NCBI GenBank assembly: GCA_034440575.1 | Contig: JAOTOL010001640.1 | Location: 892,501-956,500 of the forward strand | Direction: 5' to 3' | Length of the DNA: 64,000 nucleotides | Source of the DNA: Imbricaverruca yamaguchii | Taxonomy: Eukaryota > Arthropoda > Thecostraca > Neoverrucidae | Part shown: piece by piece, positions 1-64,000 of the stretch | How positions within the stretch are numbered: position 1 is the stretch's first letter | How the letters are laid out: every line of letters begins with the position of its first letter | The notes under the pieces: generated by a model | Databases searched by the model: none | Seen by the model: the letters and a program-made list of their open reading frames with translations, nothing else | Told to the model about the DNA's origin: nothing | Made by a program: the position numbers and the translations under genes

Positions 1-1270
1 TTTTTTACAGCCAGGTACTGCTAGGCAGATTTGATGCATACAAACATATTCCCACAAAATGTACTCTGACTAAGGTTGGTGTGCACTCTAACTCAAAACC
101 ATAACACTAACTTTCCCATTCTGATCCTGAGCTGTAAGGCAGCATTTGTTGATGAAACAGAATGGTTTATATGACTAGGTGCCCTTATGTTGGCAGGTAC
201 CCTATTTACCTATCTACCTAGATTCATAGGCAGATTTCATAGCTGACAGTTCAGTAAATTGTTTGATTTAAATTAAATTAAAACTAAATTTTAAGCAATT
301 TAAATACCTAGAGATGCATTTCTTCATGACTTGGCTTGCTTACAACTGAGGTTGTCACAGAGGAAGGCAACTGGCAGGTGATGGTACATTTCTTTTGCAA
401 TTGTGTTTCAATCAAAATGTTTATAGGAAAAGCAAACTTTTGGCACAAAATGTGGGTAAATTTGTTCTTTCATGTTTTTTAAAATGAATTCTTTGAATTT
501 ATCATTCCAGTGCAATGTTTATGACCACTCATTTTCTGTGCAACTACTTACTTTTCAGGTTGTAAGCAAAATAATGCTTATGAAGGACTTTGAGTTAGGC
601 TACATAAAAAGAAGTGCTTAAGCCTTGTTTTGGTAAATTTACAGTATGAATTAATTTCTTATTTCTGGAGTTTTTTTTTAATGCAATGTCTGAATGTGCT
701 GAACATGATGTGACCAATGCTTTCCTCTGCAAATGTATACTTTTGAGATCAGGGGCAAAGTTACACCAAAAAAGTGGCTCAGTGTTTTTTTTAATGTAGC
801 ATAAAAAGTAAGGATCAAAATGAGAAAAGATGTAACATAACATAACTTAAACTAGCCTAATCTTCCATGGAAGAAAGGAACTCCTTTAGATTGAAAATTT
901 GCACAATTTTTACAGAATTTTTTTTCTTCAAATGACCCAAATCTAACCTAACCTAGGGTAGCCTGGACTGTTTTCGAAAAACAACTAACTTACAACAAAA
1001 GCCTAGCCTGGGTCCTGTATGACCACCACAGTTGATGCAACCTTAAGCCAAAATAACTAACCAACAAAAGCCTAATCTAACATAATTTAACCCAAACCTG
1101 CATCCTGCTACAGCCTGCTCTTTGTATGCTTTATGGAGGTATAATGTATGTAAAACTTGTCCTGGTCACCTTAAGCTGCAATAATACCCTCATTTTCTCT
1201 GCAAGTGCATAGCGTCAGTTGACAGGCAAAATGGGCTTGGAAAATGATTACAAAAATGGTCTTGGAGATA
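1..1270. other. AT-rich intergenic DNA, no gene seen
   Basis: AT-rich sequence with short CTAACCTAACC-type runs near 940-960 and 1075-1100. No open frame has the composition or motifs of a gene. The similar AT-rich block at 17.4-22.4 kb suggests shared intergenic character. Confidence 0.6.
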
Positions 1271-1725
1271 CAGTGTTAAAATATTGGTTTTTCATTAGGT
1301 GTGAGATGTGGAAACGAGCACAATAGGATGTAGAAATTTGCCATGAAATTAGTATCATTCCAAGTGCCTTCGATGTTTTTCAGACTTAAATTTGAGCCAA
1401 TGTTTGTACCTTCATCATTTGTTTTGATATTCAAATGTTAGGAAGAGCTATATTTGGGATAGCGAGATAAAGAATTCATATATACCCTGGTGATGTATGC
1501 ATTATGAATAATCCATTTACCTGAAATTGCATTGCGGAATATTTGTGTACCACCACCCCTTATCAAGAGCATGATCATGCTACTCAACAAACGAGGTAAT
1601 GTTAGAAAGGAGACACTTCATAAGCACGCATAATTAAGCAGGATGTCTATACTTCTTGGAGCAGATGTCGATTGAGTGTTCAGAAAGTGGTAATTCCACC
1701 CTATTCTGCGAATATTTTAACACTG
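1271..1725 (+). mobile_element. hAT-like MITE, copy 1
   Basis: The ends form a perfect 15-bp terminal inverted repeat: it starts CAGTGTTAAAATATT and ends with the reverse complement. The interior carries the family's conserved segment GTGTGAGATGTNGAAACG near 1300 and a matching distal part near 1665-1725. Three more copies occur at 30.0, 51.9 and 58.9 kb. Both ends are flanked by GAGATA, a possible shortened target duplication. It has no coding capacity, so it is non-autonomous. Confidence 0.75.
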
Positions 1726-2189
1726 GAGATAGGCCAGACTGCAAAGTATGGCAGTGCTTGGTGAGACACCACCAGGTGAATAAATCTACACCAAAACATC
1801 GGAAGGGCAAAAATCTGCACTGCAACTGGAACTGCAAGCCGCAGAGTCCTATGAATGTTGGCGTAAAGCCCATATCTACACATCCTGGACGATGTAAAGT
1901 CTACACATGTGAATGTGGTCATGTAAAACCTGCATTCTGGTCTGCAAAACGTGGCAGGTTTCGACGATTTAGCTCGTGCAGAAAGGCCTACACAGGTGCA
2001 TCGAGGCGCGTCAGGCTTGCACCAGGCTCGGTGTACCGGAAACGGGCGAACACCAGATGCAAACGGGGATAGCCAACAAGTGTCCCAAAGCGTAGTGTCG
2101 TAAAAAGCTTGGTGGGTCATTGTGAGGAACTTCACAGAAAAACTACCTAAAATAGCGGCGTGTATACCGAATGTTGGCCGCCCTGCTGC

Positions 2190-2870
2190 CCTACATGTTG
2201 GGCGGACAGTGTTGCATGGCACTGGGCTGGCTGCCCTGTTGCCCACATGTTGGGCGGACAGTGTTGCGTGGAACTGGGCTGGCTGCCCTGTTGCCCACAT
2301 GTTGGGCGGACAGTGTTGCGTGGCACTGGGCTGGCTGCCCTGTTGCGCCACATGTTGGGCGGACAGTGTGGTGGAACTGGGTTGGCTGCCCTGTTGCGCC
2401 ACATGTTGGGCGGACAGTGTTGCGTGGCACTGGGCTGGCTGCCCTGTTGCGCCACATGTTGGGCGGACAGTGTTGCGTGGGACTGGGCTGGCTGCCCTGT
2501 TGCCCCACATGTTGGGCGGACAGTGTTGCGTGGGACTGGGCTGGCTGCCCCGTTGCCCCACATGTTGGGCGGACAGTGTTGCGTGGCACTGGGCTGGCTG
2601 CCTTGTTGCGCCACATGTTGGGCGGACAGTGTTGCGTGGGACTGGACTGGCTGTGTTGCGCCACATGTTGGGCGGGCAGTGTTGCGTGGCACTGGGCTGG
2701 CTGCCTTGTTGCGCCACATGTTGGGCGGACAGTGTTGCGTAGCACTGGGCTGGCTGCCTTGTTGCGCCACATGTTGGGCGGACAGTGTTGCGTGGGACTG
2801 GGCTGGCTGCCCCGTTGCGCCACATGTTGGGCGGGCAGTGTCGCGTGGCACTGGGCTGGCCGCTTCGTTG
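2190..2870. repeat. Minisatellite, about 53-bp unit, about 13 copies
   Basis: Tandem copies of a unit containing CACATGTTGGGCGGACAGTG followed by TTGCGTGGCACTGGGCTGG, with single-base variants (TGCCCTG or TGCCTTG). Frames are open on both strands only because the unit lacks stops. No exon was recognised next to it. Confidence 0.9.
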
Positions 2871-3089
2871 CCCTAGATGGGAGATAGCCGGCCGAGTGTG
2901 GCCCGGGCCGGCCCCGTGGCGGCTATTTTTACACGTGCGGGCTGGCCGCCGGGCGTGTGGCCGCCACGCGTTCCGCACCCACCGATCACCTTTCAACCGC
3001 ACCATTCCCTGAATGCGCGCGCCACACTCTGCCTGGGCGGACATGATTGTGTGCCCTGTACGATAGTGGTGGTCGGGTACTGGGTTGGT

Positions 3090-3245
3090 TGGTTATTGGT
3101 TTTACGACACGTCGACCGTTGAGTCATGTAGCGTCGCCAATCTCTCACATTGATTGGTCGTGGGCGAAGAGTAATGACAGGTGAGACTAGAACCCACAAC
3201 CTTTTGATTGTGAGACGAGCAACCTAACTCTAGTCCACCCGTCCC
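3090..3245 (-). mobile_element. tRNA-derived SINE (family S1), minus copy
   Basis: Reverse complement of the S1 SINE described at 51415-51570. Recognisable parts are the tail GTCGTAAAACCAATAACC, the middle GACCAATC and the tRNA-like head with its GGGTTCTAGTCTCACCTG B-box region. Diverged. Confidence 0.85.
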
Positions 3246-3287
3246 CAGTCAGGGACTGGGCGGACATCACTATGCCCTGTACGATAG

Positions 3288-4288
3288 TAATGAGGGACTG
3301 GGCAGACATGGCTGTATGCCCTGTACGAGAGTTGGGAGCAGTGCTTTGGTTATCATCCTTGACCCTTTTTTGTCCTTTCAGAACCGCGCTTGCGACTGTC
3401 GCATGCTTCCAAATCGTGTTGCGACTCAGGGTCGCAAATGTGGCTATGTATCATAAGCTCTTGCGACTGGGGAACGAAATCGCCATGCGATCTATTTCGG
3501 GCTGGGGTTCTCGATGTACGGTACATTATCGCATTATCTGTAACTGAGCTGACCGGTTTTTATTCGAGCACGTGCACGCATGTAGCTCCTACGGCACAAA
3601 GCGATGGGGGAGATGCCCACGGCACGACACTGACTTCCACTCTGGTATACAGCGGAGTCTGCTCTCCCACCTATTGCGCCTGTGTACGCCACTGACGGCC
3701 CCACCCCTTGGTGCACAGCAGAGTCTGCTCCCCCATCTCCTGCGGCTGATGCCCACGGCACAAAGACAGCTCTCCAAACCGCAGGCGTGCACGCCAAACC
3801 CGCCCAAAGCTGCGGTTAAGTGGTACTTCCTCGCGCGGTTTACGGGCGCAAAATGGTCCAAATAGGCGGCACGTCCTGAAGCGCCAGCCCGCCACCAGCC
3901 CAGTTTAGTTCGGGTCCCGCCTTACCACATGGTGGACCATGCAGCGTTTGGCGTAGTCTTCGATAGTTTAGTTTGTGGATGTCACTAATGACCCAACTGG
4001 TGAACGGCGCAGCCTGCCCCCCCCCCCCTCGGCTCCCTCTGTCCGCGCTCTACAGTGGAGCGTGTCGCCTGGTCTGCCGACACTGCCCATCTGATCCATA
4101 GTGGATCAAACCCGCGCTTGTGACTGCCACATTTGCGACCCTGAGTCGCAACACAATTTGGAAGCACGCGACAGCCACAAGCGCGGTTCTGAAATATGAC
4201 AAAAATAGGTCAACGATGATAACCAAAGCACTGCTCCCCACTATCGTACAGGGTATACAGCCATGTCTGCACAGTCCCTGATCATCAC
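3288..4288. mobile_element. Element or duplication with about 165-bp inverted repeats
   Basis: Bases 3288-3452 recur in reverse complement at about 4128-4288, sharing GCAGTGCTTTGGTTATCATC, AGAACCGCGCTTG and TTGCGACTCAGGGTCGCAAA at roughly 85-90 percent identity by eye. The roughly 670-bp interior has no transposase-like frame. It does hold two diverged copies of the 63-bp unit that forms the array at 4805-5740. No target duplication was identified, so it could be a foldback-type transposon or an inverted segmental copy. Confidence 0.6.
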
Positions 4289-4804
4289 TGACTATAGGTG
4301 GCTGTCTGTCCTGTCCTGTCCTGTCCTGACTATAGGTGGCAAATGCCAAACATTTCGTGACCGAAGACCAGGACCGGCCTGTCTGGTTGGACCAAGCCAG
4401 GTTCAGGCGCGGTCAAATATACTGAACCCCGATAAAAACAGTCATTTTTACACGTCTATTCTTGTTGCACATCAGGTAGTACCGTTGCCCTTTGTTCAGT
4501 TGTTTATAATTAAGGTTACATAAGTAGTTCACATCGTCTTAAGAAGTGTCGTACACCCCCAGAACATAGACTGAAAATATACCTCTTATCAAGACTTCCT
4601 TTTTATATCAATCTTCGAATCATTTAGTATTCCATCATCTGGAAGATGCTGCATTATGTATTTAATGAATGCCATACTACTGCGATATTATTATATCCAA
4701 ACTAATATTCTTTAGCCTTCAAACATGGCAATCTACTATAAAAGCAATGCACATATAATGCAAAGAGGACTACTTATTCTCCTGCTCCCCGATCTTCTGT
4801 CGTT

Positions 4805-5740
4805 TAGTGCGCAACTGACTGCCCCCTCTGGTGTACAACGGAGTCTGCTCCCCATCTCCTGCCCCCTCTGATTTACAGCGGAGTCTGCTCCCCCATCTCC
4901 TGCGGCTGCGTACGCCACTGACGGTCCCCTCTGGTGTACAGCGGAGTATGCTCCCCATCTCCTGCGGCTGTGTACGCCACTGACGGTCCCCTCGGGTGTA
5001 GCGGAGTATGCTCCCCATCTCCTGCGGCTGTGTACGCCACTGACGGTCCCCTCTGGTGTACAGCGGAGTCTGCTCCCCCATCTCCTGCGGCTGTGTACGC
5101 CACTGACGGTCCCCTCTGGTGTACAGCGGAGTCTGCTCCCCCACCTGCGGCTGTGTACCCACTAGGTGGTGTACAGCGGAGTCTGCTCCCCATCTCCTGC
5201 GGCTGTGTACGCCACTGACTGCCCCCTCTGATGTACAGCGGAGTATGCTCCCCCCTCTCCTGCGGCTGTGTACGCCACTGACGGTCCCCTCTGGTGTACA
5301 GGGGAGTCTCTTCCCCCCTCTCCTGCGGCTGTGTACGCCACTGACGTCCCCTGGTGTACAGCGGAGTCTGCTCCCCCATCTCCTGCGGCTGTGTACGCCA
5401 CTGACGGTCCCCTCTGGTGTACAGCGGAGTCTGCTCCCCCATCTCCTGCGGCTGTGTACGCCACTGACGGTCCCCTCTGGTGTACAGCGGAGTCTGCTCC
5501 CCCATCTCCTGCGGCTGTGTACGCCACTGACGGTCCCCTCTGGTGTACAGCGGAGTCTGCTCCCCCATCTCCTCGCGGCTGTGTACGCCACTGACGGTCC
5601 CCTCTGGTGTACAGCGGAGTCTGCTCCCCCATCTCCTGCGGCTGTGTACGCCACTGACGGTCCCCTCTGGTGTACAGCGGAGTCTGCTCCCCCATCTCCT
5701 GCGGCTGTGTACGCCACTGACGGTCCCCTCTGGTGTACAG
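4805..5740. repeat. 63-bp minisatellite carrying a splice-acceptor sequence
   Basis: About 14-15 copies of a 63-bp unit that includes CCCCTCTGGTGTACAG followed by CGGAGTCTGCTCC. The final copy runs directly into the inferred SERBP1 exon at 5741, so each unit reproduces the intron end and the first 13 exon bases. Early copies have small deletions; those at 5360-5740 are nearly identical. Confidence 0.9.
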
Positions 5741-5867
5741 CGGAGTCTGCTCCGGCGGCGGGCCGCGGCGGTGCTCCTCCCCGCCGCGGTGGAGGACCTG
5801 GACTGTCGGCGGAACCCCGCGAGCAGCGCAACAACCGTCGCGACTATGAGGAGCGGCCCGACTTCAG
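5741..5867 (+). CDS. SERBP1: SERBP1/Vig-like protein, internal exon (5' partial gene)
   Basis: Inferred first visible exon of an mRNA- and ribosome-binding protein of the HABP4/PAI-RBP1 (SERBP1, Drosophila Vig) family. It reads ...AGRGGAPPRRGGGPG followed by a basic segment ending NNRRDYEERPDF, resembling the Arg-rich region before the family's RGG box. The donor is TTCAG-GTAACC and leaves two bases (AG), which join the single base of the next exon to make Arg. The acceptor is taken as GTGTACAG at 5733-5740, inside the last minisatellite unit. The family's N-terminal segment is not visible, so the true start lies upstream or outside the window. The least certain exon of this gene. Confidence 0.6.
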
Positions 5868-7462
5868 GTAACCGCGCCACGGGAGAGGTGACGACGCTGG
5901 CGACGTTTGTCCGGGCGGTGTCTGCATGCTCCGCGACGTATGCGCCTGTTCTCGTGTGGACAAGCCTGCTACGATCGGCGGGCGTGCCCTTTGTTGTGTG
6001 GTGTTGTGTTGTGTTGTGTTGTGTTGTGTGGTGCGGTGCTGTTGTCATGCGAATATTCCAGAACGGTGTTTAAGTATTAGCAATACCATGCTCGTCGGTC
6101 AGGCTACAATTTTGTGTCGTTAGCTCATCCTTTGGCATGAACCCCGATGCTTGTGTCCGAGGTAGGATTACTGTGTTAGTTAGTTATTTGGGTTTTAGGG
6201 CGCATCAACTGCAGTGGTTATACAGCGCCAGGATTACTGTGTTGCTGACGACTGTACACTGACCGCAAAGGTGTGGGCTCGGTCACTGCAGTTTGGTGCC
6301 CCTTCGTCCTTCAGCATAGCTATGACATCACGCTACGAGGAGAGGCCAGCTCGCCGCCAGGCGCCCCGCTCCCGGTCTCGGTGTGCAGCGAACTCTTCTA
6401 TTTACGTACGGAATGTATCTCTGTCTTGTGGTACAACGGTCGTTTGGCACCTTACATCGCGACACCACACAACATCGTAGCACCTTTGCGTTCTGTGTCC
6501 TATAATGCGACGATAACGCTGGTCGTCGCGTCCCGGTCGATGTTGTCGACTTTTCGGCGATGTCGCACTCATAGAGAACCATCACGGCTGTTTTCCCGGC
6601 CTCCGACGATTGTGCATATTGGCGCGAAATGGTCAGAGAAGTCTGCGCGCGCGGTAAGGTGCTGGGTGTCGGTCGTGGTAATGCAAGTCATCATGAGCCG
6701 CACATTTCACTCGTAACGTGGGAATGCTCTCATTTAGAGGACATTGCTAAAACTAAAGTGATTGGCATATTTGCTTGTTTGCAAGAAGTCCAAATGTTCA
6801 TGCACCTGTTACCATGACTTGCATGTGTCATCAAGCATATTTTTGTCGGTTCAAGGAAAAATCTGGTGCGTGAAATCCGAGCGGATTTTCGTATGGCGGT
6901 GTGTATGATATTGAGATTTTACACTCCCAAATTTTCCTTTAAAAATGGCCATTGTTGCACGGGCAAGTTTTTTTTTGCAGTAAGCCGTCACTAAATGGCT
7001 AAGCGGTTAGGCGAAAAGTGTTCCCAGCTCTCCCAACGGAAAGCATACTTTCGAAATACGAGTGGCAATATCCAGACAGTACAATATTCATCGAATCAAA
7101 AATCCCAAAATTACACCAACTAGAAATACGATCCTGAGTATGTTTATCGTGATATGCATAGCAATGTTCAGTGCTGTCTTGCTCTCCCCTTCGAATGCCG
7201 AGCAGTTTGGCTTTGGGAAGCTTTGGAGCCTGAATACAAATATCCGAGGTTCGTTTCACCGAAGCGGCGGCGTGGGTGTTAATTTGATTCAGCAAGATGT
7301 CAAATGGTGCTTTTTGCCTGCATTTTAGGAGAAGTAAACTCGTTCATTCATCTGTAGGCATGCAGTGCTCCGCTGATCTCGGTGTGTTTTGAAGTGCCTG
7401 CAGTGATGTGTGTGTGTGTGTCGGTGACTGGATTGTGTCAGCAGCGCCATTCTGTTCGGCAG
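5868..7462 (+). other. SERBP1 intron
   Basis: Bounded by GTAACC and TTCGGCAG. It holds a TTGTG microsatellite (about 5995-6034) and an open stretch near 6332 whose residues YEERP echo the end of the upstream exon. I see no good acceptor-donor pair making that a second exon. Otherwise unremarkable. Confidence 0.5.
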
Positions 7463-7636
7463 GGAGGGCGGTGCGCCCCCTCGATTCGGCAGCGGTGGCG
7501 GCGGCGAGGGCGGCGTGGAGCGGGGCCGCGGCAGAGGGCGTGGCCTGGGCGGTCGTGGGCGTGGCCGAGGCCGTGGCGGTGTCATGGACAACCGCGGCAA
7601 GCGCGAGTTTGACCGCCAGTCGGGCTCCGACCGCAG
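7463..7636 (+). CDS. SERBP1: SERBP1/Vig-like protein, RGG-box exon
   Basis: Encodes a Gly-rich segment (EGGAPPRFGSGGGGEGG), then an RGRGRG run, then MDNRGKREFDRQSGSDR. The last block is the best-conserved motif of the family (human SERBP1 has RGKREFDRHSGSDRS), so the assignment is secure. The exon starts with one base that completes an Arg codon from the previous exon and ends with AG before the donor GTGGGA. The product binds RNA and, in vertebrates and flies, 40S ribosomes and eEF2; that role is family knowledge, not visible here. Confidence 0.8.
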
Positions 7637-8737
7637 GTGGGAACCGTCTGTGTGGCTGGGAGCGCCTTCGATCTCCTTCAGGGACACTGAGTCTCGGCGC
7701 ACGCTCCCTCCGTATCTGGATATGCTGGTGGTGCGTGGGTTGTAACCGTGAAGCAATCGGCATTCATTTCCCGAGTTTTGGAACTGTACTTCTGATGTAA
7801 AAATTCAAAATATCGGAACTGAACGTAATTTCCGGTGCGTATTTGCTTTAAAACAAAATTAATAAGAACAATGAGTGCACATGGCTACATTAGGTGATGC
7901 TGACTCCATATGGAGATGTGTACGTGTTAGCTGCAGCGGTAAAATCAGTGACCTATTATTATACATGTATGTTGTATATCGTATGGATTTCGGACGAATC
8001 TTTTTCAGACATTTGACAATTCATCCAGCTTCAAATATTTATTTCACTATTACACCTTGCGGTTACAGGAATTTTCGCAGTCCACGCCTAGTGCCGCGCA
8101 ATTCCAAAATTGATTGACGAACTAAGATGTCATCAATCTTATTCCGGCCTTCTATGAATGGTGTTTTGACCATGCGAGTTTACCTCAACACCCATCTTCG
8201 GTAACAATAGTTCCACGACGTCTTATTACTGACATCTGTGCCGTTTTTCTGTCCAGTTTATGTCGGCATGTTGCGGACCTTGGACGTCATCGCTGGATTG
8301 GCTTCGCCTGTCTGGATATATTTCACACCACGGAAAATACATTAAAGACATTCCACCCTTCCGCCCGCATGCGATCCGGGATACCGTGTAGTTGCCGTAT
8401 CTGCGGACATGGACAAGATGGGGACGAGTAGCCTTGGGGAAAGTTGCCAGTCTCGCCATCGAAAGATGGTGGGTTCGACCTGCCTTACCTGTCTTACCTG
8501 TCGCTACTCTTCGCCCGCGACCAATCGGCGTGAGAGGTTGGCGACGCTACATGACTCAACGGTCGACGTGTCGTAAAACGAATGACCACCGAAATGGACA
8601 AGCTGATGTTTGCACCGCCTTGTGTCCCGACTTCCGACTGCTGATCTGCTCCGTCTCTGTTTTGTTCAGCTCATGCTCGCACCGCCTTGTGTCCCGACTT
8701 CCGACTGCTGATCTGGCACCGTCTGTGTTTTGTTCAG
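7637..8737 (+). other. SERBP1 intron
   Basis: Contains an S1 SINE (8422-8590) and a short direct duplication of GTGTCCCGACTTCCGACTGCTGATCTG-like sequence (about 8620-8715) just before the acceptor. No coding signal. Confidence 0.6.
8422..8590 (+). mobile_element. tRNA-derived SINE (S1)
   Basis: Head GGGACGAGTAGCCTTGGGG, a B-box-like GTGGGTTCGACCTG, the middle GCGACCAATCGGCGTGAGAG and the tail GTCGTAAAACGAATGACC. Inserted in sense orientation in a SERBP1 intron. Confidence 0.85.
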
Positions 8738-9084
8738 CAGCGGAGTGAAGGCGGTGGACAAGCGCGACGGCAGCGGCCGCGGCAACTGGGGCTCCGTGCA
8801 GGACGACCTGGCCGAGCTGGACGAGGCGCACGAGCCGCCGGCCAGCCGGCGAGCCGGAGCCGGAAGCGGCCGAGCCGGCCGCCGCCGAGGTGGAGCCGCC
8901 GCCGGCCGAGGACGCCGGGCCGCAGGAGCTCACGCTGGACGAGTGGAAGAAGCAGCAGGAGCCGCGCGCCCAGCCCAAGTTCAACGTGCGCCGCGCCGGC
9001 GAGGGCGAGAACCAAACCCAGTGGAAGGGCACGTTCGAGCTGAAGAAGAAGAAGAACGAGGACGACGAGTCTGAGGAAGAGTCG
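8738..9084 (+). CDS. SERBP1: SERBP1/Vig-like protein, central exon (apparent frameshift)
   Basis: Begins SGVKAVDKRDGSGRGNWGS, matching family DKR-GGSG-NWG, and continues VQDDLAELDEAHEPP. Further on, in a different frame, it reads PQELTLDEWKKQQEPRAQ and KFNVRRAGEGENQTQWKG, matching the conserved LDEWK and N-IRK-NEG blocks. The frame therefore changes by one base at about 8840-8880, inside GC-rich CCGGCCAGCCGGCGAGCC sequence. Conservation on both sides argues for a sequencing error or allele rather than decay. The acceptor is a tandem TTCAGCAG (NAGNAG): starts at 8738 or 8741 keep the phase and differ by one Ser. The donor is GAGTCG-GTCAGT, phase 0. Confidence 0.85.
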
Positions 9085-9318
9085 GTCAGTGGCCAGGCGT
9101 ATGTGTGTGTGCATGCATGTGTTTTGGCATGGCTGGGTGATGAGCACCCAGGACTGTCTGTGCTTTGTAATCCTGGATGTAGAGAGGTTATTCATTGGTT
9201 CCGTTAACCTCCACGAGGGGTCCAAGTGCCAAAGAATGGCCAGACGATTCTTCACCGTTGGGACGCCAATGTTGCGTTGGAGACCACTCCAGGCAGTTGA
9301 CGAGATCGGTCGTTTCAG

Positions 9319-9930
9319 GACGAGGAGGATGAGGAGGAAGAGCACGTGCGACATGGACGCCCCAAGAACTTCGTCAAGGACATCCAGTTCACCTTCTCGG
9401 ACAGTCGACGTGGCAGTCGCGGCGGCGGCTACCGCGGCGGGGACGACGGCGGCTACCGTGGTGGCTACAGAGGCCGCGGCGGCCGTGGCGGCGAAGAGGG
9501 TGGTTACCGCGGCGGTTACCGCGGCCGCGGTCGTGGCGAGAGCTCCGGTGAGGAGGGTGGCTACCGCGGTGGCTACCGTGGCGGGCGTGGCGAGAGCTCT
9601 GGCGAGGAGGGCGGCTACCGCGGTGGCTACCGTGGCGGGCGCGGCGAGAGCTCTGGCGAGGAGGGCGGCTACCGCGGTGGCTACCGTGGCGGGCGCGGCG
9701 AAGGCTCCGGTGAGGAGGGTGGCTACCGCGGCGGGTACCGTGGCGGGCGCGGTGGAGAGGAGGGCGGCTACCGTGGCGGCCGTGGCGGAGAGGAGGGCGG
9801 TTACCGCGGCGGCGGATACCGTGGTGGCCGTGGCGAGTACCGCGGAGGCAGAGGCTCCACTCCGCGCGGCGCCGCCCGCCAGAACGCGCCCAAGGTCGAC
9901 GACGAGAACGACTTCCCGTCTCTGGGCTAG
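9319..9930 (+). CDS. SERBP1: SERBP1/Vig-like protein, C-terminal RGG-repeat exon
   Basis: Follows the acceptor CGTTTCAG in phase with the previous exon. It encodes an acidic run, RHGRPKNFVKDIQFTFSD, then about 150 residues of tandem GGYRGGYRGGRGESSGEE-type repeats, and ends with DDENDFPSLG and a TAG. The ending matches the family's D-FP-L terminus. Human SERBP1 has a much shorter C-terminal RGG stretch, so the repeats are expanded here. RGG/YRGG tracts are typical arginine-methylation and RNA-binding regions with a tendency to phase separate (family knowledge). Confidence 0.9.
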   Translation, partial: DEEDEEEEHVRHGRPKNFVKDIQFTFSDSRRGSRGGGYRGGDDGGYRGGYRGRGGRGGEEGGYRGGYRGRGRGESSGEEGGYRGGYRGGRGESSGEEGGYRGGYRGGRGESSGEEGGYRGGYRGGRGEGSGEEGGYRGGYRGGRGGEEGGYRGGRGGEEGGYRGGGYRGGRGEYRGGRGSTPRGAARQNAPKVDDENDFPSLG

Positions 9931-10312
9931 AGTGGTCACGCCGCCACCGCCGTCGTCGTCGTCGACCCGACGGCCAGAGGAGTTCTCCATGGTCCCGCCC
10001 GTGCAGTGTAGGTTTATCTGGTTGACCGGTTCCGGCGTCCGCGTGCGCGCCGATTGACGTTGAGACATTGAGGACGTGAGTGATAGACTGACCAGCAGCT
10101 GACGCGCGTGGGCGCGTCGACGAACAATCCCAACTGCAGTGCCGCCATCGCCGAGGACTTGGCTACCGGCGCGCGCTGCGCCAGCGCCTGGGGGACGATT
10201 TCCGATGGTGGCAGCAGCGGCTAAAAAGGCTGTGGCTGTGTTCTGCGAAGCCGCCTGTGACTGATGTCGAACGGCCGACCCCGGCGGCGCCCCTCGACAC
10301 GGTCTGGTCGGC

Positions 10313-10318
10313 AATAAA
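10313..10318 (+). promoter_or_regulatory. Polyadenylation signal AATAAA of the SERBP1-like gene
   Basis: A canonical AATAAA hexamer lies about 380 bases after the SERBP1 stop codon on the same strand, in GC-rich sequence where it is not expected by chance. Confidence 0.6.
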
Positions 10319-10329
10319 GCTGCGCGTGC

Positions 10330-11960
10330 AGGGTGATATGCCAGGCTTCCGTAGCGGCCGCCGAGACGGGTGCGTTGTGAATACCGCCGGCTCTGGCGTC
10401 TGCCGTCGCGCGACTCCGCGCCTGCCCTGTTCCCGTCCCCGGCCCGGCTGACCGCTGCTCACCGTCTGCTGTCGCACCCCCGCCTGGCCCCAGTTCGGCC
10501 GCCGTCCGGCGCTCTACTCGTAACCGAACTAGTCGCTGGTGGACTGCCGCCGTCGACGAGGTCCGAGGTGACTGAGACGCGGGCGTGTGCCCTCACAAAC
10601 ATCTCGCTCCGCAAGTCGAAAATTAATCACGGACAGATCATTGTCGACTATTCGCTCGTTTGTTTTGTATGTATTTAATGAAGGTGGGAGTTGAACATGG
10701 AGCCAATTTTGTATTGTGTAACAGCAAGAGTGCGTACAATACAGTTTCAAGTGGTGAAATGAAACTGGTTTTGATGAAGCATCTGCTTCCGCCATTTGAG
10801 GTGCATGGTTCAGTGCCGTTAATTTGTATTCCTTGCAGTTACTCCATATCTGTTCCACGTGTCGTCATATTTGATGCCACGTGACGTCAATGGTGGGAGA
10901 GTGCGGGAACGCATCCATTCAAACTGTACCCCTTCCACCGCATAACATTCATTTTCCGATGCATGCCCGTGTGTAGCTGATTGGAAATAATTAGGGAAGC
11001 ATTAGACGGCACTACACCATGTGAGAATGTGGGTGAGTTTTTGCCAGTGATACGGATGTTGAACGGCAGTATGAATTCCCGGATTATTTTTTGCCGCAAG
11101 TTTAATCATAGGTGTCTGGGCAGAACACACGCGAAGTAATGTACAAGCAGGTACAAAACGGCCTACACAGCATTACAAATTATAATAAAAACTTTTCTTG
11201 GACATTGCTCATTCTGCGAATGCAAATGGATTAAACGGGGCGAATATCCAGGGAATGTACACAACGACGACCGATTGTGGGGAAGCTTTCGCCGATCTCC
11301 ATGTGTCTTGTTTCCCATCATTTTTTTTGTAAAGGAAGAAGGCTGTCTTCTTTTAGGATGTTTTAAATTCGCTTTGGTGTAAGTGACGCCGTCTGGTTTT
11401 GGGCTATTGGCTCTCCACAGTATCGGAAGATGCAACTGCGCATACCAACAGTCTTTATTTGATCATCCACCGCGTCAGGCTTGCAGCAGCCCTGCCGCCG
11501 GCTTCTCTGCGTGGTTTGTATTCGTATATGTTTCGATGACATGGTGAACTCGCTACAGTTGTGTGATGTCACCCAGCGGAACGTAGTTACGATGATACGG
11601 TTTGCAAGATAGCCGGTGAGTGCACTTGTTTTCAGGACATGTTCATCTAGGCTGATAACCAAACTGAAGAAATCACGACAATTGGATGCTTTGATGCCAC
11701 TTCCAGATCTCCAGCTTGATTTTATCTGCCCAACAGCCACGTTCCTTGCGTTGCTTCACGTGCATCAGCAGCCTTGCTGGCAGTTGCCTGCCGCATTTGC
11801 TGTGTCGTGATGATGCGCACTCACCACCTGCTCGCGTGCGTGCCGTGAGAACACCTGGCGGGCACCAGCCTCGCAGGCTGCGCCCGGCGCTGATGTGCCG
11901 ACCAGTGGCCGGGTCGGCGCCGATGAGCTCGTCAGATCCAAGTGCGGCACTGCTGCGGCC
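10330..11960. other. Intergenic, no gene recognised
   Basis: Between the SERBP1 3' end (plus strand) and the CXorf65-like gene (minus strand), so the two genes converge. No open frame shows conserved motifs, and no repeats were recognised. Confidence 0.5.
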
Positions 11961-11963
11961 TGG

Positions 11964-12566
11964 TCAGCGGATGCTGGACACTCGGTGGTCGCGCGATATC
12001 GAGCTCCTGTCGCTCATGTACCCCCGCTCGGCCGACTGGCTCTTCACCCGTCTGCGCTCGCTGCCGGCGCTGTCCAGACGGAACGCCCGTCGGTCGCCCT
12101 TGGACACGGTGCGCGCGCGGTCCGACTGGTCGGTCGCCCTGGAGGTGCGCGCGAACGCCTTGTGGATCGCCTCGAGCAGCTTCTCGAACGGCGCGTCGTG
12201 GCCCAGCTTCTGCTTGAGGCGCTCCCAGGTGGCGAAGCTGCGGTTGATGCGCTGCTGCATCTCGCGCTGCCGCTCGTGCGACTGCGGCGGCTGCACCAGT
12301 CGAAACTGGTGCGTCGGAGCGCCGACGTACACCACCGGGTGGTAGATGCCGCGCAGCTGGAGCGTGAGCAGCGCGCTGGCTGTGGCCGGCAGCTCGGTCA
12401 GCAGGCGGATGCTGCCCAGCTCGTCGCACAGGTCCAGGTCCACGGCCGTCGGCGGCAGGAATGACTCGACCTGCTCGCGCAGCCAGTCCAGTAGCACGCG
12501 CACAGGGCAGTCGGCGTTGGCGAAGATGGCCGTCTCGTCACCCACCTTGATGATGATGTAGGTCAT
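11964..12566 (-). CDS. CXorf65-like protein, single exon
   Basis: A 200-residue frame starting MTYIIIKVGDETAIFANADC and continuing PVRVLLDWLREQVE, then VDLDLCDELGSIRLL. Human CXorf65 has the same pattern: a short beta-rich start with a GD--FLAN--C motif, then IDLCDE-G. The fold implied is ubiquitin-like; that is inference. The middle is charged and helical (QREMQQRINRSFATWERL) and the tail is basic and Ser/Arg-rich. The start was chosen because family similarity begins at this Met; the upstream in-frame residues have no counterpart. No introns are needed. Function is unknown in any species. Confidence 0.75.
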   Translation of the reverse strand: MTYIIIKVGDETAIFANADCPVRVLLDWLREQVESFLPPTAVDLDLCDELGSIRLLTELPATASALLTLQLRGIYHPVVYVGAPTHQFRLVQPPQSHERQREMQQRINRSFATWERLKQKLGHDAPFEKLLEAIHKAFARTSRATDQSDRARTVSKGDRRAFRLDSAGSERRRVKSQSAERGYMSDRSSISRDHRVSSIR

Positions 12567-12599
12567 TGTCGGGCGCGGTCGGTTCGTTTTGTCGTATCG

Positions 12600-15290
12600 A
12601 GTGGACTTCGTCTGTGTGCAATTGAAGTATGACACCTAACGCGACTCCACTGAATGATTTCCAAGAACTAGAACGCTCCTTACGCTGATGGGGGGAACGA
12701 TATGGGAAGACCCATCTTGCGATTACCACAGACAAGAAACCTGGGAAGGGGCCATCCTGTTTGGAGTGGTTGTGTGTAATGCTATGTGTTGATCTGTACC
12801 CCAATGCTAATGCGTTGCATTTCGAAAAATTGTAATCGAATTTTAAGCCTCGTGCGTTTGTCACAGTATACTATCATGCATACCACATTTGCTTTCACAC
12901 AAGATTTCTCAATGAAGTTATTGGTTATAATGGTATGATATGTGTTATTGATATTGGATATGATATTGGTATAATGGTAAAATGTGTTGCCAATACCAGT
13001 AGTACTTGATTTCGCATGTCCATTTCAGCATTACCGCTCGCGCATCATTACTCTTGGACAACTCCAATCATTCATGCAAAGATCGATACCCTGTTTTCCG
13101 ATAGTATTCCGGTATACCTTATTTCTATGTGCAGTGAAATGTCAACGGGGTCGTCAATGGTCTTCGACTCATGGTTATTGATTTAGGAAAATACGTCCAA
13201 GGGCGGATCCAGCCGGTCGATTCGGGGATGGAACTTTCAACAAACCATAAAAATTGTCTAGGATAGTTCTCCAAGTCTAGGCCGGTGTGCATATTAAGAC
13301 TGAAAAAAGATGTTGAGAACGGATTGGGGGTGCGCTCAGCGATCCGATTCATGGGAATCCTCCGGGGTTGAGGGTAGGGGCGGTTCGTGGCACCCAAATG
13401 AGGTGAGGCAGAAAAAATCGCCGGATTTCGACCAGTATTTTAGTATTTCATATAATAAGTATCCATTATTATTTTATTGAAAGATGAGTATCAACAACTT
13501 AATTTGGCGCTACAAAGTGTCAAACCTATCACCCTCGTTCCGAAGTCAGTGGATTTCAACCCTGTCCCTCATGTTCAAATCCTTCCGAAATTGCCGGGAA
13601 GTTTTCATATATCAATGGCGGGAAACATAATAATATATTCATATTTCATTGAGGTTTTCATATGTCCATTTCATTACTCGAAATGGCTGGCACACACACA
13701 CACACACACACCACCCACACCACACATATTGTATATATTATCGTTGTTATATTATATATATATATATATACATAATTATTATTATTGTTGTTACTATTAT
13801 TTTTTTTTTTTTGATTATTTGGGTGCAAAATACATGAAGCTGGTGGGAAGCCCCACATCGATCGGGTGCATGCTCAATGGTACCTCATGCTAAAAGTCTA
13901 AATTATTAGTGGACAGGGTCAGCATTCAGGGGGCACTTGCTGTTCAAAAATATACAAAAAGAACACCCTGGTCTATAATTATATGCATTAAAATGGACAA
14001 CAATCCTGAGAACCAGCTGCAGGCTCCGTATCTGGACATGGGTGACAAGGGCGTGCCATTCCAGCCAGTATAGGTACATCCACCGGTAGCCTAAATATAA
14101 TGTTGGCGTCTTTTCCTGGCTGGATGGGTTCCACCTTCCCATGGGGGCATATGCCCACAGTACCCCACCCTTGTTTACGCCCCTGCACCGAGTGGGGAGG
14201 AATTATGTTGCAACAGTTATCTCTTACTTGCTCGCACCTCTTCTTCCCGGCCGTGATCTACAGTTGGCCTGTCTCATCATACTGCTACTACCCGTGGCAC
14301 CGCGCGATTCCTGCGGCGCTTGACATGAATGCAGTCAGCATGGGTCCAAGCGAAAAAAAAAAAATCACAGTTTTATGGAAAATACGGCTCACATCCGTGG
14401 ACAAGATTCTTCAAGCTTTCCAACGAATCCGATTTTGTTCCATTTCGATGGTATTTAACATCGGAAATATCGTGTGGAATACACGGAAGTTTCCCTGGAG
14501 CGCCTACGGGACTGATCAATTGTCCAGCCCATGTGACGTCACCAATTGCCAAACGCTATTGGAGGGCCCCTGCCTACCCCGCGCTCGTTATGAAACGAAA
14601 ACTCACTATATGGCAAAATGTGCGAGAGGAAAGCCTCTGCCGACCGGTGATAGAGCTGTTTGGAAGCTAAGATGCAAATGATGTAAATGTAAATGAACTT
14701 AAATTTTCACAATAATTTTCAGTCACCAATGCATTTTTGTTTCAAGTTTTTCAAGTTTGCCATTCTTCAGTGGATGAAAGCATCATTTTATGAAAATAAC
14801 ATACAGCAATACTTCACAGCTCTACTCAGGTGAGGCACTGCCTTAGTGCCTTACATGGGCCGGCCACCCCTGGTTGAGGGTTGCATGTATGTTGTGTCCC
14901 TCCCTTTCGACCTTGGGGGCACGCCTCGTGTCCCCTCCCTTGCATTTGCCATTGGGTATGTTGAGGTCGACGTATGGGAGGTAGGTATATGGTACCTTTC
15001 TCTTGAGGTTAACGAAAGACGGCTCCCCGCTCCAACATTTTCATGACTTACCTATCTACGTGAACCCATGCTGGAGACGGCTGGATCTAGGAATTTTGAT
15101 GAAAGGAAACTTTGAAGTGACCCTTTCTCCAGAGGGGAACCTCCTCCCCGGGGGGGGAAAAACGTTATCCCATCATACCGCCCCTCGGTTTTTTCGCTAG
15201 CGGACGAACGGCGAGCGACAGCGCACCCAAATTTGGAAAACCTCTTCCCCCACCACCCCCCCACCTTCTTATTAAAATTTTTCCCCTCGT
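12600..15290. other. Intergenic with microsatellites
   Basis: No gene seen. Contains a (CA)n tract at about 13691-13710, a (TA)n tract at about 13750-13770 and a TTATTG-rich stretch. Short CTGGATCCGCC-like and TTACGCCCC-like segments recur near 13200, 14170 and 16055, suggesting remnants of an unrecognised repeat. Confidence 0.5.
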
Positions 15291-15393
15291 CTTTTTTAGA
15301 CCAACAAATTAATTAAAGTTAATTTAGTCCCCCCCCCAAAAAACCAACCCCCCCCCCCCCCTTTATAAAAAAAAATTTTTTTTTAAAAAAAAT

Positions 15394-15430
<37 letters not shown>

Positions 15431-15577
15431 TAATTTTTTTTTTTTTTTTTTTCTTTTTTTTACTTTTTATTTTTTTTTTTTTCCTACTTTCTTTTTAAAA
15501 AAAAAAATTTTAATTAAAAAAAAAAAATTTTTAAAAATATTTTTTTTTAAAAAAATTTTTTTCCCCTTTTTTTTCCC

Positions 15578-15622
<45 letters not shown>

Positions 15623-15632
15623 TTAAAATAAA

Positions 15633-15700
<68 letters not shown>

Positions 15701-15710
15701 CATTTTTCTC
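15290..15710. other. Mixed homopolymer tract, probably low-quality sequence
   Basis: About 400 bases of long A and T runs with C runs and almost no other sequence. Runs switch between A and T several times, which is not how a poly(A) tail or satellite looks. Best read as poor consensus in a hard-to-sequence region. Confidence 0.7.
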
Positions 15711-18700
15711 ATATATCCCAAAAATGAACTCCCCAGAGTTAAAAACATAATGTAAGTCGTGAAAAGTCGTGAAGATCTATCCCTCTGGTGACGTCACTTT
15801 CGGGGGAATTTTTTTTTTCATGGGTGCACCCGGGCCCTACTAGTCGAGCGCTTTCCGATGACACCTCTTTCGTTTTCGTGCGATGCTTAGTTTGGATTTT
15901 AGAGGGGGATTTTCAACCGCAACCCCCCCCCCCCCGAGACGGGGTGGGAGGATTTGACCGGAAAGACGGCGCGGGTTAAGAGGAACACTCTTGTCATCAC
16001 AGACGGGCACCGCATCTCCATTGAGGTGGGGGCACATCCCCAGTTTCCCCTGGATCCGCCAGTGGTTGGACACTAAGCGAATCTATGGCTTTCCATCCTG
16101 GCTGCATTGATTCGCTCGCTATAATTTCTGGAGTATCGTTTCGATTACTACATTAATTATTTTTCAACATCGATGACAAACATTCCTACATCCGACACCT
16201 AGCTCAAAAGGAATTTGAGAACCCTGACTCCGACAGACGACACACGCTATAAGAAGAATATGCTAAGCATTCTTGTGCCCGATTTCACAGCAAAAACTGA
16301 GTCGCGTGTGTTTATTTTGCGTGGTGCACGCAGATTTCGCCGCGTAGTACGCAATTTCAGTTCCATAAAGAAGCGTCTTACTGTAGCACCTAGGAGTGCG
16401 GATAGGCTTAGGATAGAGGAAGGCCACTAGTGGAGGTGAGATGGTACGGTCGAGCTGGCTACTCTAAAGCCAGGGAGGTGTTGTTGCCTGCAATCACACC
16501 CGTGATGTGCACGGTCTAATCATACCTACACAGAAATGGGGCGCTGCTGGTGGGATAGAGGACGAAAGAGAGACGGGATTCCCAGGCGGTGCAACTGCTT
16601 AGTGCTCCGTAGAAGACCCATTAGTGGCCTTGTATTCTGGCGTAGTACATGCGCAGTAAATGTTTAATAGATGATGTAAAAAACAAGTGGCCATATGGCC
16701 GTTAAAAGGATGACAATTGACTCCCCTACCCTGGACGCGGATAGCGCTAGAAGCGATCCATATCCTACCACGGTTCTTCTATATTTATTTATTCTAGATA
16801 TGATTTCTTCTACATTGATCTAGATTCAGGTCCACGGTCCTGCCTGCATGTGCTGCCTGCCTAGCGGCTGCGCCTGAAAGCTTTCCCGAGGCAACTTCCA
16901 TAGGAAAAGCCGGAAAGATGGCGGTGGAAGAATGTCTTGCTAAACCATCTTACTTCCATCGGCTGAAGCATGCCATTTTCGAAATTGTATCGGAAGTTAT
17001 CTACGAATACCTTAATTGCCTGCACGAAGTTGACTTACATTAAATGTTAGATTGCATCAAACCGTATTCACCTAAAGCGTAAATACCTCGCTCTGATCGT
17101 GCTCATTCCGGACTGAAAGTGAAGGATGCAAATTTTTCACTTTCCCGAAAAGGGTATAAATTAATCAATGAAACGTTCTAAATGATCTCTGAGAGAATCT
17201 ATGTGCTAATTAAGCTGCACATGCCATTAGTATGCAACTAAGGAATTAGAAAACCGGAATCAGCTGACAGAAGTCTGCCGATTTCCCTCTGTTGAAATTT
17301 TACGCGGCTTAACGTAATATTTTGATGGCCTTGGATAGATTGTAGATAGGAGCCGTTGGTTCCTCCGAATTTCGCATGGCATCGCGTCGGGTCACAACAT
17401 AATTTGGAAGGATAGGTAGGTGCCTGTGACTGCATTGTATATTTTCATCATCTTACCCCTGTTTCCATTGCTTCAAAGTCCGTGCTGTTTTGCGTCAGTA
17501 TTGATATTGACGCTGTAAACCTACGTACCTAGGTAGGTACGTAGACAGATGGGGAAATACCTAGGTAGGTAGCTACCTACCTAGGTAGGTGAAGAGGGGG
17601 TGTATCTGAACACGTCCTGTTTCCCGAACACCTACATTCGGATGTCTCCTACGTCATGCCCAGCACATAAATAACAACAAGATGGTGGCATTCATAAATG
17701 ATGGACCTGCATCTACCAGAATCTGAAGGTCTGATTGCATAGTTATATCATTTTCTTGTGTATGGAGCTAGTGAAGGTAACAGGCACCACTAGGCTTCCA
17801 AGAGCTTATGGCTTAAGGAAACCATAAGGAAGTGAGTTTCAATAATTTCTTGGAATTACACCAGCATTTTTAGTGGCTACTAATAGCTTGTACTGCAACA
17901 GCTACAGTGATTTAGTCCTACACATCAACATTTTCATGTTCACAATATGGGACACAGCCACAAAATAATGATCTGTTTTACAGTTGCTCATTGCAAGTGG
18001 TTAGATGAGTTTCATTGAAGGGAACTGTTTGAATATGGATAGCTTGTTTATTTTTGTGTACAGTAGACACAGTACAATTACTGGTTCAGCCATACAGAAG
18101 CAGTGGTAGAGCTATTTGTTTCATGCTGCCTTAGGTGTTCAGAAACATCCCTCTTCACCTACCTAGGTAGGTACCCAGGGCCTTGGAGTTGGGTGAAAGG
18201 TAGGTAAATATGGTTGCACTAAAAATAATGAGAAAAAGTTATGACATATGCTTTAACAAGCCTGGTCTCACCTTCTGTGGAAGAAAACATTTTTAAAATG
18301 GAGAATTTCAAAGCAATCTCCCCAAAATAAAAAAAAACATACAATACAATGTACAATACAATCCTAACAACCAAACTTAACCTAAGATGAGCAACTGAAA
18401 TGAGTGGTTGCATCTTCTGAATCATGCTCATCATCATGGTGCTAAAAATCCAAAAATACCTTAAAGCACAAATTACCACATTTTCTAGAGATTATAATGT
18501 ACTGGTAGCTGGATGGAAAAATCCAGAACTTATTTTCCACACCCAGCCTAGTGTGAAAGAGATGGGTAGGTAGGTACCTATGTGGTAAGCTGATAACTAT
18601 GTAAGTGCATCAGTGTTTAAATCAATGGCTCGATTAAAAAACTTCAGATTATGGATAAACATGCATCTTAGACTGCTGTTTGAATGGTTTGGAGGCTTTG

Positions 18701-19260
18701 GGCTGAATGGCTATCAACCCTACATACAGCATGATCAACAAAATGGTTGACATGCTCTTTAATCACAATAAATAGCCTATCAACCCTGCAATGTATTTTT
18801 TCTGCTTCAGAAAAAAAAATTGTTGCATGCATTATGGAATACAAATAAATCCATTGCAAAATATATATAATTAAAAATTTTATGCAACCAATGGCAATAC
18901 AATAAATTATGATGTATTTTTGCTTCAAGGTGTTGCATGAATTCTTGTATTTTTACCAGTGCAACATTTATGCACATGACTGAGATGATGTAACCACTTA
19001 TTTCCTCTGTAGATGTTTACTTCCAGGTTGGGGAGAAAAATATCACAGAAAAAGGAGCTTTGAGTTAGATGATATGGCACTAAATAAGGTTAAATGTACC
19101 GCAACCTAACTTAACCCAGCTGATCTTAGCAAAACCAAATATACCCTTTAACAAATATCAAATAATTTGGTAACATTTTGAACCTTTTATTTATTTGAAA
19201 TTTTCCACATAGAACTAATTCAACCTATCCCAACCTATTTATCCATGCATAGCATGCTTT
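15711..19260. other. Intergenic; contains CCTAGGTAGGTA palindromic runs
   Basis: No gene recognised. At 17519-17592 and 18155-18175 there are self-complementary runs built from TACCTAGGTAGGTA, with single units near 205 and 18567. From about 17.4 kb the base composition becomes strongly AT-rich. Confidence 0.5.
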
Positions 19261-19262
19261 GA

Positions 19263-20400
19263 AGAAGAAATGCATATTGTAGTTCATGGAGTATGTCTCC
19301 AAAGATGTAGACAGTGAAACCAGGATGTATGTTGTGTATTTGGACTTTAGCAAAGCTTTTCATAAGGTTCCACACAAAAACCTAATTAATCAACTACAGG
19401 AACATGAGATTGTTACAAAAGTTGCAGGTTGGATTGGAGCATGGTTAAAGGGAGGGAAACAAGGGGCAGTGTTAAGCAGATGTAAATCTGATTGGAAGGA
19501 TGTTCTGAGTGGAGTACCACAGGCTTTGCTCTATGGGCACTTCTTTGTATCATCTTTGTGAACATCATTGATGTAGGGCTGAGGAAGTGTTCATATTTGC
19601 TGATGTCAGGCTGGTAGGAGTGGCTAACAATAGTGATCAATCTAGTAATATTCAACTAGACTTGAACGGCCTTAAACATGGGCTCATCAATGGCAGATGT
19701 CTTTCAACTATGGCAGGTGTAAGGTTATGCATCTGAGGTCTGGAGGTGAGACTTTCAGATGCATAATGGGAGGGAGGGAACTGGATGTTCTTGAAGAGGA
19801 AAGAGACTTAGGTGCATTGGTTTAAAAAACCTTAAAGCAGAACAACAATGTATCTCAGCTAGGAGAGGACACTCAGAATGCTGGGACTCATTGATAGAAG
19901 TGTGGGACATAAGAGCAAGGAAGTCTTGAAAAAATTGTGCCTAGCATATGTGCAACCCCACTTGGAATATTCTATACAATCATGGACTCCCTACCTATCA
20001 AAAGATAGATGTTAGAAAGAGTGCAGCACAAAGCCACTAGACTCATCAGTGGAATAGGTAACTTAGGATATGGAGAAAGGCTTATGGGATTAGACATGTA
20101 CTCACTCAAGTATAGGAGATTGTGGGATCATCATTGAAATGTACAAAATTGTTCAAGAACTAGATCAGGTCAATTTGAATGATGCTCTTTAATTTAGAGT
20201 GTCACATATGGGTCATAAATTCAGGTTAAGCAAGTTGAGGTGCAGGACTTTTAGGTGACAATTGGTCTTCAGTCAAAGGGTTGCTGATCAGTGGAATAGG
20301 CTGCCTGCTAATGTTGTGGTGAGTTCCTCATTGAATGTATTTGAAAATAGGGTGAACAAATTTGTTATGCATGAAAATCTTGTTTTGGAACTCTAGTTAG
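19263..20400 (+). mobile_element. Decayed non-LTR retrotransposon, reverse transcriptase fragment
   Basis: The frame at 19286-19561 reads YVVYLDFSKAFHKVPHKNL, then VAGWIGAWLKGGKQ and DVLSGVPQ. These are the palm motif with its first catalytic Asp and the SGVPQG turn of CR1/Rex/Jockey-group reverse transcriptases. Further pieces appear in broken frames downstream: CNPTWNILYN-like (family HLEYCVQ-W), ERLMGLDMYSLKYRRLWD-like and IVNKFV-like terminal residues near 20350. Stops and shifts are frequent, so it is long dead. The YADD box is not intact. Confidence 0.85.
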
Positions 20401-21005
20401 TAATGTATGGGTGGGATTTATGCTAAGTTTCAAAAAGCTCCCAACTAAAAATCCTAGCCTAACCAAGGAAAACCTGACTCCATTATTTGTTTCATGGAGG
20501 ACAAATGTGTCCAAAGTTTGTCTTGTGAATAACTCAAAGCACAATAATACCTAACTTGTGTAATCAAACCTAGCCAAGTAAGCCATGTCTATTATGAGAT
20601 ATCAACATTTTGACACTTCTGTAGGAATATAAAAGGAACAAAAGAAGCAAATTGAAAAGCAAACCTAACCTAACCAATGATGATATAGTCCATGAATGAC
20701 TATCAAACCCAACCAAACAAGTGATATCACCATTATCATGTCGTTAATCAACATCATCATCTCTATTTATGGTATCACCATTTTGTCCATTATTGCTTTG
20801 GTGTAGATACCCTAGTGCATAGTGCAACCAAATTTGTGTTCAGTTGGGTGTCATATGTGATAGAAAGCAGATGGAAGATCAAACTTTCTGTAGCACACAT
20901 GCTGTTTGTAGGACTTGCTGAAATAGCTTATTGTTTGTGTCATGTCTGTGTAAGGGCTCACCCAACACAACCATACTTAGAAGCTGCTTAGTTTAGTAGT
21001 TTAGT

Positions 21006-21165
21006 GGGGACGAGTAGTCTATGGGTAAGTTGCCTGTCTCACAACCAAGGTTCAAATCTCACCTGCTGCTAATTTTCGCCCGCGGCCAATCAGCATGGGA
21101 GATTGTCAACACTACATGACTCAATGGTCGATGTGTCGTAAAACCAATAAGCAACCAACATAGTA
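21006..21165 (+). mobile_element. tRNA-derived SINE (S1)
   Basis: Complete but diverged copy: head GGGGACGAGTAGTCTATGGG, B-box-like region GGTTCAAATCTCACC, tail GTCGTAAAACCAATAAGC. Confidence 0.85.
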
Positions 21166-21534
21166 GCTTAGTGCTCAGCCTGGAAGCATCACTAACCTTT
21201 CAAAATCAATCAATGCTAAATTGGTATCATAATCTGTCATGCATTAAGCCTCACTGGCCATTCACTTGTTGATCTGTCATGTAGGTCTTAGGGAGTACAA
21301 GTACATAGTCCTTTTCAAATTTTTGTGGTGGACGTAATTTATCTGAAGATAGGAACCACCTTCTTCCCAGCATAACTATTGCATTTGACGCATCCCCAAG
21401 TTCAAAAAGAACTTTGAACTACCCATACAGTCAGGAACTCTGAAACTCAGATTCCCACTTTTTTTAGGTGGTAACTGACAGCATTTATGTTACATAGTCC
21501 AAGTGGGATACATGCATCATAAGTTTGTTGAAAG

Positions 21535-21692
21535 AGGACGAGTAGTCCAGGGGTAAATTTCCCATTTCACAATCAAAAGATTGTGGGTTTGGGTCTCACC
21601 TGTCACTACTCTTCGCCTGCGACCAATCAGCGTGAAATATTGGCGACGCTACACGACTCATCGACCGACGTGTCATAAAACCAATAACCACA
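21535..21692 (+). mobile_element. tRNA-derived SINE (S1)
   Basis: Head AGGACGAGTAGTCCAGGGG, B-box-like GTGGGTTTGGGTCTCACC, middle GCGACCAATCAGCGTG, tail GTCATAAAACCAATAACC. Confidence 0.85.
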
Positions 21693-22479
21693 AGTTTGTT
21701 GAAATGTATGTTAGCATTGTGTGTCTCAGATTATTTTATAATGCCCTCTGGTTATCATTTCAGGGCAGCTTTAAACTACTTATAAATAATCAAATGGACT
21801 TGCAGTGATTTGTGGATACATGGTAAGTTTTTGCAATTGAGCAATGCCACAGATGCATGTATGTGCATGTTTTCACATTGTATGTGTGATCATCCATCAT
21901 GTGATTACTGCTACATTGTTTGATTAATGCTTCAGTGCAGGTGTCTTCAATTAAATCCTCCAGAACAAACTTTAATGGGACTTTCAGGGGAATGAAGAAT
22001 GATGAAAATGAAGACCTAGTAATATGTATTGTTTTGTAAATGTTGTGCTGTATGGATGTTAGGATGTGATTCATGAGCAAAAGTGGTTTGGGCCTTCCCC
22101 ATTGACACGTCAGAAAATGTCTTTCAGTGTATATCAACCAGGGGCCTTTTTTCAGGACTTGCTTTCTGCAAATAGCACCATTTGTGCTGAAATGTGGATT
22201 TCCAGGCATTTCTTTGCATCTCAGCATTTTATTTTGATAGCTTACACCTCATTTTGAACAACTTAAGGGGTTGTTTTGGAGAACTTGTTTATACATATTG
22301 TACCTACAGTGAACATGGCATATAATTGAATGTATAAACTATGCCACCATCAAGACTCCAGACTGTTGCTTTTCAACCATGGGCAGTTGTGGGGTCCAAT
22401 TTGTATATAGGTGATACAATTTATACATTTTTTTTTGACGTTGAAAAGTAGATTGTTGTTTTGTCTGACTGGCCCATTA

Positions 22480-22659
22480 AAAAAAAAAAAAAAAACCAAG
22501 AGGTGTTGGGGGGGGGGGGGGGGGGGGGGGGTTTATTTTATAAGAAGGGGTTGGGGGGGAAACCCGGCCCCCCCCCCCCCCCCCCAAACCCAAATCAACC
22601 GGCAAAAATAAAAAAAAAAATTAAAATACCCCCAACCCCCCCACAACGCCCCCCGGCCG

Positions 22660-22691
<32 letters not shown>

Positions 22692-22780
22692 ACCCCCCCC
22701 CCCCGGGGGGGGGGAAAAAGGGGGGGAAGAAAAAAAACCCCCCCCGCGGTAAAAAGAGGGGAGGGGGGGGGGGGCAAGCA
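22480..22780. other. Poly-G/poly-C tract, probably low-quality sequence
   Basis: Runs of 15-30 G or C alternating with A runs. The Pro/Gly-rich frames predicted here are artefacts of the homopolymers. Similar in character to 15290-15710. Confidence 0.7.
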
Positions 22781-23214
22781 ACCAAACAAAAGTTACTCCT
22801 TTCGTTAATGAAGCACATGTTAGTTCTTGATTTGTAATAAGGTACAGCTCACGGCATGCATGCATTGCTGTCTTTCCCTTTTGTTTTCTGGTGTCTTTTG
22901 TCCGCACCTACAATGACTGTAATTTTCCACGTTTTAGCAATCATTGTATAGATTGTCGCCCTTAAATTGCAGTGGGATAATTGACATGTGTGCAGCCAAG
23001 TGGTCAAATGACTTGGCCTATTCTGTGGAATGGTACGGAAGTCGATAATTCGGACTCTCACGTCTCCGATACTGCTCGATGGACACGTGTCATGATAAGG
23101 AGTCCAACGAACATCATTTGTGTGCATCATAGCAACCTTCTAATCTTGTGTGGTAATGAATGAATATTTTAATATTTTAATATTGTGCCAGATGTCGTGT
23201 TGTTTGTGTCGTCG

Positions 23215-23441
23215 TGTGTGTTGGTATGTCGGACCATCCTGACTCGACCACCTTTGTCGGGGCTGTGCCATGTGGTGGTTTGTGGCGTGCGTGTGTTTGT
23301 GTCTGTATCGTTGGGTGTGTTGGTGTATCGGACATCCTGACTCGACCACCTTTGTCGGGGCTGTGCCATGTGGCGGTTTGTGACGCGCGCGTGTGTGTGT
23401 TTGTGTAGTCAGGTGTGTGTTTGTGTCGCAGGTGTGTCGAC
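23215..23441 (+). repeat. Two upstream copies of the SAYP start-codon region
   Basis: ATGTCGGACCATCCTGACTC (near 23226) and GTATCGGACATCCTGACTC (near 23325), both followed by GACCACCTTTGTCGGGGC, match the real exon start ATGTCGGACCAGCCCGACTC at 23442. The spacing is about 100-117 bp, with GT-rich sequence between. The first copy keeps an ATG and would read MSDHPDSTT; the real exon reads MSDQPDSTIT. Confidence 0.8.
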
Positions 23442-25829
23442 ATGTCGGACCAGCCCGACTCGACCATCACGTCCACCTGTCGACCGGACAGGCAGCGGCG
23501 CGACGTCGACCCGCCGCCGCGCCGCCCGGCGCCCGCTGACCTGCCCGAGCCGAGCGACCAGCCCGGCCGCGCCGCCTCGCCGCCGCCCGAGCCGGACTCG
23601 GAGGCGGTGGCGGAGCTCGCACAGCGCCGGCCCACACGCGCCCCGGATGCGGCCACGTCGTCAGACGCGTCGCCGTCAAACAACGTAGTGGCAGCTCGAG
23701 GTTCGTCAGATGCAGCCACGTCGTCAGACGTGTCGCCTTCCAACAACGCTGTGGCAGCTCGAGGTTCGTCGGATGCCGCAAGCTCGTCAGATGCGGGGCG
23801 TTCAGCCGACGCTGTAGCAGCTCGAGGTCCCTCGAATGCCGCTAGTTCGTCGGATGTGGGTCCTTCAGATGATGTAGCAGCTGGAGGGCCGTCAGATGCC
23901 GCTAGCTCGTCAGATGCGGGACCTTCAGATGACGCTGTAGCAGTTCTGGGTTCTTCGGATCCTGCTAGCTCATCAGACACCAGACCTTCGAACAACGCTA
24001 TAGCAGTTCGATGCTCTTCGGATGCTGCTAGCTCGTCAGATGCGGGACCTTCAGATGACGATGTAGCAGCTCGAGGTCTCTCGAATGCCGCTAGTTCGTC
24101 AGATACTGGACCTCCAGATGACGCCAGAGCAGCTCGGGGCCCGTCCGTCGCGGCCAGCTCTTCCGACACTACACCAGCTCTTGCTGGTGGCTCGTCGTCA
24201 GCGCGAAGACAGCCCGACGCAGCCAGCTCTTCCGACACGACACCAGCTCTTGCTGGTGGCTCGTCGTCAGCGCGAAGACAGCCCGACGCAGCCAGCTCTT
24301 CCGACACGACACCAGCTCTTGCTGGTGGCTCGTCGTCAGCGCGAAGACGGCCCGACGCAGCCAGCTCTTCCGATACGACACCAGTTCTTGCTGGTGGCTC
24401 GTCGTCAGCGCGAAGACGGCCCGACGCAGCCAGCTCTTCCGATACGACACCGGTTCTTGCTGGTGGCTCGTCGTCAGCGCGAAGACGGCCCGACGCAGCC
24501 AGCTCTTCCGATACGACACCGGTTCTTGCTGGTGGCTCGTCATCACCGCGAAGACCGCCCGACGCAGCCAGCTCTTCCGATACGGCTCCGGTGTTTGCCA
24601 CGCACCGCCCTCTGGCCACTGACGCTGCCAGCTCATCCGACACGGCGCCGACTGCCGGCGGTCCGTCCACAACACGTCGGCCGGCCGATGCCGCCAGCTC
24701 CTCGGACAGTCGACGGCCGGCGGCCGCCTGCCGTCCGACACAGCACGTGAACGCGGCCAGCTCCTCCGACACGAGGTCGGCCGGGATCGCCGCGGCGGGC
24801 GGCGTCGGGCCGGCCGACGCCGTGTCGTCCGGCCAGCCGGTCGCGTCGGTCCGACGGCCGGCGGCCGCCGCCAGCTCGTCGGACGCGGCGTCGGCGCGCC
24901 GCCGCACCGGCGGCGTGGCGGCGGACGAGCCGGGCGACGGCGCGCCCACGTCCAGCCAGCAGCAGCGGCGGCGACACGACGCCTGCGAGCCGGACGAGGG
25001 CGGCGCCGGCCGGCCGGCCAGCCGCAGTCGACACGACTCGGAGGCCGAGGCGGTGGAGGTGGTCGGCAGCAACGCCGCGAGATCGGCGGCGGCGGCGGCG
25101 CGCCCGCGCCCACGCCGACCGGCCGATCAGCCCGAGTCCAGTGCTGACTGCCGGCCGGTGCCGTGGCGACCCAACGGCGACCAGCAGGCGGCCATCTCCA
25201 GCTCGGGCGCGATGCGGCCGCGGCTCGCGCCGGCCGCCACCGCGCAGCACGGCGAGATCTCCGGCTCGAGTCGCGTGTGGCTGCCGCAGCTGGTGCCCAC
25301 CTCGCAGCACCAGGAGGTGACCGGCTCGGCGGGCGGCTCGCGCGGCGTGCGCAGCCCCGCCGGCGCCGACTCGCAGGGCTCGGACGTGGGCTCGGCGCGC
25401 AAGGACAGCCGCTCGCCGGGCCACGCCGGCGGCGCCGACTCGACCTTCAGCCGGGCGACGGCCGGGCCGCGCGACGACGGTCCGGCCACCAGCAGCACGG
25501 GCCTCAAGCGGCCGGCGCTGGTGCCCGACTATTCCGACTCTTCCGACGACGACTCGCCGTGCGCCTCGCCCGGCGGGAAGGTGGCGCGGCTCGACGAGGA
25601 GATATCGACCAGCCAGGCGGCGGCGCCGGCCGGCGGCTCGCACCGGCAGGACTCGCAGGAGGCGGGCATCTCGACCAGCGCCGTCGACGAGCTGGCCGAG
25701 CTGGCCGAGCTCAGCCCCGACACGGGCAACGTGTCCGCCACGGACGGCGCCGCCGCCGCCGCCCCCGCCGCGTCCGTCTCGACGGCCACCGCCGGCTCGG
25801 CGGCCGGCGTCGGCCGACAAGCTGAGTGA
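23442..25829 (+). CDS. PHF10: SAYP/PHF10 homologue, exon 1 part A (disordered N-terminus)
   Basis: Start of a PBAP-type chromatin-remodeler subunit; the assignment rests on the downstream exons. The Met at 23442 follows a possible acceptor TGTCGCAG (23431) and begins MSDQPDSTITSTCRPDRQRR. The rest is low-complexity and Ser/Asp/Ala-rich: first diverged SSDA-S-SSDAGPSDD units, then seven near-identical 20-residue repeats (DAASSSDTTP followed by VLAGGSSSARR). The frame ends with a TGA at 25827-25829, 20 bases before the next long frame opens one base out of register. No intron signals are convincing there, so a single-base error around 25740-25825 is the simplest explanation. Drosophila SAYP also has a long, poorly conserved N-terminus. 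Confidence 0.6.
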   Translation: MSDQPDSTITSTCRPDRQRRDVDPPPRRPAPADLPEPSDQPGRAASPPPEPDSEAVAELAQRRPTRAPDAATSSDASPSNNVVAARGSSDAATSSDVSPSNNAVAARGSSDAASSSDAGRSADAVAARGPSNAASSSDVGPSDDVAAGGPSDAASSSDAGPSDDAVAVLGSSDPASSSDTRPSNNAIAVRCSSDAASSSDAGPSDDDVAARGLSNAASSSDTGPPDDARAARGPSVAASSSDTTPALAGGSSSARRQPDAASSSDTTPALAGGSSSARRQPDAASSSDTTPALAGGSSSARRRPDAASSSDTTPVLAGGSSSARRRPDAASSSDTTPVLAGGSSSARRRPDAASSSDTTPVLAGGSSSPRRPPDAASSSDTAPVFATHRPLATDAASSSDTAPTAGGPSTTRRPADAASSSDSRRPAAACRPTQHVNAASSSDTRSAGIAAAGGVGPADAVSSGQPVASVRRPAAAASSSDAASARRRTGGVAADEPGDGAPTSSQQQRRRHDACEPDEGGAGRPASRSRHDSEAEAVEVVGSNAARSAAAAARPRPRRPADQPESSADCRPVPWRPNGDQQAAISSSGAMRPRLAPAATAQHGEISGSSRVWLPQLVPTSQHQEVTGSAGGSRGVRSPAGADSQGSDVGSARKDSRSPGHAGGADSTFSRATAGPRDDGPATSSTGLKRPALVPDYSDSSDDDSPCASPGGKVARLDEEISTSQAAAPAGGSHRQDSQEAGISTSAVDELAELAELSPDTGNVSATDGAAAAAPAASVSTATAGSAAGVGRQAE
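24160..24600 (+). repeat. Coding 60-bp repeats (20 residues, about 7 copies)
   Basis: Tandem units of CCAGCTCTTCCGACACGACA followed by CCAGCTCTTGCTGGTGGCTC and GTCGTCAGCGCGAAGAC; late copies have GGTTCTTG. Near-identity implies recent expansion or homogenisation. Confidence 0.9.
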
Positions 25830-28800
25830 CCAGCAGAGCTCCGAGGCGGTGGCGGCGGGGCCCTCCAGCGACGGCGACGCCGCCATGTTGGCACACCTCG
25901 ATCCCGAGCCGGCCGTCAGCGGCAGCAGCGACGTGCTCGTCTCGCGCGCTGCTGACGACGCCGACACCGACTCGCGAATCGACTCGCACGTCGACGACGA
26001 CGACGACGACGATGACGGGCCGATGGTGCGGCCGCCGCCCGTCGACTCGCTAGATGACGACTCGCGCATCGACTCGCACGGCACGGACTCTGTCGACAAC
26101 TCCGACGCGCGTCTCGACTCGCTGGAGCACGCCGACTCGCGGATCGACTCGCACGACAACGCCGACGACTCGCCGGACATGCTGGGCGGCGCCGTCAGCT
26201 CGGGTCGGCCTGTCGGCATCGTCGGCGAGCAGGCGGGCACATGCCAGAGTTCGGGGGACGCTGAGGCGTCCGGCTCTCCGCCCGGGGCGGGAGAGGCGCC
26301 GGACGTACCTGCTGTCACCTCTGCCCCGGCACCGACGTCGCCACCCTCCACCGGACCACCGCCCCGCGCGGCCACATCTGCGCAGAGCACCGGCCTTCAC
26401 TCGACGCCACCAGCGACCGCCGAGCCGCCTCTGCCGGCGAACTCAGAGCCGGACCAGACTGCCGCCGGCCGCCCGCCAGGCCGAGACGCGCCTACACCGG
26501 CACCTGCGGCGGCCGCTCCATCGGCCGCCGCGAGTGGTGTCTCGGCCGCGAGCCAATCGGCGGCCGCCGCCCCTGTGACGGTCGACACCAACAGCTGCGC
26601 CGGCCCGCAGAAGGGTGACTCTGGGCGGGTGCCGCCGACCGCCACCTCCGCCACCACCGCCACCACCGCCACCACCGCCACTTCCGCCACTTCCGCCACC
26701 ACCGCCACCACCGCCACCACAGCCACCACCGCCACCACCGCCACCACCGCCACCACCGCCACCACCGCCACCACCACCGCCACCACCGCCGCCACCACCG
26801 CCACCACCACTCCGTCCCCGCCGGGCCGCTCGTCGGTGGACGCGAACAGCAGCGGAGAGCAAAAGGTGTCAGCGACGTCATCGCCATCGGACTGCCGCTC
26901 AGACGCGGTGCGGCGTGTGGAGGCAACGGGCTGCGACCAGCCTGAAGCTATCGCAGCTGCAGTGCCGGCATCGGCCGCCAGCAGCGCGCCAGCCTCGAGG
27001 GGAGGTGCGCCGACTCCTGGCGTGTCGGGCGTGTGCCCGTCGGCGGCGGATCGGCCGGCCGACGGCGACGAGGCGGGTCAGAGCCAAATTCCTGCCGCCG
27101 CGACGTCACAGTCGATCGGCGCGCCAGGCCCGGCGGTCGACAGTCACGTGGACAGCGACCAGGGAGTCGCCGCTGCCGCTGAGGTCGTGCTGCACGAGAA
27201 GCCGCCTCTGGATACCGCAACCGCACCCTTGGCCTCAGCCTCGACCCAAGCCGAAGCCGGGGCCGCCACCGAGGCCACGGCCGGGTCTCGAGTCCCAGTC
27301 GCGGCCGCAGCTGGGATGGCTGACCCGCTGTCAGCGGCAACCGCAGCCGCAGCCGCAGCCACAACCATGGCTGCTGCTAAAATCACCGTCCCAATCCCAG
27401 CACCCGAATCAGCCTCAGTCGCTGTAGCAGCACCTGAATCGGCCGCAGCCTCTGACACAGCTTCTGTCACAGTTTTTACCACAGCTTCAGGTACAGTCTC
27501 TACCGCAGCTGCTGCCACGGCGTCAGACCCGGCCGCAGCCTCGGTGATAGAGGCTCGGGCTGCAGCCGGTGCGGGCCGGTCCGAGCGACCGAGGCGTCAG
27601 TCCCGAGACGCCATCCCACCCGGATCTCACCCGAGTCGCTCGCCTCGTCGAGAGACTGCCGGCTCACCGCGCTCCGAGCCGACAAAGTCTCCGCGTTCAG
27701 AGTCGACCAGGTCACCCCGATCCGAGCGAGCCAAGTCGCCCCGTTCCGACCCGGCCAAGTCGCCCCGGCTGGACCAGTCCAGGTCACAGCGGCTAGACCC
27801 TCAGAAGTCGCCTCGACATGAATCGAGTCGGTCGACGCGGTCTGACGGCGTCGCCAAGTTGACTAAAGTTGACACTGCCAAGTCGCCTAAATCGGAGGCT
27901 AAAACGTCGCCCAGATCTGATAAATCGCCCAGATCTGATAAATCGCCCAGATCTGATAAATCGCCCAGATCTGATAAGTCGCCCAAGTCTGATAAGTCGC
28001 CGAAATCGGATAAGTCGCCCAGATCTGACGTACCAAAATCGCCCAAGTCTGACGCTGCCAAGTCGCTTAAATCTGATCAAGCGAAATCCCCCAAGCTTGA
28101 CGCCGCCAAACTACCTAGATCTGAATCCGCCAAGTCGCCGCGACGGGACGTCTCGAAGTCGCCGAGATCTGACTCGGTCAAGTCTCGGTCGGAGGCGGGC
28201 CCGTCGCCGAAGTCTGACTCGGGCAGATCTCCCCGCTCTGATGCGGGCCGCTCGCCGGGCCGGAGTGGCTCGGGGGAGCCGGAGCCGGGCCGCTCGCTGC
28301 GGCAGGTGTCGCGCGACAGCGAGGGCATCGCCGCCATCGACGCGTTCCTGCAGGAGACGGCCACGGAGCCGGTGGTGCGCCTCAACCGGCTGGTGGTGGC
28401 CGACAGCGACTCCGCGGCTGCGACAGCTGGCGCAGCTGCGGCAGCAGTCGCCGGACCGGCCCCTGCCGGCTCAGCTGTCGTGAGCGCCGTTGCCGGTGCC
28501 GACGGCGTCGCCCTCGCTGCTGAGGGAGCGCCCGCCCAGAGCGCCGCCGCCACTGCTGATGTGGGCTCGGCGCCAAGCGTCGCTGCCGCCGCCGATGCCA
28601 TCCCAGTCGCCGCCCCCGTGAAGCGTAAGCGAGGTCGGCCGCGCAAGAACCCGCTGCCGGAGAACGTCGCTGCGGCCCCGGGCGCCACCGTGGCCTCAGG
28701 CGTGACCGCCACACTCAGCTCGACCGCACCCCCGGGTGTGGTCGCGACCCCGGGCAAGCCGGTTCGAACCCGGGGCGGCGACGCAGCTGTCGCCGCAACA

Positions 28801-29482
28801 CCAGGCGCCGCCACCGCCGCACCAGGAGCCGTCACCACCGCACCAAGAGCCGCCACCACCGCCACACCAGGAGCCGCCACCACCGCCACACCGGCCACCG
28901 CCACCGCCACCGCCACCGCCACCGCCACCGCCACCGCTACCGCCACCGCTACCGCCACCGCTGCCGCCACACCAGGCACCGGCGACCTAGCAGTGCGGAA
29001 GAGTGGCCGTCCGCGCAAGAAGAAGCTGCTGGAGGACGAGCGGCAGGAGCTGGACAGTCGCCGGGTGAGAGACGCCAAGGCGAGGATGGCGGAGGAGCGG
29101 ATGCGCGCGGCTTCCGGCGGGGCCGAGAAGGCCGCCAAGGTCAAGAAGGAAGACGACGTCGGCGCCAAGGCGAAGGTGAAGACGGGAACCGTGGGCAGAC
29201 CCCGCAAGGAGGACGCGGCCAAGCTGCGGGCTGGCAGGGAAAAGGCGGTGACGCCTCCGACGGCGACACCGACTCCCGTCAAGGGGAAGCCGGGCCGGAA
29301 GCGCAAGACGCCGGTGGCTGACGCTGCGCCGCCGCCTGAAGTGGTGGTGAAGCAGGAGCAAATTGCCGCCGCCGCGGAGGTAGAGCACAAGCCGGAGGTC
29401 AGTGTGTGGCAGGTGTCCTCTGGTGACTCCAATGAAGCCGTCGGCGAGCAGCCGCCCATCAAGAAGATCCGACTCAAGAAAG
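25810..29482 (+). CDS. PHF10: SAYP/PHF10 homologue, exon 1 part B (AT-hook region)
   Basis: Continuation of exon 1 after the apparent frame break, opening ADKLSDQQSSEAVAAGPSSD. It contains DSRIDSH repeats (about 25970-26160), a Thr/Ala microsatellite (26640-26815), a run of KSPRS/SDKSPRSD units (27690-28260), then AT-hook-like motifs KRKRGRPRKNPL (28620), KSGRPRKKKL (28993), VGRPRKED (29190) and KPGRKRKTP (29287). AT-hooks bind the DNA minor groove; the SP-rich block could be a phosphorylation target (inference). The exon ends LKK plus one base before the donor GTTAGT and joins the next exon in phase to give Asp. With part A the exon is about 6 kb. Confidence 0.7.
26640..26815 (+). repeat. 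Coding (CCACCG)n-type microsatellite
   Basis: ACC-GCC repeats giving Thr-Ala-Thr-Thr runs, with a few TCC interruptions. A second, shorter tract lies at 28880-28965. Antisense frames over both are shadows. Confidence 0.85.
27690..28260 (+). repeat. Coding KSPRS/SDKSPRSD repeats
   Basis: About 35 loosely repeated Lys-Ser-Pro-Arg-Ser units. The core at 27910-28030 is a 15-bp tandem repeat of AGATCTGATAAATCGCCC. Confidence 0.85.
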
Positions 29483-29754
29483 GTTAGTGTGCTATGCGTG
29501 GTGTTTGCGAGATCTTGAGTGGGCTAGGAAGCCAAATTGGCTGCCAAATTAAACTTTTTTTTTGTGCTCCAGCTGGTATACAATGCTGAAATAGTAGCTT
29601 GTAAACAAACCAAATGCATTTGGTTGTGCACGTTGCTTCTCCAACTCAAAAGATACAAGCCGTCATTTGGTCTTTTTGGCACCAGTTTTTAGTGAGACTT
29701 TCATTCATATATGTCGTGACACATGTACAGCGTTAAAATTAAAGTAAAGTTTGC

Positions 29755-30010
29755 TGCCCCAGTAGCTCAGTTGGCTTGAGCACTGACCTGCACTGGTCTC
29801 CCCTGTTCTGACAACACAGGTTTCGAGTCGCTTGACGCGCTCGCATTTAGCCCTCGGTTCGGGGTGGGGGTTCAGTTGTCAGCTGGCCCGACAAAGTCGA
29901 GGTGCATTGACGGCACGTTAAGCTTTCGGTCTAAATTCTGCTGTTGAACTGGAATTCATGGATCAGGCCGTGGGGTCAGGGTTCACGCAACAAACTGCTC
30001 AGCAATAGAA
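29755..30010 (+). mobile_element. tRNA-derived SINE, second family (S2)
   Basis: Starts GCCCCAGTAGCTCAGTTGGC, a canonical A box, followed about 50 bases later by GGTTTCGAGTCGC, a B-box-like match. The body has GCCCGACAAAGTCGAGGTGC and GGATCAGGCCGTGGGG. Not a functional tRNA because the arms do not close. Single copy in the window. Confidence 0.65.
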
Positions 30011-30043
30011 ACCTGGCTCATGAAGCCACCCCAGCAAGAATTC

Positions 30044-30521
30044 GGATAAAACAGATTTCTCGTTAGGTGTGAGATGTCGAAACGAGCAGAGCAGGATGTC
30101 GAAATCTCCATTTAAATAATGCAGTTTAAAATACTTCGGGCCTTAAAACTCGGTTTTGAGACAATTGCGTGCATATAACTACCCGTTTTGCGTGTTTTGA
30201 GAGAAGCCTAATTTGGGGATAGTGATATCAACGATAACGATACAAATACCTACGCTACAAACCAATATTATATAACATAGCACATCATTGGTAGTCCCTT
30301 TACCTAGAATTGCAGTAAGAGATGCTCGTTATCACGATTCCGGGACCGTTATGGTGAGCATAAGCATGATACTTATCAACGGGATACTGTTAGAAACAAG
30401 GCATGGAGATTTAACAGGTACGCACCGAGAATCACGATGTCGATGCTTCTTTGGGAAGGATGCCGATTCAGTATTTAGTAAGCCGTATATTCCACCATAT
30501 TTCACGAATGATTTATCCCTG
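30044..30521 (+). mobile_element. hAT-like MITE, copy 2, abutting a splice acceptor
   Basis: Contains the family signature CGTTAGGTGTGAGATGTCGA near its start and ends CACGAATGATTTATCCCTG. The last element base is 30521 and the SAYP exon-2 acceptor CAG occupies 30522-30524. The pyrimidine-containing ATTTATCCCT of the acceptor is therefore element sequence. The 5' terminus is diverged and its exact start uncertain. Confidence 0.75.
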
Positions 30522-30524
30522 CAG

Positions 30525-31419
30525 ATGGCACACCTGCCAAGCCGCGTGGTCCAAAGCCAAAGCGCCCGCCGTCCGCCGAGCCGCCGCCGGAGCCGGAGCC
30601 ATCGAGTCGCGAGAAGAAGAGGCGGCGGCGAGGCGAGCCGGCCGCCGCAGTGCCGCCCCCTCAGGCCGACGACAACGCCGTGATGGACGCCGAGGACGCC
30701 ATGCCGTTACTGCCACAGCCCGCGGCACCACCACCGCCGCCGACGGCTTCCCAGCCAGCCAAGGCTTCATCTCCACCGGCGGGAGAGTCACCCCCATCGG
30801 CGGGACCGACACCGCCACCGGCGGGACAGTCACCCCCATCGGCGGGACCGACACCGCCACCGGCGGGACAGTCACCCCCATCGGCGGGACCGACACCGCC
30901 ACCGGCGGAGCTGTCGACCCCATCGGCAGAACCGTCACTCCCATCGGCGGAGCCGTCACTTCCATCGGCGGAACCGTCACTTCCATCGGCGGAACCGTCA
31001 CCCCCACCGGCGGAACCGTCACCCCCACCGGCGGAAATGTCACCCCCTTCGGCGGAACCGTCACCCCCTCCAGCGGAACTGTCCCTCCCACCAGTCGAGC
31101 CGTCTCCCCCGCCGGCGGAACCATCGCCCCCTCCGGCAGAGCCAGCACCCCCTCCGGCAGAGGTGTCACCCTCTCCGGTGGAGCCGTCGTCAGTGCGTGC
31201 GGAGTCGGCAGCGGTGTCCGAGTCGGTGCCACTGCCGCCGCCGGCCGGGCCGGAGCCGGAGGACGCGCCGCCGCCGGCCGGCACCAATGCGGCGCCGCCG
31301 CCGCGCCAGCCGCCGCCGCCGCCCGTCGAAGAGGACTCGCAGAGCTCGGTGCGCTCCCAGGGCAGCCGTGGCAGTCGCGGCAGCCGCAAGGCTCGCAAAG
31401 GAGCGTTCGACCTCAGCAG
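30525..31419 (+). CDS. PHF10: SAYP/PHF10 homologue, exon 2
   Basis: Reads GTPAKPRGPKPKRPPSAEPP (a further AT-hook-like KPRGPKPKR), then REKKRRRRGEP, a long Pro/Ser-rich repeat region, and finally SSVRSQGSRGSRGSRKARKG and AFDLS. The phase fits both neighbours: it starts with AT completing an Asp codon and ends AG before GTGAGG. The Pro-rich part (30777-31190) is built on PPSAGPTPPPAGQS units, three of them identical. The extreme end is basic and Ser-rich and leads into the conserved SAY region. Assigned by phase, composition and position; the repeats themselves are not family-specific. Confidence 0.7.
30775..31190 (+). repeat. Coding Pro/Ser-rich repeats (42-bp core)
   Basis: Three near-identical copies of a 42-bp unit (GGCGGGACCGACACCGCCAC, then CGGCGGGACAGTCACCCCCAT) followed by shorter, diverged units (CATCGGCGGAACCGTCACCC). 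Confidence 0.85.
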
Positions 31420-32816
31420 GTGAGGAGGGGCGGCGGGCAGGTGTGAGATGGTGGCCCGAGGTCGCTGGTCTGATGTCGCGGGTCTGAGGCCGTGGCCTGA
31501 AGTCGCGGGTTTAACGGGTGTCTCAGCGGGCATGAGGTCGTGACCTGTGGTCCCGGGTTGAACGGTGTCTCAGCGGGTCCGATATCGTGCCTCCTTGACG
31601 ATGCATTATGGATTGGTTTTGCCCATATGGACAATTATTTGTGGAATTGGAGCACTGCCTACTGTGGTTGCTGTTGTTCCACCTGACGGTACGTCTTCTG
31701 TGTAGCTTGTGCTCGTCTCCCCTCCAAGGTCGGAAAAGCAACCTTGTGTTGGATTTCCGTAACCCAGAACATGGTGTTCCCCGGAAAACTGTTCTATCCT
31801 CATTCCGCTCTGAGGCTGAATGGAAGATAAAATTGAATGCTTAACGAAATGGTGCGACTTCTCCAGCCATTGACAAAAGTCTGTTGTCAATGAGTTGGGC
31901 CATTGACAGAGTCTGTTGGGTCTTAAACTTGGGTTTTCATTCCCGTAATTGTAAATGGTGTATTTTTGTACCAAAAACCTAGCCTGCCCCATATCACTGG
32001 ATATGTTTCGGTCGTTTCACTATTCTCATTCCAATAATTTCCTAATTATGATCAATTAGGTACCAGGAAGCCCTGCCCATAATTTCACAGAAATGTTTCT
32101 TATCACACAAGCAAAAACAAAGGTATCGTCCAAATTTCGTTCCCAAAATTGTCCAAATCTAGGTTTCTAAAACAAATCTAACCCTGGTTCTCGCTGATCG
32201 ATTGACGGTTGGATCGATGGCTAGTTGATTCCGACCGAACCCTCTCTCTCTGTGGACCCGCCCTGCGACTCTGTCTGTGGTTCCCCCCTCCGACTCTGTG
32301 GTCCCGCCCCGCCACTATGTCTGTGGCCCCGCCCTGCGACTCTGTGGCCCCGCCCCGCACTCTGGCCCCGTGATGGACCCACCCCGCCCACCATTCTGTA
32401 GCTGTTCCCCTTCCCCAGTCCACATACACCTGCAGTCGGCACAATGCCTGAAGTGACATGTAAGCTGTTGTCAGCGTCGCCATTGGCTCGTGACTCCAAT
32501 CACAAGTGAACATGATGCTTTTATAATGCTGGTGATAAGTATATCACAAAGACGAAGAAGAAAGCAAACCAAATACACTCAACACAAATTTTTCTGGTGA
32601 AAATGGAAATTGGAAAGCTACGCATCGTTAAAATTATCCGCGGTCCGCACAAACGGTTGAAGTAAGCAAACTGGAGAAAGTCGTTAAATGATGGATGGTG
32701 AATGCTAAAGATTATCCCTCCCAAGTAATCCAATCGTCCGCTTCAAGTTATGTAGGGGTACACCACAACCACCACACTGCGCACACTCCCTTCGTCGACG
32801 CGCCCCTGAACTCCAA

Positions 32817-32968
32817 GGGGACGAGTAGTCTAGGGGTAAGTTGCCCGTCTTACAATCGAAAGATTGTGGGTTCGAGTCTCACCTGTCGCTACTCTTCGCT
32901 CGCGACCAATCGGCGTGAGAGATTGACGACGCTACATGACTCAACAGTCGACGTGTAAAACCAACAAC
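32817..32968 (+). mobile_element. tRNA-derived SINE (S1)
   Basis: Near-consensus copy: GGGGACGAGTAGTCTAGGGG head, GTGGGTTCGAGTCTCACC B-box region, GACCAATCGGCGTGAGAG middle; the tail lacks GTCGT before AAAACC. It lies directly after a GACGCGCCCCTGAACTCC segment resembling a retroelement 3' end. Confidence 0.9.
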
Positions 32969-33066
32969 CGCCACCGCACTGAACTCCAACCCAATCAAAT
33001 CCGAGCTAAATGGTCACGCTTTGGTCGAAGCGCCCTTAAACTCCAATCCAACCAAATCTAACGTAA

Positions 33067-33237
33067 TGTACGACCCTCAATATACCAGGAGGTGCTGAGT
33101 TTACATCAAAAGTGGCCATCGTCAGGAGTGGCCCTCCTGACGATGGCCCCTGGCCGAAACGTTGAGTAATATAGCATAATCCCTAACGCTACTTTTGATG
33201 TAAACTCAGCACCTCCTGGTATATTGAGGGTCGTACA
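33067..33237. repeat. Perfect 47-bp inverted repeat with inner palindrome and hammerhead-like core
   Basis: Bases 33067-33113 and 33191-33237 are exact reverse complements (outer arms start TGTACGACCCTCAATATACC). Inside, GGCCATCGTCAGGAG and CTCCTGACGATGGCC form a second palindrome. CTGACGA (33137-33143), a GGCC...GGCC hairpin and GAAAC (33156-33160), then CGTT...AACG, are arranged like the core of a hammerhead ribozyme. Such cores occur in Penelope-like elements and retrozymes (known). The cleavage triplet is not canonical, so activity is doubtful. Confidence 0.7.
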
Positions 33238-33352
33238 TTTTGTCTCACGCAATGTCTAAAACCCCGGAGCACCTAAGAGCCATTATTCGTTGTATTAAAC
33301 AAATCTAACGTACTCGCTTCACACCACTGACGGCCGGCCGCTGCGTCCACAG

Positions 33353-33537
33353 CCAGAAGTCCGCGGCGGCGGCCGAGCGTGCCGCGCCGGCAGCGCCGCC
33401 GGCCGAGCCCGGCCCCGGCCCCGGCCCGCTGGTGCAGTACCGCTGGCCGCGCGACGACCCCAGCGCCGAGCTGTACATGCTGCAGGAGCAGCTGGCCGTG
33501 CACCTCGACCTGGCCGCCTTCCAGATGCGCTTCCCCG
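33353..33537 (+). CDS. PHF10: SAYP/PHF10 homologue, exon 3 (start of SAY domain)
   Basis: Encodes an Ala/Pro/Gly-rich lead, then LVQYRWPRDDPSAELYMLQE and QLAVHLDLAAFQMRFP. Vertebrate PHF10 has the corresponding YTLQEQ-SEYLGVKSFKRKYP, the start of the conserved SAY module that sits in the PBAF/PBAP complex. The exon starts with C, completing a Ser codon with AG from exon 2, and ends with one G before the donor GTCAGT; exon 4 supplies AC to make the conserved Asp of FPDL. The donor and the last exon bases are the seed of the 30-bp array that follows. Confidence 0.88.
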
Positions 33538-34195
33538 GTCAGTGGCGGAGCCGGGGCCGCTTCCCCGGTCAGTGGCGGCGCAGGGGCCGCTTCCCCGGTC
33601 AGTGGCGGCGCAGGGTCGCTTCCCCGGTCTGTGGCGGAGCCGGGGCCGGTTCCCGGTCAGTGGCGGAGCCGGGGCCGCTTCCCGGTTAGTGGCGGAGCCG
33701 GGGCCGGTTCCCCGGTCAGTGGCGGAGCCGGAGCCGCTTCCCCGGTCAGTGGCGGCGCAGGGGCCGCTTCCCCGGTCAGTGGCGGAGCCGGGGCCGCCTC
33801 TCCGGTCAGTGGCGGAGCCAGGGCCGCTTCCACGGCCAGTGGCGGCGCCGGGGCCGCTTCCCCGGTCAGTGGCGGCGCAGGGGCCACTTCCCCGGTCAGT
33901 GGCGGTGCAGGGGCCTCTTCCCCGGTCAGTGGCGGCACAGGGGCCGCTTCCACGGTCAGTGGCGGAGCCGGGGCCGCTTCCCGGTCAGTGGGGGCGCAGG
34001 GGCCGCTTCCCCGTCAGTGGCGGCGCAGGGGCCGCTTCCCCGGTCAGTGGCGGCACAGGGGCCGCTTCCCGGTCAGTGGCGGAGCCGGGGCCGCTTCCCG
34101 GTCTGTGGCGAGCCGGGGCCGCCTCTCGGTCAGTGGCGGAGCCGGGCCGCTTACCCGGTCAGTGGTGGAGCCGGGGCCGCCTCTCCGGTCGTTGA
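33531..34195 (+). repeat. 30-bp minisatellite made from the exon 3 donor
   Basis: About 22 copies of TTCCCCGGTCAGTGGCGGAG plus CCGGGGCCGC. The first copy contains the real exon end TTCCCCG and its donor GTCAGT, so each unit repeats the junction. Most units are exactly 30 bp, so the frame stays open and reads RFPGQWRSRG repeatedly; a few 29-bp units shift it. Confidence 0.92.
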
Positions 34196-34199
34196 TTGA

Positions 34200-35912
34200 A
34201 CCACATGTCGGGTTCTCAAGCTTGTTCTATAAGGGTGTTGACCGGCTGGCCAAACCTCGACTACCTTGCGCTTCATAATCAACAAAACAATCCAGTTCTA
34301 ACTTGAAGTAGCATCACTGCAATCGTACAGCGTTGTTTAGTCAGTGCACTGTGAAGTGACATGCGACTGCGTTTCAGAAGGTTAAGTGTAATTTCTAGTC
34401 GTTCGCCGTTCGGCATATGAAAAATGAAAGTTATATTTTCGCGATCTGAGTGTTATCACGTTCATTTTGTTAATAAGCACAAGTTTTAACACCGACAATA
34501 TTATATTGTTCGAGCTTTCCCGATGTCTCAAGTTTTCCTGCGACGAATTCCTGGACGTCCTAGGTTACACAATTTTTTAGCCCATTATTCGTAGGTCAGG
34601 GTTGGTAAATTTTTGCAAAATGGTAGTTCTTGCCGGTTGAACCCATGGCTTGAATTCGCTGCTCAAACCTAGCTACTTTTAGCCACATGGGCTAGCTTAT
34701 GCTCATCATTACGTTTTGAAGTTTCAACTACTCTTGCACGAAGGTGCGCACTATAGAATCTATTTATGCGTTGTTTAAATCAACTGTCTAAGATACGATT
34801 TGCATTCATGATGAATATGCTGTGCTTTTTCAATATATTCAAAATATACGAGTTCTGGACAACAGTAATGCTGCGATTAGCGGCAGACGTTCTGGCCCTA
34901 AGGTTGAGGGCAAATCTAAACTATGCACTGGTGCTATGTACCAGTGCGATTTGTGAGAGCTTAAGATGCTACGTATGGAAGAAGGTACCTATGCACTATT
35001 TTTGGCTACCTACTTTGTTTTATTATACAATTGAACTCAACATATGCCCATGCTATTTCAAAGTGGAAGTGCACACCTAACATTCTGATCTTGAACCGCT
35101 TTTAGCAGGCTGCAACTGGTTTCAACCAGTTTTAGTATCCCTGTCTTGGCCCCCACTGGATGTTCGCTTACTGGCTTTCAGCCCATGCCAGGACTGCCAT
35201 GGGGCATTTAGTTGAAAAAATTTGCTGTTCCTGGGCTTTTGGCATCCAACACATTATCCTCTCCAGAAAATTATACTCTCACTTTCCTCATTTGGAGGTT
35301 GAATGGTGCTACTTGGCAATGACCTGAGCACTGTGACAAGATGCTCAAGAATCACTTGAAAGCGCCAGCTGGTACTCTGGCACCGGCTTAAAGAAGGCTT
35401 TCCTCCGCATATTTGGTTGGTCAAAAATGTTCCCCATATTCAGGATTACCAAGCTCAGGTCGGACCCTGTCGCAATTGGCCAACAGCGGCGTCTTCGCGA
35501 CGTTTCCATGGCGACGCTGGGCGCTGTTTGCTGATGGGATGGCGCTCAGCAACACGGGGTGAGACGCCGCCATGCGGCCGTGGCGATATTCAGCGACAAC
35601 CAGGGGATCTAGGGGAAGCTACCCGTCGCACAATCGAAAGGTTGTGGGTTCGAGTCTCACCTGTCGCCACTCTTCGCCCGCTGCCAATCGGCGTGAGAGA
35701 TTGGCGACGCTACATGACTCAACGGTCGATGTGTCGTAAAACCAACAACCAACCTATCGGCGACAACCAGCGCAGCCGTTGTCTGCACAGCGACCACCCT
35801 GTGGACGTCTCAGACTGAGCACAGCCGGGGTCATGACCGGGGTCATGGCCAGGGTCGCCAGGCGGCTCGTTCGCTCGCGCCACGTCACCAGTGTGCCCGT
35901 GCCGACCGACAG
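34200..35912 (+). other. SAYP intron 3, remainder
   Basis: Mostly AT-rich DNA without recognisable content, plus an S1 SINE at 35603. It ends at the acceptor ACCGACAG. Confidence 0.6.
35603..35757 (+). mobile_element. tRNA-derived SINE (S1)
   Basis: Head partly eroded (GGGGATCTAGGGGAAGC); B-box region GTGGGTTCGAGTCTCACC, middle CCAATCGGCGTGAGAG and tail GTCGTAAAACCAACAACC intact. Confidence 0.85.
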
Positions 35913-36119
35913 ACCTGGCGCGACGGCCGGTGGAGGCGGACGAGCGCGCCTTCCTGCTGGAGCAGCGCGCCGTCTCGGAGGCGCAGGCCCAGGCCGGTCT
36001 GACGTCACTCACCAGCGCTGACGTCACCGACCTGCTGCTGCGCGAGTTCCCCGACCGAGCCGACGAGTTCCGCCGCCTGATCGACCAGCGCCGGCTGCTC
36101 GAGGCGCCCAAGGCCCAAG
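35913..36119 (+). CDS. PHF10: SAYP/PHF10 homologue, exon 4 (SAY domain)
   Basis: Reads (D)LARRPVEADERAFLLEQRAV, then SEAQAQAGLTSLTSADVTDL, LLREFPDRADEFRRLI and DQRRLLEAPKAQ. PHF10 has DLERR, a charged helix with LYLRE, then LGLTALRSDEVIDL and EYPAKHAEY at the same spacing, so homology is clear along the exon. It begins at ACCGACAG-ACCTGG and ends CAAG before GTGGGT, one base into a codon, matching the acceptor chosen for exon 5. No frame disruption. Confidence 0.92.
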
Positions 36120-36204
36120 GTGGGTTGGGCTGTGGGTTCGGCGGGCTCGGAAATGTCCGGGGCCGGGGTCGGTGATCGTTGATCAGTCAAACAGAACACG
36201 CGGG

Positions 36205-36350
36205 CTCCCAAGGGCCCCGGTTTCGACTCTAGCGCCACTCAGGACATTTCCCAATCCCGCGGCCCACCGGCGAAACAGTGTGGGCGGCGCCATTAGCCGT
36301 GAATGTGCATAAAGTGTGTCGTGAACCAACCAATACGCAATAAACAAACA
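36205..36350 (+). mobile_element. tRNA-derived SINE, third family (S3), 5' part eroded
   Basis: Shares CCCACCGGCGAA, TGTGGGCGGCG and GTGTCGTGAAC in order with the fuller copy at 57328-57500. The GGTTTCGACTC near its start is a B-box remnant. Confidence 0.7.
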
Positions 36351-36611
36351 CGCGGGTTCCCTGGCGTGGCGTGCGATGTGGACTGGACGTCGGTCCTCGG
36401 TATCCAATACACATTGTGGCTCGGTCACTCATTAGTCGCCTATTAGCGAGATCGTAGGTTTAGGCTCCGCAATGGTAGTTTGACGAAAATTTAACTCAGA
36501 CACTGTTCCCTCACTTTCCCTCCAATCTCATATTGAGTGTCGTGGTCAGAGTCCTCAGTCGTTCATATGCAGCCTGTTTTTGCGTTCCTTCCCTGTTCCA
36601 GGGGAGGGGGT

Positions 36612-36775
36612 AGTGTGTAGTCTACAGGTGGAATGTTGATCTCCCAATCTAGGGGTTGTGGGTTCGAGTTTCACCTGCCGCTGCTTTTCGCCTGCGACCA
36701 ATCGGTGGGAGAGATTGGCAATGCTATATGACAAAGCATTTGACGCGTCATGCAAGCCAATGACCAACCTCTCCT
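36612..36775 (+). mobile_element. Diverged S1-type SINE
   Basis: Contains GTAGTCTACAGGTGG, GTTGTGGGTTCGAGTTTCACC, TTCGCCTGCGACCAATCGG and CAATGACCAACC in S1 order, but with an altered head and a changed tail; it may be an older subfamily. Confidence 0.75.
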
Positions 36776-36839
36776 GTTGCATTAAACCTGTTATTGCGAC
36801 CCTCCATTGATCATGTTCAGCCTGTTCAGTTTCTCTCCT

Positions 36840-37275
36840 GCTATTGCTCAGTCTGCTGTTCCGTCCCACACCACTCGTGCTTAGCATGGTCCATCCCATG
36901 GCCGCGTTCAGCCTGTTCCTTCCCTCTACTGCTCGCATTCTGCCTGTAGTCCCGTCCCTCTACTGCTCATGTTCAGCCTGGTCCTTCTACTGCTCGTATT
37001 CAGTCTACTTCCGTCCATCTACTGCTCGTATTCAATATGTAATTCCGCCCCTCTGCTGCTCGTATTCAGCCTGTTGTTCCGTCCCTGTACTGCTCGTATT
37101 CAATTTGTTGTTCCGTCCCTCTACTGCTCGTATTCAGCCTGTTGTTCCGTCCCTCTACTGCTCGTATTCAGCCTGTTGTTCCGTCTCCACACGGCTCGTG
37201 TTCAGCCTGTTGTTCCGTCTCCACACTGCTCGTGTTCAGCCTGTTGTTCCGTCTCCACACTGCTCGTGTTCAGCC
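36840..37275 (+). repeat. Minisatellite, about 34-40-bp unit, upstream of exon 5
   Basis: About 12 copies of TCCGTCCCTCTACTGCTCGT plus ATTCAGCCTGTTGT. Each unit is a pyrimidine run followed by TTCAG, so each resembles a 3' splice site. The phase-compatible acceptor is however the ACAG at 37304-37307, 32 bases past the last TTCAG. Confidence 0.85.
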
Positions 37276-37307
37276 TTGTCTCACCGTCCACGTGCCGGCG
37301 TCGACAG

Positions 37308-37554
37308 CGGCGCTGACCCCGGCCGAGGTGGAGCGACAGCGGCTGCAGTCGCTGGTGCGGCAGGCGGCGCGTCAGGCGGCCGCCTGGAACGCCCAGCTGA
37401 ACCGCGACCGGCGCGACGAGCGGCGCGCCTCGCTCGACCTGCAGACGTTCACGGTGCACTACCCGCAGCGGCGGCGGCCGGCGCAGACCGCCGGCCGGCT
37501 CGGCCACTACCCGGTGGCCGTGCTGCCCGGCCAGTTTACCGACTACTACCGCAG
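37308..37554 (+). CDS. PHF10: SAYP/PHF10 homologue, exon 5 (most conserved SAY segment)
   Basis: Encodes LTPAEVERQRLQSLVRQAAR, then QAAAWNAQLNRDRRDERRAS and LDLQTFTVHYPQ, and ends GHYPVAVLPGQFTDYYR. PHF10 has [23 protein letters not shown] and SSYPVALIPGQFQEYYKR, the strongest match in the window. It starts with CG, completing Ala after exon 4's single base, and ends TACCGCAG before GTCAGT, two bases into an Arg codon. Its last bases and donor seed the 24-bp array that follows. Confidence 0.95.
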
Positions 37555-38510
37555 GTCAGTCACCGACTACTACCGCAGGTCAGTCCCAGCTCACCGACTA
37601 CTACCGCAGGTCAGTCACCGACTACTACCGCAGGTCAGTCCCAGCTCACCGGCTACTACCGCAGGTCAGTCACCGACTACTACCGCAGGTAGTAGTCAGG
37701 TCACCGACTACTACCCAGGTCACCGACTACTACCGCAGGTCAGTCACCGACTACTACCGCAGGTCAGTCGCCGGCCAGTCCACCGACTACTACCGCAGGA
37801 CAGTCACCGACTACTACCGCAGGACAGTCGCCGACTACTACCGCAGGTCAGTCACCGACTACTACCGCAGGACAGTACACCACAAGTCACCGACTACTAC
37901 CGCAGGTCAGTCACCGACTACTACCGCAGGTCAGTCACCGACTACTACCGCAGGTCAGTCGCCGACTACTACCGCAGGACGCCGGCTATCACCGACTACT
38001 ACCGCAGGGAGTCACCGACTACTACCGCAGGCAGTCGCCGACACACCGCAGCAGGACTACTACCGCAGGCAGTCCCGACTACTACCGCAGGTCAGTCACC
38101 GACTACTACCGCAGGCAGTGCCGACTACTACCGCAGGACAGTCGCCGCTATCCCGACTACTACCGCAGGACACCGCCGACTACTACCGCAGGTCAGTCAC
38201 CGACTACTACCGCAGGTCAGTCACCGACTACTACCGCAGGTCAGTCACCGACTACTACCGCAGGTCAGTCCACCGACTACTACCGCAGGACAGTCGCCGG
38301 CCAGTCCACCGACTACTACCGCAGGACAGTCGCCGACTACTACCGCATGTCAGTCCCAGCTCACCGACTACTACCGCAGGTCAGTCGCCGGCCAGTCCAC
38401 CGACTACTACCGCAGGTCAGTCGCCGGCCAGTTCACCGACTACTACCGCAGGTCAGTCGCCGGCCAGTTCACCGACTACTACCGCAGGTCAGTCGCCGGC
38501 CGCTCGCCGA
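37530..38510 (+). repeat. 24-bp minisatellite made from the exon 5 donor
   Basis: About 35-40 copies of ACCGACTACTACCGCAG then GTCAGTC, the exon 5 end and its donor. Longer variants include GCCGGCCAGTTC or CCAGCTC; others replace GTCAGT with GACAGT. The last copies (38390-38500) are 36-bp units that also repeat the exon's GGCCAGTT. Exonic and intronic parts are copied together. Confidence 0.93.
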
Positions 38511-38589
38511 TCAGCGGGGTGCGGTGAGACGCACAAGGGATTTGGTAGATGGGATGCAGGGTTAGACACGTTGCCTCAGTCTGGGTGCT

Positions 38590-38682
38590 TCTGTCGCTAC
38601 TCTTCGCCCGCGACCAATCGGCGTGATAGATTGGCGACGCTACATGACTTAACGGTCGCTGTGTCGTAAAACCAATAACTAA
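38590..38682 (+). mobile_element. Truncated S1 SINE (3' half)
   Basis: Only the post-tRNA part is present: CTGTCGCTACTCTTCGCCCG, GACCAATCGGCGTGATAG, tail GTCGTAAAACCAATAAC. Typical 5' truncation. Confidence 0.85.
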
Positions 38683-38738
38683 GTCTGGGTGCTTGTCATT
38701 CAGAACATTGTCTCCGGACACCTCATTCCTCTTTGCCA

Positions 38739-38903
38739 GGGGACGAGTAGTCTAGGGGTAAGTTACTCGTGTCTCAATCGAAAGGTTGTGGGTTCGAGTC
38801 TCACCTGTCTACTCTTCGCCCGCGACCAATCGGCGTGAGAGATTGGCGACGATACATGACTCACCGGTCGATGTGTCGTAAAGCCAATAACCAACCAACC
38901 AAT
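38739..38903 (+). mobile_element. tRNA-derived SINE (S1)
   Basis: Complete near-consensus copy 60 bases after a truncated one: GGGGACGAGTAGTCTAGGGG head, GTGGGTTCGAGTCTCACC, GACCAATCGGCGTGAGAG, GTCGTAAAGCCAATAACC. Confidence 0.9.
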
Positions 38904-41881
38904 CACTCCTCTTTGCCAAGATAATGAATGGAGTTTAAAGACTGTAAGGTTATTGCTTTCTGACAATGATACTTGAAACCTAATGGGAAGCACATATACA
39001 AGTTATATACGTCGGAAACAACAAAAATTCCTTTTCAAAGTAGAATATCTTGTTGACGGTGCTGGATCATAGACGAACCCATATTGCTTCCTATTTTTAG
39101 CTAGAGTATGGGTGCACTTTGCCCCATTAACGCCTGCACTGTTTGTGTCATGTACACGGATACGCTCGCGTGATGTGAGTGGCTGGCCCGTCTGTGTAAC
39201 ATCTGTGGAGCCTTCCGCTCGTCACATGACCTTACGGCTGCCCCACTGGAATTGTGCCGGACATGCTCCCCACGTGATCTCTGCCTGTCACGGGCGTACA
39301 CGTATGGGCGCAAAATGACCCTAGATGTCGACGCGCCCCTAAACTCCGATGCACCACCACGGGCGTACACGTAGCTCCAAGTCGGGCGCCATTCACTTCA
39401 TACCGGCTTGCTCCATCGCATTCAGCCCATGGCCTTTCCCCCCAGTATCCAGACTGTCCAGACAGGCAACAGGCAGTGCCGACTAGTTAATCTTGGCTCA
39501 CATGTGACACCATGAATGCGAATAACCGCATAACATTGAATTAATTGTCTCCCGTACATGGTATTTGGCCATCTTTCTCAGTGCAGGGGGCGATGAGAGT
39601 TCCTAGCATTTATCAACGGAGAGTGCCCATGAAACAAAAGGCGTGTTGCATGTGGTGTGATGTACGCAATTAGCGCCCCATTTTTTTTTGTATTAGGAAG
39701 CATTGGTTAATCATTCAAGTCAGTTTATGGTGTTTTTTTCGGAAAAATTGACGCTTTTCATGTTTAATCATATCATGTGAAAAGAAAACAAATACGTGCT
39801 CGGAATGCTCGGCAGTGTTCCTTGCATTTCTTGTCACAATATCTGCGATCCCAAAGGTTTACGAGTTGCTACATTACGACCCATATCTCAAGGATCAAAT
39901 GAGGATGAAGTATCGACCAGGTTTTGTAAACTTCGTAATTGTGTTACAAAAAAAAACTATTTTCTGTAACCGCGGAGTAAAAATTGACACCACAGTCAGT
40001 TTTAGCATCCAAATTAACCTCAGAGTGACTCATGTGTCGAACAAGATCATCTGAGGTCATGTTTTGTCAATAACCTCGAATGAGCTTGGATAGGTCAGTG
40101 ACCTATGCAAACAGGTTAACTGACCTGCTTATTGCCATACCCCACCCAGCATTGGTCATTCGGGGGAAAGTGAGATAAATTGGACAATTCGCGATTTCCG
40201 AAATGAAAACTTGCAAAATTCCCTTTCATGACGTCGCAGCCACACCAGTACGTCTTCAAATTTGTCATGCGGTCGATGAAGGATGTCACATTAACTATTC
40301 ATATTAACTATGCGTGACTAACGCATGTCTCTGCTAGCGAATAGTCCCTGCATGATGGGCTCGTAGAAACTCTCACCTGCAAGGGAAGGTTAAACTTGAA
40401 CCATACCTTGACCCCGGTGTGACAGCAACCTAACCACAACGTGGCCCAGACGTTACCGCAGTGTGACCTTAGCCTGACCTCAGCTTAACTCTGACCCAAC
40501 CGTAAGGTAGCTTGTCGGGTCTCTGTGTAATGTCAAGGAATGGATCACCTCCGTCATACATGTTTGACTTAGTAAATATATATTTTGGTCCATGTGCAAT
40601 CGTAATTCGGCGAAACAATCGCACAGCATCGATGCAAAGCCCTTCTTGATGCCTTGTCGGAGTTACAGATCTTGCCAAAATTATCAGACTGTCGTCATTT
40701 TAAGACTCTTAGTCTCCGTTTCGTTCCTTAACACTCGCACGTCCGGCGGTCCGCGCCAACTTCGCATGTCCGGGGGGGGCAGATGACTGCCCCCATAAGA
40801 TCTCTGGAACTATGCTAGCTAGCGACAAACGGAAAACGGCGTTGGATAGCGGATGACAGGCTCTATCGAAAGTGTTTCGGTCATTTTTTTCGATCAGGTC
40901 AACATTCAGGTTACTGAGCCATCATAGGTCAAATTCGACCGGATCAGGTGGGACTCAGATATTGACACTCTCAGGACATGTAGCAGATAGAAACAAATGG
41001 CGAACGCTATTCGACAGTCCTTGAAATGCGCTACCGGCAACCGGCAAATTTAAGGTCAGGTCAACCGAAACTCAGGTCAAGATCATGAAGTCATGACCTC
41101 AGGTCAAGGCCTAGGGAGGTCGTGTAAGGTATCAATCGACACGTCTTGACGATACAAGCATAATGACGGTAATTTCAGCCTTCTATCTCAATGCAGTGCG
41201 ATATAATGCGCATAAATGTGTAGTGATCTGAGGTGACCTCAGAGACCTTGTTTAGGTCACTGAGCAAAAATGTCAACGGTAACATTGAGCATAGCTTCCA
41301 TCTACATGCCACAACTGTTGTGAGATCATTCCGAGCACAAATATGTAACTAGGAAACATTTGTATATTTTACCATAGCCCTATAATGGGGAGGCCATGGC
41401 AGCTACCTGACCTAAGGTCAATGCTACGAAAAAAAACCGATATACATATTGTGGTCCCTGATGAGCTCATGACATGTTATACGTTTGAAATCAATCGCCC
41501 AATGTTTGTCGAAGTTATGCCACCTAGAACTCCGAGTGTAGTTGGGTCACTTCGCCTGACCTGGTGACCTGACCTGAGATGACCCAGGATTGAAAATATA
41601 TGAGGATATGCGGAAAAGACCAATGAACGGCTATGCGAGGTTTGGCCTTGCTAACCCTATTAGTTTGGCGGTACGTGAGGAAAAACCGGAGGGGGGGCAG
41701 ATATCTGCCCCCCGGACATGCGCGGGTTAACCGCTCCGAAAACATTTCTTGTTTAAGTTTCATACCTTGGACTCATGTGAGGCGATTACCTGTGTGTGTC
41801 TGTGTTCGGGTGGGTGCGATCGAAGTGCGACGTTAGCGTGGCCGGCCGGCCTCCAGCGTAACCCGGGCGTGACCTCGGCAG

Positions 41882-42004
41882 GTACTCCAGCAACGACCTC
41901 AAGTACCTGCCGGTCAACACGGTGATGGGCACGCGGTCGGCCGAGGAGCTCGGCTCGGACGGTTCCGACTCGGACTCGGGAGACTCCAGCTCCGAAAGAT
42001 CCAG
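41882..42004 (+). CDS. PHF10: SAYP/PHF10 homologue, exon 6
   Basis: After the acceptor CTCGGCAG, a G completes the Arg codon from exon 5 and the exon reads YSSNDLKYLPVNTVMGTRSA, then EELGSDGSDSDSGDSSSERS. PHF10 continues YSPDELRYLPLNTALYEPP and then an acidic Ser/Asp segment, so the order and position fit. It ends TCCAG before GTAAAT; exon 7 supplies C to make Ser. The Ser/Asp tail may be a casein-kinase-type acidic linker (inference). Confidence 0.88.
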
Positions 42005-42330
42005 GTAAATGTCGCTCGGTACACTGTCGGATCCAGGCAACTGCTGTCCGTAACACTTGCAGGTCCACACTGCTGCTCGGCACGCCGGCGGATCCAGGCA
42101 ACTGCCTCCAGCTAGGTGAAATTGATCCAGACAACTGACACCAGGTAACTGGAATGAATCCAGGCAGCAGTCCTCGCTGTAGTTGATTCAGGCAGCAGTC
42201 CTCGCTGTAGTTGACGCAGACAACTGTCGCTGCTTAGTCGGGATGGACCCAGGCAGCTGGCACCGTCCTGCCGGTGGGTCCGATTCTGGCAACCGTCACC
42301 ATCACACGGCGACCTCCACCTTCATTGTTC
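42000..42330 (+). repeat. Degenerate repeats around the exon 6 donor
   Basis: GATCCAG followed by GTAA or GCAACTG recurs at 42000, 42032, 42092, 42124 and 42164, plus a direct repeat of CAGGCAGCAGTCCTCGCTGTA (42169, 42189). The exon end itself is AGATCCAG-GTAAAT, so these may be diverged copies of the junction. Confidence 0.6.
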
Positions 42331-44935
42331 GACATAGCTGTGTGGGCGAGGCGCAACAGGAGCTGTGACGGGCCCGGTCGGAGGGTCGACTGTGGTCGAT
42401 GCGCGGGAACCTTCTCGGAAAGAAACCCACTGGATTCAAACAGATAACAACGCTACTGGATCGGAAGCCTAGCAGCGTCGATCTGCAGGTTCCCCGACTG
42501 GATCAAGTGTCTGGCTCGTCAAAACAGGACCTGCGGGACACAGCTGTGTGCAGTCGCATGCGCAGTGCAGTTGATTTTGGCGGAAGCGTGCGCCAGCTGG
42601 ATGCCAGTCGCGCCTCAGGTGTGCAGATTGTACCGCTACGGTTGCGCGAGCGTCCGACACTTGTGTCAAGGCGGAGCAGAGGCGGAATCAAGTGGCGAGT
42701 GGACAAGAGTCGACCGAGGTACTTGCCCGGCGAGCATGTTAGCATGTCGGAGCCTCCGCGCGGGCGTCTGCCTGGCGAAGGGACTGATATTTCTACCTAG
42801 AGCCCAAGTTCTCAGGACGATGGCCGGACTAAAAGTGGCGGCTACTCTGGGCTCCGGAGTAGCCGCCACTACTCCGAGTGGCAGTGGTTCCGGCACAGCA
42901 CTGCTGGAGTGGTGGGAGTCTCGGCACTGAATCCGAACTGGTGGAGTGCGGGAGTCGGGAGTGGAGTCCGGACGCGTCGTACCGGCGCGGAAGTCGGACT
43001 GTTAGAGTGACGGAAGTGTCAGCATAGGACTGACCGAGTGATGTGAGTCTAAGAACTGGAGCTGAACTGATGGAGTGCAGGAGTCTCGGTACGGGAGTCG
43101 GACTGATGGAGTGCGGGAGTCTCGGTACGGGAGTCGGACTGATGGAATGCGTGAGTCTCGGTACGGGAGTCGGACTGGTGGAGTGACGGAGGTTGCAGCA
43201 CAGGACTGGACTGCTTCATAGGAGTGATGGGAGTCGCGGTGCTGGAGCCGGACTGGCGAAGTGACGGCCGAAGCGAGTTGTATGGCGGGACACTGACGGA
43301 GGTCTGCTGAGTAATCGGCTGGGCTGTGCTGTGTTGTGCTAGTAGCCGGCTGTGCGTCTGGCTCAAGACATGATGGCGACGCAGGACGGACCTTCCAGCA
43401 GATGAAGCTTGCTTCCCTCTGCCCCTTGGCACTGGTGTCTCGGGGTGTAGTTGTCTTTTTGACTATCGATTATCTAGCACGTTTCACCATTCTCTTGTTC
43501 GCTTTTAGACATGCTCATGTTCACAATGCACCCGCTTTCCCTTATTTTCATGTGTACTGAACACAGCTCGTCTGTCCTTGTTTTGGATGTGCTTGGGCTT
43601 TACTCTGTACGCCCCTGGCTGTCTCTCTGTGCCACTTTTGTTTGCCGCATGAGGTGCAGTTGCGCGGGCCGGCTGTGTCGGGGGCTGGGGTGGCACAGGC
43701 GCCCGGCCGGCAGCGGGCGGCAGCTGACCCCTGGCTCGCTGTTTCAGCCGACCGAGCCGCCTCGCTCCGTCGACTCGACTCGTGCCCGCGGCCACCACCG
43801 TGCGTCTGCGTCACTAGCCGTCGCCGCCGACCGTCCGCCGGCCGGACCCGCCCCCTCTGTCTGTCTCGCTGTCTGGCCGGCTCTCTGTCTGCCGCGCTCT
43901 TGTCTGTCCGGACTTGTCCCACCGGACTTGTCCCACCGGACTTGTCCCACCGGACTTGTCCCACCGGACTTGTCCCACCAGCCGCAGGTGCGGTGCGCCG
44001 ACTTGGCCAGGACGGGACTGAGCGTGTCGTACCGCGTACTGCGAGCGCGCACTGCCGGCGGCTCTCCAACGTCTCCCGTCCCGGCGACCCAGTACGCTCG
44101 CCACGAACTGAGCCATCGCGACCTCCTGTCGTCGGTGTGCCCGTGGTGCGATGGCACGTGCAAGACAGGCCTTCAGCTACGAGAGGCGTTTTTTAGACTA
44201 CGGTGATCTTTGTTACTTGGACAGTTGCCTGTCCGCACATGTAGACTGGTGCAGGTCTGGCAGGGTGCAATACGCCCGCCCACTGAGTGCATTACGAGTG
44301 ATAAGTGGTTTGGGAATAGGATACAAGATTGGAGAGCGACTCAGATTGTCTACATATCGCAATAAACGGTATGATTAACACATTGGTCTGCACATTTTCA
44401 CACCTCGCTCGGGGGCACGAGCTAGAGCACCTGTCAAATGAACTTCGTATACGAGGTTCAGTCGCGCACTAGCACGCTGGCTCTGATAGCAAACACCGAG
44501 CTCACCCACAAGCATCGCGCAGAGGCTACCGTGTGTCGGCGTCTTCTCGGTACGGAGCGGCCATGCCGTTTTGGACCGTGTTTCTTGTCTGGTGCGACAC
44601 CTCGAGAACTGGGTGTTGAGCGGCACGGAAGCTGTGATGGAGAGAAGCCACTCTACAGCCTTGACGTCGCCCGTACCGAGCCCGGTGCAGCTCGCTCTGC
44701 TCTGTCGGCGTTTGCGACGCTTGTGCCGCTGTCAGCCAAACTACTGCCACCTGTCGACCAGTTATGACACTAACTCTGCCGCCAGCCAACCTGGTGCCAC
44801 CTGTTGGCTAATGACAACACTAACGCGGTGAGCGGCGGTCAAACTGCACGCGGCACGTAATGATGCCTCCGCGTTGCTTTATCGTGAAGGCTCGGATGGT
44901 TGCTAGGCCACGCCTCTTCCCGCGATGCGTCCAGC
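42330..44935 (+). other. SAYP intron 6, proximal part
   Basis: GC-rich, with a degenerate repeat of GGAGTCTCGGTACGGGAGTC at 43060-43190 and five copies of the 14-mer GGACTTGTCCCACC at 43914-43980. Open stretches at 43640-44200 have no family motifs and are not needed for the reading frame, so I do not call an exon. Confidence 0.5.
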
Positions 44936-44937
44936 TG

Positions 44938-46930
44938 CCACCGATGGCCCCCTGCCGTCGTCTCCACATCACTAGCCGCTTTGTGGTGTCGGGCTGCTAC
45001 TGATGGCCCTCCCCTGTCGTCTCTACATCACTAGCCGCTCTGTGGTGTCGGGCTGCTACTGATGGCCCTCCCCCGCCGTCGTCTCTACATCACTAGCCGC
45101 TTTGTGGTGTCGGGCTGCTACTGATGGCCCTCCCCTACCGTCTCTACATCACTAGCCGCTTTGTGGTGTCGGGCTCCCACTTATGGCCCTTCCCCTACCT
45201 AGTCTCTACATCACTAGCCGCTCTGTGGTGTCGGGCTGCTACTGATGGCCCCCCCTACCGTCTCTACATCACTAGCCGCTCTGTGGTGTCGGGCTGCCAC
45301 TGATGGCCCCCCTACCGTCTCTACATCACTAGCCGCTCTGTGGTGCGAGGCCGCTACATAGCTGTTTACATCACTAGCTCTGTGGTGTCGGGCTGCTACT
45401 GATGGCCCTCCCCTACCGTCTCTACATCACTAGCCGCTTTGTGGTGTCGGGCTGCTACTGATGGCCCTCCCCTGTCGTCTCTACATCACTAGCCGCTCTG
45501 TGGTGTCGGGCTGCCACTGATGGCCCTCCCCTACCGTCTCTACATCACTAGCCGCTCTGTGGTGTCGGGCGCCACTGATGGCCCTCCCCTACCGTCTCTA
45601 CATCACTAGCCGCTCTGTGGTGTCGGGCTGCTACTGATGGCCCTCCCCGCCTTCGTCTCTACATCACTAGCCGCTCTGTGGTGTCGGGCTGCTACTGATG
45701 GCCCTCCCCTGCCTCTCTACATCACTAGCCGCTCTGTGGTGTCGGGCTGCTACTGATGGCCCTCCCCGCCGTCGTCTCTACATCACTAGCCGCTCTGTGG
45801 TGTCGGCTCCACACCCCCCCCCCCCCTCCCTGCCGCTCTGTGGTGTCGGGCTGCCACTGATGCCCTACTCTCTATACAGGGCCCTCCTCGTCTCTACATC
45901 ACTAGCCGCTCTGTGGTGTCGGGCTGCCACTGATGGCCCTCCCTACCGTCTCTACATCACTAGCCGCTCTGTGGTGTCGGGCTGCCACTGATGGCCCTCC
46001 CCCCCGAAAGCGGTGGGCCACCGATGGCCCTCCTACCGTCTCTACATCACTAACCGCTCTGGGTGTCGGGCTGCTACTGATGGCCCTCCCCTCTACCGTC
46101 TCTACATCACTAGCCGCTCTGTGGTGTCGGGCTGCCACTGTGGCCCTCCCCTACCGTCTCTACATCACTAGCCGCTCTGGGTGTCGGGCTGCCACTGGTG
46201 GCCCTCCCCTACCGTCTCTACATCACTAGCCGCTCTGTGGTGTCGGGCTGCTACTGATGGCCCTCCCCTGTCATCGTCTCTACATCACTAGCCGCTCTGT
46301 GGTGTCGGGCTGCTACTGATGGGCCTCCTCTGCCCTCTCTACATCACTAGCCGCTCTGTGGTGTCGGGCTGCTACTGATGGCCCTCCCCCGCCGTCTTCA
46401 CATCACTAGCCGCTCTGTGGTGTCTGGCTGCCACTGATGTCCCTCTTCTGCCCTCTCCACATCACTAGCCGCTCTGTGGTGTCGGGCTGCCACTGATGGC
46501 CCTCCCCTACCGTCTCTACATCACCAGCCGCTCTGTGATGTCGGGCTGCCACTGATGTCCCTCCTCTGCCCTCTCCACATCACTAGCCGCTCTGTGGTGT
46601 CGGGCTGCCACTGATGGCCCTCCCCCGCCGTCATCTCTACATCACCAGCCGCTCTGTGGTGTCGGGCTGCCACTGATGGCCCTCCTCTACCGTCTCTACA
46701 TCACTAGCCGCTCTGTGGTGTCGGGCTGCCACTGATGGCCCTCCCCTACCGTCTCTACATCACTAGCCGCTCTGTGGTGTCGGGCTGCTACTGATGGCCC
46801 TCCTCTGTCGTCTCTACATCACTAGCCGCTTTGGGTCTCTGGCTGCCACCGATGGCCCTCCCCTGCCGTCTCTACATCACTAGCCGCTCTGTGGTGTCGG
46901 GCTGCCACTGATGTCCCTCCTCTCTCTCCA
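44938..46930. repeat. About 59-bp satellite, about 33 copies
   Basis: Units of CTCTACATCACTAGCCGCTC then TGTGGTGTCGGGCTGC, (T/C)ACTGATGGCCCTCCC and a variable CTACCGT, CTGTCGT or CCGCCGT end. Degenerate copies extend to about 47180. The largest array here, about 2 kb deep inside an intron. Confidence 0.95.
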
Positions 46931-49900
46931 CACTATTGTGTGTCGGCCACTGATGGCCCTCTGTCTGCTCTCACAGTCTCCACCGCAAGGCATTCTGTGG
47001 TGTGGGATTGTTACCGGTAATTCTCCATCTCCTGTTGTCATCGTCACCACCTCTAGACACGGCCATGTGTGGCTACTACTGATGATACTGTCCTCTTGCT
47101 GTCGTCCTCATCGCTCGGCACTGCGATGTGGGTCTGCCACCGATGACCCTCTTTGCCCTGCTTTCCGCGTCACCACGGCCGGACACTGCGGCGAAGTAAG
47201 CGCTTACAGCTCTCGGTCATGCCACACAAACGCCGTATTTTCCGGCTTCGGATGCTCATCTAGCTCATCGGATGCTCATCTCGCAACATTTTTGTTGCGC
47301 TATGCGGTGCGGCGGGCCTTCGTCTGTGGCTGGCCTTTCGTGGTGTGCGTGTGTGTCGGTGTTTGTGGCGACAGCTCGGTAGTGCTCGTGTAACAGCGGT
47401 ATGAGGCTAATGCTAAATAAGACGCTTACGTTGACGGGAAGCTGGATGACATCGCGATGGACCACCGTCTTCGGCTGCCGAGTACGTACCCCGCCCGCTC
47501 GGTGGTCCGTCGGGGCCGACCTACGCCTTCATCACAGATTATGTATGTTGCCGGGCAGCTAGAATCCACAGCCTCCCCAAATCAGGCAGGTTTAAGTGCA
47601 TGCTGGGATTATGCGGTTGTCGGCTCAGTGGTGGTTAATGTTCTTGGTAGGAGATTGTGGCGTGCCGTGTCCGAACTGGTGTACGAGTCTGCACAGCAGC
47701 TGCCACACCTGATCTGTAGCTGTCAGCTGGCCGGTGCTGTCAGGCGATTGTGGCTGTCGGGCAGTGCTGGCTGTCAGATGGGTGGGACTGCGAGCTGACT
47801 GGGCTGCCAGATTGGCAGCCCTGCCAGATGATGAAGGTTGTAGCAGATGTGCCACCCATAGTTGCTCAGTGGCGAAAATACGCCCTTCTGTCCTAAGTAC
47901 CGTATGCCACAAGCGGTATATCACATCCCCCGTCCTGCCCCGGGTTTGTGGTGGAGCGACGGTGTCATTTTAGGAGTCAGTAAGCTTATTCTTCAAATAG
48001 TTTGAGGTGACGATTTGCGGGTGGTCAATTCCGGAATACTCCCTACTTCCATGACTGGTTAATTTTTATACTTTATATACGGACTCAATACCGGGACATG
48101 TGTTCACCTTGTAAGATAGATACGCATTTCCCCGTGCTCTTACGGACTTCAGATAACCACGCAGTCGATACTCATGAAAACTGCGGCAATTTACCAAAGT
48201 GATGGGTCCGTTTCGTTAGAATTCTGCCAAGCACTGATCTATTTTTAGAATTGTCAAATTGGAACTCACAGCGCTACTTGTCATAAGTCGGTTTTGGAAG
48301 GTTTAATTATTCACAGTTTGCTTGGTAGGCATCCAATTGTTGTTTTCAAGTGGGTGAAGGCAAAAGTGGGTGAAGACCAGCAAAATACCTTTAGGTTATG
48401 TGATGGCGATACCTAATATGCTTGTTTTGACATTGGAAGGCCTGCCTTGAAGTATTGCTTGGAACATCGTTTATGTTCATTTTTCGTAATGCGTCCAAAT
48501 ACACTGTAGGCACGCATCGAATTAGAAGTATCCACCTGTTTAACTGTAACGTGCTTTAAACTGACACCGCAATAATTGGCCCCTTAGTTTTTGGACAAGT
48601 CTTCTCTCAGCTCGGTCGTTCCGCCAAGCACAAACTGAGCCTCAAAACACCGGCAGAGACCACCACTAAGCCATGGGGCACCACCACCACATGTGATAAA
48701 TGGTCAGAACCGAGACAGCCGTGCCAGCACGTGTCTGCCATAATAAACCGAGAAGTTTCTGGCGTCGCTCTCGCCGCTCCACGGATCCGGTAGTTGCGAC
48801 ATGTTTGGGCTCGTGGCCAGGCGTGACCGACTGCCAGACGACTCGGCCGAAGTCCAGCTGGCTGTGTGACCAGTGCGGCCGATGCGCACCTGAAACCCGA
48901 AGTGCAGCCGTCGAACGAAAGGGCTGTTCAGCGAGTTCTGTCTGCTGAGTTTGCACGCAGCGTGAGAGAAGACACGAAGTTCCAACTTCAACGGTTGGGC
49001 TCTCGGACAATTTGACCCACGCGATCGCCGTGTACTTGATGCCCGGGAACGTCAAAAAGCGCTGCACAATCCCTGCTTTGTCGTTGTGCCTTGCTGCATT
49101 CCAAGCCACGGTCGATTCCAGGCAGTGAAGCGGTTGACCTTGCAGCGGAGGAAGCTCCTGCTTCCCAACATACCAAGCGTCACCAGTTCCAGCAATTCTA
49201 GAACAAGCTAAATCTGATCAGGCCAGGAGCAGGCTTGCACCACTATTCGTGTCGGGATGATTTATCGGAAAGGACTGCCGTCTATCGGAGCCGCATCGGC
49301 CTTGCACTGACCATTCACCATTACTTACTCCAGGGGATGAAGCGTGCGAATTCCTCGGAGATTTGTCCACGCTGCGGTGCTCGTCTCTGTACTACTGCGG
49401 TGATGTACTGCTGTGAACTGTGTGTCGCGTGATAGTTATATGAAGAGTCCGTAGATGGCGCGGCCTTGCTCGTATTCCAGGACGCGATCGTCTACAAATA
49501 TACATCTGCCAGATTCTTCCACACATTTATATATGCGAGGTGGTAGATGATGAATCGGAGACGACGTAATCAGGACACGTTTCGATTCCCTTTAATATAC
49601 TTAATTTCAAGTGATTTGCATCGTTTGTTGGTCCATGAACAAGACAGGGCAGCAGGTTAAATGATATTAAGTGCTGCGCCCGAAGTCCGGAAACCAATCA
49701 TTCATCCAATTAGAATCTAACCGCCTCACGCAGTTTTCTATATGCAAGAAGCGTGTGGTTCTGTCTCTGGGAGTCCGCATAGCAAGCTTCGATGCTTATC
49801 GTCCGTGAGAGTCAACTATTACTGGGCAAATGCCCTAGGAAAATGATGCGTTGCATGCAGGATGGACATTTGCTGATTTGCCAACGCCGTTCTGAGATTT

Positions 49901-50365
49901 GTCATCTTCGACATGTGTGATGCTTTTCCGGCTCCTTGTCAAATGTTCGATGTGAACCGCACCGCCATTGTCGATGTTGGTTTTGATTTAGCCGTGTACC
50001 TTACCTTTCACCTGATATTTGATCCGACATCTGTCATGACATTTGATCTAAAATTTAACTTTACCTTTAACCTTATCTTTGATCACTTGACCTCGGTCCC
50101 GATTTGTCACGTGACCTGGATCATGACTGGGCTGACCCATGACCAGATATTTGGCCATGGGTCATGTGGTGCGATGTGACATGACCTGTGCACTTCTCTG
50201 TGATGCTCTCTATGGGTGCGGCTGTGTCTGCATGTGTTTAATACGTAACATTCTGTACGGTCTATGTGTGACCTAAGCTGTGACGTGACCTGAAGTCTGA
50301 CGTGTAGCCTGATCGTTTGCCGGAACTGTGCACTGACCTGCACCGACCTACGACTGGTGTTGCAG
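46931..50365 (+). other. SAYP intron 6, distal part
   Basis: Contains one decayed retroelement (48980-49435) and TGACCT-rich sequence at 50030-50300. No exon recognised; exons 6 and 7 join in phase. Confidence 0.55.
48980..49435 (+). mobile_element. Decayed Jockey-type retroelement fragment (RNase H end and C-terminus)
   Basis: Split over two frames: CIPSH, then IPGSEAVDLAAEEAPAS near 49093-49160, the end of an RNase H domain (family IPSH-GI-GNE-AD--A--A). This is followed by YRSRIGLALTIHHYLLQG and ICPRCGARLCTT, the Cys-rich C-terminus of Jockey-group elements. Stops and a frame change between the parts show it is dead. Confidence 0.65.
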
Positions 50366-50506
50366 CTCGTCCAGCGGTGACAGCTCGCAGACGGCCGACA
50401 CCCGCAGCGAGCTGGACCCTCAGCCGGAGGCCGGCGCCCGTCCCGGCACCGTCTGCCGCGTCTGCAACGGCACCAAGCCCGGCAAACAGCTGCTGCACTG
50501 CTCAAA
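50366..50506 (+). CDS. PHF10: SAYP/PHF10 homologue, exon 7 (first PHD finger, N-terminal half)
   Basis: Follows the acceptor GTGTTGCAG and reads SSSGDSSQTADTRSELDPQP, then GTVCRVCNGTKPGKQLLHCS plus K. PHF10 begins its first PHD finger with AICGICLKGKESN...PLIHCSQCD, so C-x2-C and H-C match. It ends two bases into the Lys codon at CTCAAA before GTGGGA, and exon 8 supplies G, restoring CSKCDSSGHP. The donor GTGGGA is non-optimal but the fusion is exact. PHD fingers of this protein bind histone H3 tails in the DPF arrangement (family knowledge). Confidence 0.88.
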
Positions 50507-51258
50507 GTGGGACATTCGGCCCGTGGGCGGGTCTGTGGGCAGCGTGCTCCATCGAGCTCGGATGTCCCGGATAATTTATGGCAGTCGATGCGCCCCTAAA
50601 CCCGAATTCATCATCATCCCGGATGATTGCAGGCGAGAACGAGGCCGGGGTAGGTCTACTGTCGTGCATTTACAGGAATAAATCAAAGGTTACCCGGCCC
50701 GGTTCGGCCATTCTTTTTAGAACCTTACTGACAACATTTTGGTACAACTTTTAAGTGCATTCTGCATTCAGAAGTACATTTGGTTCTTAAGTTGTAATTT
50801 TTACCAGCTTCTGATTAAAGCGCCCTTAAAACCAAGTAGCTAGCTCCTTTTTATCAATTTCCATACCGATGTATCCTCCCAATTACTTCAGTCTTTGTTC
50901 AGGGGAGGGTACATAGTCCGCCTGTGGTCCTTGTTGATCCGGTACCGCCCAACGAACCCTATGCTGGTTAGGTTACGAGCTAGGAAAATGCTCCAGCATG
51001 CGTGGTTGCTTGTCTACTGGTTGACTTCATTTGCCCAAGGTATAGTGCGTAAATGGCTGCTATTCGGAACTCAGGATATGACATTTATTGTCGGAAGTCA
51101 GTCTGTTTTAGCTCTTCTGATATAGTCTTCCATCGATAGGCTTAATCCAGATGGGCTTGAGTACATAGATTAAGCCCGAAAGCTTTTATAACGTCACGAC
51201 GTTTTTTTGTGTTCTATGGTTACTATTTGCCTGATGTATAGTCCTTAGATACGTCTTG

Positions 51259-51370
51259 TTTCTTGATCTCCATGTCCATATCCATGTTCATGTTCATGTC
51301 CATGTCTATGTTCACATCAATATCAATATCAATATCAATATCAATATCCATATCCATATACATATACGGC
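51259..51370. repeat. Hexanucleotide microsatellites
   Basis: (CATGTT/CATGTC)n followed by (ATCAAT)n and (CATATC)n. Confidence 0.9.
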
Positions 51371-51414
51371 AAGTTTTGCATTTGACAGCATGCAGACCTC
51401 TCGAGGTGCGATGT

Positions 51415-51570
51415 GGGACGAGTAGTCTAGAGGTAAGTTGCCCGTCTCACAATCGAAAGATTGTGGGTTCGAGTCTCACCTGTCGCAACTCTTCACCCGC
51501 GACCAACCTGCGTGAGAGTTTGGCAACGCTACATGACTCAACGGTCGACGTGTCGTAAAACCAATAACAC
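51415..51570 (+). mobile_element. tRNA-derived SINE (S1), reference copy
   Basis: Head GGGACGAGTAGTCTAGAGGT (A-box-like), then TTGCCCGTCTCACAATCG with an anticodon-loop-like TCTCACA, then GTGGGTTCGAGTCTCACC (B-box-like), so it derives from a tRNA, perhaps tRNA-Val (CAC). The unrelated body has GCGACCAACCTGCGTGAGAG and CTACATGACTCAACGGTCGA; it ends GTCGTAAAACCAATAAC. Thirteen copies are recognised in the window, twelve of them in plus orientation; two lie outside genes at 21 kb and the rest mostly in introns. Confidence 0.9.
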
Positions 51571-51855
51571 TACCATCAAGGTGTGATGTCAAGGACTGCG
51601 CATAGCATTGCGCACGGTTTTTCTGTGCTGGTCTCTGTGTTTGGACTGTCTGGCCGTATGGGGTCAGCTGATGTCGTCACCAGGTGGTGTTGCATCCAAG
51701 CCGTGACTCAGCTCTGTACACTCAGGTGCTGACTTGTGCGCCTAGTCAGCCCGCTAAATGGGTCACAGAAGAGTTTTCCAGTCATGGGTGCTATGTGTAA
51801 GCCACACATATCGCGGCGTATGGATACGCGAATGCTCTGAAGTCTAATACCAGTC

Positions 51856-52338
51856 CAGCGATAAATTATTCGTTAAATAGGGTGGAAAATGCCACTTTCT
51901 GGACACTCCATCGACATCCTTCTCCAAGAGGTACCGACATCTTGCTACATGATGCGTGTTTATGAAGTCTTCGTGTCTCCTTTCTAGCAGTATCTCGCTT
52001 ATACGTATCATGTCAATGCTCCTAATAAGGAATAGTGACACACGGACGTTTCGCAACGTAATTTTTGGTAAAGGGATTAACTGTGATAAGTCGTATGGTG
52101 CAAAATTATAGCATAGGTAATTTTCTCCCTGTCCTGAATTATCTCCTTTTCCTAAATTATGAATCTCAAAGCAAATGACAAATGCACAGTCATAAGTACC
52201 TACACCATTGACTCAAAGTTGAGTCTGAAAATACGTCAAAAGCACTTTAATTGACACTATTTCCATGGCAAATTTCAACATCCTTCTGTGCCCGTTTCGA
52301 CATCTCACACCTAACGAAAAACCAATATTTTAACCCTG
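51856..52338 (-). mobile_element. hAT-like MITE, copy 3, with perfect 8-bp target duplication
   Basis: Flanked by TACCAGTC on both sides (51848-51855 and 52339-52346). Termini are CAGCGATAAATTATT and the reverse complement of CAGGGTTAAAATATT. An 8-bp target duplication with CAG-type ends is the hallmark of hAT transposons. 483 bp, non-coding. Confidence 0.88.
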
Positions 52339-52671
52339 TACCAGTCTCATACGGAGATTCATGAAATTATTATGAGATTTATGCTGTGCGTTTTAACATA
52401 TCGTATCTTTCAACGTGGCCCTCGTTCTATGTCTCATATAGACTCTTGAAATGTGATGCACGAATGATGTACGTTGATTCTAATACCTCGGGATATGCGT
52501 CGATTCCAATGACTCGTGTGCTGTGACATAAATGTTGTGCTCTTGTGTTCCGACCTTTTTCCTGTGTCTTGGTCTTGGTCCTGTGTTCTTAAGCCCCGGT
52601 AACTATAGATGCGAGATGTACTCCGTGGTGGGAACCTTGCCAGCTGAGACGATGATACAGATCCTCTCACC

Positions 52672-52856
52672 GTGGAGTGTGTGTCGGTCGGCAGGTGCGG
52701 GTCCTCTGACCCTTGAGTGTGTCGGTCGGCAGGTGCGGATCCTCTGACCTTGGAGTGTGTGTCAGTCAGCAGGTGCGGATCCTCTGTGGAGGGTGTGTCG
52801 GTCGGCAGATCGGCAGGTGCGGATCCTCTGACCTCGGAGTGTGTGTCGGTCGGCAG
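52672..52856 (+). repeat. About 39-bp repeats made from the exon 8 acceptor
   Basis: About five copies of TGTGTCGGTCGGCAG then GTGCGGATCCTCTGACC; spacings between CAGGTGCG motifs are 38-44 bp. The last one is the real acceptor TCGGTCGGCAG followed by exon 8 GTGCGACTCG, so each unit carries the acceptor plus the first exonic bases. Confidence 0.88.
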
Positions 52857-53018
52857 GTGCGACTCGTCGGGCCACCCGCAGTGTCTGGAGCTGTCGACGG
52901 ACATGGTGGGCCGGCTGCGCGCCTACCCCTGGCAGTGCATGGACTGCAAGACGTGCATGACATGCGGCTCAGCCGACGACGAGGACAAGATGATCTTCTG
53001 CGACTTCTGCGACCGCGG
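52857..53018 (+). CDS. PHF10: SAYP/PHF10 homologue, exon 8 (PHD1 end and PHD2 start)
   Basis: Reads CDSSGHPQCLELSTDMVGRL, then RAYPWQCMDCKTCMTCGSAD and DEDKMIFCDFCDRG. PHF10 has CDNSGHPSCLDM, TYPWQCMECKTCIICG and MMFCDMCDRG at the same positions, so all zinc ligands are present. It ends GACCGCGG before GTGAGT; exon 9 supplies G to make the Gly of CDRGYH. The tandem PHD arrangement with the shared WQC-EC linker is characteristic of the PHF10/DPF group. Confidence 0.96.
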
Positions 53019-53232
53019 GTGAGTGCCGACTCCTGCACACCCGGGACGGCCGGCGGGCTGTTCGACCAGGCCAGTATTTCACCATTGAAATATGCTGCCT
53101 GCTCAAAGTGTGCTAATATCTCGCACAGCGTTATTCCCACAAATCTGCATTGAATCCGTGAACTTTCCAGTGATTGCCATTGTTTACGTCCAGTATTTCG
53201 TGTCCACGAGGACGAGTGACACATTCCCTCGT

Positions 53233-53550
53233 GTGGACAGGTACAACATCTACTGATTGGGTGGTGGTATCACTTTCCCTCGTGGACAGGTACCACATCT
53301 ACTGCGTGGGTCTGCGGAAGGTGCCCACCGGCCGCTGGCACTGTGTGGCTGGTGGTAACACGTACCGTGTGGACAGGTACCACATCTACTGCGTGGGTCT
53401 GCGGAAGGTGCCCACCGGCCGCTGGCACTGTGTGGCTGGTGGTAACACGTGCCGTGTGGACAGGTACCACATCTACTGCGTGGGTCTGCGGAAGGTGCCC
53501 ACCGGCCGCTGGCACTGTGTGGCTGGTGGTAACACGTGCCGTGTGGACAG
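53233..53550 (+). repeat. Tandemly repeated PHD2 exon segment (87-bp units)
   Basis: Three full upstream copies begin at 53290, 53377 and 53464, before the terminal copy at 53551. Each has TGGACAG then GTACCACATCTACTGCGTGG and reads YHIYCVGLRKVPTGRWHC followed by VAGGNT(Y/C)RVDR. A degenerate copy with a stop lies at 53233-53277. The 87-bp period keeps all four copies in one open frame. Confidence 0.93.
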
Positions 53551-53701
53551 GTACCACATCTACTGCGTGGGTCTGCGGAAGGTGCCCACCGGCCGCTGGC
53601 ACTGTGTGGAGTGCGCCCGCTGTCAGACGTGCGGCACCGCCGACCCCACCGGCGGCCTCGACCAGCCGGAGCTGAACCGCGCCCCCGAGTGGGCCCACCA
53701 G
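53551..53701 (+). CDS. PHF10: SAYP/PHF10 homologue, exon 9 (end of PHD2), canonical acceptor
   Basis: The terminal copy reads YHIYCVGLRKVPTGRWHC, then VECARCQTCGTADPTGGLDQ and PELNRAPEWAHQ before the donor GTACGC (phase 0). PHF10 has [21 protein letters not shown]. Only this copy supplies the last Cys pair (HCVEC); the three upstream copies have VAGG instead. Use of this acceptor gives one normal finger; use of the first acceptor (53290) would insert three extra 29-residue units in frame. The CARCQTCG continuation beyond PHD2 suggests the longer invertebrate SAYP form. Later exons were not found in the window. Confidence 0.9.
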
Positions 53702-53710
53702 GTACGCGTG

Positions 53711-53890
53711 ACGAGCTCCGCGCCGGGGGGACGAGTAGCCTAGGGGTAAGTTGCTCGTCTCACAATCGAAAGGTTGTGGGCTCGAGTCTCACCTCTCGCT
53801 ACTCTTCGCCCGCGACCAATCCGCGTGAGAGATTGGGAGCTGATGTAACGGGATGTGTGTAAAACCAATAACCAACGAGCTCCGTGCCGG
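53711..53890 (+). mobile_element. tRNA-derived SINE (S1) with 16-bp target duplication
   Basis: The SINE occupies 53727-53874 and is flanked by ACGAGCTCCGCGCCGG and ACGAGCTCCGTGCCGG (one mismatch). Inserted in the intron just 25 bases after the exon 9 donor. Confidence 0.88.
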
Positions 53891-55460
53891 ACGCACTTTG
53901 ACACAGTGCACTGTGTAGCGCTTCGCATTATTACGGGTGCTTTCCGAACGTCACCGATAGTTAGCCTGGAAGCAGAGGCAAACGAACCCTCGCCGGCACT
54001 GAGGCGAGAGATGCTGGGCATGCGATATGCTTGTGGGCTGCGCCAATTTCTCACACACCCGACCTACGATGCGGTATTCTCCCGCCGCGTTTTGGCACTC
54101 TTTTCTGGCGGGCGAACACAGAGAACAGCCCCATTCTGTTCTCGTATGCAGGCCCTTTTCAGAAAAAGTCGAACCAGAGCGCGCCGAGTGACGAGGGTTC
54201 AAAAGCCACCGATGCCACCCTGGAAGTTGGTCTCGCCTGCAATTGATGTGTCCCTTTCAGCCATGCGTAAAGGGGATATCCCGCCAGAGTTGTGCCTGTC
54301 GAGAACACTGAAGCACCTGAATGCCTACCGGGAACACACCATGATTTTCACTGACGTCTCAAAGAACACCACGGGAGCAGGCTGTGCTTTTGTGTGCGGT
54401 GCTGATGTACGCACATTCAGTTTGCCTGTTTACGTCTCTGTGTATAGCTCGGAGCTAATTGCGATCATAAAGGCCCTGTCATTCATAGAGATCTCGCAAG
54501 ACACGCTATACGTGATCCCAAATGATTCTCTTAGCAGCCTTTTGGCACTGACCGAATTTTATCCCTCAGACCCTTTACTACTGGACATCCTCATACGCCT
54601 TACTACGTTAGAACGAGGAGGAAAAAACTGTCCGTTTGTGTTGGGTCCCAAGCCACACCGGGGTGTCCGGTAATGAGCGTGCGGACTCTGCGGCGAAGAG
54701 GGCAGCACATAATCCACGCCCACGCATTTGTCGGGGACGAGTAGCCTAGGGGCAAGTTGCTCGTCTCACAATCGAAAGGTTGTGGGTTCGAGTCTCACCT
54801 GTTGCTACCCTTCGCCCGTGACCAATCGGTGTGAGAGATTGGCGACGCTACATGACTCAACGGTCGATGTGTCGTAAAACAAATAACCAACCAACCCAAG
54901 CATTTTTCCACTCCCTGCCAGGGATCATTTCTCAGGAATATCGAGTTTTATCCTTCACAAGTGGCAGAATGCCTGGGATAGAGACGTTAACAACAAACTC
55001 GCCGTCAACGTCAACAGGCAATCAAGCCACGCCTGGGGCATTGGGCTTCATGCATGCGTAGGTCTAGACCAGAGGAAGTTACACTTTGCAGGTTGCGTAT
55101 TGGAAACACATACGCTACACATCGCTACCTCCTCTGTGGGGAGGAAAGGCCACAGTGTCCCCGCTGTTCGGAAATTTTGACGGTGCGCCACGTACTATTC
55201 ACATGCCATTACTTTGCACAGGAGCGGAGCTTATTTTACGGAAGAAACTTGAGTTGACCGACATATGCAGACATTCTAGGAAACTATTCAGAACTAGTAC
55301 ACTCGGGGAACTTGTTCCGTTACCTTTCAGCGATCGGATTTAAGACCGCGTACACAACGACCTAATAGTTAGTACCAGCAGTGAAGCATAACAAAACGTT
55401 ATGAGCGCGAATGATCACAACTGGTCGAAGCGCCCTAAAACCCAAATAACTAACTAACTA
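53891..55460 (+). mobile_element. Decayed Jockey-type retrotransposon 3' part, interrupted by a SINE
   Basis: The frame up to 54673 carries VALRIITGAFRTSPIVSLEA (post-RT region) and an RNase H domain with IFTDVSKNTTGAGCAFV, SSELIAIIKAL and a PNDSLSSL motif, then after a one-base shift SHTGVSGNERADSAAKRA. The S1 SINE at 54733 interrupts it. It resumes with a 67-residue frame: LCRLRIGNTYATHRYLLCGE, then CPRCSEILTVRHVLFTC. The 3' end has GCGCCCTAAAACCCAAATAAC and a short (TAAC)n tail. GCCGGACG occurs at both boundaries, a likely target duplication. Confidence 0.85.
54733..54897 (+). mobile_element. tRNA-derived SINE (S1) inside the Jockey element
   Basis: Complete copy (GGGGACGAGTAGCCTAGGGG head, GTCGTAAAACAAATAACC tail). 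GCATTTGT and GCATTTTT beside the two ends are a possible target duplication. It is younger than the retroelement it interrupts. Confidence 0.88.
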
Positions 55461-55480
55461 ACCGCGCCGGACGGCTGCCA

Positions 55481-55630
55481 TCTCGTAGTCTAGCGGCAAG
55501 TTGTCCGCCTCACAATCGAAAGGTTGTGGGTTCGAGTCTCACCTGTCGCTACTCTTCGCCCGCGACCAATCGGCGTAAGAGATTGGCGACGCTACACGAC
55601 TCTAAGGTCGACGCGTCGTAAAACCAACCA
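55481..55630 (+). mobile_element. tRNA-derived SINE (S1)
   Basis: Copy with altered extreme head (TCTCGTAGTCTAGCGG), then GTGGGTTCGAGTCTCACC, GACCAATCGGCGTAAGAG, GTCGTAAAACCAACC. It directly follows the Jockey element end. Confidence 0.88.
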
Positions 55631-55732
55631 GTCCCTCCATCCCTCCTGTCCTCCCCAACCTGAAGCTGTGGTGACTACGCACTTTGTAGCGAACTCGGTG
55701 CTCACGCAATGATCCCTGGGTGTTGTCAACGT

Positions 55733-56205
55733 CCGTCCCCGTGGGTGGCATGGTCCGTCCCCGTGGGTGGCATGGTCCGTCCCCGTGGGTGGCATGGTCC
55801 GTCCCCGTGGGTGGCATGGCCCGTCACCGTGGGTGGCATGGCCCGTCCCCGTGGGTGGCATGGTCCGTCCCCGTGGGTGGCATGGCCCGTCCCCGTGGGT
55901 GGCATGGTCCGTCCCCGTGGATGGCATGGTCCGTCCCCGTGAGTGGCATGGTCCGTCCCCGTGGGTGGCATGGTCCGTCCCCGTGGGTGGCATGGCCCGT
56001 CCCCGTGGGTGGCATGGTCCGTCCCCGTGAGTGGCATGGTCCGTCCCCGTGGGTGGCATGGTCCGTCCCCGTGGGTGGCATGGTCCGTCCCCGTGAGTGG
56101 CATGGTCCGTCCCCGTGGGTGGCATGGTCCGTCCCCGTGGGTGGCATGGTCCGTCCCCGTGGGTGGCATGGTCCGTCCCCGTGGGTGGCATGGTCCGTCC
56201 CCGTG
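55733..56205. repeat. 22-bp minisatellite, about 21 copies
   Basis: Near-perfect tandem GTCCGTCCCCGTGGGTGGCA plus TG, with TCC/CCC and GGG/GAG variants. Because 22 is not a multiple of three, all frames cycle and the long predicted proteins are meaningless. Confidence 0.95.
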
Positions 56206-56420
56206 AGCGGGATAAGACTGGGTGAGTGTGACGACACATGGCTATCGGCATTGAGCAGACATGAGATGGACGCTGACGGTACTCCAACTATGCAAGACGA
56301 ACGTACCTGGCGCAGCTGGCGTCGTCTCGGTATGGTATGGTCCGTCCATCGAGACTCGGGGTACGGTAATGGGCGGCGTCGTCTCGGTACGGTACGGACC
56401 GTTGAGCGAGGTCCTATATA

Positions 56421-57047
56421 CAGTGGCCGCAAAAAATGTATACATTAACAATATTTTGCCAATAAAACAACAAGATCAGGGTGCATCTTGTTAAGTGCTG
56501 ATGCGGTAATTGCAGGCTTTGATAACACAGCTCTCTTCAGAATATGGTCAGTGCGTGGGGAAGTCTTGCGGGGTGCTCCAGAGCCTTTCTCTCTCTCCGG
56601 AATAATGCCTGGGGATAGGGAGGCGGCGGCCATTTTGAGGTTGTAAATAACCTGCCTCGTGACTTGTGGATCTCCGGCGACACGTATCACAGACATGCCC
56701 TGCTCAAACAGGGTCAAAGTCCGACTCTACTCAACATCCGTGAGCTTCTTTCGTCCCATTCTGACCACTGAGAGCAAAGTTATTGGCCTCCAAAGTCGGG
56801 CGACGTAGCAAAAACGGCACCCAGAAAGGCATCAAACAGTTGCACCCACCCCTCTCAGAGCCCATCGCTTACTGAACTTTCCCGCTGTGTGTGAGTCAGG
56901 GTAGTGATGGGGCCCAGCTACATACGTCATACCAAGCTCCTCCCACTGACTGTTGCTAGGGTACGCAAAACAAAAGTTTTCTGTGATCACCATGTATACT
57001 TTTTTTTTGCGCTCGCGGTGTATACATTTTTGTTTTTGCGGCCACTG
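56421..57047 (-). mobile_element. Internally deleted Tc1/mariner transposon
   Basis: 627 bp with inverted ends CAGTGGCCGCAAAAA at both termini and TA on each side, the Tc1/mariner target. A 90-residue minus-strand frame (56717-56445) reads LFEQGMSVIRVAG, then VTRQVIYNLKMAAA, GSGAPRKTSPRTD and LNKMHPDL: the N-terminal helix-turn-helix part and the GRPR-like linker of a Tc1 transposase. The DDE catalytic region is missing, so it is non-autonomous. Confidence 0.9.
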
Positions 57048-57327
57048 TATAATGTTATCCGCCAGGTGGCGCTCTCGGGGCTGTGCCGTCCGAGACACGG
57101 CCGGGCACGACGTGAGTGGAAATCGGACGGCACTGGGCACCTCCAGATGACACATCTTCGATATATTTCAGCCGTTTTGGCGATTTACTTTTGCGGCGCT
57201 CGCAGTGATCCGCTGTTGTCAATGCGCATTTGTACGTCACTTGCTGTCCTGTCACTCATACCGTATATTTGCAATACTGCAGATGCTACTTTCCCACCTG
57301 CGAAAACGTGCGCGCTGTCCGTTGTAT

Positions 57328-57500
57328 GAGGCGGGGATGGCCGAGTGGTTAAGGTGTTGATCTCCGTATACAAAGGTCCCGGGTTCAACACTCACCACCC
57401 GGAACATTTCACAATCCTGCAGCCCACCGGCGAAGTATTGTGGGCGGCGTCATAAGCCGCGATTGTACAAGAAGTGCGTCGTGAACCTCGCAATAAATTG
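57328..57500 (+). mobile_element. tRNA-derived SINE, third family (S3)
   Basis: Starts GGATGGCCGAGTGGTTAAGG, an A box of Leu/Ser-type tRNAs, with the B box GGGTTCAACAC about 40 bases on. The body is CAGCCCACCGGCGAAG, TGTGGGCGGCG and GTGCGTCGTGAAC. The 3' acceptor arm does not pair, so it is a SINE head rather than a working tRNA. A partial relative lies at 36205-36350. Confidence 0.75.
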
Positions 57501-57504
57501 CCTA

Positions 57505-57930
57505 TTGTATGCCTAGGCGGCCCCCAGACAATGATCTCAGTCACATACAGGGTTGGAAACACGACCTTGTCCTGGATGGTTGCCCTCCAAAACATTATCT
57601 CCTCCAGTTGTCCACTCTTTCACTCTTTTTGCCAAAAGATGAATGCAGTTGTTTGAAAATGACCGCAAGACCATTGCTGTTTGATAAGCATGCCCAAAGC
57701 TGATTGCATGGCATATAACGAGCTTATTGATGTCAGTAACATTGGAAATATTATTCTTTCTGGTTTGGAAGGCCCCCATTTGTTTCCGCTCCAACTTCAG
57801 GATTCCAAAGCAAATGCAACGCTGGTTACATGTAATCGGCCGAACAATGATGTCAGGGATAGTGCAGGTTTGTAGATAAGCGCTACTGCAAACATGGACA
57901 AATGCCTGCAAAGTAGGCTGGCACCCGGAC
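57505..57930. other. No feature recognised
   Basis: Low-GC sequence with short frames only and no motif matches. Confidence 0.4.
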
Positions 57931-57934
57931 AGCT

Positions 57935-58115
57935 GCAACTGGCCGTGAGCCCCAAGTCGTGGCTCTGACCCGGACAGCTGCTGCTGGCCATCAGCCATGG
58001 GTCGTGGCTCTGACCCGGACAGCTGCAGCTGGCCATCAGCTGTGGGTCGTGGCTTTGACCCGGACAGCTGCAGCTGGCCATCAGCTGCGGGTCGTGACTT
58101 TGATCCGGACAGCTG
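57935..58115 (-). repeat. About 48-bp repeats, four copies
   Basis: Units of GACCCGGACAGCTGCAGCTG then GCCATCAGCTGTGGGTCGTG, on the 3' side of the possible minus-strand WD40 exon. Confidence 0.85.
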
Positions 58116-58164
58116 TGGATGAGATCACAGGTAGCTGGTGGCACGCCAGCCTCCAGTGGCTGCG

Positions 58165-58335
58165 GCGGGCGGGTGGTGATCAGACACACGGTAGGGCGGA
58201 CGGGAGGTGACCCGACACGGTAGCGTGGGCGGGTGATGACCCGACATAGGGTAGGGCGGGCGGGTGGTGACCCGACACAGGGTAGCGCGGGCGGGTGGTG
58301 ACCCGACACGGTAGCGTGGGCGGGCTGGCGGGTGA
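58165..58335 (-). repeat. About 28-bp repeats following a possible minus-strand donor
   Basis: About six copies of GGCGGGTGGTGACCCGACAC plus GGTAGCGT. On the minus strand the unit reads GTGTCGGGTCACCACCC, resembling the start of the intron after the WD40-like exon (GTGTCACCCGCC). Confidence 0.8.
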
Positions 58336-58393
58336 CACGTGTGACGTCTGACAGTCCAGTGCCTGCACGCTGCCGTCTGCATAGCCGACCACC
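58331..58393 (-). CDS. Possible exon of a WD40-repeat protein
   Basis: The minus strand reads VVGYADGSVQALDCQTSHV after a CAAAG acceptor-like site. V-x-Y-A-D-G-S-V is a typical WD40 blade strand. It is short and would need partner exons; the GC-rich segment at 58745-58934 and frames near 60.2 and 60.5 kb are candidates. MED16 has a similar AF-DGSV-I strand, but that identity is a guess. Confidence 0.35.
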
Positions 58394-58399
58394 CTTTGA

Positions 58400-58750
58400 C
58401 CGAACCAGCCGCCACAGTGTGTGTCACATTACCGGACCAGCCGCCACAGTGTGTGTCACATTACCGAACCAGCCGCCACAGTCACGCGCAAGTGTGTCAC
58501 ATTACCGAACCAGCCGCCACAGTGTGTGTCACATTACCGAACCAGCCGCCACAGTGTGTGTCACATTACCGAACCAGCCGCCACAGTGTGTGTCACATTA
58601 CCGAACCAGCCGCCACAGTGTGTGTCACATTACCGAACCAGCCGCCACAGTGTGTGTCACATTACCGGACCAGCCGCCACAGTGTGTGTCACATTACCGG
58701 ACCAGCAGCTAGAGTTTGTGTCACGTGACAGGACCAGCGGCTGCAGTTTG
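58400..58750 (-). repeat. 32-bp minisatellite beside a possible exon
   Basis: About ten copies of CACATTACCGAACCAGCCGC plus CACAGTGTGTGT. On the minus strand the unit contains GCTG-GTTCGGTAATGTG, matching the CTGCTG-GTCCGGTCACGTG that ends the possible exon at 58745-58934. Confidence 0.92.
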
Positions 58751-58934
58751 TGTCACGTGACCGGACCAGCAGCTGCAGTGTGAAGTCAGGCGGCGGCTCC
58801 TCCACTCCCACCGTTCTCCCTCCGACGGCGGCGGTGGTGAGCTTGCTGGGGTTGTCAATGGCCGGACGCCCAGCCGGCCGGGAGTGTGGTGTTGTGTACG
58901 GAGAGCGGCTGCCGGTGACCCGCGGCTCCCTGGT
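58745..58934 (-). CDS. Possible minus-strand exon, unidentified
   Basis: After the minus-strand acceptor GTGGTGGACAG the frame reads TREPRVTGSRSPYTTPHSRP, then AGRPAIDNPSKLTTAAVGGR and TVGVEEPPPDFTLQLL. It is open, GC-rich like the real exons, sits between an hAT MITE and a junction-like minisatellite, and is followed by the candidate WD40 exon. No family match is recognised and the plus strand is also open, so this is tentative. Confidence 0.3.
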
Positions 58935-58944
58935 CTGTCCACCA

Positions 58945-59447
58945 CAGTGATAAATTATTTGTGAAATAGTGTGGAGTGTACCATTTTCTGAACACTCAAT
59001 CGACATAGTTGTCCAAGAAGTATCGCATCCTGCTCCTTGATGCGTGCTTATCAGGTCTTCGTGTTTCCTTCATAACAGTATCTTTCTTGCTTATAAGTAT
59101 CATGTGCATGTTCTTGATAAGTGATGGTGATACAGAAACATTTTGCAACGCGATGTTGAGTAAAGGGATACCTATAATGTGATGTCTCATACGACATCAG
59201 TTTATAGCATAGGTATTATTCTTTTATCTCAAATACGGCCCCTCCTAAATTATGATTCTCAAAGCAAACGATAAAGGCACCGTCATAAGCACGAAAACCA
59301 TTGGCTCAACTTTGAGTCCGAAAGCCATCAAAAACGCTAACACTTTTAAGACTTTTTAAGAGACGCTAATCCCATGACACATTTCGACATCCAACTGTGC
59401 TCGTTTCGACATCTCACACCTAACGAAAAGGCATTATTTTAACCCTG
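58945..59447 (-). mobile_element. hAT-like MITE, copy 4
   Basis: Termini CAGTGATAAATTATT and, at the far end, ATTATTTTAACCCTG; internal CGTTTCGACATCTCACACCT signature. Flanks GTCCACCA and GTGTACCA match at 6 of 8 positions, a decayed 8-bp target duplication. Confidence 0.85.
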
Positions 59448-61000
59448 GTGTACCACGCCGCGACATCTTCCTGCCGACATCTTCATGCCGACTTCATGCC
59501 GACACCTAACCTTCGAAAATGATATGGGTTTTGTGAAAATAACGTTTTCCGTTCATGGATAGAGGAATGCTGCTAGCCACACATCTTTTTCTTCTTCAAG
59601 TAACGTGAGACATTTCTGTTTGGGTATTTAAAAATATTTGTTTAGCCTTCGCGCGGACGGTCAATTCCATTTCAGGTAAATCACATAAGGGGGAGGTTAA
59701 ATCTCTTTGACATTTTGATCCTAATGGAGGTATCATTCCAAGCAAAACCCAGCCGCCAATTGTGCACAAGCTCAATGCAATGACACCCAAATCCTGCTCA
59801 TTAGTACTCTTGGTGGCCTTCCACTTCAGGTCAAAGCTGAAAGCTCGTGAAGTCATTTAGCACACAATGGGCAGGTGAGCATCCCTTCACGTCGTCTGGG
59901 TTCGACAACACAGCCAGATTCTGAGCCACCTGACCCTCATAGTTTGCTCAAGAATCGATCGGCGTTGGCAAACACTTCAGGACGTGATCAATAACTGCTG
60001 GCCTGGCAGTCATGCCAATACTGTTACGCAAGGCAGGCAGTGCCAGTAGCTGTGATTACCACTGATGGAACTGGTGCAGAAGTACCCTGCGGAACCGACC
60101 GACTCGCTGACCACATCTTTACACCTACTCACCGTCCACATAGCTAGCCTGTCCCAGGATATATCGCCAATTCTGCACAGCGAAATGATATTGTCACGCA
60201 GCACGAACTCCGCACATCCACGGCATGAACGGCGAACCATCCAGTGCAGCAGTCGCGGGGCATGCAAATCAGCTGCATAGCTGGAAAACTAGCAGTGTCG
60301 ACATCGGACGGGGATGAAGGCAGCCGATTCCATTATGCAGCAGCACGATGCGAGGAGCCATTGACCACGTACGGCGTTCGACACCCGTGTCGCACCTCGC
60401 GACAGCGGCGGCCTTGGGCCTCGTCCCGCCGAAACACGGCCGACCCCGGCCGGGCCAGCGAGCGGACACGAGGACGGGCTGGGGTCGGCATGCTGCACCT
60501 GGTGCACTTCGGTGAGGCTCTTGTGTCTTGCCGGTTTCTCAATTCGCCACAGATGCATCGGAAACACTATAGCGTCGGCGTGGTGCGCTGGCCATGCCGC
60601 CTGATGCCCGGGACATTTCATGTAGTGGAGCGGATGGCTCTCTTTAGGCGAGTGATCTAAGTCAAACAGTGCCACCAAACACCCTCACCGAACAAATACG
60701 AGGAGATGTACAGGTCTGAGTAAACTGGTTAAAGATGTCTTCAGTGAAGTAGTACCGAGCACGATAAAGTGAAATTACAATTTCGTTCGTTCAAAAAAAA
60801 ACTAGTCGCTGCCCATGTCCGTTCCATTAACAAATAGGTCCAAAATGTTGCCGATGAGTTTGATATGTTCCGTTCCGTGCAGCTGTAGGTGTGCAGCTGA
60901 TACGGACATCCAGTTTTTTTTGGCCAGAAATTCTGCGGACGACGGGTGACAGTTTCGGCAGAGTGGTCGGTCTCAAGCAGAACGCCGAATGCGGGTCTAG
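59448..61000. other. Mostly unannotated; possible minus-strand exon pieces
   Basis: On the minus strand, FVLRDNIISLCRIGDISWDR then LAMWT (about 60232-60133) is followed by a strong donor GACG-GTGAGT. PMHLWRIEKPARHKSLTEVH (about 60566-60507) is followed by CAG-GTGCAG. Both could be exons of the WD40-like gene below, but acceptors are unclear and no family match is firm. Confidence 0.25.
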
Positions 61001-61640
61001 GTTGAATCTTCGTAAATCATGGATTCGTATTGTATAAAGTTCGTACGCAAAGCTTCGTACGCATAAAGTTGTTGCGGTACAAAATTCGCATAGCATAAGG
61101 TGAGTCAATTTTCAAGTTAGTAAATCGTACGTCCTGAGGTTCGTATATCACAATGTTCACATCCCAAAAGGTTCGTTGTGGAAAATATCCCTGCGGATGA
61201 AGTTCTTAGGCACAAGGTTCGTCAACATACGGTCCACATTGCATAAAGTTCTTACACAAATGTTAGTAAAAATCAGGCTCGTCTGGTGTAAAGTTCACAT
61301 GGCATGAAGCTCGTAACTCTTTACATTTGTACGACTGAGGGTTCCGATAACATGATGTTCATTGAGCAAAAGACTGGTGACCGATAATGCCCGTGTACAT
61401 GAAGCTCGTGAACATGAGGTTCGTCAGAAGTTTCGTATAGCATAAGATTGGCATGCATATGTTTGTAAGCACAAGGTCATGAGCATATACTATGAACGTA
61501 AACATATGGTCAGTTCATATGTTATAAAGTTCGTATAGCATAGGATGAGTAAATATTGACGTTTGTAATATCGAAGGTTGGTATTACACTACTTTCATAC
61601 TGGATAAGATTCGTATGCATAAGGCATGTACAGTAGAGTT
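61000..61640. repeat. Degenerate TTCGTA/GCATAAG repeat region
   Basis: About 20 loosely spaced (20-35 bp) occurrences of GTTCGTA, each often followed within a few bases by CATAAAG or CATAAGG. Too diverged for a simple array but clearly not random. Confidence 0.6.
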
Positions 61641-63432
61641 GTCCTTATTTCATGAACTTCTGAGCTCGCCAGCGCCTACCCCGTCATGTTGTACCAATGC
61701 GGCTCAACATAAAATGTGTTAAGATTGGTCGCGATTAAGAACACTTATCCGTGCCGCATCGCTCCTGAAATTGTCAAAAATCGTTAATTTTAACTCGCTT
61801 TTAATTTTCCTTTGCTGCCTCACATTTCAGCATGTTCAGCGAGATCGTTGACAAATTGTTAACGATCTAGGTGGACGTGACGTCGCTCTGGTACAGGCCT
61901 ACGTCACGTCCTCGCGTTGACTACTGATGAGGAGCAGCGCCAGGTCATCCTGCAGGTCGTGTGGGTGCACATACAGCGCCACCCAATCGGCTGACAAAAC
62001 AGCGGTACTTTGTAGCTGTTTCTTGTGCAGCTTTGCAACTTCGCAAGTGCGATAGAAAATGACAGTGGTGGTGTTCGGCCGTTTAATTTACACTGGATGC
62101 TACATTATTTGGAAATACAGACATAACGTATTATGCACCGTGTCCTTTGTGTGAGCGCAATTTACAACATTTGTCTAGTGTGACCAGGTCAATCTACATA
62201 CATCTGAATATTAACTCTTAAATGTGCTCAGAGGTGGAGTATCCAATGCTTTTCATGGGGCCTGGGCCCTACCATCTTTGCTGTGGCCTCACCAACGTCT
62301 TGCTCTCTTAACACGGGATCCAAGGTGGGGTAGGCGCACCAACGAAATTGGCAGCACTCATTATTTCCATGCATTGGGCTCCACCGGTAATTTTAAAGCT
62401 TTTCTGCCGATTCTGTTCGGTCGGTCCGCTTTAGGCCTGCACGATGTTTTCTGACTGACAGCCGTGTCTTCGTCGGATGTCAGCGGCAACTCATATTTTT
62501 TTTTGTTATGGTTTTACATTTGTTTGGACAAGGCACGTGCAACATTCCTAAGGTGCGCTGTTATTTTCCGTTTTAAACTATAAATCGATATGTTTATCGC
62601 TGTCCAAAGGCCTTCCACTTTCCCTGTGCTTGCCAATGCGAGCGTCCCTTGTGCAAAGGTAGCAGCGGCGAAGGTGGTGATGGTGGTGACGCCAGTGGCA
62701 GTGGCAATAGCAACGACGGAAAAGAAGATGGCACAAAGAGCAGGATGAACAGAACGGAACATCGAAATAAACGGCAGCAACAATTTGAGTAACAGACTCA
62801 GTTGGGTAGTCCCCAGAGGCTTAGTAGCGATGACTGGCAGAAGCGCAATTGAGGATTGAATGAGTTCGAAAAGGCGGAAGAAAGGCTATAACATTGCTTA
62901 GAAACTTGATTACAAGTTGGTACAAGTTCACAGTCCCTCCTACAAGATTTTGCCATGATAGTTTGAAGATGACAAACAAATTGGCGCCAAATGACTCTGA
63001 AGTCGGCACGCCCTTAAACCCAAATAATCAATCAAGAGGATGACAGTAAAAACTAGATGCTGAAATGAGCTTCAGTAGGACGTTGACATTTTTGTCAATA
63101 GATGGCGCTACCGGGGCAGGTCCCGGTCGCAATACATCGACAAAGACTAACATGACCAATTCGTAATGAATATGGATGCAAATGGCATCAGTGGACTGGC
63201 AATGGACAAGAGAGTGTATGCTGCACGTAGTTGGGTATAAACTGGAGCTACACGCTTCCAGTGCGGTGAAAAATCATTAAAATTCACGATTCTTGACAAC
63301 TTCAAGTGCGATGCGGCACGGATAAGCGAAAATCAATCGCGACCAAACTCCACACATTCTATATTGAGCCGCATTGGCACAATCTGACGGACATAATAGC
63401 CTTGCGAACTTGGAACTTCATAAAATAAGGAC
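61635..63432. mobile_element. Element with about 165-bp terminal inverted repeats
   Basis: 61635-61800 (TCCTTATTTCATGAACTTC, CCAATGCGGCTCAA, TTGGTCGCGATT, TTATCCGTGCCGCATCGC) recurs inverted at 63270-63432 with about 80 percent identity by eye. The 1.47-kb interior has no recognisable transposase; it includes a CGCCCTTAAACCCAAATAA segment like the Jockey 3' end at 55430. Probably a non-autonomous DNA or foldback element; target duplication not resolved. Confidence 0.65.
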
Positions 63433-64000
63433 CATCCTACCGTATACGTTGCCGAACACAAGACTGTGATAACTGTGATAGCTGATAACTGGACATTGAT
63501 AACTGCGGATTTTGCCGAAACTCCAAGATATTAGTCCCCCTGATAATGCGATTTTGGGTGTCTGGGTGCAGGATTGTTACTTTGCATTCGATGTGCCGGC
63601 CATGCCCACCAGTCTTTGGTCTGCCCCCTCATTCCCTCCCGAATGATCTTCATGGGCCGGATCACAACAGAGAACGTAGAGAACACGTTCCCCAAAGGCC
63701 CACAGTCGCATTCCAGTGGGGGGCCGTTTCCCACAGTCGAATAAGACGGCTCCTCTCAAATATTACTAAGCCCCTCATTGAGCTCAGAGGCTTGCTTTCT
63801 TACATAATATAATTCCTTGTCGACTGTTTACGGTCCCTCCGATTTCAGATAGCCGCTCTAACTAATTGTAGCCCCACTCCGACAAAAATTCGGTCATGCA
63901 CCAAATTACACTGCCCCTGCTTGACTGCATACAACTCTCATATTTTTAGTTACCTTGATTCGGGGTGCTCCTGGGGCTCCACAGTTCATGAATTAATGCG
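63433..64000. other. No feature recognised
   Basis: Short frames only; no repeats or conserved motifs seen. Confidence 0.4.

Follow-up and report, generated by a model that had tools for sequence, protein, structure and literature searches.

Minisatellite arrays whose repeat units contain an exon-intron boundary occur in two neighbouring genes within a 64-kb window of crustacean (barnacle-like) DNA, the window being the whole stretch of 64,000 nucleotides that was analysed. These junction-spanning arrays are real, and they are commoner in the window than a GC-matched seed model predicts. Arrays of this kind are already known from lancelets, and those in the window are unusually dense. They are probably 'mirage' minisatellites, that is, near-neutral duplications over boundaries that stay silent as long as the exon-proximal splice site is used.

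Genes and junction arrays in the window

The two genes are SERBP1 and SAYP/PHF10, and 25 splice junctions were modelled in them. Eight exons of SAYP form one open frame with PHF10 homology when the exon-proximal sites are taken, and the Pfam family of SERBP1 is matched on either side of one frameshift. In tblastn with ten SAYP and SERBP1 homologues, the window yielded no convincing SAYP exon past 53.7 kb and no SERBP1 exon ahead of 5.7 kb, so that neither gene's end was located in it. The exon model of these genes requires no new intron between duplicated copies, and neither a gained intron nor a decoy in use is seen in the window. A possible third gene, proposed in the sequence-only reading from two minus-strand donors at 58.3-58.75 kb, is not supported. 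No Pfam family exceeds its cut-off in the two minus-strand ORFs of this region (a SWIM match with an E value of 0.012 falls below its cut-off), and tblastn with the same ten homologues gives no convincing match there.

The arrays detected by TRF in the window form 37 loci after merging, and seven of these loci contain one of the 25 modelled junctions, namely three donors (E3, E5 and E6) and four acceptors (SERBP1, E1, E8 and E9), of which the E1 acceptor is predicted from the sequence only and the E6 array is weak. The positions are summarized in Table 1. Five of these arrays, at 5741, 33538, 37555, 52857 and 53290-53551, had been noticed in the sequence-only reading, and TRF and unit alignment confirm them at these places. 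The E6 donor had been given there as a weaker case; its array is found by TRF, but its score of 16 only reaches the 99% level of shuffles. The array at the E1 acceptor (23432) had been overlooked; it scores 26, whereas shuffles reach at most 18, and the AG is lost in its copies.

Table 1. Exons and repeat arrays at the splice junctions of SERBP1 and SAYP (positions in the window)
Feature	Position	Strand	Description
SERBP1 unit, two detached copies	3638..3748	+	Found by repeat search
SERBP1 acceptor (5741) array	4819..5753	+	63-bp unit, 13 exonic; 10 intact decoy acceptors; TRF, unit alignment
SERBP1 exon	5741..5867	+	First bases (ESAP) belong to the 63-bp repeat unit
SAYP E1 array	23197..23437	+	98 bp x 2.3 copies; spans predicted acceptor (23432) and start codon
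SAYP exon E3	33353..33537	+	
E3 donor (33538) array	33528..34190	+	30-bp unit, 10 exonic; 20 decoy donors
SAYP exon E5	37308..37554	+	
E5 donor (37555) array	37527..38510	+	24/36-bp units; 17 of 24 bases exonic
E6 donor (42005) array	41998..42214	+	Degenerate, ~32 bp; donor GT changed to GC or AC in four copies
E8 acceptor (52857) array	52660..52861	+	40-bp unit, 5 exonic; 4 decoy acceptors
E9 acceptor (53551) array	53258..53609	+	87-bp unit, 56 exonic, part of PHD finger
SAYP exon E9	53551..53701	+	Taken from exon-proximal acceptor

Across the arrays, the splice signal survives in many of the copies, though not in every one. AG is present in 15 of 16 SERBP1 copies, all five E8 copies and all four E9 copies, and GT is present in 22 of 23 E3 copies. 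In the E5 array, the exon end TACTACCGCAG occurs 33 times and is followed by GTCAGT in 20 copies (the real donor counted) and by GACAGT in 6; GTCAGT does not follow it in 13 of the 33. There are 10 decoys whose core is intact at SERBP1, 20 at E3, 19 at E5, 4 at E8 and 4 at E9, so that the range per junction is 4-20, not 4-40 as had been claimed. The decoys of the E9 array lie at 53290, 53377 and 53464, and a mutated copy at 53241 lies outside the array. Exonic bases make up 13/63 of the SERBP1 unit, 10/30 of the E3 unit, 17/24 of the E5 unit, 5/40 of the E8 unit and 56/87 of the E9 unit, so that the further statement that each unit copies a few exonic bases is wrong for the E5 and E9 arrays. 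The E3 and E5 arrays start at the donor of their exon and repeat this donor, like the minisatellite of human IFI6 (6-16/G1P3), which is reportedly a single 12-bp donor array with its first repeats used alternatively. The units of the seven arrays have no clear relation to one another (the lowest shuffle fractions among 21 pairwise comparisons are 0.02, 0.03 and 0.05, uncorrected), and the arrays look like separate events.

Frequency of junction arrays and base composition

When each array of this window alone is collapsed to one seed and GC is matched, the seven junction arrays compare with 1.1-1.5 expected (P 4e-5 to 1.2e-4), the P values being descriptive because this test was devised after a position test had given no excess and because the window was chosen for the feature. 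Five arrays are left when the two weakest are dropped, and the GC-matched seed model then gives P 0.003-0.009. Nine arrays in gene bodies are strong, with a score of at least 200, and 6 of these span a junction.

The same junctions might instead be struck by minisatellites at the ordinary rate, simply because minisatellites favour GC-rich DNA and exons are GC-rich. The GC content is 72% in exons and 48% in collapsed non-coding DNA, and GC matching raises the seed expectation from 0.4 to 1.1-1.5. Two tests of coverage agree with such a coincidence, since neither gives an excess: 6 of 25 junctions are compared with 20.3% of 600 non-coding positions in the position test, and 5 of 25 junctions with 14-16% of 4671 positions in the second test. 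In the position test the E3 acceptor is not counted; its score of 17, which falls just short of the 99.9% level, comes from a match to one GC-rich copy of the E3 donor array. However, coverage includes grown copies. A junction is one ancestral point and the interior of an array consists of grown copies, and therefore the seed-collapsed test is judged to be closer to the process. Coincidence combined with base composition is thus an unlikely explanation of the arrays, since an excess remains in this test, both with all seven arrays and after the two weakest are dropped, and since most of the strong arrays span a junction. The excess after GC matching is approximately five- to sixfold. It could stem from a mutational preference for exon edges, from a survivorship effect or from chance, the window having been picked for the feature.

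It may be suggested, as a speculation with perhaps one chance in a handful, that minisatellites arise preferentially at exon edges in this crustacean lineage and that a large part of its genes carry redundant splice sites. If this is true, alternative splice sites, peptide repeats in frame and new introns would keep arising from them, and the gain of introns through tandem duplication would become observable while it is happening.

Splicing at the duplicated boundaries

According to the mirage explanation, a short tandem duplication would by chance cover an exon-intron boundary. Provided that splicing takes the site beside the intact exon, the extra copies would leave with the intron and the mRNA would be unaltered, so that the duplication would escape selection. 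Slippage or unequal exchange would then enlarge the array within the intron, and the array's copies of the splice site would be passive decoys. Each of the seven boundaries would have undergone this separately, in two adjacent GC-rich genes of a minisatellite-rich stretch. We infer the use of the exon-proximal sites, the near-neutrality of the copies and the mechanism of their growth.

The periods and the mutations of the units bear on whether selection acts on them. The base periods of the junction arrays had been described as multiples of three in several cases; this is so for 4 of 7 (63, 30, 24 and 87), but not for 98, ~32 and 40. The base period is divisible by three in 9 of 9 purely coding arrays, in 4 of the 7 at junctions and in 8 of the remaining 21. 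The filter imposed by the reading frame is thus strict for arrays inside exons but not clear for those at junctions. Overall, the splice sites of the decoys show no conservation (19/573 mismatches vs 106/2498 elsewhere, P 0.35); these pooled counts come from a unit alignment that forces some rows of the E5 array, where 24- and 36-bp units are mixed. The decoy donors of the E3 array seem to have mutated less than the other unit positions (4/180 vs 39/483, P 0.004), a signal that weakens to P 0.18 once two linked variant columns are removed.

The decoys would be more than passive if they served alternative splicing or intron gain. The reading frame is kept by 29 of the 57 intact decoys, which exceeds one third with P 0.005 if independence is assumed, the copies not being independent, and 18 of the 57 keep it without a stop. 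The three 87-bp copies ahead of E9 are open in frame. Precedents have been described in the available parts of two reports, for introns from repeats at exon-intron boundaries in human genes (PMC2812944) and for a new intron from a boundary-crossing tandem duplication in potato (PMC4974935). Nevertheless, the use of the decoys is improbable, because 28 of the 57 shift the frame, the decoy sites show no overall conservation, and the use of the extra E9 copies would add a repeated piece of the PHD finger. In addition, the array-derived residues at the E3, E5, E8 and E9 junctions are absent in every homologue that covers them, eight homologues being aligned and only some of these spanning any given junction. 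The lancelet mirages are also spliced regularly, as far as the available parts of the reports describe them (PMC3087553, PMC3902484).

That long-read assembly created some of the copies is very unlikely. Three E9 units are one base apart, the last SERBP1 copies hardly differ, two coding exons contain frameshifts that point to indel errors in the consensus, and one lancelet mirage was misassembled in a draft genome, according to the available part of the report (PMC3087553). However, the E3, E5 and SERBP1 arrays contain many distinct variants, and the diverged copies at 53241, at 3638-3748 and in the E6 and E1 arrays are unlike errors of collapse or expansion. Finally, it is hardly credible that the arrays are coding, with the true exon edge at the outermost copy and the repeats in the protein, because the aligned homologues have no repeats at these junctions, the frame is lost in the copy at 53241 and over much of the E3 array, and the best Pfam PHD stretch in the E9 read-through falls within the last copy, although the E9 copies are open in frame and the exon frame is also open across the E5 array.

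Relation to lancelet mirages and other boundary duplications

Tandem duplications of intron-exon boundaries have been termed 'mirages' in several lancelet genes, and the available parts of the reports name Adh, the globins BflGb6 and BflGb9, troponin C and PGBD5 (PMC3087553, PMC3902484). The likeness to the arrays in the window is close, so far as these parts describe the lancelet arrays: the units span the exon-intron boundary at donors and acceptors alike, AG or GT is kept by many but not all copies, and the unit lengths of 10 to 160 bp include those found here (PMC3087553, PMC3902484). The same parts state that regular splicing is undisturbed and propose the same route of intron gain (PMC3087553, PMC3902484). 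In contrast to the lancelet mirages, the arrays described here belong to a crustacean, not a cephalochordate, affect seven boundaries of two adjacent genes in one 64-kb window, reach 33 copies of an exon end and are known from the DNA of one assembly. The sequence-only reading, which called such regular use of junctions across a locus unusual, is partly supported: the arrays exceed the GC-matched expectation in this window, but arrays of this kind had already been published as mirages.

Other systems share single features with these arrays. In the intron gain of potato RdRp (AGGT model), the boundary-crossing duplication likewise supplies the splice signals, but the available part of the report describes a new intron (PMC4974935), and none is seen here. 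The variable internal tandem repeats of human segmental duplications are also boundary minisatellites that may form novel introns (PMC2812944). In contrast, they belong to recent primate paralogues and have transcript support, and the available part of that report does not claim many arrays in one gene (PMC2812944). The crustacean tandem repeats described in the available part of another report sit inside an exon (PMC7536079). No arthropod mirage was recognised among the papers that searches of an open-licence PMC library listed, most of them judged by title and the start of the abstract.

When mirages were described, they were taken to be possibly peculiar to lancelet genes. The seven in two genes of another, distant lineage suggest that they are a by-product of minisatellite-rich, GC-rich genomes. 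The locus is a place to seek introns being born, and its arrays are a natural set of decoys for the question of how the spliceosome chooses one among 5 to 21 near-identical sites.

Tandem repeats at the junctions of SERBP1 and SAYP/PHF10

The 103 TRF rows in the window merge into 37 loci with a period of at least 10. Nine of these lie within coding exons, a modelled splice junction falls inside seven, and the other 21 lie elsewhere. Seven of the 25 modelled junctions of SERBP1 and SAYP/PHF10 (the SERBP1, E1, E8 and E9 acceptors and the E3, E5 and E6 donors, where E1-E9 are the SAYP exons) are therefore inside TRF loci. Five junction arrays, in which the repeat unit holds a real exon-intron boundary, had been proposed by the sequence-only reading (SERBP1, E3, E5, E8 and E9), and all of them are recovered. 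The E6 donor, proposed there as a weak case, is also a TRF locus, but its score of 16 in the gapped similarity test just reaches the 99% level of shuffled sequence, whereas the other six junction loci exceed the 99.9% level. The E1 acceptor array is an additional junction locus, absent from that reading. At 8648-8738, a near-copy of the end of the intron preceding the SERBP1 8741 exon stops two bases short of the junction and is not counted.

The exons modelled for these two neighbouring genes, both on the + strand, are shown in the table. E2-E9 of SAYP, when spliced in the exon model, form a single stop-free frame. The SAYP protein matches PHD-finger families in the family search, its best solved-structure matches are chains named PHD finger protein 10 (E 1.2e-33), and the highest-identity protein among the 28 database proteins found is PHF10 of the barnacle Amphibalanus amphitrite (60% over 56% of the query), so that the DNA probably comes from a barnacle or a close relative of barnacles. 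SERBP1 matches PF04774 as two pieces flanking one frameshift, and its exon at 5741 starts with the residues ESAPAAGRGG within a moderately conserved stretch, SAP and GRGG each being present in two of five aligned relatives. One frame break is located within the third modelled exon of SERBP1 and one within SAYP E1 (~25300-25830), and these are either assembly indels or small unrecognised introns. These frameshifts suggest that the consensus may carry indel errors, and therefore single-base indels in the arrays are unsafe as evidence. In the public PHF10 model of Amphibalanus, the beginning of the E4 region is missing and the protein stops near the E6 end, perhaps because gene prediction failed near the junctions that carry arrays here.

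Exon-derived bases account for 13 of 63 in the SERBP1 unit, 10 of 30 in E3, 17 of 24 in E5, 5 of 40 in E8 and 56 of 87 in E9. Intact decoys, which are splice-site copies within the units beside the real exon-proximal site, number 10, 20, 19, 4 and 4, respectively. No clear relation among the seven junction units is detected in 21 pairwise comparisons (lowest uncorrected shuffle fractions, 0.02, 0.03 and 0.05), so that the arrays look, from their sequences, like separate events. Two rounds are seen at E9: one is a mutated copy at 53241, which contains a stop when read in the frame of the exon, and the other is a group of 87-bp copies that are nearly identical. An inverted-repeat element (3249-4282; main arms 91-94% complementary) encloses two detached units of the SERBP1 type (3638-3748) between its arms, suggesting that the SERBP1 array is not recent.

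Modelled exons and repeated elements in the window
Feature	Position	Strand	Remark
SERBP1 exons	5741-5867, 7463-7636, 8741-9084, 9319-9930	+	modelled
SAYP/PHF10 E1	23432-29482	+	modelled; acceptor inferred from sequence only
SAYP/PHF10 E2	30525-31419	+	modelled
SAYP/PHF10 E3	33353-33537	+	modelled
SAYP/PHF10 E4	35913-36119	+	modelled
SAYP/PHF10 E5	37308-37554	+	modelled
SAYP/PHF10 E6	41882-42004	+	modelled
SAYP/PHF10 E7	50366-50506	+	modelled
SAYP/PHF10 E8	52857-53018	+	modelled
SAYP/PHF10 E9	53551-53701	+	modelled
Coding-exon arrays (9)	8837-8911, 9421-9813, 23646-24584, 26086-26167, 27442-27518, 27664-27800, 27907-28109, 28793-28959, 30773-31188		TRF
GGTTCGAGTCTCACCT matches	3179, 21049, 21586, 32869, 35647, 36661, 38791, 51466, 53779, 54785, 55529

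Coverage and seed tests

Plain coverage gives no junction excess (6/25 junctions vs 20.3% of 600 random non-coding positions), nor does a stricter ungapped rule (5/25 junctions vs 14-16% of 4671 positions). In the seed test, each array is reduced to a single unit, and DNA matched in GC content supplies the expected share of junction-spanning seeds; the nine coding arrays and three low-GC arrays at 15.4-15.6 kb are left out. By this test 7 of 25 arrays in the window span a junction vs 1.1 expected (P 4e-5), and 7 of 17 in gene bodies vs 1.4-1.5 expected (P 1e-4). When E1 and E6 are removed, five arrays are left (P 0.003 and 0.008). Base composition explains part of the excess, because the expectation without GC matching is only 0.4. 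The answers of the two tests must stay separate. We regard the seed test as fairer, but it was devised after the coverage test, on a window picked for its junction arrays, and cannot represent the genome.

Proposed silent duplication, decoys and reading frame

The junction arrays are best explained as mirages, the name given to published lancelet minisatellites that span exon-intron boundaries. A duplication spanning the boundary would keep the exon-proximal splice site and the entire exon. Should splicing use that site, the additional copies would be lost with the intron, and the change would be silent and able to expand freely. A duplication confined to an exon would not be silent, and the survivors here are only multiples of three. 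This difference can explain why frame-breaking arrays that start with exonic sequence occur at exon edges. Silent-duplication asymmetry alone does not account for the five- to sixfold excess relative to intronic seeds of similar composition, for which either a mutational preference at this locus or chance in a chosen window is possible.

Base periods are divisible by three in 9/9 coding arrays vs 4/7 junction arrays vs 8/21 others. The reading-frame filter is strict within exons and not clear at junctions, which is what removal of the copies by splicing would predict. Twenty-nine of the 57 decoys are in frame, 18 of them without a stop. Among the eight aligned PHF10 homologues, those that cover the E3, E5, E8 or E9 junction contain no array peptide there. 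The decoy sites of the five pooled arrays are not conserved preferentially (19/573 mismatches at splice-site positions vs 106/2498 elsewhere, P 0.35). The E3 array alone has fewer site mismatches (4/180 vs 39/483, P 0.004), but this deficit no longer holds when the comparison leaves out two linked variant columns (P 0.18). The E5 exon end, TACTACCGCAG, is present in 33 copies in its array, followed by GTCAGT in 20 (the real one included), GACAGT in 6 and another sequence in 7.

In the cited passages, the lancelet globin authors state that their own and Adh data suggest undisturbed regular splicing, that the copies differ between haplotypes and that such arrays could give rise to introns (PMC3087553, PMC3902484). 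Other papers give cases in which new introns arose, or may have arisen, from duplications at a boundary (PMC4974935; PMC2812944). Passages on prawn lectins describe repeats inside an exon (PMC7536079) and those on earthworm metallothionein a repetitive intron (PMC12783039), neither describing a junction array.

Other elements in the window

An open frame at 11967-12635 (minus) matches PF15874 (Il2rg; E 5.9e-8), a model that presumably covers CXorf65-like proteins, and is possibly another gene between SERBP1 and SAYP. The open frame at 53849-54670, downstream of E9, gives a weak RNase H match under the cut-off (E 0.013) and is possibly a retroelement remnant. Eleven matches with at most two mismatches to GGTTCGAGTCTCACCT, a sequence similar to a tRNA B box, are present where 0.04 are expected. 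Several of them lie within a longer repeated stretch that by eye looks like a tRNA-derived SINE.
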